DNA of 64,000 bases from Patiria pectinifera (lineage: Eukaryota > Echinodermata > Asteroidea > Valvatida > Asterinidae): assembly GCA_029964075.1 (NCBI GenBank), contig CM057147.1:23705513-23769512 (forward strand), in the 5' to 3' direction. This document shows, piece by piece, positions 1 through 64,000 of this stretch (the stretch's first letter is position 1; every line of letters begins with the position of its first letter). The position numbers were made by a program, and so were the translations under genes. Below the pieces are notes generated by a model. It worked only from the letters and a program-made list of their open reading frames with translations, was not told the origin of the DNA and ran no database searches.

Positions 1-154
1 TAGAAAGTTCGATAAATCAAAGAGAAAGAATGCCTTCAGAGAAGCAGACGGGTGTAAGTCAATTATGGTGCATGTGGGTTTTTCTTGGTGCATGTAGGTT
101 TTTTGGTCTACATGCACCAGTGCATGTCAGTTTTCTTTTGTAAATCGAGCCCTG
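1..154. mobile_element. right end of a non-autonomous hAT-type element (cut by the window edge)
   Basis: This matches 20007-20157, the right end of the complete element described at 19230-20157. The terminal sequence ends in the complement of CAGGGCTCG, followed at 155-162 by TCTGAGCT, the same 8-bp target duplication seen at the other copy. An 8-bp duplication with a CAGGG-type terminal repeat fits the hAT superfamily. The rest of the element lies outside the window. Confidence 0.7.
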
Positions 155-164
155 TCTGAGCTAT

Positions 165-440
165 AGAATCATATGTAGGCTACAAAAAGTGGGAAGGGGG
201 CAAACGATATGATATCCCCCCACTTTAAAAGGTGGGGGGATTTGTCCCCCCCCCCACCACTCCCCCCTTCCTCGACCGATTGACGAGATTGGAACCAGCC
301 AGCCAACCCTAGCAAGCTTGGTGGTCAAGTGGTTAAGACATCTGCACTAGGAAGCAGAAGGTTCCAGTGCAAGTCCCACCTGGGTAACTTATGAGTTAAA
401 AATTTTATTTTTTTTCATTTGGGGGGGGGGGGGGGGGGTT
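165..440 (+). repeat. tRNA-derived SINE-like repeat, unit 1 copy
   Basis: A G/C-run hairpin block (about 187-260) is followed by a tRNA-like segment at 311-385. That segment has a box A-like TGGTCAAGTGG and a box B-like stretch ending GTGCAAGTCCCA, and it is followed by a run of 18 G at about 421-438. No clean cloverleaf is apparent, so a SINE or tRNA relic is more likely than a working tRNA gene. Paralogous copies sit at the same place in every unit (10961, 20298, 30926; truncated near 37917). Confidence 0.5.
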
Positions 441-699
441 GCTTTATTCTATGTTTCTTTTTTTCAAAAACCTTTGGGAATTTTGCGTGCGTGTGGACTT
501 TACTTCCGAAAATTTGATAATTTTTTTTTGTTAATCTAAAATATTTCTTAAGAAAGATAGGCAACAGTTTCTGGAGCTTTAACAAGTTTTTCGGTGCAAC
601 TGCACATGTAAGTCCATTGTGTCTGGAAGCAGTTTGTCAAGGAAGATGACATTTCCATTCTGGCCCACAACCATCCCGTGTCTTTGGTGAGTAGCTCAC

Positions 700-849
700 T
701 TTTGTTGCTTCAGCCAGGGAGACATCTCTCCAATGTTCCGTTGCAGCATCTGGGATAAATTCCTCAGAAACTCCCTGGTGTTGGTCTGTTTGGTGGATAG
801 CTGGTCCTCATACGGCTGGTTCCACAGTGGAGTCACTGTGTTGTTTAAC
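700..849 (-). CDS. TRMT2A: TRMT2A-like exon (linker into methyltransferase domain), copy A
   Basis: This 150-bp minus-strand exon is open throughout. It starts after a pyrimidine-rich tract ending CTGCAG and ends at a GTGAGC donor. It encodes VTPLWNQPYEDQL, a Lys-Gln-rich helix and MSPWLKQQ. I recognise this as the segment between the RRM and the methyltransferase domain of TRMT2A, the enzyme that makes 5-methyluridine in tRNA; human TRMT2A has a closely similar VTPLW...KQ...PWL stretch (from memory). It is the leftmost of six copies, so the catalytic exons, absent here, would lie beyond the left edge. The last exon base is A where copies B, D, E and F have G (copy C also has A), which weakens this donor. 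The acceptor phase (one base completing a codon) fits the exon at 38679-38788. Confidence 0.7.
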
Positions 850-1632
850 CTGCAGATTGGGAAAGGAAGTGAAAACTGCACTTAATGAGCGTCTTGAAAA
901 ATGTCATGATCGTTGATACATGTAGTTCAACTGCTATTAGCCTGTAAGTTCCTGACGTGTTTCACTGTGTAGAACACACTTCGTGCATGCAACGGTTTCT
1001 CAAAAGTACTGCATGAAATATACATGAAATAAGTAATTTGTTCCATTAAAATTGAGCGCAAAGCCATATTGTCTGTGCCACTGACAGAAATTACTATCTA
1101 CTACTGTACAATACCTTCATGTACAGTCTTAACTGTTTTCAAGGTTCAATAAAGAAAATAGATTCATTGTTTAATTGTTATTTTTCCAGCAATACAAGAG
1201 TTATTCGCTTTTGAGACATCAAACAAAAAATCTATTCCATGTTTTTAAATCATGGAACAAATTTTCATCAATTTTAAATTAAATGTGGCCCACTTATTAT
1301 TTAGTTTTCGCATGGTAGACTGTTTCTCAATCCTATCACAATATGGGAATGGGCCAGGAACCAGACCACTCACCGGCAGGATCTCATTGTGTGCAAATAA
1401 AGTGTTTTTTTCAGAAGACCAAAATATCCCCCCAAAAGTTACAGGTTTTTCTCAAAATAAAACATAAAAGGAGAAAAAGTAACCTGTAGAAAGAAAAAAA
1501 CAACATGAAATTCTTGAAGAGGACAGGCAGCATGGATTTTTAATAGCAAAAGTTGTCTTTTTGTTAACATCTACATAGGTCTACATGTACAATGTTAAGT
1601 TGGTGGTTAATTAAAGAAGTTTTGAGTGAATG
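850..1632. other. non-coding block between TRMT2A-like exon A and the GPCR-tail fossil
   Basis: No gene is visible. The block is paralogous to 11498-12290, 20829-21606, 31461-32270 and, more weakly, 52585-53330. A diverged relative of the part at about 1190-1400 also lies at 39240-39500, so that part is probably an old dispersed repeat. The short ORFs here do not have matching frames between copies. Confidence 0.6.
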
Positions 1633-2109
1633 TTAGAATGCTCTAGTCTGACTGACTGAAAGCCATCCATGCAAGGGGAACAGTGTGTACATTCAGAACC
1701 AGCAGAGAGCCAGCAGTCACTTGCAAGTACTCAGGAACAATGGCCTGGGCTGACTGGCACTGAGCCATCAGCACAAGGGGAGCAGGATGCAAATACAGAA
1801 CCAGAAGAGAGTCAATTGTTTTGAAAGTTGTCTAGAGCATTGTTCTCTGGTACCTGATGAGTGCAAGCCATCCATGTAAGGGGAGCAGTGGGCAGAGTCA
1901 GCAGATAGTCAAAATTCACTTGCAAGTAACTCTGAGATTAATGTTCCAGGCACAACAGCACAGCAGTGTGCCATAGGAGCAGTATCACCAAGAACCAGCA
2001 GGGAGTCAATCACTCAAAAACTGTCAAGAACAATGTTCCCAGGGTGACTGACTCCAACCCATCCCTGCAAGGGGAAGAACAGTCTCAAGTGTGCCAGCAA
2101 CACTTGCAA
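1633..2109 (+). pseudogene. fossil of a GPCR C-terminal tail (receptor body deleted)
   Basis: The sequence starts abruptly after AGTGAATGTTA, which in unit 2 is ordinary 5' flank. It then reads as the last part of the receptor tail (EQC...KPSMQGEQ...HPEP repeats), matching 42740-43260 downstream of GPCR5. The seven-membrane body is missing, so a deletion fused the 5' flank of one receptor gene to its own tail. Frames are broken and no product is expected. An insertion at 2110-2900 interrupts the fossil, which resumes at 2901. The paralogous fossil in unit 3 starts at about 21607. Confidence 0.7.
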
Positions 2110-2900
2110 CAATACAAACAGTTTGTACACGGCGAGTCGCAACATGAACAGCAGTATTAAACTTCATTAAGTCAGTTATTGATTACGTGAAGTGCATGTG
2201 GAACGGTTTTTGTCGCAGCAATTGCGTTTATCCCTTGCATGTGTGTATACGCCGTGTGTGTCAGTACAAGTCTACCATCACTTGATCGCACAGGCGCGCG
2301 CACGTTGAGTTGTTACTTTGTAACAACACAGTGGTGGAGTGTAGCAAAATGATGTTTGCCGTATTTTATGGCGGCCAAAGGACTGTTGAGTAGACAAATT
2401 TGTTTGGTCCTTGGTACGGGGTATTAGTTTTACCAACTGCATTGAATGACAGATCAAAATGAAGCCTACAAAATCCTCTGTACAGTGCCAAGTGTGCATT
2501 TATTACTTGAAGTAACCGTTGGGGCGTCATGAATCCGGGAACTTTCAGCGCAGTGCGCACACTGCGGTAGCCTGCCAGTCACGCTGTCAATTACGTGCAA
2601 ATCTCCGTTGCTCATTCTGCTGTTAGTCAAAATGTGTGTGTTGTCACATGTAGGGAAATGTAACAGGTACGGATGTTTAGTTGTTCATTTTGTAAAACTT
2701 TTCCTCCAGAATGTTTAAGTAATATATCTTCTAATTTAAACTCGGTGTGCATTAATCTGAAAGTCTTGGAAACAGCCATGAGGCCGTCTTTTTCTTTCCT
2801 TTGTGTAGAATCGCTATGGAGTAGAGCGCGTCGTGTTCATGCCGCTACAAGTTTACACGCGTGGTCGTCTACGGAAGATGCGACTGAACTGTTTGTAATG
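2110..2900. mobile_element. 791-bp insertion with short terminal inverted repeats (non-autonomous DNA transposon-like)
   Basis: Unit 5 has the uninterrupted site (CACTTGCAA joined to GTTGTCAATAAC at about 43259-43279), while units 1 and 3 carry this insertion at that join. The ends are inverted: CAATACAAACAGTT on the left and the complement of CATTACAAACAGTT on the right, 13 of 14 bases matching. I see no clear target duplication, so the superfamily is not assigned. ORFs inside do not resemble a transposase. Confidence 0.55.
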
Positions 2901-5520
2901 GTTGTCAATAACAATATTCCAGGATGGACTGATGCTGAGATTTCAATGCAAGGAGGCAGCGTATGCATTCAGAACTTGCTGGGTATCAGCCTCTCCAATA
3001 AACCTATGAACAGAGTTCATTAGCTCCAATGATACCAACCCATCAGTGTATGGAGAAAAGTCTTTAGAGGCAACCACCACAAAGTTGTCAAGAACAATGC
3101 TCAAGTGTACAAATGACATCCTGCATCAGAATCCACAGTAAGTCATCAAGGACAACGTGCCACGCCTAGAGCAGATGATGGCCAACTTGAACTTATACGA
3201 AATTTGACTTTATGTAAATATGCATTTGTGGTGTAGTCAGATATTAATATCCGTTAAAAAAAATAGCTTGAGTAACAACTCATTTTCTTAAAGCTATCAA
3301 CAAATTCTCAAGAATCTGAGTTTGAACACAAACAGCTAGTAAAGTAACAGAAATGTGACTTTAAAGTGAATAACCTGAGAACCAATTTTGGAATTTAAAA
3401 ATGATTGTCAAGATATATTTTTTTTCACTCTGCCAAGTTACAGGAGTTTTGTTCTGTAATCTGCTGTGTGAGACAAAATGGAAATTTAATGCGCATTTGA
3501 GAACTTTTACTTGAATGAGGTTACTGTGTATTGTCTAAAAATGAACCGGCATTATTGAGTAATTACAAGTTCTATCACAAAACTCCGACTTCATTTAACT
3601 CATAGGTTGACGCTGGCTACATTTGAAGCATGATCTCTGAGGGCTCGGCTGTGGCCGACTTTAAGTGAGTGAGTACGGGAGTCTCTTGTGGGGAGTAGAA
3701 TTTGAAATAAATTCAATGTATGTGTAAAGTCCGAGTTAGATTTTCAACAAATAACAACCCTGAAAATAAAGGGGGGGGGGAGATGCAGAGAGCACAGTGA
3801 TCTGGAAACCAAGAAGTTCACTTTCACATTGCTTCTTGTCAAATGGATGCCAATGGGAGGATTAAATGTTCATATTTGTAAATAGTTCAGTGTCGCGTAT
3901 TTATGGTGTAAATTAGGACAGAAACCGAATCGAGGACTCCTTGGTTGGAAAACGTGTACAAAACCAATGAGAGCTGTTGCAAAAAAGTTGAAGTACAAAC
4001 AAGTATGAACGAAGTACGAACAAAGGAAAAGGGAAGAGGAAGAAAAGAAAATCCTCCATTTACACCATAACCAAACATGGGTGTACATGTGTGTGTTGAA
4101 AAGCAACAAATGCAATGGTTTGATAAATGTAGTTGTATCTCAAAGAGGTTGTGTATGAGCAATTTATTTGGGGGAAAAAAGGAAGTTGTGGGGATTGTTT
4201 AAAAATGTACTCAATTACAGATTAAAAAGCTTGGAGTTAAAAACTGGAACAAAAAAAACCTCGATTGAACAAATCTACAGCCACTTTTGGGTTTGAAAAA
4301 AAATAAGAACAGTACTGTGAAGTTATTTTAACAAAATGCAGAAACATGGAAAGATATTTTAACAAAATGTAAGCAAATGTTAAACACCAAAATCCAACAC
4401 AACAGGGGCAAACTCTTCCAAATACTTGGGATAGTAAACCCTACACCTATCCCAAAATTCCCAAGTAAAGTAATTAATCATTTGCTCAACCATCCATCAA
4501 GCTTAGTCACAAAATAAGATGTTGCATTTATACAAAAGATTTGACAGGGTTGCGGTTAGACTTGCGTTTTGTGGTTAAGGGAAATAAAAGTGTGATTAAA
4601 GAATGTACATAAAAGGTTGCTTCAAATCAAATATTGGTTTGGGTTGTAGTAGACTCCATGCATAGAGCGCCCTCACTGAGGACAGGTCTTTGCTCCTGTG
4701 TAACACACGAGTCGAAGCTTTGTACTTTCATTGTCAGTTAAATTATGATAACATGTTCTCAGAGAAGGCACTCTGAGCAATGGGTCTATTGGACTCCCTC
4801 ATTTACATTTCTGGCATCTACAACGTTGGGGAAAAATGTACTGTTCATGATATACCCCGGTAGCCAATTAATTAACCATGATATCTAATACTCCTAGTGT
4901 ACTACCGGTATCTCCTTGACCAGTAATACAAGTACATGTGCATGATGGATGTACGTGTATAACATTTGAAAAATATATTTTCAGGTTTATCCACCAACCT
5001 CTTAAAGTAAAAAAAAACCAAAAAAAACCAATTGTCTGATTTGTAGTGCTAGTGTCTGTGACACTGGAATTGCCCACAGGAAAGACCTTATTTTCACAAT
5101 GTTCTTTAAACTTTTAACAAAAGGTAGCAATACAAAGTTTCAGGTGAGCGATTTGGCTCCCCAAAAACCTAAAAAACAAAAGAAAAAAACAGGTAGGTGG
5201 GGTTACTGTATCCACACTTCATTTTTAGCCTAAACAAATTTTGAGGTATGAAACTCTAAATGTAGGAAGTGCAGACTGCAATTTTACTTCCTTTAAGTAC
5301 AATGTTACTTACAATATAAACAATTAACCTAAAGTAGCTAAACCAAAGGATTACAAAATGTGTATTTTCAAACAATACACATCGTATCTTACTTACTGAC
5401 TCTAAGATAAACCCGTTAAAAAATAAAGTAAACAAGAAGAAATTTTACTTTCAACTGGGCCCTACACATTTCTTAAAGTTTCTGTTTCAACTACACATTT
5501 CTTGAGGTCTTATATTCCCT
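2901..5520. other. non-coding leader block upstream of GPCR1
   Basis: About 2.6 kb with no supported gene. The first 300 bases are further decayed receptor-tail repeat. The remainder is nearly identical to 22889-25520 and 43268-45880, upstream of GPCR3 and GPCR6. Small ORFs near 3870-4160 occur in all copies but shift frame through small indels, so they are not conserved as proteins. Confidence 0.6.
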
Positions 5521-5525
5521 GTTAG

Positions 5526-5631
5526 TATAAAACTGGAGGGATCTTGAAATAGGGCAGAACACTCCTTGCTGCATCTGAACAAAATGTTGGATATGGAGAT
5601 CAATGCTACACTGTACATGAACTATGGGTGA
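5526..5631 (+). promoter_or_regulatory. core promoter and overlapping uORF of GPCR1
   Basis: A TATAAAA box lies at 5526-5532, 98 bp before the receptor start codon. A 15-codon uORF (5584-5631) reads MLDMEINATLYMNYG and its stop codon TGA overlaps the receptor ATG at 5624. The receptor ATG itself has A at -3 and G at +4. A transcript starting about 30 bp after the TATA box would carry the uORF in a very short leader, so translation of the receptor probably needs leaky scanning or reinitiation. Confidence 0.6.
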
Positions 5632-7099
5632 TGGCTACCAAAACAGCTCCACTCTATCAACTGAAGTAGAAAAGCATCTTGAGAACTATTACAGGAACAA
5701 ACTTGCAAGTCTTCAAACGATATGGTTAAGTGTTGTAATCATTGCACCAATCGGCCTCCTTTTAAACTTTGTCTTTCTCTTCACAGTCATTCGAGTGAAG
5801 TCCATGCGTACAATCATCAACATCTACTTATCCAATCTGGCTGTGGCTGACTCGCTCTACCTTACGACTAACTTCATATCTGCACTATATTCGAATTCAG
5901 AATACAAATTCCTCACCCAAAAAGTATTCCTTAGTGTCAAATCCATGTTTGGTGCTGTTTCTAATTTCTTTGTGGTTACCATAGCAGCTGAGAGATTCTC
6001 TGCAGTGCGCAATCCTCTGACACACAAAGAAAAAGCCTCTAAATCTCGAGCAGCAAAGATATCAGCAGGACTCTGGGTGCCAACAATTATTGTTACTGTG
6101 ATTCTGATGTTCTTACCAAAGACTGTCTTCAGTAAAATCAACTTTTGGATTTCTTCTATTATCAACACTATCTGTTTAGTAGCAACTATACTTTTGTACA
6201 TCTATATAGTAGTGAAAGTGCGCAAGCAATCAGCCCTGTTGCCAAACCGTCCCAAGCTAGCAGGCAAGGTCCTCCGTATGGTTATCATCAATACTGCCAT
6301 TTTCTTCATTCTGAACTCACTGTTCATTGCAACATCAATTGTTAATATTGTGGCGTATGTAACCGTGCCTACAAACAGATCTTCCCTGACTGTTGAATTT
6401 ATTGAACTTGGAAAAACTATAAACACACTAAGTATATGTGTTAAAATCTTCCAACTTATCAATAGCTCAATCAATTCGTTTGTCTACAGTGCCACAAATG
6501 CTGACTATCGTGAAGCTGTAGTCAAGGCTTTCTCCTTCCTGAAACTGTGCTGTCGTTGCTGCCCAAGACAGAATCCCAGCCGACCATCGCAGCCAGGGAA
6601 GCAGATTGAGCTTCGTGTGATTCCACAGGCAGAAAACGACCAAAAGCACCATGCTGCCAGTCCAAGCACCAGCAAGCCACCAAGCCAAGGGCATGCACAA
6701 CACACAGAGAGTCAGCAGTCACTGGACAGCTGTCAAGAACAATGTTCCAGGCAAAGCAGCAGCAAGGCATCCATGCACAGTCAGCAGCATGTTCAAGTGC
6801 ATGTTGAGGTACATGCAGAACCAGCAGGGACCCCAGCGCTTGCAAGTTCTCATCAGGAACAATGCTCTAGTCTGACTGACTGCAAGCCATCCATGCAAGG
6901 GGAACAGTGTGTACATCCAGAACCAGCAGAGAGCCAGCAGTCACTTGCAAGTACTCAGGAACAATGTCCTGGGCTGACTGGCACCGAGCCATCAGCACAA
7001 GGGCAGCAGTATGCACATCCAGAACCAGAAGGGCGTCAATCGTTGGGAAGATGTCAAGAGCAAAGTTCTCTGGTAATTGAGTGTGAGACGTCCAAGTGA
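5624..7099 (+). CDS. single-exon class A (rhodopsin-like) orphan GPCR, array gene 1
   Basis: This is a 491-residue open frame without introns. Membrane segments lie at about 33-57 (GLLLNFVFL, Asn48), 66-90 (LAVADSLYL, Asp76), 99-123, 146-164 (Trp151), 174-198, 214-245 and 266-290. The DRY position is ERF (123-125) and the NPxxY position is NSFVY (284-288). There is no Cys at the start of helix 3 or in the very short second extracellular loop, so the usual disulfide is absent, and helix 6 lacks CWxP. Predicted N-glycosylation sites are Asn7 and Asn251. Helix 8 ends in LCCRCC (308-313), a likely palmitoylation cluster. Residues of about 340-491 form 34-residue EQC/KPS/HPEP repeats. Expected location is the plasma membrane with G-protein coupling; the ligand is unknown. 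The first in-frame ATG was chosen because it is conserved in all seven copies. An AATAAA lies at 7282. Closest relatives are genes 3 and 6. Confidence 0.9.
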   Translation: MGDGYQNSSTLSTEVEKHLENYYRNKLASLQTIWLSVVIIAPIGLLLNFVFLFTVIRVKSMRTIINIYLSNLAVADSLYLTTNFISALYSNSEYKFLTQKVFLSVKSMFGAVSNFFVVTIAAERFSAVRNPLTHKEKASKSRAAKISAGLWVPTIIVTVILMFLPKTVFSKINFWISSIINTICLVATILLYIYIVVKVRKQSALLPNRPKLAGKVLRMVIINTAIFFILNSLFIATSIVNIVAYVTVPTNRSSLTVEFIELGKTINTLSICVKIFQLINSSINSFVYSATNADYREAVVKAFSFLKLCCRCCPRQNPSRPSQPGKQIELRVIPQAENDQKHHAASPSTSKPPSQGHAQHTESQQSLDSCQEQCSRQSSSKASMHSQQHVQVHVEVHAEPAGTPALASSHQEQCSSLTDCKPSMQGEQCVHPEPAESQQSLASTQEQCPGLTGTEPSAQGQQYAHPEPEGRQSLGRCQEQSSLVIECETSK

Positions 7100-7281
7100 T
7101 CAGGGAGCACATGTGTGTTTTTGAACTGCTCTGGGATGTCCAAACTGTAGAGCAGTTTTAGGGTCTTTACATACCTGTACTGTACATTTTTTTCATTGGA
7201 AAGCCAAGTAGATTTGACGTCGAGGAACATTAACAGTATAATATGGTGGAGTTGAAATGTGTTTTACTTTAGTGGATTGAC

Positions 7282-7287
7282 AATAAA
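7282..7287 (+). promoter_or_regulatory. poly(A) signal of GPCR1
   Basis: AATAAA about 180 bp after the stop codon, in a block conserved behind genes 1, 2, 3, 4 and 6 (the gene 7 copy reads AATACA). Confidence 0.6.
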
Positions 7288-7289
7288 TG

Positions 7290-8127
7290 TACAATGTACG
7301 TACCATGACATCATTAATATGCAGCCCCAGAGCCAACTATCAGTAAAGGGACCAGCTGGAACTCATTCAATGTATGTATGCAAGTGGTTCAGAAATTACA
7401 AATTGCATTATGTTAATTGCTAGTTGAATGAGGATTTTTTGTGTGTCTAAATGAGCAAGTTTGTTTGTTTTCTGTGAGAACAAAATACATAAACATGTAT
7501 TGGCACTGGACAACCATGACATTTTCCGCTTTAAAAATACTTTTTTAAGTGCTTTTGAAACAGATTTTGAGGTGTTTATTTTGGGACATGCACCTCTTAG
7601 TAAGTTTGAGGATGCTTCGGGCTTTTAAATATTTTCATGAAAGTGCCAAGTTCCATATTCATGAGCTACGCAGTGATGTCATGAGCTGGAACTTCAGTGT
7701 CACTGCTGTTTGAGGACAAAAAGTTACAAAAGTGTTTTGGTCGAGGTTGACTGTATTTAGCATGATCATGGCACAGGGTCATAATGCACAAAGTGCTATG
7801 TGTGCATGCACAATGCAATGAATTTTTGTTCATAAATTACACAGAAAATCCCAAAGCTGTACAGTGTAAAATACCTATATTGACATCACAGCAACATAAG
7901 AAACAATTGTGAAAGTGCACAGGCATTGCAAAAAGGTATGCAGCTGTTTACAATTTTATGATTATTTTCATGTTTCGCGGAAATTCGTTCCATAGCCCTT
8001 TCATTTGGTTATTCTATTTTAATAGAGCATGAAAAATCCCAACCATGGTTGGCAATATGAACTTTTGAAAAGGGCAAACTGTATGATTATCGTTATCGAG
8101 GGTTCAATGTTAAGGGAGAAAACTCAC
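7290..8127. other. non-coding block between GPCR1 and the TRMT2A-like exon
   Basis: No gene seen. The block is paralogous to 14300-15159, 27294-28108, 34280-35120 and 47650-48491. Small ORFs are not frame-conserved. It would be intronic to TRMT2A on the minus strand. Confidence 0.55.
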
Positions 8128-8285
8128 CCTAAATCCAAAATGTCTTGGGAGGTTTGGGATCTCAATCTTGAAGATCACTGAGGTGAAGTGCTGTTGCATC
8201 AGATAGTGATAAGGATCTGTTATGGCAGCACCAGTCACCGGTACGTCAGAGGTGCTGGTGGAATGGTTATCTTGTGGGTCAAGAT
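8128..8285 (-). CDS. TRMT2A: TRMT2A-like exon opening the RRM, copy a
   Basis: This 158-bp minus-strand exon lies between a TATCAG acceptor and a GTGAGT donor. It is open in the phase expected (two bases completing a codon, then 52 codons). It encodes DPQDNHSTST, then DPYHYL and a FTSVIFKIEI..LPRHFGF stretch. Human TRMT2A has YSYIRDDLFTSEIFKLELQNVPRH at this point (from memory, shortened), the first strand and helix of its RNA-recognition motif. The exon is duplicated six times, always downstream of a GPCR gene. Whether this copy is spliced into a mature TRMT2A message or is a passenger of the array cannot be told from sequence. Confidence 0.75.
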
Positions 8286-10800
8286 CTGATACACAAATGA
8301 ACAGATTGAAAGACCAACTCCAATCAGAGAAGAAAATAGATTGAAATTGCTATTTTTAAGCATAAAGTATATGTTTAAGTCTAACATGAGCTTTCAAGTG
8401 AGACGTCTATGGATATTGTCTAGGTCTTCACTCATTACAATTATATGGGAACGATCTGACAATAGCTGTAGCCATAGCTCTAGAAGCCCGTTTCAGACAC
8501 AGCCTAAGTAACAGACAAAACAGGTTGTAAGCTATGCATTCAGAGCATCTGATTCCAATTCCAATCTTTGTGCATACATGTAGCACAACATGGAAATATT
8601 TTCCGAAGACCAAATAAGTGCAGAATTTTCTTTCGAACTTTCTTGAAAAATGTTTTAGTGAGGAGAAACCTATTGCATAGATGATTTCTTTCAACAGAGC
8701 ACAGACATACAATGTATAATATGAGACCATTGTAAGTTTTAGATTTAAATCTGGTGTATCATTAGGTGTATCATTAGCTGAACAAAATATCATGAGCTGA
8801 ACAAAATGTAGTTGATAGTTAAAGTCTGCAATTTGCATTCCACTTCTGTCTATAGAGCGTGCAAGTTTATCTCAAAAACCTCATTGTACGTGAATACGGT
8901 ACATCTGAGCATGGCACCATGTGTTATACGAGATACAGCGTGTGTAACATCCTATTTGTGTCCTGACTAGGTTTATCCAGTCAAGGGCAATTAATGTGTT
9001 CTGGAAAAAACAAGAACACATTACAATTTACAACAGATTAAGAATACTACAAATTGACGACTAAGATAAAAAGAAAAAAATGTTGATCTCAAGTTTTGTT
9101 CAATCGATCACGCAGATAACAAGTGGGTAAATACAAACATGGAAGTCTGTGGCTAGACTAGTCAGTGTTTGGTGCCAAGATGATCACATGAAAAGTGAAT
9201 GTGAACTGGCGAGACTTGCATGCTCTATAATTGTACATAATCTGTGTAGCACCACTAGTCTGTTGTATGACATTTATGAGCTCCATGTCTGTATGATGTT
9301 TAAATGCAAAGCAATATTTAACATTTCTTTTAGATGGACTCAAGGGTAGAAACAATTTGGATAATTGAAAAATCAATGCTATAAAATATGAATGTCTTAA
9401 TTTGTACAGCTAGCACAGACAAGGTTGTGTATACATGTATCTTAATTTGGACATTATTCAAGGAATTGCTGCTTTCTACATGTTCATTAAAACTGCAATT
9501 TCCTTGTGTAATTTAACACTCTAAACACAAGTAATACAGAAATGTACTATCACCAAATCGGTGTTAGAGCTCTTATGTGTTTCTGATACCCAGTAATATT
9601 TGATTCTTTGTTTTGGTGGCCAGCAGCAGGATGCAAACCATGTTTCTAAAAGTCACATCCTTTTATAAGACAAACAAATTTGATTGTAAAAGCAAGATCA
9701 GTGATAATTAAATGTGCATGTACACTAGCAACATTTATTGAAGCAGTGATTTTTCTCAATTTTGTAACCTCAATCTTGGTTGTAATTGTTGAAAAATCCC
9801 TATTGGGTAAAAGAGCTTGCTGGTCAATGTTGAAAGTACAAATATATACCCTCAATATTCATGCCACAAAAGTAAGCCAACATTGGTTAGGAAAGGGGAT
9901 GACAAGGGTTAAAGTCTTTTGTGGCTTGTTTCTTTCTTTTCAATGCTGACAGATAGATTAGACAATGCATAATATGTACATCTGTCAATCTTTCTGTGTG
10001 CTGCATTCTGATTGGTAGGTAACTAATCAAGTCCTTCGTGCGTCATCTACTTATAGGCCATGCCCCTCGACAGCCGATCCAATCAAACATGAAAGCTGAT
10101 CTAGGTCTTTTACAAAAAGGAAACTTAAGTGGAAATACGTACATGTAACTTCGTAAGCACCAAGCCGGAAACAAACAGTGTTATCTGTCAATGAAAATAA
10201 TAAGACATGAAACTGAAATGTTTGCACAATTTATCCAGGGCGAAGTTTCATGAAGACCTGATCTTAAATGACAAGAAACTAGGGGAATAACTAAGAAAAT
10301 TCCTGAAAGTTTCTGTTGCGGTGTTCATAACAGGCACATCACATGCACATCTCACATGTGTACACACTTCATATCCATTCTAGGCAATGTGCACTTTTTG
10401 CCTAGAGCACCAATACCAGAGGCTAGGGTGCTCTAGCTGATCTTTAAAAAAAAAGGAACAAAACAGAAAAGTAACGCTATGATTTCCATTGAAGAGTGCC
10501 CTCTATGATTGCTCTTTGCTTCTCTCAGAACTACTTCAACGTCATATTCACAGAATTTAATGATCAGGATTTTTTGTCAACACCTGATGATCCCATTGCA
10601 AATCCCCCCCCCCCCCCCCCCACGTACCTCTGGTCAAAACACGCAAGGAGGCGGAATAAATCCCCCACCTGGGGCATGCCGTGATTTTGGATTCTAGGTG
10701 CTCTGTGGTGCAATCTGAGGTAATTTTTGACCATTTATGTTTCTGAGCGAAAGATCATAATTTACACATCATTAACGAGTTTGGAGTAATTGAATCAGCT
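8286..10800. other. non-coding spacer, unit 1 to unit 2
   Basis: About 2.5 kb with no supported gene. The same block recurs at 15322-17586, 28267-30766, 35279-37760 and (diverged) 48650-51150; a partial copy starts right after the N gap at 18087. Near 10689-10735 it holds a stretch of about 45 bp that recurs outside the array at about 62590. The empty target site of the hAT element, TCTGAGCT, is at 10803-10810. Confidence 0.55.
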
Positions 10801-10960
10801 ATTCTGAGCTATAGAATCATATGTAGGCTACAAAAAGTGGGGAGGGGGCAAACGATATGATATCCCCCCACTTTAAAAGGTGGGGGGATTTGTCCCCCCC
10901 CCCCACCACTCCCCCCCTTCCTCCACCGATTGACGAGATTGGAACCAGCAAGCCAGCCCA

Positions 10961-11090
10961 AGCAAGCTTGGTGGTCAAGTGGTTAAGACATCTGCACTAG
11001 GAAGTAGGAGGTTGCAGGTGCAAGTCCCACTTGGTTTAAAACTTGTGAGTTTAAAATTTTAGTTTTTCATTGGGGGGGGGGGGTGTTTGC
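10961..11090 (+). repeat. tRNA-derived SINE-like repeat, unit 2 copy
   Basis: Same repeat as at 165-440: box A-like TGGTCAAGTGG, box B-like GGTGCAAGTCCCA, then a G run. It is preceded by the hairpin-forming G/C-run block at about 10842-10915. Confidence 0.5.
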
Positions 11091-11347
11091 TTTATTCTGT
11101 TTTCCTTTTTTTCAAAAACCTTTGGGAATTTCGCGTGCCTGTGGACTATACTTCAGAAAATTTGATAAAAATGTTTTGTTAATCTAAAATAATTCTTAAG
11201 AAAGATAGGCAACATTTTCTGGAGCTTTAACAAGTTTTTCGGGGCAACTGCACATGTTAGTCGGCTGTGTTTGGAAGCAGTTTGTCAAGGAAGATCACAT
11301 TTCCATTCTGGCCCGTAACCATCTCGTGTCTTTGGTGAGTAGCTCAC

Positions 11348-11497
11348 CTTTGTTGCTTCAGCCAGGGAGACATCTCCCCAATGCTCCGTTGCAGCATCTT
11401 GGATAAATTCCTCAGAAACTCCCTGGTGTTGGTCTGTTTGGTGGATAGCTGGTCCTCATATGGTTGGTTCCACAGTGGAGTCACTGTGTTGTTTGAC
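11348..11497 (-). CDS. TRMT2A: TRMT2A-like exon (linker into methyltransferase domain), copy B
   Basis: 150 bp, open, with a CTGCAG acceptor and a canonical AAAG|GTGAGC donor. It encodes VTPLWNQPYEDQL, LSKMLQRSIGEM and SPWLKQQ. Relative to copy A it carries conservative changes only and keeps a stronger donor. It sits about 1.1 kb upstream of GPCR2 on the opposite strand. Confidence 0.72.
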
Positions 11498-12520
11498 CTG
11501 CAGATTGGAAAAGGATGAAAACATTGCTCTTACTCAGGAGTCTTGAAAAACTTCATAATCGTGAATAGTTCAACTGCTATTAGCCTGTAAGTTCCTGACG
11601 TGGTTCATGTGTGGGATACACTTCATGCATGCAACGGTTTCTCAAAAGTACTGCATGAAATATAAACAAGTAACTTGTTTAATTAAAATTGAGCGCATAG
11701 CCATATTGTCTGTGCCACTGACAGAAATTACTATCTACTGTACAATACCTTCATGGCTTTTAAAGATATACAGTCTTAACTGTTTTCAAGGTTCAATAAA
11801 AAAAAAATTTCAGCAATACAAGACTTACTCGCTTTTGAGACATCAAACAAAGAATCCATTCCATGTTTTTAAATCATGGAACAAATTTTCATCAATTTTA
11901 AAATAAATGTGGCCCACTTATTAGTTAGTTTTCGCACGGTAGACTGTTTCCCAATCCTATCACAATATGGGAATGGGTCAGGAACCAGACCACTCACTCA
12001 CCAGCAGGATCTCATTGTGTGCAAATGCAAGCGAATAAGGTTTTTTTTCAGAGGGTTGCAGAGAAGACCAAAATATCCACACAAAAAAGTAGGAGTTTTT
12101 CTCAAAATAAAACATAAAACGTGAAATAGGCCTATTCATCAGTAAAAAAAAAACCCATGAAATTCTTGATAAGGACAGGCAGCATGGATTTTTAATAATG
12201 AAAGTTGTCTTTTTGTTAAAAACTACATAGGTCTACACGTACAATGTTAAGTTGGTGATTAATTAAAGAAGTTTTGAGTGAATGTTACTTTGCATAATCA
12301 GTAACTTTAACAATGTAAACAGAATTCTGTAGCAAATACACGTCATAAAAACTGAAACAAACTTAATTCTGTGCGTTCATGTCAATTGCCAGAACAAAAC
12401 TGAGTTGTCTACTTTGGTTACAGCTACTGCTGTCATGTGCATTACATTATGTCTAGAAAATAGGGAGAAAATATGAAGAAACTTTCTGTTTCAACTACAC
12501 ATTTCTCATGATCTTATATT
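11498..12520. other. non-coding 5' flank of GPCR2
   Basis: No gene seen. Nearly identical to 31461-32510 upstream of GPCR4. The first 800 bp match units 1 and 3, where the match stops at the receptor-tail fossil breakpoint. Confidence 0.55.
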
Positions 12521-12529
12521 CCCTGTTAG

Positions 12530-12635
12530 TATAAAACTGGAGTGATCTTGAAATAGGGCAGAACACTCCTTGCTGCATCTGAATAAAATGTTGGACATGG
12601 AGATCAATGCTACACTGTACATGAACTATGGGTGA
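12530..12635 (+). promoter_or_regulatory. core promoter and overlapping uORF of GPCR2
   Basis: TATAAAA at 12530-12536, 98 bp before the start codon. The uORF at 12588-12635 encodes the same MLDMEINATLYMNYG peptide as at gene 1 (only a synonymous change) and its stop overlaps the receptor ATG at 12628. Confidence 0.6.
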
Positions 12636-14106
12636 TGGCTACCAAAACAGCTCCACTCCATCAACTGAAGTACAAAAGCATCTTGAGGACTATTACAAGA
12701 GTCGAGACAGAAGTAATCAAATAATATGGTTAAGTGCTGAAATCATTGCACCAATCGGCCTCCTCTTAAACTTTGTCTTTCTCCTCACAGTCATTCGAGT
12801 GAAGTCCATGCGTACAATCATCAACATCTACTTATCCAATCTGGCTGTGGCTGACTCGCTCTACCTTATGACTCACTTTATATGGGCATTGTTTTCACCT
12901 ATACAGTTAAATATCTTTGTTCAGAAAGCCATCCTAAGTGTCCGACACATGCTAGTGGCATCTTCTAATATCTTTGTGGTTATCATAGCAGCTGAGAGAT
13001 TCTCTGCAGTGCGCAATCCTCTGACATTTAAGGGAAAAGCCTCTAAATCTCGAGCAGCAAAGATATCAGCAGAACTCTGGGTGCCAACAATCATTGTTGG
13101 TGTGATTCTGATATTCTTACCAGAGACTCTCAGCTATAAAATCGTGTTTTGGATTCCTTCTATTATCAGCCTTGTCAGTTTAATAGCAACTATTGCTTTG
13201 TACATCTATGTCGTAGTGAAAGTGCGAAATCAATCAGCCCTGTTGCCAAACCGTCCCAAGCGAGCAGGCAAGGTCCTCTGTATGGTTATCATTAATACTG
13301 CTCTTTTCTTCATTTTAAACTCATTGAACACTGCAGCTGCAATTCTTGTCATTGTGGCAAAGAGTTATTCTACAAGTGTGCCTTTGCAGGCTGTTCAACC
13401 TCTAAAGCTTATGCAAAAATCACACACAGTGGTTGTTTGTGCAGAAATCTTGCGTCTTATCAACAGCTCAATCAACTCCTTGGTCTACAATGCCACAAAT
13501 GCGGAGTATCGTACAGCTGTAGTCAAGGCTTTCTCATTCCTGAAACTGTGCTGTCATTGCTGCGCAAGACAGAAACCCAGCCGAACATTGCAGCCAGGGA
13601 AGCAGATTGAGCTTCGTGTGATTCCACAGGCAGAAAATGACCAAGAGCACCATGCTGCCAGGCCAAGCAGCAGCAAGCCACCAAGCCAAGGGCATGCACA
13701 ACAGCACACAAAGAGTCAGCAGTCACTGGACAGCTGTCAAGAACAACGTTCCAGGAAAAGCAGCAGCAAGGCATCCATGCACAGTCAGCACCATGTTCAA
13801 GTGCATGTTGAGGTACACGCAGAACCAGCAGGGACCCCAGCGCTTGCAAGTTCTCATCAGGAACAATGCTCTAGTCTGACTGACTGCAAGCCATCCGTGC
13901 AAGGGGAACAGTGTGTACATCCAGAACCAGCAGAGAGCCAGCAGTCACTTGCAAGTACTCAGGAACAATGTCCTGGGCTGACTGGCACCGAGCCATCAGC
14001 ACAAGGTGAGCAGTATGCACATCCAGAACCAGAAGGGAGTCAATCCTTTGATAGTTGTCAAGAACAATGTTCTCTGGTAACTGATGAGTGCAAGCCATCC
14101 ATGTAA
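12628..14106 (+). CDS. single-exon class A orphan GPCR, array gene 2
   Basis: A 492-residue open frame with the same plan as gene 1: seven membrane segments, ERF instead of DRY, NSLVY instead of NPxxY, no helix-3/ECL2 disulfide cysteines, Cys-rich helix 8 and the repeat tail. It differs from gene 1 mainly in the N-terminus (YYKSRDRSNQI), the first extracellular loop (THFIWALFSPIQLNIFVQ), the second loop (PETLSYKIVFWIP) and the helix 6-7 region. The intracellular loop RVKSMRTIINIYLSNLAVAD is identical even at the nucleotide level. The tail ends TDECKPSM. The AATAAA is at 14291. Its 5' flank is of the 'short' type and its 3' flank matches genes 1, 3, 4 and 6. Confidence 0.9.
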   Translation: MGDGYQNSSTPSTEVQKHLEDYYKSRDRSNQIIWLSAEIIAPIGLLLNFVFLLTVIRVKSMRTIINIYLSNLAVADSLYLMTHFIWALFSPIQLNIFVQKAILSVRHMLVASSNIFVVIIAAERFSAVRNPLTFKGKASKSRAAKISAELWVPTIIVGVILIFLPETLSYKIVFWIPSIISLVSLIATIALYIYVVVKVRNQSALLPNRPKRAGKVLCMVIINTALFFILNSLNTAAAILVIVAKSYSTSVPLQAVQPLKLMQKSHTVVVCAEILRLINSSINSLVYNATNAEYRTAVVKAFSFLKLCCHCCARQKPSRTLQPGKQIELRVIPQAENDQEHHAARPSSSKPPSQGHAQQHTKSQQSLDSCQEQRSRKSSSKASMHSQHHVQVHVEVHAEPAGTPALASSHQEQCSSLTDCKPSVQGEQCVHPEPAESQQSLASTQEQCPGLTGTEPSAQGEQYAHPEPEGSQSFDSCQEQCSLVTDECKPSM

Positions 14107-14290
14107 GGGGAGCACATGTGGTGCTTTTTGAACTGCTCTGGGATGTCCAAACTGTAGAGTCAGTTTTAAGGCCTTTTCATACCTGTACTGTACATTTTCT
14201 TCATTGGAAAGCCAAATAGATTTGACGTCGAGAAAACATTAACAGCATAATATGCTGGAGTTGTAATGTGTTTTACTTTAGTGGATTGGC

Positions 14291-14296
14291 AATAAA
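14291..14296 (+). promoter_or_regulatory. poly(A) signal of GPCR2
   Basis: AATAAA about 185 bp past the stop, at the position conserved with the other genes. Confidence 0.55.
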
Positions 14297-15159
14297 TGTA
14301 CGTACCATGACATCATTAATATGCAGCCTCACAGCAGATTGCAACCAACTATCACTAAAGGGAACAGCTGGAACTCATCCAATGTATGTATGCAAGTGGT
14401 TCAGAAATTTCAAATCGCACACGTTCATTGCTAATTGAATGAGGTGATTTTGTGTGTGTCTAAATGAGCAAATTTGTTTACTGTTTTCGCAGAACAAAAT
14501 ACGTAAACATGTATTGGCACTGGATAACCATGACATTTTTCACTTTAAAAATACTTTTTAAGTGCTGCTTTGAAACAGATCTTGAGGTTTTTATTTTGGG
14601 ACATGCACCCTCTTAATAGGTTTGGAGGATGTTTCAGGCTTCTAAACATTTTTGTAAAAGTGCTAAGTTCCATATTCATGAGCAATGCAGTGATAAGTCA
14701 TGAGCTGGAACTTCAGTGTCACTGCTGTTTGACGACAAAAAGTTACAGAAGTGTTTTGGTCGAGGTTGACTGATTTAGCAAGAATCAGTTGGCACAGGGT
14801 CATAATGCAGAAAGTGCTATGTGTGCATGCACAATGTAATGAATTTTAGGTTCATAAATTGCACAGAAAATCCCAAAAGCTGTACAGTGTAAAAAATACC
14901 TATATTGACATCACAGCAACATAACAAACAATTGTGAGAGATCTTTGTACAGGCCTTGCATAAAGTATGCAGTTGTTTACAATTTTATGATTATTTTCTC
15001 ATGTTTCGCGGAAATTCGTTCCATAGCCCTTTCATTTGGTTAATCTATTTTAAAAGACTCCTGAAAATCCCAACTATGGTTGGCAATATGAACTCTTGAA
15101 AAGTGCAAACTGTATGATTATCATTATCCAGGGTTCCATGTTTAGGGAGGAAAACTCAC

Positions 15160-15321
15160 CGCAAATCCAAAATGTCTTGGGGAGGTTTGGATCTCAATCT
15201 TGAAGATCTCTGAGGTGAAGGCGCTGTTGTGTCAGATAGTGATAAGGGTCCATTATGGCAGCGTGATCAGTCAATGGTACGTCAGAGGTGCTGGTGGAAT
15301 GGTTATCTTGTGGGTCAAGAT
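15160..15321 (-). pseudogene. TRMT2A-like exon opening the RRM, copy b (frame disturbed)
   Basis: Same exon as at 8128-8285, but 162 bp long instead of 158 because of small insertions, so the frame is not kept. The GTGAGT-type donor remains. The whole surrounding stretch has many small indels against the other copies, so low-quality consensus sequence is a fair alternative to real decay. Confidence 0.6.
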
Positions 15322-17586
15322 CTGAGTGCATTGAAAATGAACATGATTGAAAGACCAACTCCAATCAGAGAAGAAAATAGATTGAAATTGCTATTTTTAA
15401 GCATAAAGTATATGTTTAAGTCTAATATGAGCTTTCAAGTGAGATGTCTATGGCTACATTGGTTCTAGGTCTTCACCCATTTACAATTACATGGGAACGA
15501 TCTGACAATAGCTGTGAGCCATAGCTCTAGAGCCCGTTTCAGAGCGGCCAGCCTAAGTAACAGACAAAACAAGTTGCTGGTTATGCATTCAGAGCATCTG
15601 ATTCAATTCCAATCTTTGTGCATACATGTAGCACAACATGGAAATATTTTCCAAGACCAGCAAATAAAAGAGTGCAGAATTTTCTTTCGAACTTTCTTGA
15701 AAATGTTTTAGTGAGGAGAAACCTATTGTATAGATGGTGATTTCTTATCAACAGAGCACAGACATACAATGTACAATATGAGACCATTGTAAGTTTTAGA
15801 TTTAAGTACCTGGTGTATCAAAGGTAGATTTCCACAGCAATGAGCTGAACAAAATGTAGTTGATAGTTAAAGTCAGCAATTTGCATTCCACTTCTGTCTA
15901 TAGAGCGTGCAAGTTTATCTCTAAAACTCATTGTACATGTGAACATGAATACGGTGCACATCTGGAGCATGGCACCATGTGTTATACGTAAAGCTACTGG
16001 GCGTGTGTAACATCCTATTTGTGTCCTGACTAGGTTTATCCAGTCAACATGGGCAATTAATGTGTTCTGGAAAAAACAAGAAATACATTACAATTTACAA
16101 CAGATTAAGAATACTACAAATTGATGACTAAGATAAAAAGAAAAATGTTGATCTCAAGTTTCGCTCAATCGATCCCGCAGGATAACAAGTGGAGTGAAAT
16201 ACAAACATGGAAGTCTGTAAGGCTAGACAATAGTCAGTGTTTGGTGCCAAGATGTTCACATGAAAAGTGAATGTGAACTGGCTTGAGACTTGCATGCTCT
16301 ATAATTGTACATAATCTGTGTAGCACCACTAAGTCTGTTGTATTACATTTATGAGCTCCATGTCTGTATGATGTTTAAATGCTGAAAGCAATATTTTACA
16401 TTTCTTTAGATGGACTCATGGGTAGATACTAATTTGGATAATTGAAAATCAATGCTATAAAATATGAATATTCTTTGTAGTTGTTAGCATCAGACAAGAT
16501 TGTATATACACAGTATCTTAATTTGACAGTATCCAAGGAATTGCTGCTTCTCACATGTTCATTAAAGCTGCTATTTCCGTGTGCTAACACTTCCTTAAAC
16601 ACAAATAATACAGCAATGTAACACTATCACCAAATCAGGTGTTAGAGCTCTTTATGTCCTTCTACTGATACCTAGTAATATTTGATTCTTTTTTGTTTTG
16701 ATGGCCGGGCAGCAGGATGCAAACCATGTTTCTAAAAGTCACATCCTTTATAGGACAAACAAATTTGCTTGTAAAGCAAGATCGAAGTGATAAATTAAAA
16801 TGTGCATGTACACTAGCAACATTTAATTAAGCAGTGATTTTTCCTTCTCAATTTTGTAACCTCAATCTTGGTTGTAATTGTTGTAAAATCCTTATTGAGT
16901 AAAAGAGCTTGCTGGTCAATGTTGAAAGTACACAAATATATACCCTCGAATATTCATGCCACAAAAGTAAGCCAACATTGGCTAGGAAAGGGGATGACAA
17001 GTATGGTTAAAAGTCTTTGTGGTTTGTTTCTTTCTTACAATAATTAAATCCTGACAGATAGATTTAGACAATGCATAATATGTACATCTGTCTAATCTTT
17101 CTGTGTGCTACGTTCTGATTGGTTGGTAAGTTGGATCAAGTCCTTCAGGCACAAATCAGCTACTTCCACATCAGGCCACTCTACTCGAACAGCCCATCCA
17201 ATCAAACATGAAAGCTTGATCTAGGTCTTTGTACGGGGTGCTGAAACTTCTAAGTGGAAATACGCATACGTAACTGCAGTTACTCAAGCCAGAAACAAAC
17301 AGTGTTATCTGTCAATGAGTAAATAATAAGATATGAAACTGAAAATGTTTGGTAACACATTCTATCCAGGGCTGAAGTTTCATGAAGACCTGATCTTAAA
17401 TGACAAGAAATTAGGGAATAACTAAGAAAACTCCTGAAACTTTCTGTTTATGGTGTTCATAATAGGCACATCACATGAACATCTCACATGTGTACACACT
17501 TCATGTCCATTCTAGGCAATGTGTACCCTTGCCTAGAGCACCAAATATTAGAAAAGGAAGTTTCTAGCTGATCTTTAAAAAAAAAA
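15322..17586. other. non-coding spacer up to the assembly gap
   Basis: Paralogous to 8286-10480, with frequent 1-5 base indels. No gene seen. The last 800 bases (from about 16772) correspond to the first 780 bases after the gap (18087-18865), related but not identical. Confidence 0.55.
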
Positions 17587-18086
17587 NNNNNNNNNNNNNN
17601 NNNNNNNNNNNNNNNNNNNNNNNNNNNNNNNNNNNNNNNNNNNNNNNNNNNNNNNNNNNNNNNNNNNNNNNNNNNNNNNNNNNNNNNNNNNNNNNNNNNN
17701 NNNNNNNNNNNNNNNNNNNNNNNNNNNNNNNNNNNNNNNNNNNNNNNNNNNNNNNNNNNNNNNNNNNNNNNNNNNNNNNNNNNNNNNNNNNNNNNNNNNN
17801 NNNNNNNNNNNNNNNNNNNNNNNNNNNNNNNNNNNNNNNNNNNNNNNNNNNNNNNNNNNNNNNNNNNNNNNNNNNNNNNNNNNNNNNNNNNNNNNNNNNN
17901 NNNNNNNNNNNNNNNNNNNNNNNNNNNNNNNNNNNNNNNNNNNNNNNNNNNNNNNNNNNNNNNNNNNNNNNNNNNNNNNNNNNNNNNNNNNNNNNNNNNN
18001 NNNNNNNNNNNNNNNNNNNNNNNNNNNNNNNNNNNNNNNNNNNNNNNNNNNNNNNNNNNNNNNNNNNNNNNNNNNNNNNNNNNNNN
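17587..18086. other. assembly gap, exactly 500 N
   Basis: A run of 500 N. The round length suggests a placeholder and not a measured gap. Both flanks derive from the same paralogous spacer, so the contig order or true distance here is uncertain. Confidence 0.95.
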
Positions 18087-19221
18087 GTAAAGCAAGATCA
18101 GTGATAAATTAAATATGCATGTACACTAGCAGCAATTAATTAAGCAGTGATTTTCTCAAGTTTGTAACCTCAATCTTGGTTTTGTTTGTTGCAAAATCCC
18201 TATTGAGATAAAAAGAGCTTGCTGGTCAATGTTGAAAGTACAAATATATACCCTCAATATTCATACCACAAAAAGTAAGCCAACATATTGGTTAGGAAGG
18301 GATGACAAGGGTTAAAGTCTTTTTGGCAACTTGTTTCTTTCTTTTCGATAATTAATCCTGACAGATAGATTAGACAATGCATAATATGTACATCTGTCAA
18401 TCTTTCTGTGTGCTGCATTCTGATTGGTGAGTAACTAATCAAGTCCTTATGCGTCTCATCTACTTATAGGCCCATGCCCCTCGACAACCGATCAATCAAA
18501 CATGAAAGCTGATCTAGGTCTTTTCCAAAAAGGAAACTTAAGTGGAAATCGTACATGTACCTTCGTAAGCACCAAGCTGGGAAACCAACAGTGTTATCTT
18601 TCAATGAAAATAATAAGACATGAAACTGAAATGTTTGCACAATTTATCCAGGGCAAAAGTTTCATGAGAACCTGATCTTAAATGACAAGAAATTAGGGGA
18701 ATAACTAAGAAAATTCCTGAAACTTTCTGTTGTGGTGTTCATAACAGGCACATCACACGCACATCTCCACATGTGTACACACTTCATGTCCATTCTCACA
18801 GGCAATGTGCACTTTTTGCCTAGAGCACCAGCTACCAGAGGCTAGGTTGCTCTAGCTGATCTTTAAAAAAGACAAAACAGAAAAATACTTTATGATTTCC
18901 ATTGAAAGAGTGCCCCCTAGATTGCTCTTTGCTTCTCTCAGAACTACTTCAACGTCATGTTCACAGAATTTAATAAGTCAGCATTTTTGTCAGCACGTGA
19001 CAGTCCACATTTGCAAATCCCTCCCCCTCCCCACGTGCCTCTGGTCAAAACACGCAAGGAGGCAGAATAATCCCCACCTGGGACATGCCGTGATTTTGGA
19101 TTCTAGGTGCTCTGTGGCAGAAAGGGTGCAATCGAGACAATTTCTGACCATTTATGTTTCTGAGCAAAAAGATCATAATTTAAACATCATTTACGAGTTT
19201 GGAGTAATTGAATCCAGCTAT
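18087..19221. other. non-coding spacer after the gap
   Basis: Paralogous to 29660-30770 and 36650-37760, the ends of units 3 and 4, and to the end of unit 1. No gene seen. Confidence 0.55.
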
Positions 19222-19229
19222 TCTGAGCT

Positions 19230-20157
19230 CAGGGCTCGGTTACCCGGGTGAAACGCATGCACCAGTGCATGCTTAGATTTTTACTTGTGCCGTGGCTTTT
19301 ACTGAGCATACACAGCGTGCATGTAGCTTTTAGCCACCAAAATACTCATTTCATGCATATATTTACAAATGAGTGATAATAAGAATATTTATTGAATACT
19401 TGACCAGATAGTGTACAACGTGTTATTTCTTTTATAAATCCATAAAATATTCCTCGCACCATGCTCGCTGATCGCAGCAGATTCAGGAGTCTGAGGTAAA
19501 ATCTCGGCTTGTCGTCCTGCCACCTCCTCCGATCATGCATGTGATTTACCCGTGATACATGCTACGAGGAGAATTTGGTATCGCACTGACCGCTCGGGCA
19601 TTCCCTTATGTCCGGATCGCAAGATGTGATTCCAAATTATCGACTGCGTTTATCAGGTGAATACTCGTTATTGGCCAATCGGACATAGCCTAGCTATCAT
19701 ATGCGCCACATGGAAGCAGACGGGTTTTGCACGCAATTACTGGTGTCACTTTTCAGGTTAAAACCCGATTTCCCCACGTTCGTATGGGTCTTCATTGGCG
19801 GCAAATTTCGTCAAAATGACACATTCTGAATGCGCGGGAAGGCAAATTTAGATTTCTATGTGAGTACTCAACATATGTACGAAGTATGTATGGCGGATCC
19901 AATTTTGCCATGTTCAAAAATGCCACAAAGCGTGGCGTTATTATACAATCCGTTAACGCAGATTTAGGCTTGAGCATGATCGAGTAAAAAAGTACTGTAC
20001 CGTCTGTAGAAAGGTTCGATAAATCAAGAGAAAGAATGCCCTCAGAGAAGCAGACGGGTGTAAGTCAATTATGGTGCATGTGGGTTTCTTGGTGCATGTA
20101 GGTTTTTGGGTCTACATGCACCAGTGCATCTCAGTTTTCTTTGTAAATCAGGCCCTG
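19230..20157. mobile_element. complete non-autonomous hAT-type element (928 bp)
   Basis: The element is flanked by a perfect 8-bp target duplication TCTGAGCT (19222-19229 and 20158-20165). The left end begins CAGGGCTCGG; the right end is the complement of CAGGGCCTGATTTAC. Subterminal GCATGCACCAGTGCATGC-type palindromes occur at both ends. There is no transposase-like ORF, so it would move only with enzyme supplied elsewhere. Units 2, 4 and 5 have a single uninterrupted TCTGAGCT at the same place (10803, 30767, 37761), which are empty paralogous sites. Confidence 0.85.
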
Positions 20158-20297
20158 TCTGAGCTATAGAATCATATGTAGGCTACAAAAGTGGGAAGGG
20201 GGCAAACGATGTGATATCCCCACTTTAAAGGTGGGATTTGTCCCCACCCTCCCCCTTCCTAGGCCCGATTGTGAGATTGGAACCAGCCAATAGCCCT

Positions 20298-20420
20298 AGC
20301 AAGCTTGGTGGTCAAGTGGACTGAACATCTGCACTAGGAAGCAGAAGGTTCCAGTGCAAGTCCCACCTGGGTAACTTATGAGTTAAAAATTTTATTTTTT
20401 TTCATTTGGGGGGGGAGGGT
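20298..20420 (+). repeat. tRNA-derived SINE-like repeat, unit 3 copy
   Basis: Same repeat as at 165-440, with box A-like TGGTCAAGTGG and box B-like GTGCAAGTCCCA. Small indels relative to unit 1. Confidence 0.5.
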
Positions 20421-20678
20421 TTGCTATTCTATGTTTCTTTTTCAAAAACCTTTGGGAATTTTGCGTGCGTGTGGACTTTACTTCCGAGAAAATTTGATAA
20501 TTTTTTGTTAATCCCTAAAAATATTTCTTAAGAAAGATAGGGCAACAGTTTCTGGAGCTTTAACAAGTTTTCAGTTGCAACTGCACATGTAAGTCCATTG
20601 TGTCTGGAAGCAGTTGTCCAAGGAAGATGACATTTCCATTCTGGCTAACCATCCCGATGTCTTTGGTGAGTAGCTCAC

Positions 20679-20828
20679 TTTTGTTGCTTCAGCCAGGGAG
20701 ACATCTCTCCAATGTTCCGTTGCAGCATCTGGGATAAATTCCTCAGAAACTCCCTGGTGTTGGTCTGTTTGGTGGATAGCTGGTCCTCATACGGCTGGTT
20801 CCACAGTGGAGTCACTGTGTTGTTTAAC
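20679..20828 (-). CDS. TRMT2A: TRMT2A-like exon (linker into methyltransferase domain), copy C
   Basis: 150 bp and predicted to give the same peptide as copy A (VTPLWNQPYEDQL ... MSPWLKQQ), including the same A as last exon base before GTGAGC. Units 1 and 3 therefore share this donor change and descend from one duplicated block. The reading frame is intact although surrounding DNA has small indels. Confidence 0.7.
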
Positions 20829-21606
20829 CTGCAGATTGGGAAAGGAAGTGAAAACTGCACTTAATGAGCGTCTTGAAAAATGTCATGATCGTTGATACAT
20901 GTAGTTCAACTGCTATTAGCCTGTAAGTTCCTGACGTGTTTCATGTGTGGGACACACTTCGTGCATGCAACGGTTTCTCCTGCATGAAATATACACAAGT
21001 AATTATTTCAATTGAATTGAGCGCAAAGCCATATTGTCTGTGCCACTGACAAAAATTACTATCTACTGTACAATACCTTCATGGCTTTTAAAGATATACA
21101 GTCTTAACTGTTTTCAAGGTTCAATAAAGAACATAGATTCATTGTTTAACTGTTATTTTTCCAGCAATACAAGAGTTATTTGCCTTTGAGACATCAAACA
21201 AAGAATCCATTCCATGTTTTTAAATCATGGAACAAATTTTCATCAATTTTAAATTAAATGTGGCCCACTTATTATTTAGTTTTCGCATGGTAGACTGTTT
21301 CTCAATCCTATCACAATATGGGAATGGGCCAGGAACCAGACCACTCACCGGCAGGATCTCATTGTGTGCAAATAAAGGGGTATTTTCAGAAGACCAAAAT
21401 ATCCCAAAAAAGTTAGAGGTTTTTCTCAAAATAAAACATAAAAGGAGAAAAAGTAACCCATACAAAGAAAAAACAACATGAAATCCTTGAAGACGACAGG
21501 CAGCATGGATTTTTAATAGCGAAAGTTGTCTTTTTGTTAACATCTACGTAGGTCTACATGTACAATGTTATGTTTGTGATTAATTTAAGCAGTTTTGAGT
21601 GAATGT
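20829..21606. other. non-coding block between TRMT2A-like exon C and the GPCR-tail fossil
   Basis: Paralogous to 850-1632. No gene seen. Confidence 0.5.
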
Positions 21607-22090
21607 TACAATGCTCTAGTCTGACTGACTGCAAACCATCCATGCATGGGGAACAGTGTGTACATCCAGAAGAACCAGCTGAGGAACCCAGCAGTCACTT
21701 GCAAGTACTCAGGAACAATGTCCTGGGCTGTTTGGCACCCGACCATCAGCACAGGGCAGCAGTACGCACATCCAGAACCAGAAGAGAGTCACTTGTTTTG
21801 AAAGTTGTCAAGAGCATTGTTCTCTGGTAACTGATGAGTTCAAGCCATCCATGTAAGGGGAGCAGTGGGCAGAGTCAGCAGATAGTCAAAATTCACTTGC
21901 AAGTAACTCTGAGATTAATGTTCTAGGCACAACAGCAGTGTGCCATAGGAGCAGTAATGTTGCATCAGAGAACCAGCAGGAGTCAATCACTCAAAAACTG
22001 CATTAAGAACAATGTTCCCAGGGTGACTGACTCCTTCCCATCCCTGAAAGGAAGAACAGTCTCAGTGCTGCCCAGCGTTTGCACTTGCAA
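21607..22090 (+). pseudogene. fossil of a GPCR C-terminal tail, unit 3 copy
   Basis: Same deletion-derived fossil as at 1633-2109, joined to the 5' flank at the same point. It shows extra small indels. It is interrupted by an insertion from 22091 to about 22888, after which decayed tail repeat continues to about 23200. Confidence 0.65.
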
Positions 22091-22888
22091 CAGCTACAAA
22101 CAGTTTGTACACGTGAGTCGCAACATGAACAGCAGTATTAAACTTCATTAAGTCAGTTATTGATTACGTGAAGTGCATGTGGAGCAGTTTTTGTGGCAGC
22201 AATTGCGTTTATCCCTTGCATGTGTGTATACGCCGTGTGTGTCAATGCAAGTCTACCATCACTTGATCGCACAGGCGCGCAGCATGCGTTGAGTTGTTAC
22301 TTTGTAACAACACAGTGGTGGAGTGTAGCAAAATGATGTTTGCCGTATTTTATGGCGGCCAAAGGACTGTTGAGTAGACAAATTTGTTTGGTCCTTGAGT
22401 ACGGGGTATTAGTTTTACCAACTGCATTGAATGACAGATCAAAATGAAGCCTACAAAATCACTCTGTACAGTGCCAAGTGTGCATTTATTACTTGAAGTA
22501 ACCGTTGGGGCGTCATGAATCCGAGAACTTTCAGCGCAGTGCGCACACTGCGGTAGCCTGCCAGTCACGCTGTCAATTACGAGTGCAAATCTCCGTTGCT
22601 CATTCTGCTGTTAGTCAAAATGTGTGTGTTGTCACATGTAGGGAATGTAACAGAGTACGGATGTTTAGTTGTTCATTTTGTAAAACTTTTCCTCCAGAAT
22701 GTTTAAGTAATATATCTTCTAATTTAAACTCGGTGTGCATTAATCTGAAAGTCTTGGAAACAGCCATGAGGCCGTCTTTTTCTTTCCTTTGTGTAGAATC
22801 GCTATGGGTAGAGCGCGTCGTGTTCATGCCGCTACAAGTTTTACACGCGTGGTCGTCTACGGAAGATGCGACTGAACTGTTTGTAATG
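22091..22888. mobile_element. insertion with short terminal inverted repeats, unit 3 copy
   Basis: Paralogue of 2110-2900, inserted at the same base of the receptor-tail fossil, with ACAAACAGTT-type inverted ends. Its presence in units 1 and 3 but not in unit 5 shows that it predates the duplication linking units 1 and 3. Confidence 0.55.
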
Positions 22889-25520
22889 GTTGTCAATAAC
22901 AATATTCCAGGATGGACTGATGCTGAGATTTCAATGCAAGGAGGCAGCGTATGCATTCAGAACTTGCTGGGTATAAGCCTCTCAATAAACCTATGAACAG
23001 AGTTCATTGCAGCTCACAATGATACCAACCCATCAGTGTATGGAGAAATGTCTTTAGAGGCAACCACCACAAAGTTGTAAAGAACAATGCTCAAGTGTAC
23101 AAATGACATCCTGCATCAGAATCCACAGTAAGTCATCAAGGACAATGTGCCACGCCTAGAGCAGATGATGGCAAACTTGAACTTATATGAAGTTCGACTT
23201 TATGTAAATATGCATTTGTGGTGTAGTCAGATATTAATATCCGTTAAAAAAAATTGCTTGAGTAACAACTCATTTTCTTAAAGCCATCAACAAATTCTCA
23301 AGAATCTGATTTTGAACACAAACAGCTAGTAAAGTAACAGAAATGTGACTTTAAAGTGAATAACCTGAGAACCAATTTTGGAATTTAAAAATGATTGTCA
23401 AGATATATTTTTTTTCACTCTGCCAAGTTACAGGAGTTTTGTTCTGTAATCTGCTGTGTGAGACAAAATGGAAATTTAATGCGCATTTGAGAACTTTTAC
23501 TTGAATGAGGTTACTGTGTATTGTCTAAAAATGAACCGGCATTATTGAGTAATTACAAGTTCTATCACAAAACTCCGACTTCATTTAACTCAGAAGTTGA
23601 CGCTGGCTACATTTGAAGCATGATCTCTGAGGGCTCGGCTGTGGCCGACTTTGAGGGAGTGAGTACGGGAGTCTCTTGTGGGGAGCAGAATTTGAAATAA
23701 AATCAATGTATATGTGTAAAGTCCGAGTTAGATTTTCAACAAATAACAACCCTTAAAATAAAGGGGGAGGGAGATGCAGAGAGCACAGTGATCTGGAAAC
23801 CAAAAAGTTCACTTTCACATTGCTTCTTCTCAAATCGATGCCAATGGGAGGATTAAATGTTCATATTTGTAAATAGTTCAGTGTCCAATGCAAGTTCCCT
23901 GGTATTTATGGTGTAAATTAGGACAGAAACCGAATCGAGGACTCCCTGGTTGGAAAACGTGTACAAAACCAATGAGAGCTGTTGCGAAAAAGTTGAAGTA
24001 CAAACAAGTATGAACGAAGTACGAACAAAGGAAAAGGGAAGAGGAAGAAAAGAAAATCCTCCATTTACACCATAACCAAACATGGGTGTACATGTGTGTG
24101 TGTTGAAAAGCAACAAATGCGATGGTTTGATAAATGTAGTTGTATCTCAAAGAGTTTGTGTATGAGCAATTTATTTGGGGAAAAAAAGGAAGTTTGGGGA
24201 TTGTTTAAAAATGTACTCAATTACAGATTAAAAAGCTTGGAGTTAAAAACTGGAACAAAAAAATCCTCGATTGAACAAATCTACAGCCACTTTTGGGTTT
24301 GAAAAAAAAATAAGAACAGTACTGTGAAGTAATTTTAACAAAATGTAGAAACATGGAAAGATATTTTAACAAAATGTAAACAAATGTTAAACACCAAAAT
24401 CTAACACAACAGGGGCAAACTCTTCCAAATACTTGGGATAGTAAACCCTACACACATCCCGAGTAAAGTAATTAATCGTTTGCTCAACTATTCTTCATCC
24501 ATCAAGCTCAGTCACAAAATAAGATGTTGCATTTATACAAAAGATTTGACAGGGTTGCGGTTAGACTTGCGTTTTGTGGTTAAGGGAAATAAAAGTGTGA
24601 TTAAAGAATGTACATAAAAGGTTGCTTCAAATCAAATATTGTTTTGGGTTGTAGTAGACTCCATGCATAGAGCGCCCTCACTGAGGACAGGTCTTTGTTC
24701 CTGTGTAACACACGAGTCGAAGCTTTGTACTTTCATTGTCAGTTAAATTATGATAACATGTTCTCAGAGAAGGCACTCTGAGCAAAGGGTCTATTGGACT
24801 CCCTCATTTACATTTCTGGCATTTACAACGTTGGGAAAAAATGTACTGTTCATGATATACCCCGGTAGCCAATTAATTAACCATGATATCTAATACTCCT
24901 TGTGTACTACCGGTATCTCCTTGACCATTAATACATGTACATGTGCATGATGGATGTACATGTATAACATTTGAAAAATATATTTTCAGGTTTATCCACC
25001 AACCTCTTAAAGTTAAAAAAAAACAAAAAAAACAATTGTCTGATTTGTAGTGCTAGTGTCTGTGACACTGGAATTGCCCACAGGAAAGACCTTATTTTCA
25101 CAATGTTCTTTAAACTTTTAACAAAAGGTGGCAATACAAAGTTTCAGGTGAGCGATTTGGCTCCCCAAAAACCTAAAAAACAAAAGAAAAAAAACAGGTA
25201 GGTGGGGTTACCGTATCCACACTTCATTTTTAGCCTAAACAAATTTTGAGGTATGAAACTCTAAATGTAGGAAGTGCAGACTCCAATTTTACTTCCTTTA
25301 AGTACATGTTACTTACAATATAAACATTTAACCTAAAGTAGCTAAACCAAAGATTACACAATGTGTATTTCAAACAATACACATTGTAACTGTCTTACAG
25401 ACTCTAAGATAAACCTGTTAAAAAATAAAGTAAACAAAAAGAAATTTTACTTTCAACTAGGGCCTACACATTTCTTAAAGTTTCTGTTTCAACTACACAT
25501 TTCTTGAGGTCTTATATTCC
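22889..25520. other. non-coding leader block upstream of GPCR3
   Basis: Paralogous to 2901-5520 and 43268-45880. No gene seen. Confidence 0.55.
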
Positions 25521-25527
25521 CTGTTAG

Positions 25528-25633
25528 TATAAAACAGGAGTGGTCTTGAAATAGGGCAGAACACTCTTTGCTGCATCTGAACAAAATGTTGGACGTGGAG
25601 ATCAATGCTACACTGTACATGAACTATGGGTGA
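25528..25633 (+). promoter_or_regulatory. core promoter and overlapping uORF of GPCR3
   Basis: TATAAAA at 25528-25534, 98 bp before the receptor ATG. The uORF at 25586-25633 encodes MLDVEINATLYMNYG (one Met to Val change against gene 1) and overlaps the receptor start at 25626. Confidence 0.55.
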
Positions 25634-27108
25634 TGGCTACCAAAACAGCTCCACTCTATCAACTGAAGTAGAAAAGCATCTTGAGAACTATTACAGGAAC
25701 AAACTTGCAAGTCTTCAAACGATATGGTTAAGTGTTGTAATCATTGCACCAATCGGCCTCCTTTTAAACTTTGTCTTTCTCTTCACAGTCATTCGAGTGA
25801 AGTCCATGCGTACAATCATCAACATCTACTTATCCAATCTGGCTGTGGCTGACTCGCTCTACCTTACGACTAACTTCATATCTGCACTATATTCGAATTC
25901 AGAATACAAATTCCTCACCCAAAAAGTATTCCTTAGTGTCAAATCCATGTTTGGTGCTGTTTCTAATTTCTTTGTGGTTACCATAGCAGCTGAGAGATTC
26001 TCTGCAGTGCGCAATCCTCTGACACACAAAGAAAAAAAGAAGCCTCTAAATCTCCCGAGCAGCAAAAATATCAGCAGGACTCTGGGTGCCAACAATTATT
26101 GTTACTGTGATTCTGATGTTCTTACCAAAGACTGTCTTCAGTAAAATCAACTTTTGGATTTCTTCTATTATCAACACTATCTGTTTAGTAGCAACTATAC
26201 TTTTGTACATCTATATAGTAGTGAAAGTGCGCAAGCAATCAGCCCTGTTGCCAAACCGTCCCAAGCTAGCAGGCAAGGTCCTCCGTATGGTTATCATCAA
26301 TACTGCCATTTTCTTCATTCTGAACTCACTGTTCATTGCAACATCAATTGTTAATATTGTGGCGTATGTAACCGTGCCTACAAACAGATCTTCCCTGACT
26401 GTTGAATTTATTGAACTTGGAAAAACTATAAACACACTAAGTATATGTGTTAAAATCTTCCAACTTATCAACAGCTCAATTGATTCCCTGGTCTACAGTG
26501 CCACAAACGCTGACTATCGTACAGCTGTAGTCGAGGCTTTCTCCTTCCTGAAACTGTGCTGTCATTGCTGCCCAACACAGAATCCCAGCCGACCATCGCA
26601 GCAAGGGAAGCAGATTGAGCTTCGTGTGATTCCACAGGCAGAAAACGACCAAGAGCACCGTGCTTCCAGTCCAAGTACCTGCAAGCCACCAAGCCATGGG
26701 CATGCACAACACAGAGAGAGTCAGCAGTCACTGGACAGCTATCAAGAACAATGTTCCAGGCAAAGCAGCAGCAAGGCATCCATGCACAGTCAGCAGCATG
26801 TTCAAGTGCATGTTGAGGTGCATGCAGAACCAGCAGGGACCCCAGCGCTTGCAAGTTCTCATCAGGAACAATGCTCTAGTCTGACTGACTGCAAGCCATC
26901 CATGCAAGGGGAACAGTGTGTACATCCAGAACCAGCAGAGAGCCAGCAGTCACTTGCAAGTACTCAGGAACAATGTCCTGGGCTGACTGGCACCGAGCCA
27001 TCAGCACAAGGGCAGCAGTATGCACATCCAGAACCAGAAGGGAGTCAATCGTTGGAAAGATGTCAAGAGCAAAGTTCTCTGGTAATTGAGTGTGAGACGT
27101 CCAAGTGA
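25626..27108 (+). pseudogene. class A orphan GPCR, array gene 3, reading frame disrupted
   Basis: Nearly identical to gene 1 for the first 135 codons. Then, in the second intracellular loop (about 26030-26060), it carries about 5 extra A/G bases before GCCTCTAAATCT and 2 extra C after it, a net shift of one base. The first frame runs to 26144 (172 residues); the remaining helices and tail are open in another frame from about 26086 to the normal stop at 27108. Everything downstream is otherwise intact (NSSIDSLVYSATN, Cys-rich helix 8, repeat tail). Either a very young pseudogene or a consensus error in a homopolymer-rich stretch; the undamaged remainder favours recent damage or error. AATAAA at 27288. 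Confidence 0.8.
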
Positions 27109-27287
27109 GGGGAGCACATGTGTGCTTTTGAACTGCTCTGGGATGTTTTAACTGTAGAGCAGTTTTAGGCCTTTTCATACCTGTACTGTACATTTTCTTC
27201 ATTGGAAAGCCAAAAAGATTTGACGTCGAGAAACATTAACAGCATAATATGCTGGAGTTGAAATGTGTTTTACTTTAGTGGATTGAC

Positions 27288-27293
27288 AATAAA
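27288..27293 (+). promoter_or_regulatory. poly(A) signal of GPCR3
   Basis: AATAAA about 180 bp past the stop, at the conserved position. Confidence 0.5.
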
Positions 27294-28108
27294 TGTACAA
27301 TGTACGTACCATGACATCATTAATATGTAGCTCCAGAGCAGATTGCAACCAATTATCAGTAAAGGGAACAGCTGGAACTCATCCAATGTATGTATGCAAC
27401 TGGTTCAAAAATAACAAATTGCATTACGTTAATTTGCTAATTGAATGAGGATTTTTCTGTGTCTAAATGAGCAAGTTTGTTTGTTTTCTGTGAGAACAAA
27501 ATACATAAACATGTATTGGCACTGGATAACCATGACATTTTTCACTTTAAAAATACTTTTTTAAGTGCCTTTGAAACAGATTTTGAGGTTTTTATTTTGG
27601 GACATGCACCTTTTAATAAGTTTGAGGATGTTTCAGGCTTTTAAATATTTTCATGAAAGTGCCAAGTTCCATATTCGTGAGCAATACAGTGATGTCATGA
27701 GCTGGAACTTCAGTGTCACTGCTGTTTGACGACAACAAGTTACACAAGTATTTTGGTCGAGGTTGACTCTATTTAGCATGATCATAGCACAGGGTGATAA
27801 TGCACAAAGTGCTATGTGTGCATGCACAATGCAATGAATTTTTGGGTTCATAAATTGCACAGAAAATCCCAAAGCTGTACAGTGTAAAATACCTATATTG
27901 ACATCACAGCAACATAAGAAACAATTGTGAAAGTGCATAGGCATTGCAAAAAGTATACAGCTGTTTACCATTTGATGATTATTTATTCAGTTAATCTATT
28001 TTAAAAGAGCTAACAAATTCCAACCATGGTTGGCAATATGAACTCTTGAAAAGTGCAAACTGTATGATTATCGTTATCGAGGGTTCAATATTCAGAGAGA
28101 AAACTCAC

Positions 28109-28266
28109 CGCAAATTCAAAATGTCTTGGGAGGTTTTGGATCTCAATCTTGAAGATCTCTGAGGTAAAGTGCTGTTGCATCAGATAGTAATAAGGATCCA
28201 TTATGGCAGCGCCAGTCACCGGTACGTCAGAGGTGCTAGTGGAATGGTTATCTTGTGGGTCAAGAC
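28109..28266 (-). pseudogene. TRMT2A-like exon opening the RRM, copy c (acceptor lost)
   Basis: 158 bp and open in frame (DPYYYLMQQHFTSEIFKIEI, LPRHFEF), with a good GTGAGT donor. However, the base before the exon reads TATCAC where other copies have TATCAG, so the AG acceptor is gone. It is unlikely to be spliced in at the normal site. The coding part being intact suggests that the loss is recent. Confidence 0.65.
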
Positions 28267-30766
28267 GTGATAGACAAATGAACAGATTAAAAGACCAACT
28301 CAAATTAGAGAAGAAAATAGATTGAATTGCCCTTTTTTTTGCATAAGATACTTTTGAAGTCTAATATGAGCTTTCAAGTGAGACGACTATGGCTACTGTC
28401 TAGGTCTTCACCCATTACAGTTACATGGGAACAATCTGACAATAGCCGTAGCCATAGCTCTAGAAGCCCGTTTCAGACACAGCCTAAGTAACAGACAAAA
28501 CAAGTTGTAATTTATGCATTAGGAGCATCTGATTCCAATTCCAATCTTTGTGCATACATGTCGCACAACATGGAAATATTTTCCGAAGACCAAATAAAGT
28601 GCAGAATGTTCTTTCGAACTTTCTTGAAAAATGTTTTAGTGAGGAGAAACCTATTGAATAGATTATTTTTTTTCAACAGAGCACAGACATACAATGTATA
28701 ATATGAGACCATTGTAAGTTTTAGATTTAAATCTGGTGTATCATTAGGTGTATCATTAGCTGAACAAAATATCATGAGCTGAACAAAATGTAGTTGATAG
28801 TTAAAGTCTGCAATTTGCATTCCACTTCTGTCCATAGAGCGTGCAAGTTTATCTCAAAAACCTCATTGTACGTGAATACGGTACATCTGAGCATGGCACC
28901 ATGTGTTATACGAGATACAGCGTGTGTAACATCCTATTTGTGTCCTGACTAGGTTTATCCAGTCAAGGGCAATTAATGTGTTCTGGAAAAAACAAGAACA
29001 CATTACAATTTACAACAGATTAAGAATACTACAAATTAATGACTAAGATAAAAAGAAAAAATGTTGATCTCAAGTTTTGTTCAATCGATCACACAGATAA
29101 CAAGTGGGTAAATACAAACATGGAAGTCTGTGGCTAGACTAGTCAGTGTTTGGTACCAAGATGTTCACATGAAAAGTGAATGTGAACTGGCGAGACTTGC
29201 ATACTCTATAATTGTACATAATCTGTGTAGCACCACTAGTCTGTTGTATTACATTATGAGCTCCATGTCTGCATGATGTTTAAATGCAAAGCAATATTTT
29301 ACAATTGTTTTAGATGGACTCAAGGGTAGTTACAATTTGGATAATTGAAAAATCAATGCTGTAAAATATGAATGTCTTTGTACAGCTAGCACAGACAAGA
29401 TTGTATATACATGTATCTTAATTTGGACAGTATCAAGGAATTGCTGCTTTCTACATGTTCATTAAAGCTGCTATTTCCTTGTGTAATGTAACACTCTAAA
29501 CACAAGTAATACAGAAATGTATTATCACCAAATCGGTGTTAGAGCTCTTATGTCTTTCTGATACCTAGTAATATTTGATTCTTTGTTTTGATGGCCGGCA
29601 GCAGGATGCAAACCATGTTTCTAAAAGTCACATCCTTTTATTAAGGACAAACAAATTTGCTTGTAAAGCAAGATCAGTGATAAATTAAATATACATGTAC
29701 ACTAGCAACAATTAATTAAGCAGTGATTTTTCTCAATTTTGTAACCTCAATCTTGGTTTTGTTTGTTGCAAAATCCCTATTGAGTAAAAGAGCTGGCTGG
29801 TCAATGTTGAAAGTACAAATATATACCCTCAATATTCATGCCACAAAAGTAAGCCAACATTGGTCAGGAAAGGGGATGACAAGGGTTAAAATCTTTTGTG
29901 GCTTGTTTCTTTCTTACAATAATTAAATCCTGACAGACATATTAGACAATGCACAATATGTACATCTGTCTATCTTTCTGTGTGCTACGTTCTGATTGGT
30001 TGGAGTTGATCAGCAGTAGCTACTAATAGGCCACGCCCCTCGACAGCCCATGCAATCAAACATGAAAGCTGATCTAGTCTTTTACAAAAAGGAAACTTAA
30101 GTGGAAATACGTACATGTACCTTCGTAAGCGCCAAGCCGGAAACCAACAGTGTTATCTGTCAATGAAAATAATAAGACACGAAACTGAAATGTTTGCACA
30201 ATTTATCCAGGGCAAAGTTTCATGAAGACCTGATCTTAAATGACAAGAAATTAGGGGAATTACTAAGAAAATTCCTGAAACTTTCTGTTGCGGTGTTCAT
30301 AACAGGCACATCACATGCACATCTCACATGTGTACACACTTCATGTCTATTCTAGGCAATGTGCACTTTTTGCCTAGAGCACCAATACCAGAGGCTAGGG
30401 TGCTCTAGCTGATCTTTAAAAAAAAAAAGGAACAAAACAGAAAAGTAACGCTATAATTTCCATTGAAGAGTGCCCCCTATGACTGCTCTTTGCTTCTCTT
30501 CGAACTACTTCAACGTCATGTTCACAGAATTTAATGATCAGCATTTTTTGTCAACACGTGATGATCCCATTGCAAATCTCTCCCCACGTACCTCTGGTCA
30601 AAACACGCAAGGAGGCGGAATAAATCCCCCACCTGGGGCATGCCGTGATTTTGGATTCTAGGTGCTCTGTGGTGCAATCTGAGGTAATTTTTGACCATTT
30701 ATGTTTCTGAGCGAAAGATCATAATTTACACATCATTAACGAGTTTGGAGTAATTGAATCAGCTAT
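28267..30766. other. non-coding spacer, unit 3 to unit 4
   Basis: Paralogous to 8286-10800. No gene seen. Empty hAT target TCTGAGCT at 30767-30774. Confidence 0.55.
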
Positions 30767-30925
30767 TCTGAGCTATAGAATCATATGTAGGCTACAAAAA
30801 GTGGGGAGGGGGCAAACGATATGATATCCTCCCACTTTAAAACGTGGGGGGATTTGTCCCCCCCCCCCCACCACTCCCCCCCTTCCTCCACCGATTGACG
30901 AGATTGGAACCAGCAAGCCAGCCCA

Positions 30926-31055
30926 AGCAAGCTTGGTGGTCAAGTGGTTAAGACATCTGCACTAGGAAGCAGGAGGTTGCAGGTGCAAGTCCCACTTGGT
31001 TTAAAACTTGTGAGTTTAAAATTTTAGTTTTTCATTGGGGGGGGGGGTGTTTGCT
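30926..31055 (+). repeat. tRNA-derived SINE-like repeat, unit 4 copy
   Basis: Same repeat as at 10961, with intact A and B box-like motifs and a trailing G run. Confidence 0.5.
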
Positions 31056-31310
31056 TTATTCTGTTTTCCTTTTTTTCAAAACCTTTGGGAATTTCGCATG
31101 CGTGTGGACTATACTTCAGAAAATTTGATAAATTTTGTTTGTTAATCTAAAATAATTCTTAAGAAAGATAGGCAACATTTTCTGGAGCTTTAACAAGTTT
31201 TTCGGGGCAACTGCACATGTTAGTCCGCTGTGTCTGGAAACAGTTTGTCAAGGAAGATCACATTTCCATTCTGGCCCACAACCATCCCGTGTCTTTGGTG
31301 AGTAGCTCAC

Positions 31311-31460
31311 CTTTGTTGCTTCAGCCAGGGAGACATCTCCCCAATGTTCCGTTGCAGCATCTTGGATAAATTCATCAGAAACTCCCTGGTGTTGGTCTGT
31401 TTGGTGGATAGCTGGTCCTCATATGGTTGGTTCCACAATGGAGTCACTGTGTTGTTTGAC
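31311..31460 (-). CDS. TRMT2A: TRMT2A-like exon (linker into methyltransferase domain), copy D
   Basis: 150 bp, open, canonical AAAG|GTGAGC donor and CTGCAG acceptor. VTPLWNQPYEDQL is kept; one Arg to Met change (REFLMNLSKM). It is the nearest intact copy downstream, in TRMT2A direction, of the broken copy E at 38279-38402. Confidence 0.72.
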
Positions 31461-32510
31461 CTGCAGATTGGAAAAGGATGAAAACATTGTACTTACTCAA
31501 GAGTCTTGAAAAACTTCATAATCGTGAATAGTTCAACTGCTATTAGCCTGTAAGTTCCTGACGTGTTTCATATGTGGGACACACTTCATGCATGCAACGG
31601 TTTCTCAAAAGTACTGCATGAAATATACACAAGTAATTTTTTCAATTAAAATTGAGCGCAAAGCCATATTGTCTGTGCCACTGACAGAAATTACTATCAA
31701 CTGTACAATACCTTCATGGCTTTTAAAGATATAGAGTCTTAACTGTTTTCAAGGTTCAATAAAAAAAATAGATTCATTGTTTAATTGTTATTTTTCCAGC
31801 AGTACAAGAGTTATTCGCTTTTGAGACATCAAACATAGAATCCATTCCATGTTTTTAAATCATGGAACACATTTTCATCAATTTTAAAATAAATGTGGCC
31901 CACTTATTATTTAGTTTTCGCATGGTAGACTGTTTCCCAATCCTATCACAATATGGGAATGGGTCAGGAACCAGACCACTCACTCACCAGCAGGATCTCA
32001 TTGTGTGCAAATGCAAGCGAATAAGGTTTTTTTCAGAGGGTTGCAGAGAAGACCAAAATATCCACACAAAAAAGTAGGAGTTTTTCTCAAAATAAAACAT
32101 AAAACGTGAAATAGGCCTATTCATGAGTAAAAAAGACCCCATGAAATTCTTGATAAGGACAGGCAGAATGGATTTTTAATAATGAAAGTTGTCTTTTTGT
32201 TAAAAACTACATAGGTCTACATGTACAATGTTAAGTTGGTGATTAATTAAAGAAGTTTTGAGTGAATGTTACTTTGCATAATCAGTAACTTTAACAATGT
32301 AAACAGAATTCTGTAGCAAATACACGTCAGAAAAACTGAAACAAACTTAATTCTGTGCGTTCATGTCAATTGCCAGAACAAAACTGAGTTGTCTACTTTG
32401 GTTACAGCTACTGCTGTCATGTGCATTACATTATGTCTAGAAAATAGGGAGAAAATATGAAGAAACTTTCTGTTTCAACTACACATTTCTCATGATCTTA
32501 TATTCCCTGT
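31461..32510. other. non-coding 5' flank of GPCR4
   Basis: Paralogous to 11498-12520. No gene seen. Confidence 0.5.
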
Positions 32511-32513
32511 TAG

Positions 32514-32619
32514 TATAAAACTGGAGAGATCTTGAAATAGGGCAGAACACTCCTTGCTGCTTCTGAATAAAATGTTGGATATGGAGATCAATGCTACACT
32601 GCACATGAACTATGGGTGA
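32514..32619 (+). promoter_or_regulatory. core promoter and overlapping uORF of GPCR4
   Basis: TATAAAA at 32514-32520, 98 bp before the ATG. The uORF at 32572-32619 encodes MLDMEINATLHMNYG, overlapping the start codon at 32612. Confidence 0.6.
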
Positions 32620-34090
32620 TGGCTACCAAAACAGCTCCACTCCATCAACTGACATACAAAAGCATCTTGAGAACTATTACAAGAGTGATTACAGAAGTCA
32701 ACAAATACTATGGTTAAGTGCTGAAATCATTGCACCAATCGGCCTCCTCATCAACATAGTCTTTCTCTTCACAGTCATTCGAGTGAAGTCCATGCGTACA
32801 ATCATCAACATCTACTTATCCAATCTGGCTGTGGCTGACTCACTCTACCTTTTGACTGACTTTATATTTGCATTGCTGTCACCTGCAGAGCACACCGTCT
32901 TAGGGTTTGAAGTATTCCTAAGTGTCAAATACATGTTTCTTGCTGTTTCTACATTCTTTGTGGTTACCATAGCAGCTGAGAGATTCTCTGCTGTGCGCAA
33001 TCCTCTGAAACACAAAGAAAAAGCCTCTAAATCTCGAGCAGCAAAGATATCAGCAGGACTCTGGGTGCCAACAATTATTGTTGCTGTGATTCTGATATTC
33101 TTACCAATAACAGACTACGTCTTCACTGACATCATCTTTTGGACACGTTCCATTATCAACTTTGTCTGTTTAATAGCAACTATACTTTTGTACATCTATG
33201 TAGTAGTGAAAGTACGCAAGCAATCAGCCCTGTTGCCAAACCGTCCCAAGCAAGTAGGCAAGGTCCTCCGTATGGTTATCATCAATACTGCTGTTTTCTT
33301 CATTTGGAATTCATTGGACATTGCAGTTGCAATTATTGTAATTGTGGCAGAGAGTTATTCTACTAGTGTACCTTCCCAGAGAATTGAATTTCTTAGACTT
33401 GCAGAAACAGCATACACAGTGACAGTATGTGCAGCAATCATGCAACTTATCAATAGTTCAATCAATTCACTGGTCTACAGTGCCACAAACGCTGACTATC
33501 GTGAAGCTGTAGTCAAGGCTTTTTCATTCCTGAAACTGTGCTGTCGTTGCTGCCCAAGAAAGAATCCCAGCCGACCATCGCAGCCAGGGAAGCAGATTGA
33601 GCTTCGTGTGATTCCACAGGCAGAAAATGACCAAGAGCAACGTGCTGCCAGGCCAAGCAGCAGCAAGCCACCAAGCCAAGGGCATGCACAACACACAGCA
33701 AGTCAGCAGTCACTGGACAGCTGTCAAGAACAAAGTTCCAGGCTAAGCAGCAGCAAGGCATCCATGCACAGTCAGCAGCATGTTCAAGTGCATGTTGAGG
33801 TACATGCAGAACCAGCAGGGACCCCAGCGCTTGCAAGTTCTCATCAGGAACAATGCTCTAGTCTGACTGACTGCAAGCCATCCATGCAAGGGGAACAGTG
33901 TGTACATCCAGAACCAGCAGAGAGCCAGCAGTCACTTGCAAATACTCAGGAACATTGTCCTGGGCTGACTGGCACTGAGCCATCAGCACCAAGTGAGCAG
34001 TATGCACATCCAGAACCAGAAGAGAGTCAATCATTGGAAAGATGTCAAGAGCAAAGTTCTCTGGTAATTGAGTGTGAGACATCCAAGTAA
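32612..34090 (+). CDS. single-exon class A orphan GPCR, array gene 4
   Basis: A 492-residue open frame with the family plan (ERF at the DRY site, NSLVY at NPxxY, no ECL2 disulfide, LCCRCC in helix 8, 34-residue tail repeats). Distinct extracellular parts: N-terminus YYKSDYRSQQI, first loop TDFIFALLSPAEHTVLGF, second loop PITDYVFTDIIFWTRS, and helix 6-7 region ESYSTSVPSQRIEF. Intracellular loops match the other genes. The tail ends IECETSK as in genes 1, 3 and 6. AATAAA at 34271. The 5' flank resembles gene 2, the 3' flank gene 1. Confidence 0.9.
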   Translation: MGDGYQNSSTPSTDIQKHLENYYKSDYRSQQILWLSAEIIAPIGLLINIVFLFTVIRVKSMRTIINIYLSNLAVADSLYLLTDFIFALLSPAEHTVLGFEVFLSVKYMFLAVSTFFVVTIAAERFSAVRNPLKHKEKASKSRAAKISAGLWVPTIIVAVILIFLPITDYVFTDIIFWTRSIINFVCLIATILLYIYVVVKVRKQSALLPNRPKQVGKVLRMVIINTAVFFIWNSLDIAVAIIVIVAESYSTSVPSQRIEFLRLAETAYTVTVCAAIMQLINSSINSLVYSATNADYREAVVKAFSFLKLCCRCCPRKNPSRPSQPGKQIELRVIPQAENDQEQRAARPSSSKPPSQGHAQHTASQQSLDSCQEQSSRLSSSKASMHSQQHVQVHVEVHAEPAGTPALASSHQEQCSSLTDCKPSMQGEQCVHPEPAESQQSLANTQEHCPGLTGTEPSAPSEQYAHPEPEESQSLERCQEQSSLVIECETSK

Positions 34091-34270
34091 GGGGAGCACA
34101 TGTGTGCTTTTGAACTGCTCTGGGATGTCCAAACTGTAGGTCAGTTTTAAGGCCTTTTCATACCTGTACTGTACATTTTCTTCATTGGAAAGCCAAATAG
34201 ATTTGACGTCGAGAAACATTAACAGCATAATATGCTGGAGTTGAAATGTGTTTTACTTTAGTGGATTGGC

Positions 34271-34276
34271 AATAAA
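34271..34276 (+). promoter_or_regulatory. poly(A) signal of GPCR4
   Basis: AATAAA about 180 bp past the stop. Confidence 0.55.
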
Positions 34277-35120
34277 TGTACGTACCATGACATCATTAAT
34301 ATGCAGCCTCACAGCAGATTGCAACCAACTATCACTAAAGGGAACAGCTGGAACTCATCCAATGTATGTATGCAAGTGGTTCAGAAATTACAAATCGCAT
34401 TACGTTCATTGCTAATTGAATGAGGATTTTGTGTGTGTCTAAATGAGCAAGTTTGTTTGTTTTCTGTGAGAACAAAATACGTAAACATGTATTGGCACTG
34501 GATAACCATGACATTTTTCACTTTAAAAATACTTTTTTAAGTGCCTTTGAAACAGATCTTGAGGTTTTTATTTTGGGACATGCACCTCTTAATAGGTTTG
34601 AGGATGTTTCAGGCTTCTAAACATTTTTGTAAAAGTGCCAAGTTCCATATTCATGAGCAATGCAGTGATGTCATGAGCTGGAACTTCAGTGTCACTGCTG
34701 TTTGACGACAAAAAGTTACAGAAGTGTTTTGGTCGAGGTTGACTGATTTAGCAAGATCATGGCACAGGGTCATAATGCAGAAAGTGCTATGTGTGCATGC
34801 ACAATGCAATGAATTTTTGGGTTCATAAATTGCACAGAAAATCCCAAAGCTGTACAGTGTAAAATACCTATATTGACATCACAGCAACATAACAAACAAT
34901 TGTGAAAGTGCACAGGCATTGCATAAAGTATGCAGTTGTTTACAATTTTATGATTATTTTCATGTTTCGCGGAAATTCGTTCCATAGCCCTTTCATTTGG
35001 TTAATCTATTTTAAAAGAGCCTGAAAAATCCCAACCATGGTTGGCAATATGAACTCTTGAAAAAAAGCAAACTGTATGATTATCATTATCGAGGGTTCCA
35101 TGTTTAGGGAGAAAACTCAC

Positions 35121-35278
35121 CGCAAATCCAAAATGTCTTGGGAAGTTTTGGATCTCAATCTTGAAGATCTCTGAGGTGAAGCGCTGTTGTGTCAGATAGT
35201 GATAAGGGTCCATTATGGCAGCGCCAGTCACCGGTACGTCAGAGGTGCTGGTGGAATGGTTATCTTGTGGGTCAAGAT
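35121..35278 (-). CDS. TRMT2A: TRMT2A-like exon opening the RRM, copy d
   Basis: 158 bp, open, with a GCATCAG acceptor and a GTGAGT donor. It encodes DPYHYLTQQRFTSEIFKIEI and NFPRHFGFA, the copy closest to human TRMT2A in my reading (FTSEIFK.E.QN.PRH). All signals are intact, so it could be spliced. Confidence 0.78.
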
Positions 35279-37760
35279 CTGATGCACAAATGAACAGATT
35301 GAAAGACCAACTCCAATCAGAGAAGAAAATAGATTGAAATTGCTATTTTTAAGCATAAAGTATATGTTTAAGTCTAATATGAGCTTTCAAGTGAGATGTC
35401 TATGGCTACTGTCTAGGTCTTCACCCATTACAATTACATGGGAACAATCTGACAATAGCCGTAGCCATAGCTCTAGAAGCCCGTTTCAGACACAGCCTAA
35501 GTAACAGACAAAACAAGTTGCAAGCTATGCATTCGGAGCATCTGATTCCAATTCCAATCTTTGTGCATACATGTAGCACAACATGGAAATATTTTCCGAA
35601 GACCAAATAAAGTGCAGAATTTTCTTTTGAACTTTCTTGAAAAATGTTTTAGTGAGGAGAAACCTATTGAATAGATGATTTTTGTCAACAGAGCACAGAC
35701 ATACAATGTATAATATGAGACCATTGTAAGTTTTAGATTTAAGTCTGGTGTATCAAAGGTGATTCACAGCTACTAGCTGAACAAAATGTAGTTGATAGTT
35801 AAAGTCAGCAATTTGCATTCCACTTCTGTCTATAGAGCGTGCAAGTTTATCTCAAAAACCTCATTGTACATGTACGTGAATACGGTACATCTGAGCATGG
35901 CACCATGTGTTATACGAGCTACGGCGTGTGTAACATCCTATTTGTGTCCTGACTAGGTTTATCCAGTCAAGGGCAATTAATGTGTTCTGGAAAAAACAAG
36001 AACACATTACAATTTACAACAGATTAAGAATACTACAAATTGATGACTAAGATAAAAAGAAAAAATGTTGATCTCAAGTTTCGTTCAATCGATCCCGCAG
36101 ATAACAAGTGGGTAAATACAAACATGGAAGTCTGTGACTAGACTAGTCAGTGTTTGGTGCCAAGACGTTCACATGAAAAGTGAATGTGAACTGGCGAGAC
36201 TTGCATGCTCTATAATTGTACATAATCTGTGAAGCACCACTAGTCTGTTGTATTACATTTATGAGCTCCATGTCTGTATGATGTTTAAATGCAAAGCAAT
36301 ATTTTACATTTCTTTTAGATGGACTCAAGTTTACTTAAAATTTGGAAAATTGAAAAATCAATGCTATAAAATATGAATGTCTTTGTAAAGTTAGCATCAG
36401 ACAATATTGTATATACATGTATCTTAATTTGGACAGTATCCAAGGAATTGCTGCTTTCTACATGTTCATTAAAGCTGCTATTTCCTTGTGTAATTTAACA
36501 CTCTAAACACAAATAATACAGCAATGTACTATCACCAAATCGGTGTAAGAGCTCTTATGTCTTTCTGATACCCAGTAATATTTAATTGTTTGTTTTGTTG
36601 GCCGGCAGTAGGATGCAAAACATGTTTCTAAAAGTCACATCCTTTTATAGGACAAACAAATTTGCTTGTAAAGCAAGATCAGTGATAAATTAAATATGCA
36701 TGTACACTAGCAACAATTAATTAAGCAGTGATTTTTCTCAATTTTGTAACCTCAATCTTGGTTTTGTTTGTTGCAAAATCCCTATTGAGTAAAAGAGCTG
36801 GCTGGTCAATGTTGAAAGTACAAATATATACCCTCAATATTCATGCCACAAAAGTAAGCCAACATTGGTTAGGAAAGGGGATGACAAGGGTTAAAGTCTT
36901 TTGTGGCTTGTTTCTTTCTTACAATAATTAAATCCTGACAGACATATTAGACAATGCACAATATGTACATCTGTCTAGCTTTCTGTGTGCTACGTTCTGA
37001 TTGGTTGGAGTTGATCAGCAGTAGCTACTAATAGGCCACGCCCCTCGACAGCCCATCCAATCAAACATGAAAGCTGATCTAGGTCTTTTACGAAAAGGAA
37101 ACTTAAGTGGAAATACGTACATGTAACTTCGTAAGCACCAAGCCGGAAACAAACAGTGTTTTCTGTCAATGAAAATAATAAGATATGAAACTGAAATGTT
37201 TGCACAATTTATCCAGGGCGAAGTTTCATGAAGACCTGATCTTAAATGACAAGAAATTAGGGGAATAACTAAGAAAATTCCTGAAACTTTCTGCTGCGGT
37301 GTTCATAACAGGCACATCACATGAACATCTCACATGTGTACACACTTCATGTCCATTCTAGGCAATGTGCACTTTTTGCCTAGAGCACCAATACCAGAGG
37401 CTAGGGTGCTCTAGCTGATCTTTAAAAAAAAAAGGAACAAAACAGAAAAGTAACGCTATGACTTCCATTGAAGAGTGCCCTCTTTGATTGCTCTTTGCTT
37501 CTCTCAGAACTACTTCAACGTCATGTTCACAGAATTTAATGATCAGCATTTTTTGTCAACACGTGATGATCCCATTGCAAATCCTCCCCACGTACCTCTG
37601 GTCAAAACACGCAAGGAGGCGGAATAAATCCCCCACCTGGGGCATCCCGTGATTTTGGATTCTAGATGCTCTGTGGTGCAATCTGAGGCAATTTTTGACC
37701 ATTTATGTTTCTCAGCAAAAGCTCATAATTTAAACATCATTTTCGAATTGAATCAGCTAT
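35279..37760. other. non-coding spacer, unit 4 to unit 5
   Basis: Paralogous to 8286-10800. No gene seen. Empty hAT target TCTGAGCT at 37761-37768; a truncated SINE-like repeat without its A box follows near 37917-37990. Confidence 0.5.
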
Positions 37761-38278
37761 TCTGAGCTATAGAATCATATGTAGGCTACAAAAAGTGTGT
37801 GTGTGGGGGCAAACGATATGATATCCCCCCCACTTTAAAAGGTGGGGGGATTTGTCCCCCCCCCCCACTCCCCCCTTCCTCCACCGATTGATGAGATTGG
37901 AACCAGCCAGCCAACCCCAGCAAGCTTACATCTGCACTAGGAAGAAGAAGGTTGCTGGTGCCAGTCCCACTTGGGTAACTTGTGAGTTTAAAATTTTAGT
38001 TTTTCATTGGGGGGGGGGTTGCTTTATTCTGTTTTCCTTTTTTTTCAAAAACCTTTGGGAATTTCGCGTGCGTGTGGACTATACTTCAGCAAATTTGACA
38101 AATTTTTTTTTGTTAATCTAAAATAATTCTTAAGAAAGATAGGCAACATTTTCTGGAGCTTTAAGTTTTTCGGGGCAACTGCACATGTTAGTCGCCTGTG
38201 TCTGGAAGCAGTTTGTCAAGGAAGACCACATTTCCATTCTGGCCCACAACCATCCCGTGTCTTTGGTGAGTAGCTCAC

Positions 38279-38402
38279 CTTTGTTGCTTCAGCCAGGGAG
38301 ACATCTCCCCAATGCTCCGTTGCAGCATCTTGGATAAATTCCTCAGAAACTCCCTGGTGGTGGTCTGTTTGGTTCCACATTGAAGCCACTGTGTTGTTTA
38401 AC
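38279..38402 (-). pseudogene. TRMT2A-like exon (linker into methyltransferase domain), copy E, with 26-bp deletion
   Basis: 124 bp instead of 150: a 26-bp deletion removes the PYEDQLST part and shifts the frame. Acceptor and GTGAGC donor remain. This copy lies next to the single-copy exons at 38679, 38978 and 40485, so it may be the one in original position, yet it is broken. Confidence 0.7.
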
Positions 38403-38678
38403 CTGCAAATTGGAAAAGGAAGAAAAAAATGAGCTCAGTATTCCAGAGTCTTAACAAATTTTAGTTAATGGTTCAACTGCCATTAGCCTTTTTGAAATAT
38501 TGCAGACACAATATCAGGGTGCTAGTGGGTTTGGGTAAATTTGGGGTCAATACAAAGTACTTGACCCAAAGCAAATAGCACCAATGTCCATGATATCCGA
38601 GTTTATAACTGCAGTAAATTTCTAATGGATGGTGGTTCGAATCCAGCCCAACCCTGCATTCTGTCTCAATGTCTTCAC

Positions 38679-38788
38679 CTCTCTTCTACTGGTAAGCTGT
38701 CCTCCTCCTTCCTCCTCTTAGCTTCTTGGGTGTTTCCATCAGATTCCTCTTGGCTTCTCTTCAGAGGGAGGCCCTTAGTGTACGGGTC
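38679..38788 (-). CDS. TRMT2A: probable TRMT2A exon, basic linker after the RRM
   Basis: 110 bp, open, acceptor TTGAG|GAC, donor GAGAG|GTGAAG. It encodes a charged linker (DPYTKGLPLKRSQEE ... EAKRRKEE). Human TRMT2A has a comparable KADPMARRRRQEGESE linker between RRM and VTPLW. It starts in phase 0, matching the end of 38978-39053, and ends with two bases that the first base of the VTPLW exon completes to Arg. The phase fit is the main evidence; the sequence itself is low-complexity. Single copy in this window. Confidence 0.5.
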
Positions 38789-38977
38789 CTCAACTGTATT
38801 GGCGAGCTACGGGAAAAGTCATTGTGGGAACGTGAACCTGTAACCCCAGCAATATCAGCCACTAGACCCCTTGCACTGGTAGCCATTGCTGAGGGGTTCT
38901 TATTCATTTAAATCCAATGACAAGTGCCAACAGAAGCAAGTGCCAATAGTAAAAACCACAATTGACTTTGTGAATAC

Positions 38978-39053
38978 CTTGGCTTTCAGCACTTGTCCTT
39001 TCTATTTGTGTCCGTTGAGTACTTTCAATGCCTCCTCCTTATCTTCTTGACAG
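38978..39053 (-). pseudogene. TRMT2A exon, end of RRM, with an in-frame stop
   Basis: 76 bp between CACTCAG and AAG|GTATTC. It encodes CQEDKEEALKVLNGHK, a stop (TAG), then KGQVLKAK. Human TRMT2A reads ERDKALRVLHGALWKGRPL here, so the stop replaces the conserved Trp codon (TGG to TAG). The first base completes a codon begun in 40485-40564. Either the locus is a pseudogene or this is a base error. Confidence 0.7.
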
Positions 39054-39239
39054 CTGAGTGATAAAAAAATAATTAAAGACAGTCAGTAATCACTTTGATT
39101 TCTATCAATCAATCCATCACAAACTACTGAATGTAACAGAAAAGGAGATCACTACATTTGTATTTGTAAATTTCAATGTTTGTGTCGAGGGAGAGGTTGG
39201 GGGCGTACTTAAAGCTGCAGGTTACATCCCGAAAAATAG

Positions 39240-39500
39240 TTTTCTTCCTGAAATTGCAATTTTTCTATCAATATACAAAACTTATTCACTTTTAAATGAG
39301 ACATTAACTGAAAAAAATGGCCCATGTTTAGTTATTGAATCATAACTTTATTATTTCAAATTATTGGCTGCCAGATAATAATTCCATTTTCGTGGGTTAG
39401 GCTGGTTCCCACCCCACAATCAGTATTGAAAATGTACAGACCGGGAGCCAGTCTGCTAGCAAAGCAGATCATTGGTCTGTGCCAGGAACAAAAAGAAAAG
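39240..39500. repeat. diverged copy of the block at about 1190-1400
   Basis: Weakly similar, in the same order, to 1190-1400 and 53000-53160 (GTTTCCCAC, GGAACCAG and CAGATCAT/CAGGATCTCAT-type landmarks). Probably an old dispersed repeat or an ancient duplication inside the TRMT2A intron. Confidence 0.35.
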
Positions 39501-39509
39501 TTCATGGGA

Positions 39510-40440
39510 ACTTTCTTAGTATAACATTTGATGGCAGAATTCAAAGTACACTTTCAATTTCAAGTAAGAGAGTGTGGGAATTCCATGGTTTCAAATCTTT
39601 GTTGATGAAGTGACTATTTGTATCTGTATTTTAAATTTCTTTCTTGATTATCCAAACACCAAAACTAAATCTTGTATCAAGTTTCCCTGTGCACTTATTT
39701 GTGTTTCATTACATCAGAACACTCAACTTTCACTCTTTAAGAAGCTCCCATGTCACTCACTCCTGACTAGAATTTTCTGGCGCCAGTTTGTCTTTCATGT
39801 CTCAAACATTCATCCCTATCTTGCTGGGTTTTTAGGCTGGCAAGTTTCCTAAACGCTCCAAATTCCAACTCTGTGTAGTAAACTAATGGTACTCTCCTTG
39901 TTTTGTTCATTAATAAACAAAAGCAAAATTAAGAGATTTTTTATTCAAATGCAGGGGGTGAGAGCGTTTTGAAAAACCAGTTTTCAAATTTTTTATCATG
40001 AATAGAGGAAGCTATGAATGGATTAAAACGGAACACTGTTCCCTAAATTGCAGGAAAGAAAAGAATTACACACACATATGAGCAATTCCAGCGTTATAAA
40101 AGGGATATACTATGTCTGTCACAGAGCCAGTTAACCATCAATGATTCAGACAAATGATCCAAAAACTCCCAGTGTGAAATCTCCTTGACCATTACTGGAT
40201 GATGGATGCATACGATTTGGAAAAACATTCAGGTGTACTCACTGAACTCTTAACAGCTCCAGGGCTGGACCGTACCAGCATTTCATATTACTGGGATTGC
40301 CCATCACTGAACAAACTTAATTAGATCCAGAGCCAAAATGTCACAAAATCAGACCATCTGATTTGAAATATGCACACTCGATCAAGCAACAACTGACACT
40401 CGACTGGATGTAGAGGCCCACTTGATTTGGCAAGCAACAA
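39510..40440. other. single-copy intronic sequence
   Basis: No gene, repeat or motif that I can support; it has no counterpart in the other units. Confidence 0.5.
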
Positions 40441-40484
40441 CTCACCTTGGTAGTCAATATCAACACAGAGTTTGCATTCTTTAC

Positions 40485-40564
40485 CTGAATGTCACAAAAG
40501 CATAGGTTGCCTTGTTGACTGCCTTGACTTTCTTGGGTTCCAGTTGCAGGCCAGTCAACATCTT
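40485..40564 (-). CDS. TRMT2A: TRMT2A exon, middle of RRM
   Basis: 80 bp, open. The acceptor is TAAAG|AAGATG (an AG five bases further upstream is an alternative) and the donor AG|GTAAAG. It encodes MLTGLQLEPKKVKAV then NKATYAFVTF. The last part is the RNP1-like strand; human TRMT2A has FGLQPHKTKL ... CAFVTF. It ends with two bases that the next exon completes to Ser. Single copy, about 0.9 kb from GPCR5 on the opposite strand. Confidence 0.75.
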
Positions 40565-40619
40565 CTTTACTTGTTGTGAGAAAATATATTAATAAATAAA
40601 ATTGAATTGCCTATTCAGC

Positions 40620-40690
40620 ATGCAAGTCTTACCAGTTCATGGTCACTTTTTATGGGAAAATCTTGGTACCAAACACTGACTAGTCTAGCC
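40620..40690 (-). repeat. short inverted copy of a spacer sequence
   Basis: The complement of this stretch resembles 9153-9220 (and its paralogues), including CTAGACTAGTCAGTGTTTGG and GACTTGCA. It is in the opposite orientation to all unit copies. Confidence 0.5.
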
Positions 40691-40699
40691 TCTGATCCA

Positions 40700-41390
40700 G
40701 ACCTTTGAAATTTAATAAGTAAACAAAAACAAATACTACTAAATGTTGGGGACATTGAGATGTGCACCTTGTACTGTGTTTATTCCTTGAGGTCTAACCC
40801 TCTCACATTTGACCAAATTCAACACCTGGTTTTCCATGATATTTAGGGCAAAGATACCATGACCTAATCAATTATAAACTCTATAAACATGTACATGTAC
40901 CGGGTATTTCAATCAATTGTTTTCAACACAACACTGAGCGAGTTTACAGTGAAAATCAAAATGTTCAAGCTTAAGAAAAGATTGAACTCTTAACTGCAAT
41001 GAAGCTTCATGAATTCCCCAAAACACACTGAACCAATGTCACATTTGTTGTACATTTACATCAATTATAACTTTCAAATCCATCAAAATACAAAATGTAC
41101 ATATGTACAATACCAGGGGCTGGGATTTCTTTGGTGGATTTGGGGGTGATAGGGGTTAAGGAACAACGTTGCACTATCTTGAGGAAAACACAAACAAACA
41201 ACATGTAACAAGCAGAAACAAAAAGTGGCAAATTTCATGCCAATGTTAATATTATAAGTGAAACATTGTTGACTGTTTTGGTTTCACTTCAGTCAAAATA
41301 CTGGACAAAATTATCCTTGGATGTCTTAATAAAAAATATGAAGAAGCTTTTAGTTTCAACTACACATTGCTCAAGGTCTTATATTCTCTG
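40700..41390. other. unit-5 specific 5' flank of GPCR5
   Basis: No gene seen. Only the last 60 bases before the TATA box match the other receptor promoters. Confidence 0.45.
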
Positions 41391-41394
41391 TTAG

Positions 41395-41502
41395 TATAAA
41401 ACTGGAGTCATCTTGAAATAGGACAGACTACATGTACCATTTACTGCATCCGTGTGGAATGTTGCAAACAAGAGTGCTACACTGTACATGAACTATGGGT
41501 GA
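41395..41502 (+). promoter_or_regulatory. core promoter and short uORFs of GPCR5
   Basis: TATAAAA at 41395-41401, 100 bp before the ATG. The long uORF is not conserved here; a 10-codon uORF at 41459-41491 and a 4-codon one (MNYG) at 41488-41502 remain. The latter stop overlaps the receptor start at 41495. Confidence 0.5.
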
Positions 41503-42925
41503 TGGCTACCAAGACAGCTCCACTCCATCAACTGAAGTACAAAAGCATCTTGGCAACTATTACAAGAGTCAAGATAGAAGTCTACAAATATCATGGTTAA
41601 GTGCTGAAATCATTGCACCAATCGGCCTCCTCATCAACTTTGTCTTTCTCTTCACAGTCATTCGAGTGAAGTCCATGCGTACAATCATCAACATCTACTT
41701 ATCCAATCTGGCTGTGGCTGACTCACTCTTCCTTATGACTGACTTTATATTTGCATTGTTTATTTCACCAACAGAGTACAGCATCTTTGTCCAAAATGCA
41801 ATCCTAGCTTTACGATACACGCTCCTAGCTGCTTCTAATTTCTTTGTGGTTACCATAGCAGCTGAGAGATTCTCTGCAGTGCGCAATCCTCTGACATTCA
41901 AAGAAAAAGCCTCTAAATCTCGAGCAGCAAAGATATCAGCAGGACTATGGGTGCCAACAATTATTGTTGGTGTGATTCTAGTATTCTTACCAATAACACA
42001 GGACATCTTCATTAACATCATCTTTTGGACCCGTTCCATTATCAACCTTGTCTGTTTAATAGCAACTCTTGCTTTGTACATCTATGTAGTAGTGAAAGTA
42101 CGCAAGCAATCAGCCCTGTTCCCAAACCGTCCCAAACAATCAGGAAAGGTTCTCTGTATGGTTATCATCAATACTGCTGTTTTCTTCATTCTGAACTCAC
42201 TGGACATTGCAGTTTCAATTATTCTCATTGTGGCGAGGACTTATTCTACAAGTGTGCCTTCCCAGGCTGTTGAAATTGTAAAACTTGCAGAAAAAGTACA
42301 TATTCTGAATATGTGCATAATTATCTTCCAACTTATCAATAGCTCAATCAATTCCCTGGTCTACAGTGCCACAAATGCTGACAATCGTGCAGCTGTAGTC
42401 GAGGCTTTCTCATTCCTGAAACTGTGCTGTCGTTGCTGCCCAAGACGGAATCCCAGCCGACCATCGCAGCCAGGGAAGCAGATTGAGCTTCGTGTGATTC
42501 CACAGGCAGAAAATGACCAAGAGCACCGTGCTGCCAGGCCAAGCAGCAGCAAGCCACCAAGCCAAGGGCATGCACAACACACAGAGAGTCAGCAGTCACT
42601 GGACAGCTGTCAAGAACAATGTTCCAGGCAAAGCAGCAGCAAGGCATCCATGCACAGTCAGCAGCATGTTCAAGTGCATGTTGAGGTACATGCAGAACCA
42701 GCAGGGACCCCAGCGCTTGCAAGTTCTCATCAGGAACAATGCTCTAGTCTGACTGACTGCAAGCCATCCATGCAAGGGGAACAGTGTGTACATCCAGAAC
42801 CAGCAGAGAGCCAGCAGTCACTTGCAAGTACTCAGGAACAATGTCCTGGGCTGACTGGCACCGAGCCATCAGCACAAGGGGAGCAGTATGCACATCCAGA
42901 ACCAGAAGAGAGTCAATTGTTTTGA
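41495..42925 (+). CDS. single-exon class A orphan GPCR, array gene 5
   Basis: 476 residues, family plan as in gene 1. Distinct extracellular parts: YYKSQDRSLQI, TDFIFALFISPTEYSIFV, PITQDIFINIIFWTRS. Residues after helix 7 match the others (SATNADNRAAVVEAF; Asn replaces the usual Tyr of NADYR). It stops early with EPEESQLF; the DNA beyond the stop continues as decayed 34-residue tail repeats to about 43570, so an ancestral tail was longer. Only this gene and gene 6 stand as an intact adjacent pair without a TRMT2A-like exon between them. A possible poly(A) signal AATAAA is at 42971. Confidence 0.9.
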   Translation: MGDGYQDSSTPSTEVQKHLGNYYKSQDRSLQISWLSAEIIAPIGLLINFVFLFTVIRVKSMRTIINIYLSNLAVADSLFLMTDFIFALFISPTEYSIFVQNAILALRYTLLAASNFFVVTIAAERFSAVRNPLTFKEKASKSRAAKISAGLWVPTIIVGVILVFLPITQDIFINIIFWTRSIINLVCLIATLALYIYVVVKVRKQSALFPNRPKQSGKVLCMVIINTAVFFILNSLDIAVSIILIVARTYSTSVPSQAVEIVKLAEKVHILNMCIIIFQLINSSINSLVYSATNADNRAAVVEAFSFLKLCCRCCPRRNPSRPSQPGKQIELRVIPQAENDQEHRAARPSSSKPPSQGHAQHTESQQSLDSCQEQCSRQSSSKASMHSQQHVQVHVEVHAEPAGTPALASSHQEQCSSLTDCKPSMQGEQCVHPEPAESQQSLASTQEQCPGLTGTEPSAQGEQYAHPEPEESQLF

Positions 42926-43575
42926 AAATTGTCAAGAGCATTGTTCTCTGGTACCTGATGAGTGCAAGCCAATAAAGGCAGCAGTGTGCACAGTCAGCTT
43001 TGTTCACTGGTACCTGATGAGTGCAAGCCATCCACGTAAGGGGAGCAGTGGGCACAGTCAGCAGAAAGTCAAAATTCACTTGCAAGTAACTCTGAGATTA
43101 ATGTTCTAGGCACAACAGCAGTGTGCCATAGGAGCAGTATGTGCATCAAGAACCAGCAGGGAGTCAATCACTCAAAAACTGTCAAGAACAATGTTCCCAG
43201 GGTGACTGACTCCAACCCATCCCTGCAAGGGGAACAGCGGTCTCAAGAGTGCCGGCAACACTTGCAAGTTGTCAATAACAATATTCCAGGATGGACTGAT
43301 GCTGCGATTTCAGTTAAGGAAGCAGTGTTTGCATTCAGAACTTGCTGGGTATCAGCCTCTCCAATAATCCTATGATTAACAGTGTTCATTAGCTCCAATG
43401 ATACCAACCCATCAGTGTATGGAGAAAAGTCTTTAGAGGCAACCACCACAAAGTTGTCAAGAACAATGCACAAGTGTACAAATGACATCCTGCATCAGAA
43501 TCCACAGTCAGTCATGAAGGACAACGTGCCACGCCTACAGCAGATGATGGCAAACTTGAACTTATATGAAATTTG
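42926..43575 (+). pseudogene. decayed continuation of the receptor tail repeats behind GPCR5
   Basis: Tail motifs (CTGATGAGTGCAAGCC, CAAGGGGAACAG, AACCAGCAGGGAGTCAATC, GTCAAGAACAATG) recur at roughly 100-bp spacing in changing frames. They are the intact counterpart of the fossils at 1633 and 21607, and include the uninterrupted target of the insertion found there (about 43259-43279). Confidence 0.6.
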
Positions 43576-45880
43576 ACTTTATATAAATATGCATTTGTGG
43601 TGTAGTCAGATATTAATATCCGTTAAAAAAAATAGCTTGAGTAACAACTCATTTTCTTAAAGCCATCAACAAATTCTCAAGAATCTGAGTTTGAACACAA
43701 ACAGCTAGTAAAGTAACAGAAATGTGACTTTAAAGTGAATAACCTGAGAACCAATTTTGGAATTTAAAAATGATTGTCAAGATATATTTTTTTTCACTCT
43801 GCCAAGTTACAGGAGTTTTGTTCTGTAATCTGCTGTGTAAGACAAAATGGAAATTTAATGCGCATTTGAGAACTTTTACTTGAATGAGGTTACTGTGTAA
43901 TGTCTTAAAATGAACCGGCATTATTGAGAAATTACAAGTTCTATCACAAAACTCAGACTTCATTTAACTCAGAAGTTGACGCTGGCTACATTTGAAGCAT
44001 GATCTCTGAGGGCTCGGCTGTGGCCGACTTTAAGTGAGTGAGTACCAGGTCTCTTGTGGGGAGTAGAATTTGAAATAAATTCAATGTATGTGTAAAGTCC
44101 GAGTTAGATTTTCAACAAATAACAACCCTGAAAATAAAGGGGAGGGGGATGCAGACAGCACAATGATCTGGAAACCAAGAAGTTCACTTTCACATTGCTT
44201 CTTGTCAAATTGATGCCAATGGGAGGATTAAATGTTCATATTTGTAAATAGTTCAGTGTCCAATGCAAGTTCCCTGGCGCGTATTTATGGTGTAAATTAG
44301 AACAGAAACCGAATCGAGGACTCCGTGGTTGGAAAACGTGTACAAAACCAATGAGAGCTGTTGCAAAAAAGTTAGAGTACAAACAAGTATGAACGAAGTA
44401 CGAACAAAGGAAAAGGGAAGAGGAACAAAAGAAAATCCTCCATTTACACCATAACCAAACATGGGTGTACATGTGTGTGTGTTGAAAAGCAACAAATGCA
44501 ATGGTTTGATAAATGTAGTTGTATCTCAAAGAGTTTGTGTATGAGCAATTTATTTGGGGGAAAAAAAGGAAGTTGTGGGGATTGTTTAAAAATGTACTCA
44601 ATTACAGATTAAAAAGCTTGGAGTTAAAAACTGGAACAAAAAAATCCTCGATTGAACAAATCTACAGCCACTTTTGGGTTAGAAAAAAAATAAGAACAGT
44701 ACTGTGAAGTTATTTTAACAAAATGTAGAAACATGGAAAGATATTTTAACAAAATGTAAGCAAATGTTAAACACCAAAATCTAACACAAGTATCTTCCAA
44801 ATACTTGGGATAGTAAACCCTACACGTATCCCGAGTAAAGTAATTAATCGTTTGCTCAACTATTCTTCATCCATCAAGCTCAGTCACAAAATAAGATGTT
44901 ACATTTATGCAAAAGATTTGACAGGGTTGGGGTTAGACTTGCGTTTTGTGGTTAAGGGAAATAAAAGTGTGATTAAAGAATGTACATAAAAGGTTGCTTC
45001 AAATCAAATATTGTTTTGGGTTGAAGTAGACTCCATGCATAGAGCGCCCTCACTGAGGACAGGTCTTTGTTCCTGTGTAACACACGAGTCGAAGCTTTGT
45101 ACTTTCATTGTCAGTTAAATTATGATAACGTGTTCTCAGAGAGGGCACTCTGAGCAATGGGTCTATTGCACTCCCTCATTTACATTTCTGGCATTTACAA
45201 CGTTGGGGAAAAAAATGTACTGTTCATGATGTAGCCAATTAATTAACCATGATATCTAATACTCCTAGTGTACTACCGGTATCTCCTTGACCAGTAATAC
45301 ATGTACATGTGCATGATGGATGTACATGTATAACATTTGAAAAATATATTTTCAGGTTTATCCACCAACCTCTTAAAGTAAAAAAAACCAAAAAAAAACA
45401 ATTGTCTGATTTGTAGTGCTAGTGTCTGTGACACCGGAATTGCCCACAGGAAAGACCTTATTTTCACAATGTTCTTTAAACTTTTAACAAAAGGTAGCAA
45501 TACAAAGTTTCAGGTGAGCGATTTGGCTCCCCAAAAACCTACAAAACAAAAGAAAAAAACCAGGTAGGTGGGGTTACTGTATCCACACTTCATTTTTAGC
45601 CTAAACAAATTTTGAGGAATGAAACTCTAAATGTAGGAAGTGCAGACTGCAAGTTTACTTCCTTTAAGTACATGTTACTCATGATATAAACAATTAACCT
45701 AAACCAATAAAGGATTACACAATGTGTATTTTCAAACAATACACATCGTATCTTAAAGACTCTAAGACGGTTGAAATATAAAGTAAACAAGAAGAAACTT
45801 TTACTTTCAACTAGGGCCTACACACTTCTTAAAGTTTCTGTTTCAACTACACATTTCTTGAGGTCTTATATTCCCTGTTA
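43576..45880. other. non-coding leader block upstream of GPCR6
   Basis: Nearly identical to 3200-5520 and 23200-25520. No gene seen. Confidence 0.55.
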
Positions 45881-45881
45881 G

Positions 45882-45987
45882 TATAAAACTGGAGGGATCT
45901 TGAAATAGGGCAGAACACTCCTTGCTGCATCTGAACAAAATGTTGGACGTGGAGATCAATGCTACACTGTACATGAACTATGGGTGA
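45882..45987 (+). promoter_or_regulatory. core promoter and overlapping uORF of GPCR6
   Basis: TATAAAA at 45882-45888, 98 bp before the ATG. The uORF at 45940-45987 encodes MLDVEINATLYMNYG and overlaps the receptor start at 45980. Confidence 0.6.
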
Positions 45988-47458
45988 CGGCTACCAAAAC
46001 AGCTCCACTCTATCAACTGAAGTAGAAAAGCATCTTGAGAACTATTACAGGAACAAACTTGCAAGTCTTCAAACGATATGGTTAAGTGTTGTAATCATTG
46101 CACCAATCGGCCTCCTTTTAAACTTTGTCTTTCTCTTCACAGTCATTCGAGTGAAGTCCATGCGTACAATCATCAACATCTACTTATCCAATCTGGCTGT
46201 GGCTGACTCGCTCTACCTTACGACTAACTTCATATCTGCACTATATTCGAATTCAGAATACAAATTCCTCACCCAAAAAGTATTCCTTAGTGTCAAATCC
46301 ATGTTTGGTGCTGTTTCTAATTTCTTTGTGGTTACCATAGCAGCTGAGAGATTCTCTGCAGTGCGCAATCCTCTGACACACAAAGAAAAAGCCTCTAAAT
46401 CTCGAGCAGCAAAGATATCAGCAGGACTCTGGGTGCCAACAATTATTGTTACTGTGATTCTGATGTTCTTACCAAAGACTGTCTTCAGTAAAATCAACTT
46501 TTGGATTTCTTCTATTATCAACACTATCTGTTCAGTAGCAACTATACTTTTGTACATCTATATAGTAGTGAAAGTGCGCAAGCAATCAGCCCTGTTGCCA
46601 AACCGTCCCAAGCTAGCAGGCAAGGTCCTCCGTATGGTTATCATCAATACTGCCATTTTCTTCATTCTGAACTCACTGTTCATTGCAACATCAATTGTTA
46701 ATATTGTGGCGTATGTAACCGTGCCTACAAATAGATCTTCCCTGACTGTTGAATTTATTGAACTTGGAAAAACTATAAACACACTAAGTATATGTGTTAA
46801 AATCTTCCAACTTATCAACAGCTCAATTGATTCCCTGGTCTACAGTGCCACAAACGCTGACTATCGTGAAGCTGTAGTCAAGGCGTTCTCATTCCTGAAA
46901 CTGTGCTGTCGTTGCTGCCCAAGACAGAATCCCAGCCGACCATCGCAGCCAGGGAAGCAGATTGAGCTTCGTGTGATTCCACAGGCAGAAAATGACCAAG
47001 AGCACCGTGCTTCCAGTCCAAATACCTGCAAGCCACCAAGCCCTGGGCATGCACAACACACAGAGAGTCAGCAGTCACTGGACAGCTATCAAGAACAATG
47101 TTCCAGGCAAAGCAGCAGCAAGGCATCCATGCACAGTCAGCAGCATGTTCATCAAGTGCATGTTGAGGTACATGCAGAACCAGCGGGGACCCCAGCACTT
47201 GCAAGTTCTCATCAGGAACAATGCTCTAGTCTGACTGACTGCAAGCCATCCACGCAAGGGGAACAGTGCGTACATCTAGAACCAGCAGAGAGCCAGCAGT
47301 CACTTGCAAATACTCAGGAACAATGTCCTGGGCTGACTGGCACCGAGCCATCAGCACAAGGGCAGCAGTATGCACATCCAGAACCAGAAGGGAGTCAATC
47401 GTTGGAAAGATGTCAAGAGCAAAGTTCTCTGGTAATTGAGTGTGAGACGTCCAAGTGA
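45980..47458 (+). CDS. single-exon class A orphan GPCR, array gene 6
   Basis: 492 residues, differing from gene 1 at only a handful of positions in the membrane part (for example ICSVAT for ICLVAT, SSIDSLVY for SSINSFVY) and by a one-residue insertion in the tail (HVHQVHVEV). Same motifs and same lack of disulfide cysteines. Genes 1, 3 and 6 form the 'NKLASLQT' subtype, each preceded by the long leader block. AATAAA at 47639. Confidence 0.9.
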   Translation: MGDGYQNSSTLSTEVEKHLENYYRNKLASLQTIWLSVVIIAPIGLLLNFVFLFTVIRVKSMRTIINIYLSNLAVADSLYLTTNFISALYSNSEYKFLTQKVFLSVKSMFGAVSNFFVVTIAAERFSAVRNPLTHKEKASKSRAAKISAGLWVPTIIVTVILMFLPKTVFSKINFWISSIINTICSVATILLYIYIVVKVRKQSALLPNRPKLAGKVLRMVIINTAIFFILNSLFIATSIVNIVAYVTVPTNRSSLTVEFIELGKTINTLSICVKIFQLINSSIDSLVYSATNADYREAVVKAFSFLKLCCRCCPRQNPSRPSQPGKQIELRVIPQAENDQEHRASSPNTCKPPSPGHAQHTESQQSLDSYQEQCSRQSSSKASMHSQQHVHQVHVEVHAEPAGTPALASSHQEQCSSLTDCKPSTQGEQCVHLEPAESQQSLANTQEQCPGLTGTEPSAQGQQYAHPEPEGSQSLERCQEQSSLVIECETSK

Positions 47459-47638
47459 GGGGAGCACATGTGTGCTTTTGAACTGCTCTGGGATGTTCAA
47501 ACTGTAGAGCAATTTTATGGCCTTTTCATACATGTACTGTACATTTTCTTCATTGGAAAGCCAAATAGATTTGACGTTGAGGAACATTAACAGCATAATA
47601 TGGTGGAGTTGAAATGTGTTTTACTTTAGTAGATTGGC

Positions 47639-47644
47639 AATAAA
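47639..47644 (+). promoter_or_regulatory. poly(A) signal of GPCR6
   Basis: AATAAA about 180 bp past the stop. Confidence 0.55.
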
Positions 47645-48491
47645 TGTACGTACCATGACATCATTAATATGCAGCCTCACAGCAGATTGCAACCAACTAT
47701 CAGTGAAGGGAACAGCTGGAACTCATCCAATGTATGTATGCAAGTGGTTCAGAAATTACAAATCGCATTACGTTCATTGCTAATTGAATGAGGATTTTAT
47801 GTGTTTTCTCTAAATGAGCAAATTTGTTTGTTTTCTGTGAGAACAAAATACGTAAACATGTATTGGCACTGGATAACCATGACATTTTTCACTTAAAAAT
47901 ACTTTTTTTAAGTGCCTTTGAAACAGATCTTGAGGTTTTTATTTTGGGACATGCACCTCTTAATAGGTTTGAGGATGTTTCAGGCTTCTAAACATTTTTA
48001 TAAAAGTGCCAAGTTCCATATTCAAGAGCAATGCAGTGATGTCATGAGCTGGAACTTCAGTGTCACTGCTGTTTCACGACAAAAAGTTACAAAAGTGTTT
48101 TGGTCGAGGTTGACTGTATTTAGCAAGATCATGGCACAGGGTCATAATGCACAAAGTGCTATGTGTGCATGCACAATGCAATGAACTTTTGGTTCATAAA
48201 TTACACAGAAAATCCCAAAGCTGTACAGTGTAAAATACCTATATTGACATCACAGCAACATAAGAAACAATTGTGAAAGTGCACAGGCATTGCATAAAGT
48301 ATGCAGTTGTTTACAATTTTATGATTATTTTCATGTTTCGCGGAAATTCATTCCATGGCCCTTTAATTTGGTTAATCTTTTTTAAAAGAGCCTGAAAAAT
48401 CCCAACCATGGTTGGCAATATGAACTCTTGAAAAATCGCAAACTGTATGATTATCGTTATCGAGGGTTCAATGTTAAGGGAGAAAACTCAC

Positions 48492-48649
48492 CCTAAATCC
48501 AAAATGTCTTGGGAGGTTTCGGATCTCAATCTTGAAAATCACTGAGGTGAAGTGCTGTTGCATCAGATAGTGATAAGGATCTGTTATGGCAGCACCAGTC
48601 ACCGGTACGTCAGAGATGCTGGTGGAATGGTTATCTTGTGGGTCAAGAC
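48492..48649 (-). CDS. TRMT2A: TRMT2A-like exon opening the RRM, copy e
   Basis: 158 bp, open, with a CTATCAG acceptor and a GTGAGT donor. It encodes LDPQDNHSTS, DPYHYLMQQHFTSVIFKIEI and NLPRHFGFR. It is the first intact copy downstream of the putative first exon at 58595 and the one directly upstream (in TRMT2A direction) of the exons at 40485, 38978 and 38679. If the locus is transcribed as TRMT2A, GPCR5 and GPCR6 lie in the intron between this exon and 40564, on the opposite strand. Confidence 0.78.
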
Positions 48650-51150
48650 CTGATAGACAAATGAACAGATTAAAAAACAAACTCCAATCAGAGAAGAAAA
48701 TAGATTGAAATTGCTATTTTTAAGCATAAGGTATATGTTTAAGTCTAATATCAGCAAGTGAGATGTCTATGGCTACTGTCCAGGTCTTCACCCATTACAA
48801 TTACATGGGAACAATCTGACAATAGCCGTAGCCATAGCTCTAGAAGCCCGTTTCAGACACAACCTAAGTAACAGAAAAAAAATGTGACAAGTTATGCATT
48901 AGGGGCATCTGATACCAAATACGTTATACCAATCTTTGGGAATAAATTTAGAACAACGTGGAAAATGGGCTTTATTCACGAGTCGGCCATACTAAATTGA
49001 AAGCCAGGTAAATTGGAACTGACGAAGAGAAATGAAAGCAATGACATAAACTAAATTACAAATTAAAACCAGTCTGCTGTGATGAATAATTTAAAATTTG
49101 AGATTAAAAAAATAAACATACCCTAATGTTTTAAGCCACATTTAAAGAAAAAGACGAAAGTGAGGATAGAATGCACAAATAGTCTGGCACCGTCCCACTC
49201 AACAGTTCACAATTAGAAAGAACACATGCAGGGAACATGACCAAAATGGCTTCCTCGTGAATAATGTCTGTATATTCTCAAGACCAAATTAAGTGCAGAC
49301 CTTTCATTCAAGGTTTCTTGAAATTGGTTTTAGCGAGGAAAAATCTATTAAAGATGTGGGTTTTTTTAGCAGAGCACAGACATATTGTAGGCTTTGGATG
49401 TACAGTATGGGATTTAATCTGCTTTCTTCATAGCTACTACATGTAGCTGGAGAAAATGTAGTCGTTAGTTAAAGTCAGCAATGTGTATTCCACTTCTGTC
49501 AATAGAGCATGCGAGTTGATCGAAAAAAACCTGCAAGATTTTATGTAAATACGCTATATTAAGCATGGCACCATGTATCAAAGAAGCAACAACGTGTGTA
49601 ACATCCTATTTGTGTGCATTTATTTTGTGTCTTGACTAGGTTTATCCTATCAAGGGCAATGAATGGGTTCTGAAAAACAATCATTCCAATTTACAACACA
49701 TTCAAAACATTGCCATTTGATTAGGTCTACTATAATAAATTGAACAAATGTTGACTTCCGTTCAATCGATCGCGCAGACAACTATTGGGCGAATTCAAAC
49801 ACGGAAATCTGTGACTAGACTAGTCAGTGTTTGGTGCCAAGATGTTCACATGAAAAGTGAATGTGAACTGGCGAGACTTGCATGCTCTAGAATTGTACAT
49901 TGACTATGTAGCACCAGAAGTCTGTTGTATTACATTTATGAGCTCCATGTCTGTATGATGTTTAAATGCAAAGCAATATTTTACATTTCTTTTAGATGGA
50001 CTCAAGGGTAGTTACAATTTGGATAATTGAAAAATCAATGCTGTAAAATATGTCTTTGTACAGCTAGCACAGACAAGATTGTATATACATGTATCTTAAT
50101 TTGGACAGTATCCAAGGGATTGCTGCTTTCTACATGTTCATTAAAGCTGCTATTTCCTTGTGTAATTTAACACTCTAAACACAAATAATACAGCAATGTA
50201 CTATCACCAAATCGGTGTTAGAGCTCTTACGTCTAAAAGTCACATCCTTTTATAAGACAAACAAATTTGATTGTAAAAGCAAGATCAGTGATAATTAAAT
50301 GTGCATGTACACTAGCAACATTTAATGAAGCAGTGATTTTCCTGAATTTTGTAACCTCAATCTTGGTTGTAATTGTTGAAAAATCCCTATTGAGTAAAAG
50401 AGCTTGCTGGCCAATGTTGAAAGTACAAATATATACATGTACCCTCAATATTCATGCCACAAAAGTAAGCCAACATTGGTTAGGAAAGGGGATGACAAGG
50501 GTTAAAGTCTTTTGTGGCTTGTTTCTTTCTTTTCAATAATTAAATCCTGACAGATAGATTAGACAGTGCCCAATATGTACATCTGTCAATCTTTCTGTAT
50601 GCTGCACTCTGATTGGATGGTAACTTATCAAGTCCTTCGTGCGTAATAAATCAGCGTTATCTACTAATAGGCCACGCCCATCGACAGCCGATCCAATCAA
50701 AAATAAAAGCTGATCTACGTCTTTTACCAAAATGAAACTTCAGAGGAAATACTTACCTCTGTAAGCACCAAGCCGGAAACCAACAGTGTTATCTGTCGAT
50801 GAAAATAATAAGACATGAAACTGAAACTTTTGCACAATTTATCCAGGGCCAAGTTTCATAAAGGCCTGCCAAAAAATTAGGGGAATAACTGAAAAAAATC
50901 CTGAAACTTTCTGTTAAGAAAAGGCTAATTATGTACATGTGTGCACACTTTATGTTCTTTCCAGGCAATGTGCACTTTAAACTTAATGATGCAGTGCCTT
51001 GAACACCAATACTTGTGGATAGGTGTCCTCTATCTTCAAAAAAAAGAAAAAAAAGAAAAGAAATGCTTTGATTTCAAATTTTATTTTTATTTAAGAGTGC
51101 CCTAGGGTTGCTCTTTGCTTCTCTGTCTCAGCACTACTTCAACTTCTTTG
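48650..51150. other. non-coding spacer, diverged unit copy
   Basis: Paralogous to 8286-10480 but more diverged, with a unique stretch at about 48960-49260. No gene seen. Confidence 0.5.
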
Positions 51151-51664
51151 TAAAGTCATGTTGACAGGATTAAGCAATCAGCATTTTCCCCTTACACATG
51201 ATGATCCAATTGCCAATTCCCCCACCCCCGGTCAAAACATGGGAGGGGTGGGGATTAATGCCCCACCCCCTGGTATTTATGCCGTTAAACCCAGTTTGCC
51301 AGTAAGTTCAGGGACAGTTGGTCTCAATCTGCCCCTGAATGAGAGAGTCTCTCTAAGCAGGGGGTTGGGGTTCACCTCAACTGTCATTGGTTGCTGGTGC
51401 GAGTCCCACTCAAGCAGAGCTGTGAATTGATTAGGTTTGGGTTTGGGTTTTTCCTCTTTTGTTTTTGTTTTTGGTTTAATTTTGTGACTTTTGTGTGTGG
51501 GGAAGAGAGCTTATTACAGGGAATTGGGTAAAAACTTTGCTGAGTTTTAACTGATTCTCAAGAAAAAAAGATGCGACATTTTCTGGAGCTTTAACAAATT
51601 GTCAGGGCAGTTGTACATGTAAGTCCACTTGCCAGAAAACTTTGTCTGAAAACAGTTTGTCAAG

Positions 51665-52375
51665 TGTTAAGAATTCATAAATAATTTAAAGTTTAAGCAA
51701 ATTAACTTTAAGTAAATTAGGCCAATAGCCAGTGCTCGTCCTACGTATAGTCCCCCTTTTGTTGCAATGAACTTTTGGTCCCGCACTGGGAATTTGCGCT
51801 GAAGTCCAACCCACATTCCTGACCAAATGGAATGGACATTGGAATTTCCTGCCGGACTTTAAAGTGCTGGAATTTCGCCGTTCTTTGGATTCTGAACTGC
51901 AGTTTGCTGAGGTGTGATCAAGGGAGTCTTTCTCCGGCGATGCCATACCGCCCGACCGTCTGGCTTGCTGAGGCCACTGACTTGGCCATGCCTTGCCTGT
52001 TGCCATCTGCACGGGGCACGGTCCCTTACCACTATGATGGTCAGATTGACCACTGACTTGGCTGTCCTTGGCTTGGGCCAGGACTACGGTGCCATTCCCG
52101 TCTGCTCCACGCCCTTCTGCTATGGCACTTTGTCGACTGGTCAGCTAGCCCAATCGTTCCCCTGACCCGGTCTACACCAGTACCTTCCATCACACCAAGC
52201 TCCGGCTTTCGGAGGTCGCCGATCAAGACTCAAGTCATGACAAGAACACTCTCGGGACTTTCCGAACTTTTCTGGCAAACTCCAGTCCTGGATTCCACCC
52301 TGTGGAGGTACCTCCCCTCTCATCAGGTTTGTTTGTTATGTTGTCTGCTTCGATTTGAAGTGACTTTGTCACACA
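51665..52375. mobile_element. GC-rich insertion of about 710 bp, possible old solo LTR
   Basis: In every other unit GTTTGTCAAG is followed directly by GAAGATSACATTTCC and the TRMT2A-like exon. Here a block with much higher GC content is inserted. It begins TG and can be taken to end CA, as LTRs do, but no clean target duplication is visible and no internal element parts are present. Family uncertain; treat as an unidentified fossil insertion. Confidence 0.3.
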
Positions 52376-52434
52376 ATGGAGATCACAATTTTTTCTGGCC
52401 CACAACCATCCCGTGTCTTTGGTGAGTAGCTCAC

Positions 52435-52584
52435 CTTTGTTGCTTCAGCCAGGGAGACATCTCCCCAATGTTCCCTTGAAGCATCTTGGATAAATTTCTC
52501 AGAAACTCCCTTGTGTTGGTCTGTTTGGTGGATAGCTGGTCCTCCTACGGCTGGTTCCACAGTGGAGTCACTGTGTTGTTTAAC
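52435..52584 (-). pseudogene. TRMT2A-like exon (linker into methyltransferase domain), copy F, with in-frame stop
   Basis: 150 bp with intact acceptor and GTGAGC donor, but the Tyr codon of NQPYEDQL is TAG. It sits about 1.1 kb before GPCR7. Confidence 0.7.
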
Positions 52585-53610
52585 CTGCAGATTGGGAAAG
52601 GATGCAAAAACTGCATTCAGTCAGAGTCTTGAAAATTGTTATTATCATGAATAGTTCAACTGCTATTAGCCTCTAAGTATAAGTTTCAAATGCTGGATAC
52701 ACTTCGTGCATGCAACGGTTTCTCCAAAGTACTGCGGGTTCTCCAAAACGGGTTCTCCAAAGTAATATTTCAATTGAAATGAGCACAAAGCCATGTCTTT
52801 ACCACTGACAAAAATTACAATTTATTGCGAAACCTACATGTACAATACCTTCATGGTTTTATGCATCTTTTAAAGATATAAAGTCAATACTGTTTTTTTT
52901 CCAGTTTCAATAAAAATAGAAAGGAGTCATTTTCTAATTGCTAGTTTTCAAGAAATACAAGAGTTATTTACTTTAAACGAAACCAAAAAAACTAGTCCAA
53001 GTTTCATTTTGTAATAAATTTAATAAAATTTCAAGTTAAAATGTGGCCCGACATTTATACAGTTCTCACGTAGTCGACTGTTTCCCACCACTATCAGAAT
53101 TGACAATATAGGGACTAGGAACCAGTCTACCCACCGGGCAAATCATGTTGTGTGCAACTGCAAATGCAACATATTGTTGACTTTTTTTAAGAGGGTTGCA
53201 GACGACCACAATAGCAAAAAACTGTTGAAAAATTTTGTCTTTTTGTTGTTTCCTACATATTTAAAGGCCTGCATACATGTACTATGTGAAGTTAGTGATT
53301 CAAATCAATTGAAGGGGTTTTATGTGAATGTCACTTTCCATAATCAGTAATAATATGAACAAATGATTACACAATATGCATGTACATATGTATAATCTGG
53401 AGCAAATAATACAAACTGAAACAAATTTAATTCTCAGATTTCATGTCAATGCCAGTAACAAAACTGAGTTGTCTGCTTTGGTTACAGCTACTGCTATCAT
53501 GAGATATATGTCACGCGCATTACAATATGTTTTAAAGAAATAAGGAAAACTAAACAGAAAATTTCAAGAAACTTTCTGTTTCAACTACACATTTCTTGAG
53601 GTCTTATATT
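52585..53610. other. non-coding 5' flank of GPCR7
   Basis: Diverged paralogue of 11498-12520. No gene seen. Confidence 0.45.
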
Positions 53611-53619
53611 CCCAGTTAG

Positions 53620-53727
53620 TATAAAACTGGAGTGATCTTGAAATAAGACAGAATACTCTTTGCTGCATCTGAATATTTTATATTGGATATGGAGATCAAT
53701 GCTACACTGTACATGAACTATGGGTGA
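53620..53727 (+). promoter_or_regulatory. core promoter and overlapping uORF of GPCR7
   Basis: TATAAAA at 53620-53626, 100 bp before the ATG. The uORF starts at the second Met (53689-53727: MEINATLYMNYG) and overlaps the receptor start at 53720. Confidence 0.6.
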
Positions 53728-55177
53728 TGGCTACCAAAACAGCTCCACTCGGTCACCTGAAGTAGAAAAGCATATTGAGAACTATTACAAGAGTCGAGAC
53801 AGAGGGGATCAAATGGTATGGTTAAGTGCTGAAATCATCGCACCAATCGGCCTCCTCTTAAACTTTGTCTTTCTCTTCACAGTCATTCGAGTGAAGTCCA
53901 TGCGTACAATCATCAACATCTACTTATCCAATCTGGCTGTGGCTGACTTGCTCTTCCTTATGACTCAATTTATATTTGCATTGTTCTCACCCATAGAGTA
54001 CACCTTCTTAGGGCATAAAGCATTCCTAAGTGTCAAATACATGCTTGTTACTGTTTCTAATCTCCTTGTGGTTACCATAGCAGCTGAGAGATTCTCTGCA
54101 GTGCGCAATCCTCTGACCTTTAAAGAAAAAGCCTCCAAATCTCGAGCAGCAAAGATATCAGCAGGACTCTGGGTGCCAACAATTATTGTTGCTGTGATTC
54201 TGATATTCTTACCAGAGACCGTCTTCAACGGCATCTTTTTTGGGATTTATTTCATTATCAACACTACCTGTTTAATAGCAACTCTTGCTTTGTACGTCTA
54301 TGTAGTAGTGAAAGTATGCAAGCAATCAGCCCTGTTTCCAAACCGTCCCAAGCGAGCAGGCAAGGTCCTCTGTATGGTTATCATCAATACTGCTATTTTC
54401 TTTGCCTTGAACTCACTGCGTACTGCAAATGCAATTATTACAATAGTGGCAAGAACTTATTCATTGCCTGCCCAGAATGTTGCCCTTCTAGAACTTGGAG
54501 AAATAGACAATATTCTGGTTGTATGCACAGAAATTTTGCAAATTATAAATAGCTCAATCAATTCGTTAGTCTACAGTGCCACAAACGCTGACTATCGTGA
54601 AGCTGTAGTCGAGGCTTTCTCATTCCTCAAACTGTGCTGTCGTTGCTGCCCAAGACGGAATCCCAGCCGACCATCGCAGCCAGGGAAGCAGATTGAGCTT
54701 CGTGTGATTCCACAGGCAGAAAATGACCAAGAGCACCGTGCTGCTAGGCCAAGCAGCAGCAAGCCACCAAGCCAAGGGCATGCACAACACACAGAGAGAC
54801 AGCAGTCACTGGACAGCTGTCAAGAACAATGTTCCAGGCAAAGCAGCAGCAAGGCATCCATGCACAGTCAGCAGCATGTTCAAGTGCACGTTGAGGTACA
54901 TGCGGAACCAGCAGGGACCACAGCACTTGCAAGTTCTCATCAGGAACAATGCTCTAGTCTGACTGACTGCAAGCCATCCATGCAAGGGGAACAGTGTGTA
55001 CATCCAGAACCAGCAGAGAGCCAGCAGTCACTTGCAAGTACTCAGGAACAATGTCCTGGTACCGAGCCATCAGTACAAGGTGAGCAGTATGCACATCCAG
55101 AACCAGAAGGGAGTCAATCGCTGGAAAGATGTCAAGAGCAAAATTATCTGGTAACTGAGTGCAAGCCATCCAAGTAA
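53720..55177 (+). CDS. single-exon class A orphan GPCR, array gene 7
   Basis: 485 residues, family plan. Distinct extracellular parts: N-terminus SSTRSPEVEKHIENYYKS, first loop TQFIFALFSPIEYTFLGH, second loop PETVFNGIFFGIYF, helix 6-7 region ARTYSLPAQNVALLELG. Third intracellular loop has Cys in KVCKQSALF. Helix 7 reads NSSINSLVYSATNADYR. The tail has lost a few residues of one repeat (QCPGTEPSVQGEQ) and ends TECKPSK. The usual poly(A) signal is changed to AATACA at about 55360. Last intact receptor of the array. Confidence 0.9.
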   Translation: MGDGYQNSSTRSPEVEKHIENYYKSRDRGDQMVWLSAEIIAPIGLLLNFVFLFTVIRVKSMRTIINIYLSNLAVADLLFLMTQFIFALFSPIEYTFLGHKAFLSVKYMLVTVSNLLVVTIAAERFSAVRNPLTFKEKASKSRAAKISAGLWVPTIIVAVILIFLPETVFNGIFFGIYFIINTTCLIATLALYVYVVVKVCKQSALFPNRPKRAGKVLCMVIINTAIFFALNSLRTANAIITIVARTYSLPAQNVALLELGEIDNILVVCTEILQIINSSINSLVYSATNADYREAVVEAFSFLKLCCRCCPRRNPSRPSQPGKQIELRVIPQAENDQEHRAARPSSSKPPSQGHAQHTERQQSLDSCQEQCSRQSSSKASMHSQQHVQVHVEVHAEPAGTTALASSHQEQCSSLTDCKPSMQGEQCVHPEPAESQQSLASTQEQCPGTEPSVQGEQYAHPEPEGSQSLERCQEQNYLVTECKPSK

Positions 55178-55461
55178 GGGGATAATGCATGGGCACAGTC
55201 AGTGTGCTTTTGAACTGGCTGTGTAGTGCTCAAACTGTATAGCATTTTTAAGGCTTTTTTTGTATATTTTCTTCACTGGAATGCCCAGTAGATTTGACAT
55301 CGAGAAACATTAAACAGCATTATATGCTGGAGTTGAAATGTTTTACTTGAGCGGATTTCCAATACATGTATGCACCATGACATCAGAAAATGAGCAGGCC
55401 CAGAGCAGATTGCAACCAATTATGGGTTATCGAGGGTCCGATGTTTAGGGAGCAAACTCAC

Positions 55462-55548
55462 CGCAAATTCAAAATGTCTTGGGAGGTTTTGGATTTCAAT
55501 CTTGAAGATCTCTGAGGAAAAGTGCTGTTGCGTCAGGCAGTGATAAGT
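55462..55548 (-). pseudogene. TRMT2A-like exon opening the RRM, copy f (truncated)
   Basis: The donor side is kept (SEIFKIEIQNLPRHFEFA then GTGAGT), but the first half of the exon and its acceptor are deleted; sequence passes directly into what is normally upstream intron (AAATGAACAG). Confidence 0.7.
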
Positions 55549-55745
55549 ATCAAATGAACAGAATAAAAGACCAACTCCAATGACAGAAGAAAATAAATTA
55601 AATTCATTTTTCGAGTCAAGTTATTAAGCACAAGATGAGTTTTCAAGTGAGACATTGCACAACAAAATCAGTCCACAATAACAAACAGATCAATAAATGT
55701 TAAATTTTGAATAAGAATTAGCCTTCCAAAGTTCAATAGTCTTAA

Positions 55746-56224
55746 GGCCAATCAACATTGATTTTTAGGTTTTCATCATTCAAGATTGAAAAAAGAAACC
55801 GGTCGGGAGGAGAATTTATATTACATATCGTATAAATTCCACTTCTTCACATTCAAAGTGAATTGAGGGGACAGATATATGGTCAGATATGGTCAGATAT
55901 ATTCATTTGCGGATAATTGAATGGCTGTTTGTTGTTATTAAATACATCAACACGTCGCACGATTTGTTATGCTGGAGACGTCATATCATTGTTAATTAGT
56001 CGGGAACAGCTACAGCTTCAACACGTTAGCGCGTTATATCATGCGTAACACCTCAGTATGTCGTGCACAATGTTTGCATGCAAATCAGTGCGACTAAACT
56101 TGTCTGGAAAATACATTTTTTTTGAGGGAAAAACACACTTTCAGAATTTTTTTTTTTTTTTTTTTAAATCGGGAAGGGAGCGAAAATCAAGGCGGGAGGA
56201 CCTAAAAATCAATGTTGATTGGCC
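55746..56224. mobile_element. PIF/Harbinger-type MITE (479 bp)
   Basis: Terminal inverted repeats start GGCCAATCAACATTGATTTT on both strands and the element is flanked by TAA on each side (55743-55745, 56225-56227). A TAA/TWA target duplication with a GG-type terminus fits PIF/Harbinger. No ORF of note; a run of T lies inside. Confidence 0.7.
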
Positions 56225-56360
56225 TAATATACACTGTAATGTACCCATGAACTTGAGATGGACTCAAGGGTACTACAAATTTGGGTAACTGTAAAATCAA
56301 TGCTATAAAATATGAATGTTTATGTAAAGTTAGCAGACAAGGTTGTACATATATATCTTA

Positions 56361-58129
56361 TGAAGCCCGGGAAGGGACAGGGTGGACATTTTTTTGGAAT
56401 TTGCTAATTCGTTCGCACGAATTCCTAATTCGTTCCCACGAATTCCTAATTCGTTCCCACGAATTGCCAACTCGCTCGCACGAGTTGGTATTTCGTTCCT
56501 CGAATTCCTAATTCGTTCGCACGAATTCTTAATTCGTTCCCACGAATAACTAATTCGTTTGCACGAATTGCTAATTCCTTTGCACGAATTCCTAATTCGT
56601 TCCCACGAATTGCTATTTCGTTCGCATGAATTGCTAACTCGTTCGCACGAATTGCTATTTCGTTCCCACAAATTCTTATTTCGTTCCCACGAATTCCTAA
56701 TTCGTTTGCACGAATTGCTAATTCGCTCGCACGAATTCCTAATTCGTTCGCACGAATTGCTATTTCGTTCACACGAATTACTAATTCGTTCCCACGAATT
56801 ACCAACTCATTCCCACGAATTACTAACGCGTTCCCGGATCCACGAGTTTGATGTATGGGGGACCCCCCCGTGCACCCCCCAGGACTAATTTTCCCAAACT
56901 TTTTTGGGTGCTCTTAGGGTCTTATTTTTCAAGGGGTACGTGCCTTTTAGACCATATTTGCGCCCATCCTGGCAGCCATCTTGAATTTGAAGCATTATAG
57001 GGTCTAAAACATATAACTTACCATTTTATTTATGCTTTTATCACATTACTTGTATATACTTACTTACTTATATGTCTCTTTTCCCCAGTTTTAACTAACT
57101 TTGGCGGCCATATTGGCATCGATTTGTTTTACCGTTAACATCCAAAATGAGTTTTAGGACCCTAAAAGGCACCCAAAAAATTGGCGAAAGTTAGTTCTAG
57201 GGGGTGCACAGGTACAGGGGTCCCCCATACATCTATAACTCGTGGATCCGGGAACACGTTAGTAATTCGTGGGAACGAGTTTGTAATTCGTGCGAACGAA
57301 ATAGCAATTTGTGCGAACGAAATAGCAATGCGTGCGAACGAAATAGAAATTTGTGCATTCATGGGAATTGCAATTCAAGCTAACGAATTGGCAATTCGTG
57401 AGAACGAAATAGCAATTCAGGGGAACAAATTAGCAATGCGTGCTAACAAAATAGCAATTCGTGCGAACGAATTAGTAATTCGTGAGAACGCAAAAGCAAT
57501 TCGTGCAACGAGTTAGCAATTCGTGCGAACGAAATAGCAATTCGTGAGAACGCATTATTAATTTGTGTAAACGAAATAGCAAATCGTGTGAACGAATTAG
57601 CAATTCATGCGAACGAATTAGCAATGCGTGCGAACGAAATAGAAATTTGTGCATTCATGGGAATAGCAATTCAAGCTAACGAATTAGCAATTCGTGAGAA
57701 CAAAATAGCAATTCAGGGGAACGAATTATCAATGCGTGCTAACAAAATAGCAATTCATGCGAACGAATTAGTAATTCGTGAGAACGCAAAAGCAATTCGT
57801 GCAACGAGTTAGCAATTCGTGCGAACGAAATAGCAATTCGTGAGAACGCATTATTAATTTGTGTAAATGAAATAGCAATTCGCGTGAACGAATTAGCAAT
57901 TCGTGCGAACGAAACAGCATTTCGTGCAAACGAATAAGCAATTCGTGTGAACGAATAATTAATTCGTGCGAACGAAATAGCAATTTGTGGGAACGAATAA
58001 TTAATTCGTGTGAACAAAATAGCAATTCGTGGGAACGAATTAGGAATTCATGCGAACGAAATAGCAATTCGTGCGAACGAATTAGCAAATTCCAAAAAAA
58101 GTTTCCACCCTGTCCCTTCCCAGGCTTTA
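56361..58129. mobile_element. foldback (long inverted repeat) element, 1769 bp, arms built of 21-bp repeats
   Basis: The ends are inverted (GAAGCCCGGGAAGGGACAGG on the left, the complement of AAGCCTGGGAAGGGACAGGG on the right), flanked by TA. The left arm (about 56400-56835) is a tandem of 21-bp units of the form AATTCCTAATTCGTTCGCACG. The right arm (57240-58090) is the same family in opposite orientation. The arms face a spacer of about 400 bp whose edges are also inverted (GGATCCACGAGTT, GGGGGTGCAC, CCCTAA). The right arm holds a 296-bp higher-order repeat. Repetitive frames (RSHELLI-type 7-mers) are a by-product of the 21-bp period. It interrupts a spacer block of the array. It resembles in design the foldback elements described in sea urchins and flies; no transposase seen. 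Confidence 0.8.
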
Positions 58130-58131
58130 TA

Positions 58132-58590
58132 GTGCCTTAAACTGGATGGTTTCCCAGAAATTAAATTACCAGTTTCTACAGTTTATTTAAGCTGCATTTG
58201 TAGGCCTATGTGTAAAACAAACACAAATAATAGAGATGCATGTACTATTATCAGTCTGGTATTTGAGTTAATCTGTCATTCTGATACTAATCAATGACTT
58301 GTAATGTTTTGAAGTTTTTTTTTTATGGACTTTGTAATCAATCAAAGAATGAATTATATGAATGGCTCTGTTAAGTCTGCATTCATTCATCACAAACTAA
58401 CAAGTTTGTCAGTTCAACAAAGCTGCACATGCATTTCATATCAAACTGAACCGTCAATCCACCAATTAAAACAAAAAGGAAAACAATGTGTTGCAATGAG
58501 CAAAAATTGACTAAATCACATAAATGGGATTATACACTTAGCTGACCGGGAAAAATAACAAACGTCTTCAACAAGTAAAAGAATGCAAAA
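58132..58590. other. non-coding sequence between the foldback element and TRMT2A exon 1
   Basis: Weak continuation of the array spacer (TTTACAGTTTATTTAAGC, AATAATAGAGATGCATGTACTATTATCA-like text). No gene seen. Confidence 0.4.
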
Positions 58591-58594
58591 TCAC

Positions 58595-58775
58595 CTTTGG
58601 ATTTGTCCTCCTTATCTTCATTGGGAATAGCATCCATAGTGATGGCCACATCTGTTGGCATCTTGACAACATCACCCTCCGTAACTGTGGTTGACGTTAC
58701 CTCCCCAGTTGGGACATCATCAGAAGTTGGTCCCTGCTTCTCATCCATTTTGGTGAATGTTGGACCAAAGTCACA
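58595..58775 (-). CDS. TRMT2A: probable first coding exon of TRMT2A
   Basis: Minus-strand open stretch ending at an AAAG|GTGATT donor. An ATG at 58746-58748 has a strong context (AAAATGG) and opens MDEKQGPTSDDVPTGEV, a Thr/Asp/Glu-rich, low-complexity N-terminus like that preceding the RRM in vertebrate TRMT2A. From the ATG it gives 51 codons plus one base, exactly the phase needed by the RRM-opening exons (8128, 35121, 48492). An acceptor-like TTCCAG at 58776 suggests that a 5' UTR exon may be spliced to it. Identity rests on phase and position more than on sequence, which is too biased to be diagnostic. Confidence 0.5.
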
Positions 58776-58801
58776 CTGGAAATATAAAGAAATTGCACAT
58801 G

Positions 58802-59070
58802 AGGCCAAAAAAAAATAATAGTTCTGCATCCGATTACATGGCATTCTAAAATAGGGTAGGTAGGTAGGGAATTTTTATTTTTTTTTGCCAATTTTTGTGT
58901 GTGTACAATCACATGGAGGCGTCTGGGTGTACTCAAGGGTAAAACTTAGAAATTGATGGTTTTGGGTGTTTTTTTTCTCATTTTGCCCATACCAAAAAAA
59001 TAGGGTAGGGGCTGTCAGAATAGGGTGGGTAGGGAAACTGGAAGCAGAACTATTATTTTTTTTTGGGCCT
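58802..59070. mobile_element. small MITE with 26-bp terminal inverted repeats
   Basis: The left end AGGCC followed by A-run and TAATAGTTCTGC is matched by the inverted sequence at 59044-59070. Internal sequence contains direct repeats of ATAGGGTAGGTAGG. No target duplication resolved. Confidence 0.65.
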
Positions 59071-59091
59071 AAAGCAAAACATACTGGAAGC

Positions 59092-59334
59092 CATGACCAG
59101 TGGGATATCTAGGGGGAGGGGGCGGCAGGGAGCAACTTACCCCCTCAAACAAATTAAATTTGTTCATTTTTTTTAATCCAAGAATCCCCAGAGTGATACC
59201 AGAGTGCCCTCCACATTAACAAACCGCGCAACAATTCAGATGCAGTCTTTTGGAGAAAAAAAATCCTTCTATGCCCTACCCACCCCTCCCCCCCCCCCAA
59301 AAAAAAAGCCTGGATATGACACTGGTCATGACCA
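59092..59334. mobile_element. small MITE-like element with 22-bp inverted ends
   Basis: CATGACCAGTGGGATATCTA on the left and the complement of CATGACCAGTGTCATATCCA on the right. G/C runs inside; no ORF. Confidence 0.5.
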
Positions 59335-59383
59335 TCAAATGACTGACAGTTCTGAACGTAAGACATCTAGCGTTAGCAGGCCC

Positions 59384-59544
59384 TTGCCCGGTTTGTTTAC
59401 CCAAGAATAATTTTGATAGTCCCACTAACTGATCATAGTACCACTAACATACTAGTACGACAGACCAACATCCCAAATGTCAAAAAAAGAGTTCTAGCGC
59501 CCCAGTTAGTGGGACTACCTTTTTTGATATTCTAAACCGGGCAA
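59384..59544. mobile_element. 161-bp MITE with long inverted repeats
   Basis: TTGCCCGGTTT and AGTCCCACTAACTG occur in both arms in opposite orientation, covering most of the element. No ORF. Confidence 0.6.
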
Positions 59545-59650
59545 TTTGTGCACAGATATAAGTGGAAACAGTAAATACTTTCACTTCTTCTTTCCCATTT
59601 CTAACATTTTTCTTTTCACACATTGTTGCATTGGTAATTTGAAATTAGTA

Positions 59651-59740
59651 TTAGGCCAGTAAAAATTAATTTTTCAGTTTTCATCACCGCCTGGCCCGAT
59701 TTTCACATCCGCCCTGATTTTTTTTTATATTTTAGATAAT
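59651..59740. repeat. one-ended relative of the Harbinger-type MITE
   Basis: Begins TTAGGCCAGTAAAAATTAAT and continues TTTTCAGTTTTCATCACC, parallel to the left end of the element at 55746. No partner end found. Confidence 0.4.
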
Positions 59741-60173
59741 TCTTTGTTTTTTTAAGTGTGGATTTTCTCAAATAAACTGTATTTTTTCTGACAAATTTCT
59801 CACAAATCCTAAGGCGACTCCGTTTTGGCGCCTATAAATGCATGCGGCATGCATAAGGATTAACAATGCCATTACGATACGTGGGCACAGGTTCCCACTG
59901 CTTGACATTCGAACGATAATGAAAGGGGTGGGAGCCAGCCTGATACAAATGTCCGAATTTCTTTATTTGGATGTGACATATGTAATAATAATGTACTATA
60001 AATTATAAAGTATAAGTTCCCCTCCCAACTGATTTTGTTGTTTTCTGAAAAAAAAAGGCGTGGCTTTGCATTATTTCTGGAATCAGAAGGATTCCAGTTA
60101 AGTAGCTTTGCATCTCCACAACTTTTCACGAATTACTTAATTAGATGCTGCCCGGCCATGCTTAAAAAATATT

Positions 60174-61094
60174 GGTAGTGGATATTTTGCCGGAGGTAAC
60201 GCCGGCAAACTAACGTTTACTAAAGGTTTGCCGGCGGCAATCCATATCAACAGAGGGCACTGTACTCTTTAAGATAGGGCCGAATTATAATATGTATTAA
60301 ATTCCCACCAAAGTTGTGTAGCACAATCGGTGCAGTGGATAAGCAATTGCTCTAGTGAGTGGGATGTCCTGAGTTCGAATCCTGATTCTTGCCACATTTT
60401 TAAGGTTTTTTTTTTGGCAGTGGATATTTTGCCGGAGACGGCAAACCTTTAGTAAACGTTAGTTTGCCGGATATGCACTGAACATGCGCAGTTACTGTGT
60501 TTTTGTACTTAAACATTTTCCGGTGACAAATTTTAGTCTGGCTCCATGCCAATATTATCGTTGTAACCTCGTATTCACAAGATGGGATTCAGACCATTTT
60601 ATAATTTCGGACTTTATTTCCCTTTTAAAAAAAATCCTCCAGAGCCACAAATCTGAAAAGAAAATGTAATACTCTGCAATAAAATGTTTGAGACATATTA
60701 AAATAATAAAAGAAGGAAATTTTTGGTTATTTGGGGATGGAAAAAAAACTAAAAATGTGCAGCGATCGCGGATTCGAACCGGAGTCATCTCACTAGCGCT
60801 TTTTTTGTAACACACTACCCAACGTGCTGCAACAACTTTTGGTGGGAATTAAATACATCTTATAATATTACATTTTTTTTAGATTTTTTGGCTCTCTGGA
60901 TTTTTTTTTAAAGGAAATAAAGTCTGACCCATGAATAATCTTGTGAATACGAGGTTATTGCATGGGGACCAAAGACTAAAATTTGTCGAAATGAATGTTT
61001 AAAAAAAAAAAAAAAAAAGTAACATGTTGTTCAGTGCAGTGCAATATAACTAAACTACTGAAGGTTTGCCGTCTCCGGCAAAATATCCACAGCC
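60174..61094. mobile_element. nested inverted-repeat structure with two opposed tRNA-like segments
   Basis: The outer arms 60416-60660 and 60880-61094 are inverted (GGATATTTTGCCGGAGACGG; CCTCGTATTCACAAGAT; GACTTTATTTCC). A second, perfect 29-bp inverted pair lies at 60204-60232 and 60440-60468 (GGCAAACTAACGTTTACTAA...). A tRNA-like unit with box B GAGTTCGAATCC lies at 60285-60412 (+); a related one with GGTTCGAATCC lies at 60740-60880 (-). The two share flanks (AAATTCCCACCAAA). Likely a SINE or tRNA-bearing MITE copied in inverted orientation. Confidence 0.6.
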
Positions 61095-61506
61095 AAAAAT
61101 ATTTAAATAGGCCCTAGGCCTAAGCGCAGTGCCGGTCTACCAAAAAAAAAAATCGACTGATACTGACGTAAGAAAATGACACTGTCGTCTGTTGAGCCAA
61201 ACACGGTTTTTGAAGTCCTGCAATGCATATCGTCCGTCGCATGCATGTACTGTACTAATGCGATACAAGAACCACGTGTTTATGTTGTTGAATGCTGCCC
61301 TCATGCGGCGTTCGATTGGCATGCAAGCTCTTTCGAAACCTCGGCCTCCAGCTTCGGCTTCATTATCATGAAAATGCTAATTTAACCGGCATCCTTTTTA
61401 AACGTGCCGTATGCATCTCCCAAAAGTGCACAAAAATAGTATTTAACATGATCCAAACCGCATACGCAAAGTCCATGCTATCTATATCTAGTGAATTGTG
61501 CGATCA

Positions 61507-61526
61507 CCACAGACATATGTCTGTGG
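61507..61526. repeat. perfect 20-bp palindrome
   Basis: CCACAGACATATGTCTGTGG, extended by near-matching CGATCA/GCGATC flanks. No neighbouring gene explains it. Confidence 0.7.
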
Positions 61527-61546
61527 CGATCACGACATTATAGGAT

Positions 61547-62005
61547 GCAGACCAGTAAATCGGTCCGAAATTGCCTACGCCGGCCAAATCACGATTTGCA
61601 TGCCCAAAATCTTCAGTATTTGAGCATGCTGTGGGCAATGAACTTGAGGGTTTGTAAAAGATATGGGTGGAAGCCGTGCACAGGACTGGGAGCTTGCAGT
61701 TTTGTGTAATTTGGATGTAATTTGGACCCTAAAAGCGCTCTATTTTGCAATGGAGTGTAGGCATCGTTTTTCAAAATGGCGATGGGCTTCAGGACTATTT
61801 TCAGGGGTGATCATCTTCAGATGGAAATTTCTCCTAAAAGTCATCAGTTGACCCCCGAAAATTGAAAAGAAAATGAAAGATGATGACATAAGCTTTAATT
61901 TGATGTGTGTCTCGAATACCTTGGAGAGTTGTGAGTATTTTCCCCGAATTTCTGAAGTGGGAGCATTTACCATTGGGGTCTATGGAAGTTTATTTACTGG
62001 TCTGC
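61547..62005. mobile_element. MITE-like element of about 460 bp
   Basis: Inverted ends GCAGACCAGTAAAT / complement of GCAGACCAGTAAAT. No ORF with family resemblance and no clear target duplication. Confidence 0.5.
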
Positions 62006-62299
62006 TGCCATCAATGTTGTAGCGCCGCCCTCTGTCGACTGAGTATTATTATTCATTAACCAAACTTCTGACCAATCAGAGCAGACGGTGCCTCTTTGGT
62101 AGATGTCGTGCAGTATGCTTTCTTTGTGTGTTCCTCTTCATTTTGCGACAGATAACCCCAAAATGCCTCCAACCCTGCTTTCCAGAGAGGGGAAAACCAT
62201 GTGCACGTGTGCAAGTCCACAAAGCAGCAGCGTATCCAGCTTTTGATGTTCTAACATCATTAAAATGAAGTTTATCAGATGCATCCTAGTGTCGTGCTT

Positions 62300-62930
62300 A
62301 TGAACATCAGTGATCAAAGGCCGGATCCAGAGCACACATTTGTGGATTTTTATTTGGCTTTTTTTTGTTGGGGGGGGGGGGGTTTGTTGCCGAAAAGTGG
62401 GTCCAAAAATTTCCGCCCCAAATTTAATCTGAAAAGCAAGGGGAGGGCAAGGGCAGATCCAGAACACAATTTTTTTTGGGGGGGGGCCCAAAAAAATTTT
62501 GGTAAAATTTTGGTCCCCTCAAAAAGTGGGTCAAAAAAATTACGGCGTGGGCTTCGGGGCCCGCTTAAGAGCCCCGAAAAAAAATGTATTCTAGATGCTC
62601 TGTGGTGCGATCTGTGGCAATTTCTGACCACTTTAACCAATTTTTTTTTGAGGAAAATATGGTGGTGTACTCATTGCCGGCCTTTATTGCGATGTCACAT
62701 ATTAAAAATTGTTTTCGTTTTGGGCGGGCCATGGCCCCCTTTGGCCCCCCCCCCCGGATCCGCCCATGGGGGAGGGGTGTCAATTGCTTTTGTTGAGTTT
62801 TGTAGGTAATGCATCCAATGGCTAGTACCTTTTTGCGGCGTTACTAAAAAAGAAAATTGGTGTTTTTTTGTTGGAGGGGCATGGTCCCCGTTCCCCCCTC
62901 CTGGATCCGCCGTTGCAGTGCTCCTTACAA
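62300..62930. repeat. cluster of G/C-run and GGATCC-containing repeats
   Basis: Repeated GGATCCAG/GGATCCGCC motifs next to runs of G or C (62325, 62450, 62757, 62907), typical of short invertebrate repeats that translate as Gly/Pro-rich ORFs. At 62588-62636 lies a piece also found in the array spacers (TGCTCTGTGGTGC). No gene seen. Confidence 0.45.
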
Positions 62931-63425
62931 AAAAAACCCCAGATTTTATATTGAAAAGGAAATGTATACTTTTTTCAGAGCACACATAATATTTATGGAG
63001 ATCATATAAAGATATGTGTTGAATTTGACGTATAGCAGAGTGATCTTTAAAACTAAAACTGATAATTAATCTTAAGCATTTTGTTCTGAATAACGAACAA
63101 TTTATCAAGCTAGGTTTTGTGTTTCCCCATAGGTATACAGATTGGAGATGAGACAATGATAACGGAACCAAGGTTGCGAGAAATTAATGTGAGGACTTTC
63201 CAACAATTATTTCTCCACGTTAACTTAACAATGATTTCTCCAGGTAATTAACTTATTAATAATGACACCCGAAACTATTGAATCAACCTGTTCAGTTAGA
63301 GTACTGTTGAAACGAATCCGAATGTTTTTATCCACACTTTGATTCGTAGAAGCTGTATGTGTTTTCTTTAAATTCAAGATAACTTGTTTCTCGCAAACCT
63401 TAGTTATCTCTTAGTTTATAGTCAT
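62931..63425. other. unassigned non-coding sequence
   Basis: AT-rich; no gene, repeat or motif that I can support. Confidence 0.4.
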
Positions 63426-63429
63426 CTCT

Positions 63430-63900
63430 TGATGAAGTTAACAGCCTCGCTTCAATTTTTGGCACTACATCATCTGCAAATAAGATGAACGTCAGAAGTC
63501 GGGTAGAATATCTTAAATATCAGTAAGAAACAAGATGGGCCCTAGAATGGACCGATCCAGTAAGCCTCTCCCACTGCATTTTCCAGCCGCGCGCATCATA
63601 CGCGCGTGCACGCATGTCGGACTTTTGAGCACGCAATGTCGGACATAAATCACGGCTGTGATTGGTCAGAATACCATGGGGCGGGGCTCACTGGATTGAT
63701 TAGTAAATGGTCTTTACTGACAATTTTCCCCCCTATTTTTAAAGTAATGATCTTCAATCAACACGAGTGACTGACACCACTTGTTTTTAGTTTATCTCAG
63801 AATATCGTGATCTGTTGTATCAAATGCCTTATTAATGCTCCAGAAAAATGCCAAATGAAATAATGTACAAATTAAGTTTGTACAATCAAGGTAAGATTAA
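63430..63900 (-). mobile_element. non-LTR retrotransposon (LINE) reverse-transcriptase relic
   Basis: On the minus strand, pieces of reverse transcriptase appear in the right order: INKAFDTTDHDIL (motif A type, LSKAFDTVDHDIL in active elements), ILGPILFL, then LTFILFADDVV (catalytic FADD). They are in different frames with stops between them, and the spacing is shortened, so this is a dead fragment of a CR1/Jockey-like LINE. A small element (63557-63694) is inserted between the first and second motifs. Confidence 0.7.
63557..63694. mobile_element. 138-bp MITE inserted into the LINE relic
   Basis: Inverted ends CCAGTAAGCCTCTCCCA and the complement of CCAGTGAGCCCCGCCCC; the interior carries CGCGCGC-rich palindromes. 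It separates two reverse-transcriptase motifs of the surrounding LINE. Confidence 0.55.
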
Positions 63901-64000
63901 GTCGAATTTTTTGAACTGGGCCATAATTGAGATTGTGACAGTATTTTCACATCTAGCGTCAATTTTTCAAGCCGGTTTGAGGCTAACCTTTCTAACAATT

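Follow-up and report, generated by a model that had tools for sequence, protein, structure and literature searches.

Receptor gene clusters usually grow through receptor copies with anonymous flanks. The RCCX module lies beside its neighbours, and TNXA is a cut-off piece of a gene. In the human MHC this module has been duplicated with whole genes and with pseudogene copies of its neighbours such as TNXA, according to the sections available to us of two sources (PMC3161346, PMC9956258). The crown-of-thorns starfish carries tandem arrays of rhodopsin-like olfactory receptors, as set out in the available part of a third (PMC5442662). Here we describe a receptor array in the starfish Patiria pectinifera that is interleaved with exons of TRMT2A, a tRNA methyltransferase gene. 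The window, by which we mean the whole 64,000-nucleotide stretch that was analysed, is C19:23705513–23769512, and the genome searched comprised 613,548,705 bases. Among the publications on nested genes that our searches matched, titles and the openings of abstracts described no similar case, and TRMT2A combined with 'nested gene' returned nothing. Among the matches listed, those for TRMT2A with echinoderm terms included none on TRMT2A, and those for TRMT2A with 'exon' had no title on this subject.

Receptor genes and host exons in the window

The window contains seven plus-strand rhodopsin-type GPCR genes in its list of open reading frames, six open and one frameshifted. The open genes (5624..7099, 12628..14106, 32612..34090, 41495..42925, 45980..47458 and 53720..55177) have uninterrupted frames of 476–492 codons, and the frameshifted gene (25626..27108) is represented by two overlapping frames. 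Relics of GPCR 3' ends lie at 1637..2073 (plus strand), 21608–22017 and 43018–43237. When compared with the receptor at 32612, the other six window receptors showed 77–84% protein identity. Pfam 7tm_1 scored two of the seven, those at 5624 and 32612, above its cut-off (66 and 63.4 bits against 30.5; E values of 5e-18 and 3e-17), and the best relatives of one window GPCR in the PDB were somatostatin and other receptors. Receptor rates were taken from rows free of frameshifts and with no more than two stops, of which six came from the window. In the six open window receptors, the transmembrane part had a pS of 0.179 and a pN of 0.135 (ratio of 0.75), and the C-terminal tail had a pS of 0.075 and a pN of 0.040 (ratio of 0.54). 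Variation appears to be concentrated in the membrane region, a pattern that would suit chemoreceptors. With this pattern and with open frames in most of them, the receptors are likely to be the product under selection.

Exactly 16 TRMT2A exon segments lie on the minus strand between 702 and 58748, so that the alternation of 16 segments with seven receptor genes in the original prediction was counted correctly. Exons x1, x3, x4 and x5 are each present once, and x2 and x6 six times each. The x1 segment (58596..58748), which begins with ATG and starts MDEKQGPTSDDV, forms the 5' end of the host copy and matches the intact gene described below at 51/51 amino acids. Copies of x2 are found at 55462..55551 (acceptor and 5' part replaced), 48492..48632, 35121..35261, 28109..28249, 15160..15304 (frameshifted) and 8128..8268. 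Those of x6 are found at 52437..52583 (with an in-frame stop), 38281..38398 (damaged), 31313..31459, 20681..20827, 11350..11496 and 702..848. The RRM exons x3 (40487..40573, acceptor AG lost) and x4 (38978..39052, with an in-frame stop) are accompanied by the linker exon x5 (38681..38806). GT/AG borders had been described for these segments: GT is present at all 16 donors, and 13 of the 15 x2–x6 segments retain the intact gene's acceptor AG, which is lost at x2 (55551) and x3 (40573). Damage to the 16 exons amounts to two stops, one frameshift, two lost parts and one more lost acceptor.

We searched 177,635 distinct PDB sequences with a joined 126-residue peptide, a composite of exon copies with the stop of x4 entered as a residue. 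The top two matches were 7pv5 (fly FI05218p; E = 8.9e-18) and 7ntn (human TRMT2A; E = 3.9e-16), which bears out the proposed assignment to the RRM and linker of TRMT2A. Pfam RRM_1 remained below its cut-off on this peptide (15.1 versus 20.7 bits), and a genome-wide search with this profile (PF00076; 150 of 244 candidates scored) returned 129 matches, none of them in the window. We conclude that the window segments are confirmed as TRMT2A exons x1–x6.

An apparently intact host gene, a broken second copy and a shared junction

An apparently intact TRMT2A is located 2 Mb from the window on the minus strand (C19:21744409–21725012). Its exons x1–x6 join into an open protein in phases 1, 0, 2, 0, 2, exactly as had been proposed from the window alone. 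Downstream exons encode CCGTGTIG, DPPRPG and a Cys motif (here SCHP); CCGTGTIG, DPPRPG and SC-P are what we take to be motifs of the methyltransferase family. The joints modelled in this gene are those of x1–x6; some exons downstream of x6 were not found, which counts against the history proposed below. In a genome search with joined exon peptides, the methyltransferase exons x9–x13 matched solely at this locus and at a related gene on C12. A PF05958 profile search of the genome recovered the C12 gene only and missed the intact TRMT2A, probably because its exons are short. The x2–x3 intron of the intact gene holds a single GPCR on the opposite strand (C19:21739766–21741217), and another GPCR copy, which has no matched exons, is found about 7 kb past the 3' end (21716764–21718158). 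The intact TRMT2A with its single GPCR is supported as the unduplicated nested founder of the array.

The array itself occupies a second, broken TRMT2A, between its first exon and its decayed methyltransferase exons. Mapped on the intact gene, the window and its left flank form one gene stretched by repeated blocks, and the span from x1 to x16 is 70.5 kb here versus 19.4 kb in the intact gene. From the right end, x1 is followed by repeats with x2, a GPCR, x3–x5 (once in the window) and x6. Left of the window there is one further GPCR unit, and then x14 (with a stop), x15 and x16 (with stops), the decayed remains of the methyltransferase exons for which a search there had been proposed. Exons x7–x13 were not found at the window locus, nor was a C-terminal uracil-5 methyltransferase domain. 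Six of the seven window receptors have no adjoining x3–x5; mapping on the intact gene identified the unit of the receptor at 41495 as the sole window unit that retains them. In each of the five mapped stretches with a GPCR, the receptor and the exons are on opposite strands, the arrangement of the intact gene. Judged from its sequence, the window locus is probably a gene remnant with no working TRMT2A. The suggestion that a housekeeping gene became the scaffold of a receptor expansion therefore holds in that a TRMT2A copy hosts the array, but this is a second copy and the working gene was not consumed.

Borders between units share a recurrent junction at which intron 1 is fused to an intron that lies downstream of x7; at finer scale, the sequence of intron 1 continues into intact-gene position ~21733.02 kb. 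The point joint is present at 9589, 29564 and 36571 (within 9490..9866, 29465..29843 and 36472..36848, respectively), left of the window and on C6. At 50110..50453 both sides are present and the joint itself (50209) is deleted or altered, at 16700..17000 only the right half is found, and on C32 both sides are present with the joint altered. Eight junction stretches are 84–98% alike. As the junction is shared by unit borders and absent from the intact gene, it points to one founding intragenic tandem duplication. The largest repeat inside the window is a superduplication of about 17.5 kb, in which 1..17586 is 93% identical to 20007–37433, with the copies about 20 kb apart.

Carriage of the exons by a transposon was rejected, as the long blocks are present in few copies, run colinear with the intact gene and have one junction in common. 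The original prediction had considered that an intact TRMT2A might exist elsewhere and that the segments might match only a repeat family; the former is true and the latter false. Inverted repeats of at least 400 bases were not found in the window with 30-base seeds, and BLAST returned one of about 530 bases at 80%.

Matching exons occur elsewhere in the genome. A composite x2-x3-x4-x6 query gave 65 genome matches, located on C19 (19.77–20.36, 21.73, 22.78–22.84 and 23.69–23.76 Mb), on C6 (9.16–9.76 and 16.6 Mb) and on C20, C32 and C310. We found 16 copies of x1 in the genome, seven on C19 and nine on C6. Exon x7 matched at ten array places, x14 and x15 also matched in the broken left flank of the window, and x16 matched in this flank and twice at C19:22.847 Mb. 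GPCR family members without nearby matched TRMT2A exons are found on C14, C2, C7 and at other C19 places. We built a tree of 32 GPCRs drawn from 91 match rows (including three of the C14 copies), with a very long C1 row as outgroup and an unsure root. Seven receptors unlinked to TRMT2A exons formed a separate supported group (100/100), and three unlinked C19 copies and the C7 copy fell among the 20 TRMT2A-linked rows. A single strict clade of these 20 sampled linked receptors was rejected (AU, P = 0.0003), an observation that counts against the history set out below; receptors would therefore have left the host context, or entered it, more than once. A wider group of 24 rows, made by adding the three unlinked C19 copies and C7 to the linked rows, was not rejected when set against the seven unlinked receptors and the outgroup (P = 0.365), nor was this group without C7 (P = 0.409).

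We consider it highly probable that the locus arose as follows. A single-ORF GPCR would have sat antisense in the x2–x3 intron of TRMT2A, the arrangement still present in the intact gene. Presumably in a second copy of the locus rather than in the first, an intragenic tandem duplication of about 10 kb, reaching from an intron downstream of x7 into intron 1, would have copied a block that carried x2–x7 and the receptor. Unequal exchange among units may then have built the array, and larger segmental copies may have spread it to other places on C19 and to C6 and C32. In the window, x7 would have been lost, as would x3–x5 beside six of the seven receptors. The host copy would also have lost its catalytic half, leaving its exons as leftovers between receptors. 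The window copies of x2 (four of six usable) speak for leftovers, as they diverge near the flank rate (pS of 0.106, pN of 0.064, flanks 0.102). With its nested founder and shared junction, the locus supports its first reading as an amplification of a receptor nested in a TRMT2A intron together with host exons. This history leads us to expect x7 in each unit, and its absence from the window counts against it.

Conservation of the copied exons

Copied exons mostly diverge 4–6 times less than the flanking introns. Divergence between copies was 4.7% for x2 and 4.7% for x6 versus 18–29% for flanks, a value partly inflated by the alignment of indels; this is more conservation than plain leftovers predict, and it counts against the history above. 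Passenger exons, as the original prediction had called them, are mostly more conserved than the term suggests. Divergence and rate tests excluded six x2 rows whose 5' half was broken or shifted, leaving 24 copies and the parent; the overall x2 pN/pS of 0.53 still includes these six rows. The pattern could reflect a function lost recently, gene conversion limited to exons, or a function still retained. It varies among groups of copies, and protein-level selection does not account for all of it.

The host copy may long have been a full working TRMT2A that was broken only recently, so that its exons retain past constraint. We regard this as possible, though only tentatively, and as the most credible of the alternatives. 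All exons of the window compared with the intact gene gave a pN/pS of 0.34, and values from the left flank (0.37), C32 (0.22), C6 at 9.53 Mb (0.23), C19 at 19.79 Mb (0.37) and the two x16 copies (0.48) complete a range of 0.22–0.48 that such constraint would explain; within the window, x2 is nearer to neutral (0.61). Exon pS, however, is about 0.11, which is half of the flank divergence and of the pS of the receptor transmembrane part (0.228), and synonymous sites are therefore too alike as well.

This similarity at synonymous sites is what would be expected of conversion by the working TRMT2A that is limited to exons because the introns are too diverged to convert, a reading that we consider unlikely. 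Divergence falls at exon limits at all sites, synonymous ones included; the broken 3' end has islands of identity at x14 and x15; and the receptor tail has a lower pS than the transmembrane part in the same units. Yet islands of identity also occur outside exons, the introns around x4–x6 on C32 are alike too, the pattern spans two chromosomes, and homogenisation does not reach the 31 bases that precede the ATG of the window x1 (5 of the 27 compared differ from the intact gene). The simplest explanation of exon conservation is a mixture of past function that was recently lost and some exon-limited conversion.

It is improbable, in our estimate, that the exon copies are still used in the array loci, either in a spliced antisense transcript driven from x1 or in a short N-terminal TRMT2A protein. 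Exon x1 speaks for such use. Between the window x1 and the intact gene, 1/154 bases differ, as do 26/115 in the adjoining downstream intron (Fisher, 7e-10); compared with the C19:19.80 copy, the differences are 0/154 and 35/152. Each of the 16 x1 copies recovered has an open frame and a GT donor; one carries an in-frame insertion of 3 bases, and 15 of the 16 show 98–100% amino acid identity. That x1 is open throughout exceeds what plain leftovers predict and counts against the proposed history. With one hand-chosen copy per exon, x1 was more alike than the other window exons (1/153 versus 27/576 differences, P = 0.017). Donors are also kept, as GTGAGT in 31/31 x2 rows and as GT in 16/16 x6 rows, counted among fetched copies with gapless matches that reach the exon end, the x2 rows including the parent. 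Counting distinct changes, we found a modest synonymous excess in x2 (all copies, P = 0.019; outside the window, P = 0.011) and in window x6 (P = 0.014; pN/pS of 0.20 in five usable copies), the latter again counting against plain leftovers.

Against continued use, x2-to-x6 and x2-to-x2 joins are out of phase, and the window exons carry the stops, frameshift, lost parts and lost acceptor listed above. The excess was not significant for window x2 (P = 0.36), all x6 (P = 0.062) or x6 outside the window (P = 0.20). Window x2 copies, as already noted, diverge near the intron rate, and four x6 copies at C19 19.8–20.1 Mb are no more alike than their flanks (pS of 0.054, pN of 0.039, flanks 0.018). 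Exon x1 is conserved at synonymous sites as well, which protein selection alone does not explain, and sequence further upstream of the window x1 gave no alignment with the intact gene. A bolder version is, in our judgement, slightly less probable again: the repeated exons, rather than being debris, might serve as an antisense framework, with a transcript that runs from the conserved x1 through the whole array and is spliced at the retained sites, influencing receptor choice. If true, a receptor cluster would have acquired a control element from the exon–intron skeleton of a housekeeping gene.

An assembly artefact, from uncollapsed haplotypes or a mis-joined repeat, might be suggested by a 500-base N gap (17587–18086) with the same intronic block on both sides and by the 17.5-kb repeat at 93%, but it is very improbable, as a 7% difference with indels exceeds usual heterozygosity, gene content differs among units and the same junction recurs on C6 and C32.

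Comparison with known systems

The founding event can be read here because the sequences beside the receptors can be recognised as exons of a known gene, and the array is unusually readable because its founder survives. It thus offers a phase-marked record of the birth of a cluster, with a surviving unduplicated founder as a reference, and raises the question of why exon fragments that have no catalytic half are mostly better conserved than their introns. The window resembles TRMT2A in that x2–x5, in order and phase, encode the RRM and linker, and differs from it in that its exons are repeated, some of them stopped, and the catalytic half is missing or decayed at the locus. Compared by description, the olfactory receptors of the crown-of-thorns starfish (ApORs) and the surreal-GPCRs of sea urchins likewise form tandem arrays of similar rhodopsin-like receptors, but the available part of that account mentions no host-gene exons between receptors (PMC5442662). 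As in RCCX, going by the portions of the sources available, the units of the window are a duplicated module that carries gene pieces, but here a single host gene contains the module, and a host intron holds the amplified gene. Tandem modules that carry gene pieces are already known; this array sits inside a broken copy of its host.

Insertion and duplication around TRMT2A exon 1

Intron 1 of the intact TRMT2A gene carries a 610-base insertion (C19:21743294-21743903; C19 is CM057147.1) with terminal inverted repeats of 21 bases and the target duplication ACTT; it is a MITE-like element. The insertion was missing from all three of the array intron 1 copies that were read (window, C32 and C19 at 19.79 Mb). 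On C6, another sequence of the same genome, nine copies of exon 1 lie within 9.18-9.88 Mb at spacings of 39-127 kb; their flanks diverge by 0-11%, mostly by less than 6%, and the copies are the product of recent large segmental duplications.

Repeats and receptor tails in the window

A gap of 500 N (17587-18086) is flanked on either side by an intronic block, found at 16858-17450 and again at 18166-18731. Between exons 2 and 1 of the broken TRMT2A copy that hosts the array, 56401-58091 contains an inverted repeat pair, 56401-56924 and 57155-57690, and overlapping direct repeats. The C-terminal tails of the window GPCRs contain repeated Q/S/C-rich motifs and show lower synonymous divergence than the transmembrane part, which hints at gene conversion.

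Other methyltransferase sequences and the cysteine motif

A second TRMT2-type methyltransferase was found at C12:9010712-9013772, with 58% identity to the TRMT2A query over one stretch. The genome search for RRMs placed none near it among the matches listed, and it is probably TRMT2B-like. The last TRMT2A exon, x16, is present in two tandem copies, both open, at C19:22847097-22848083, accompanied by no matches to the remaining methyltransferase. The exon aligned with the catalytic cysteine motif reads SCHP in intact TRMT2A (C19:21726000) and SCYP in the decayed copy (C19:23694800); the expected form is SCNP.
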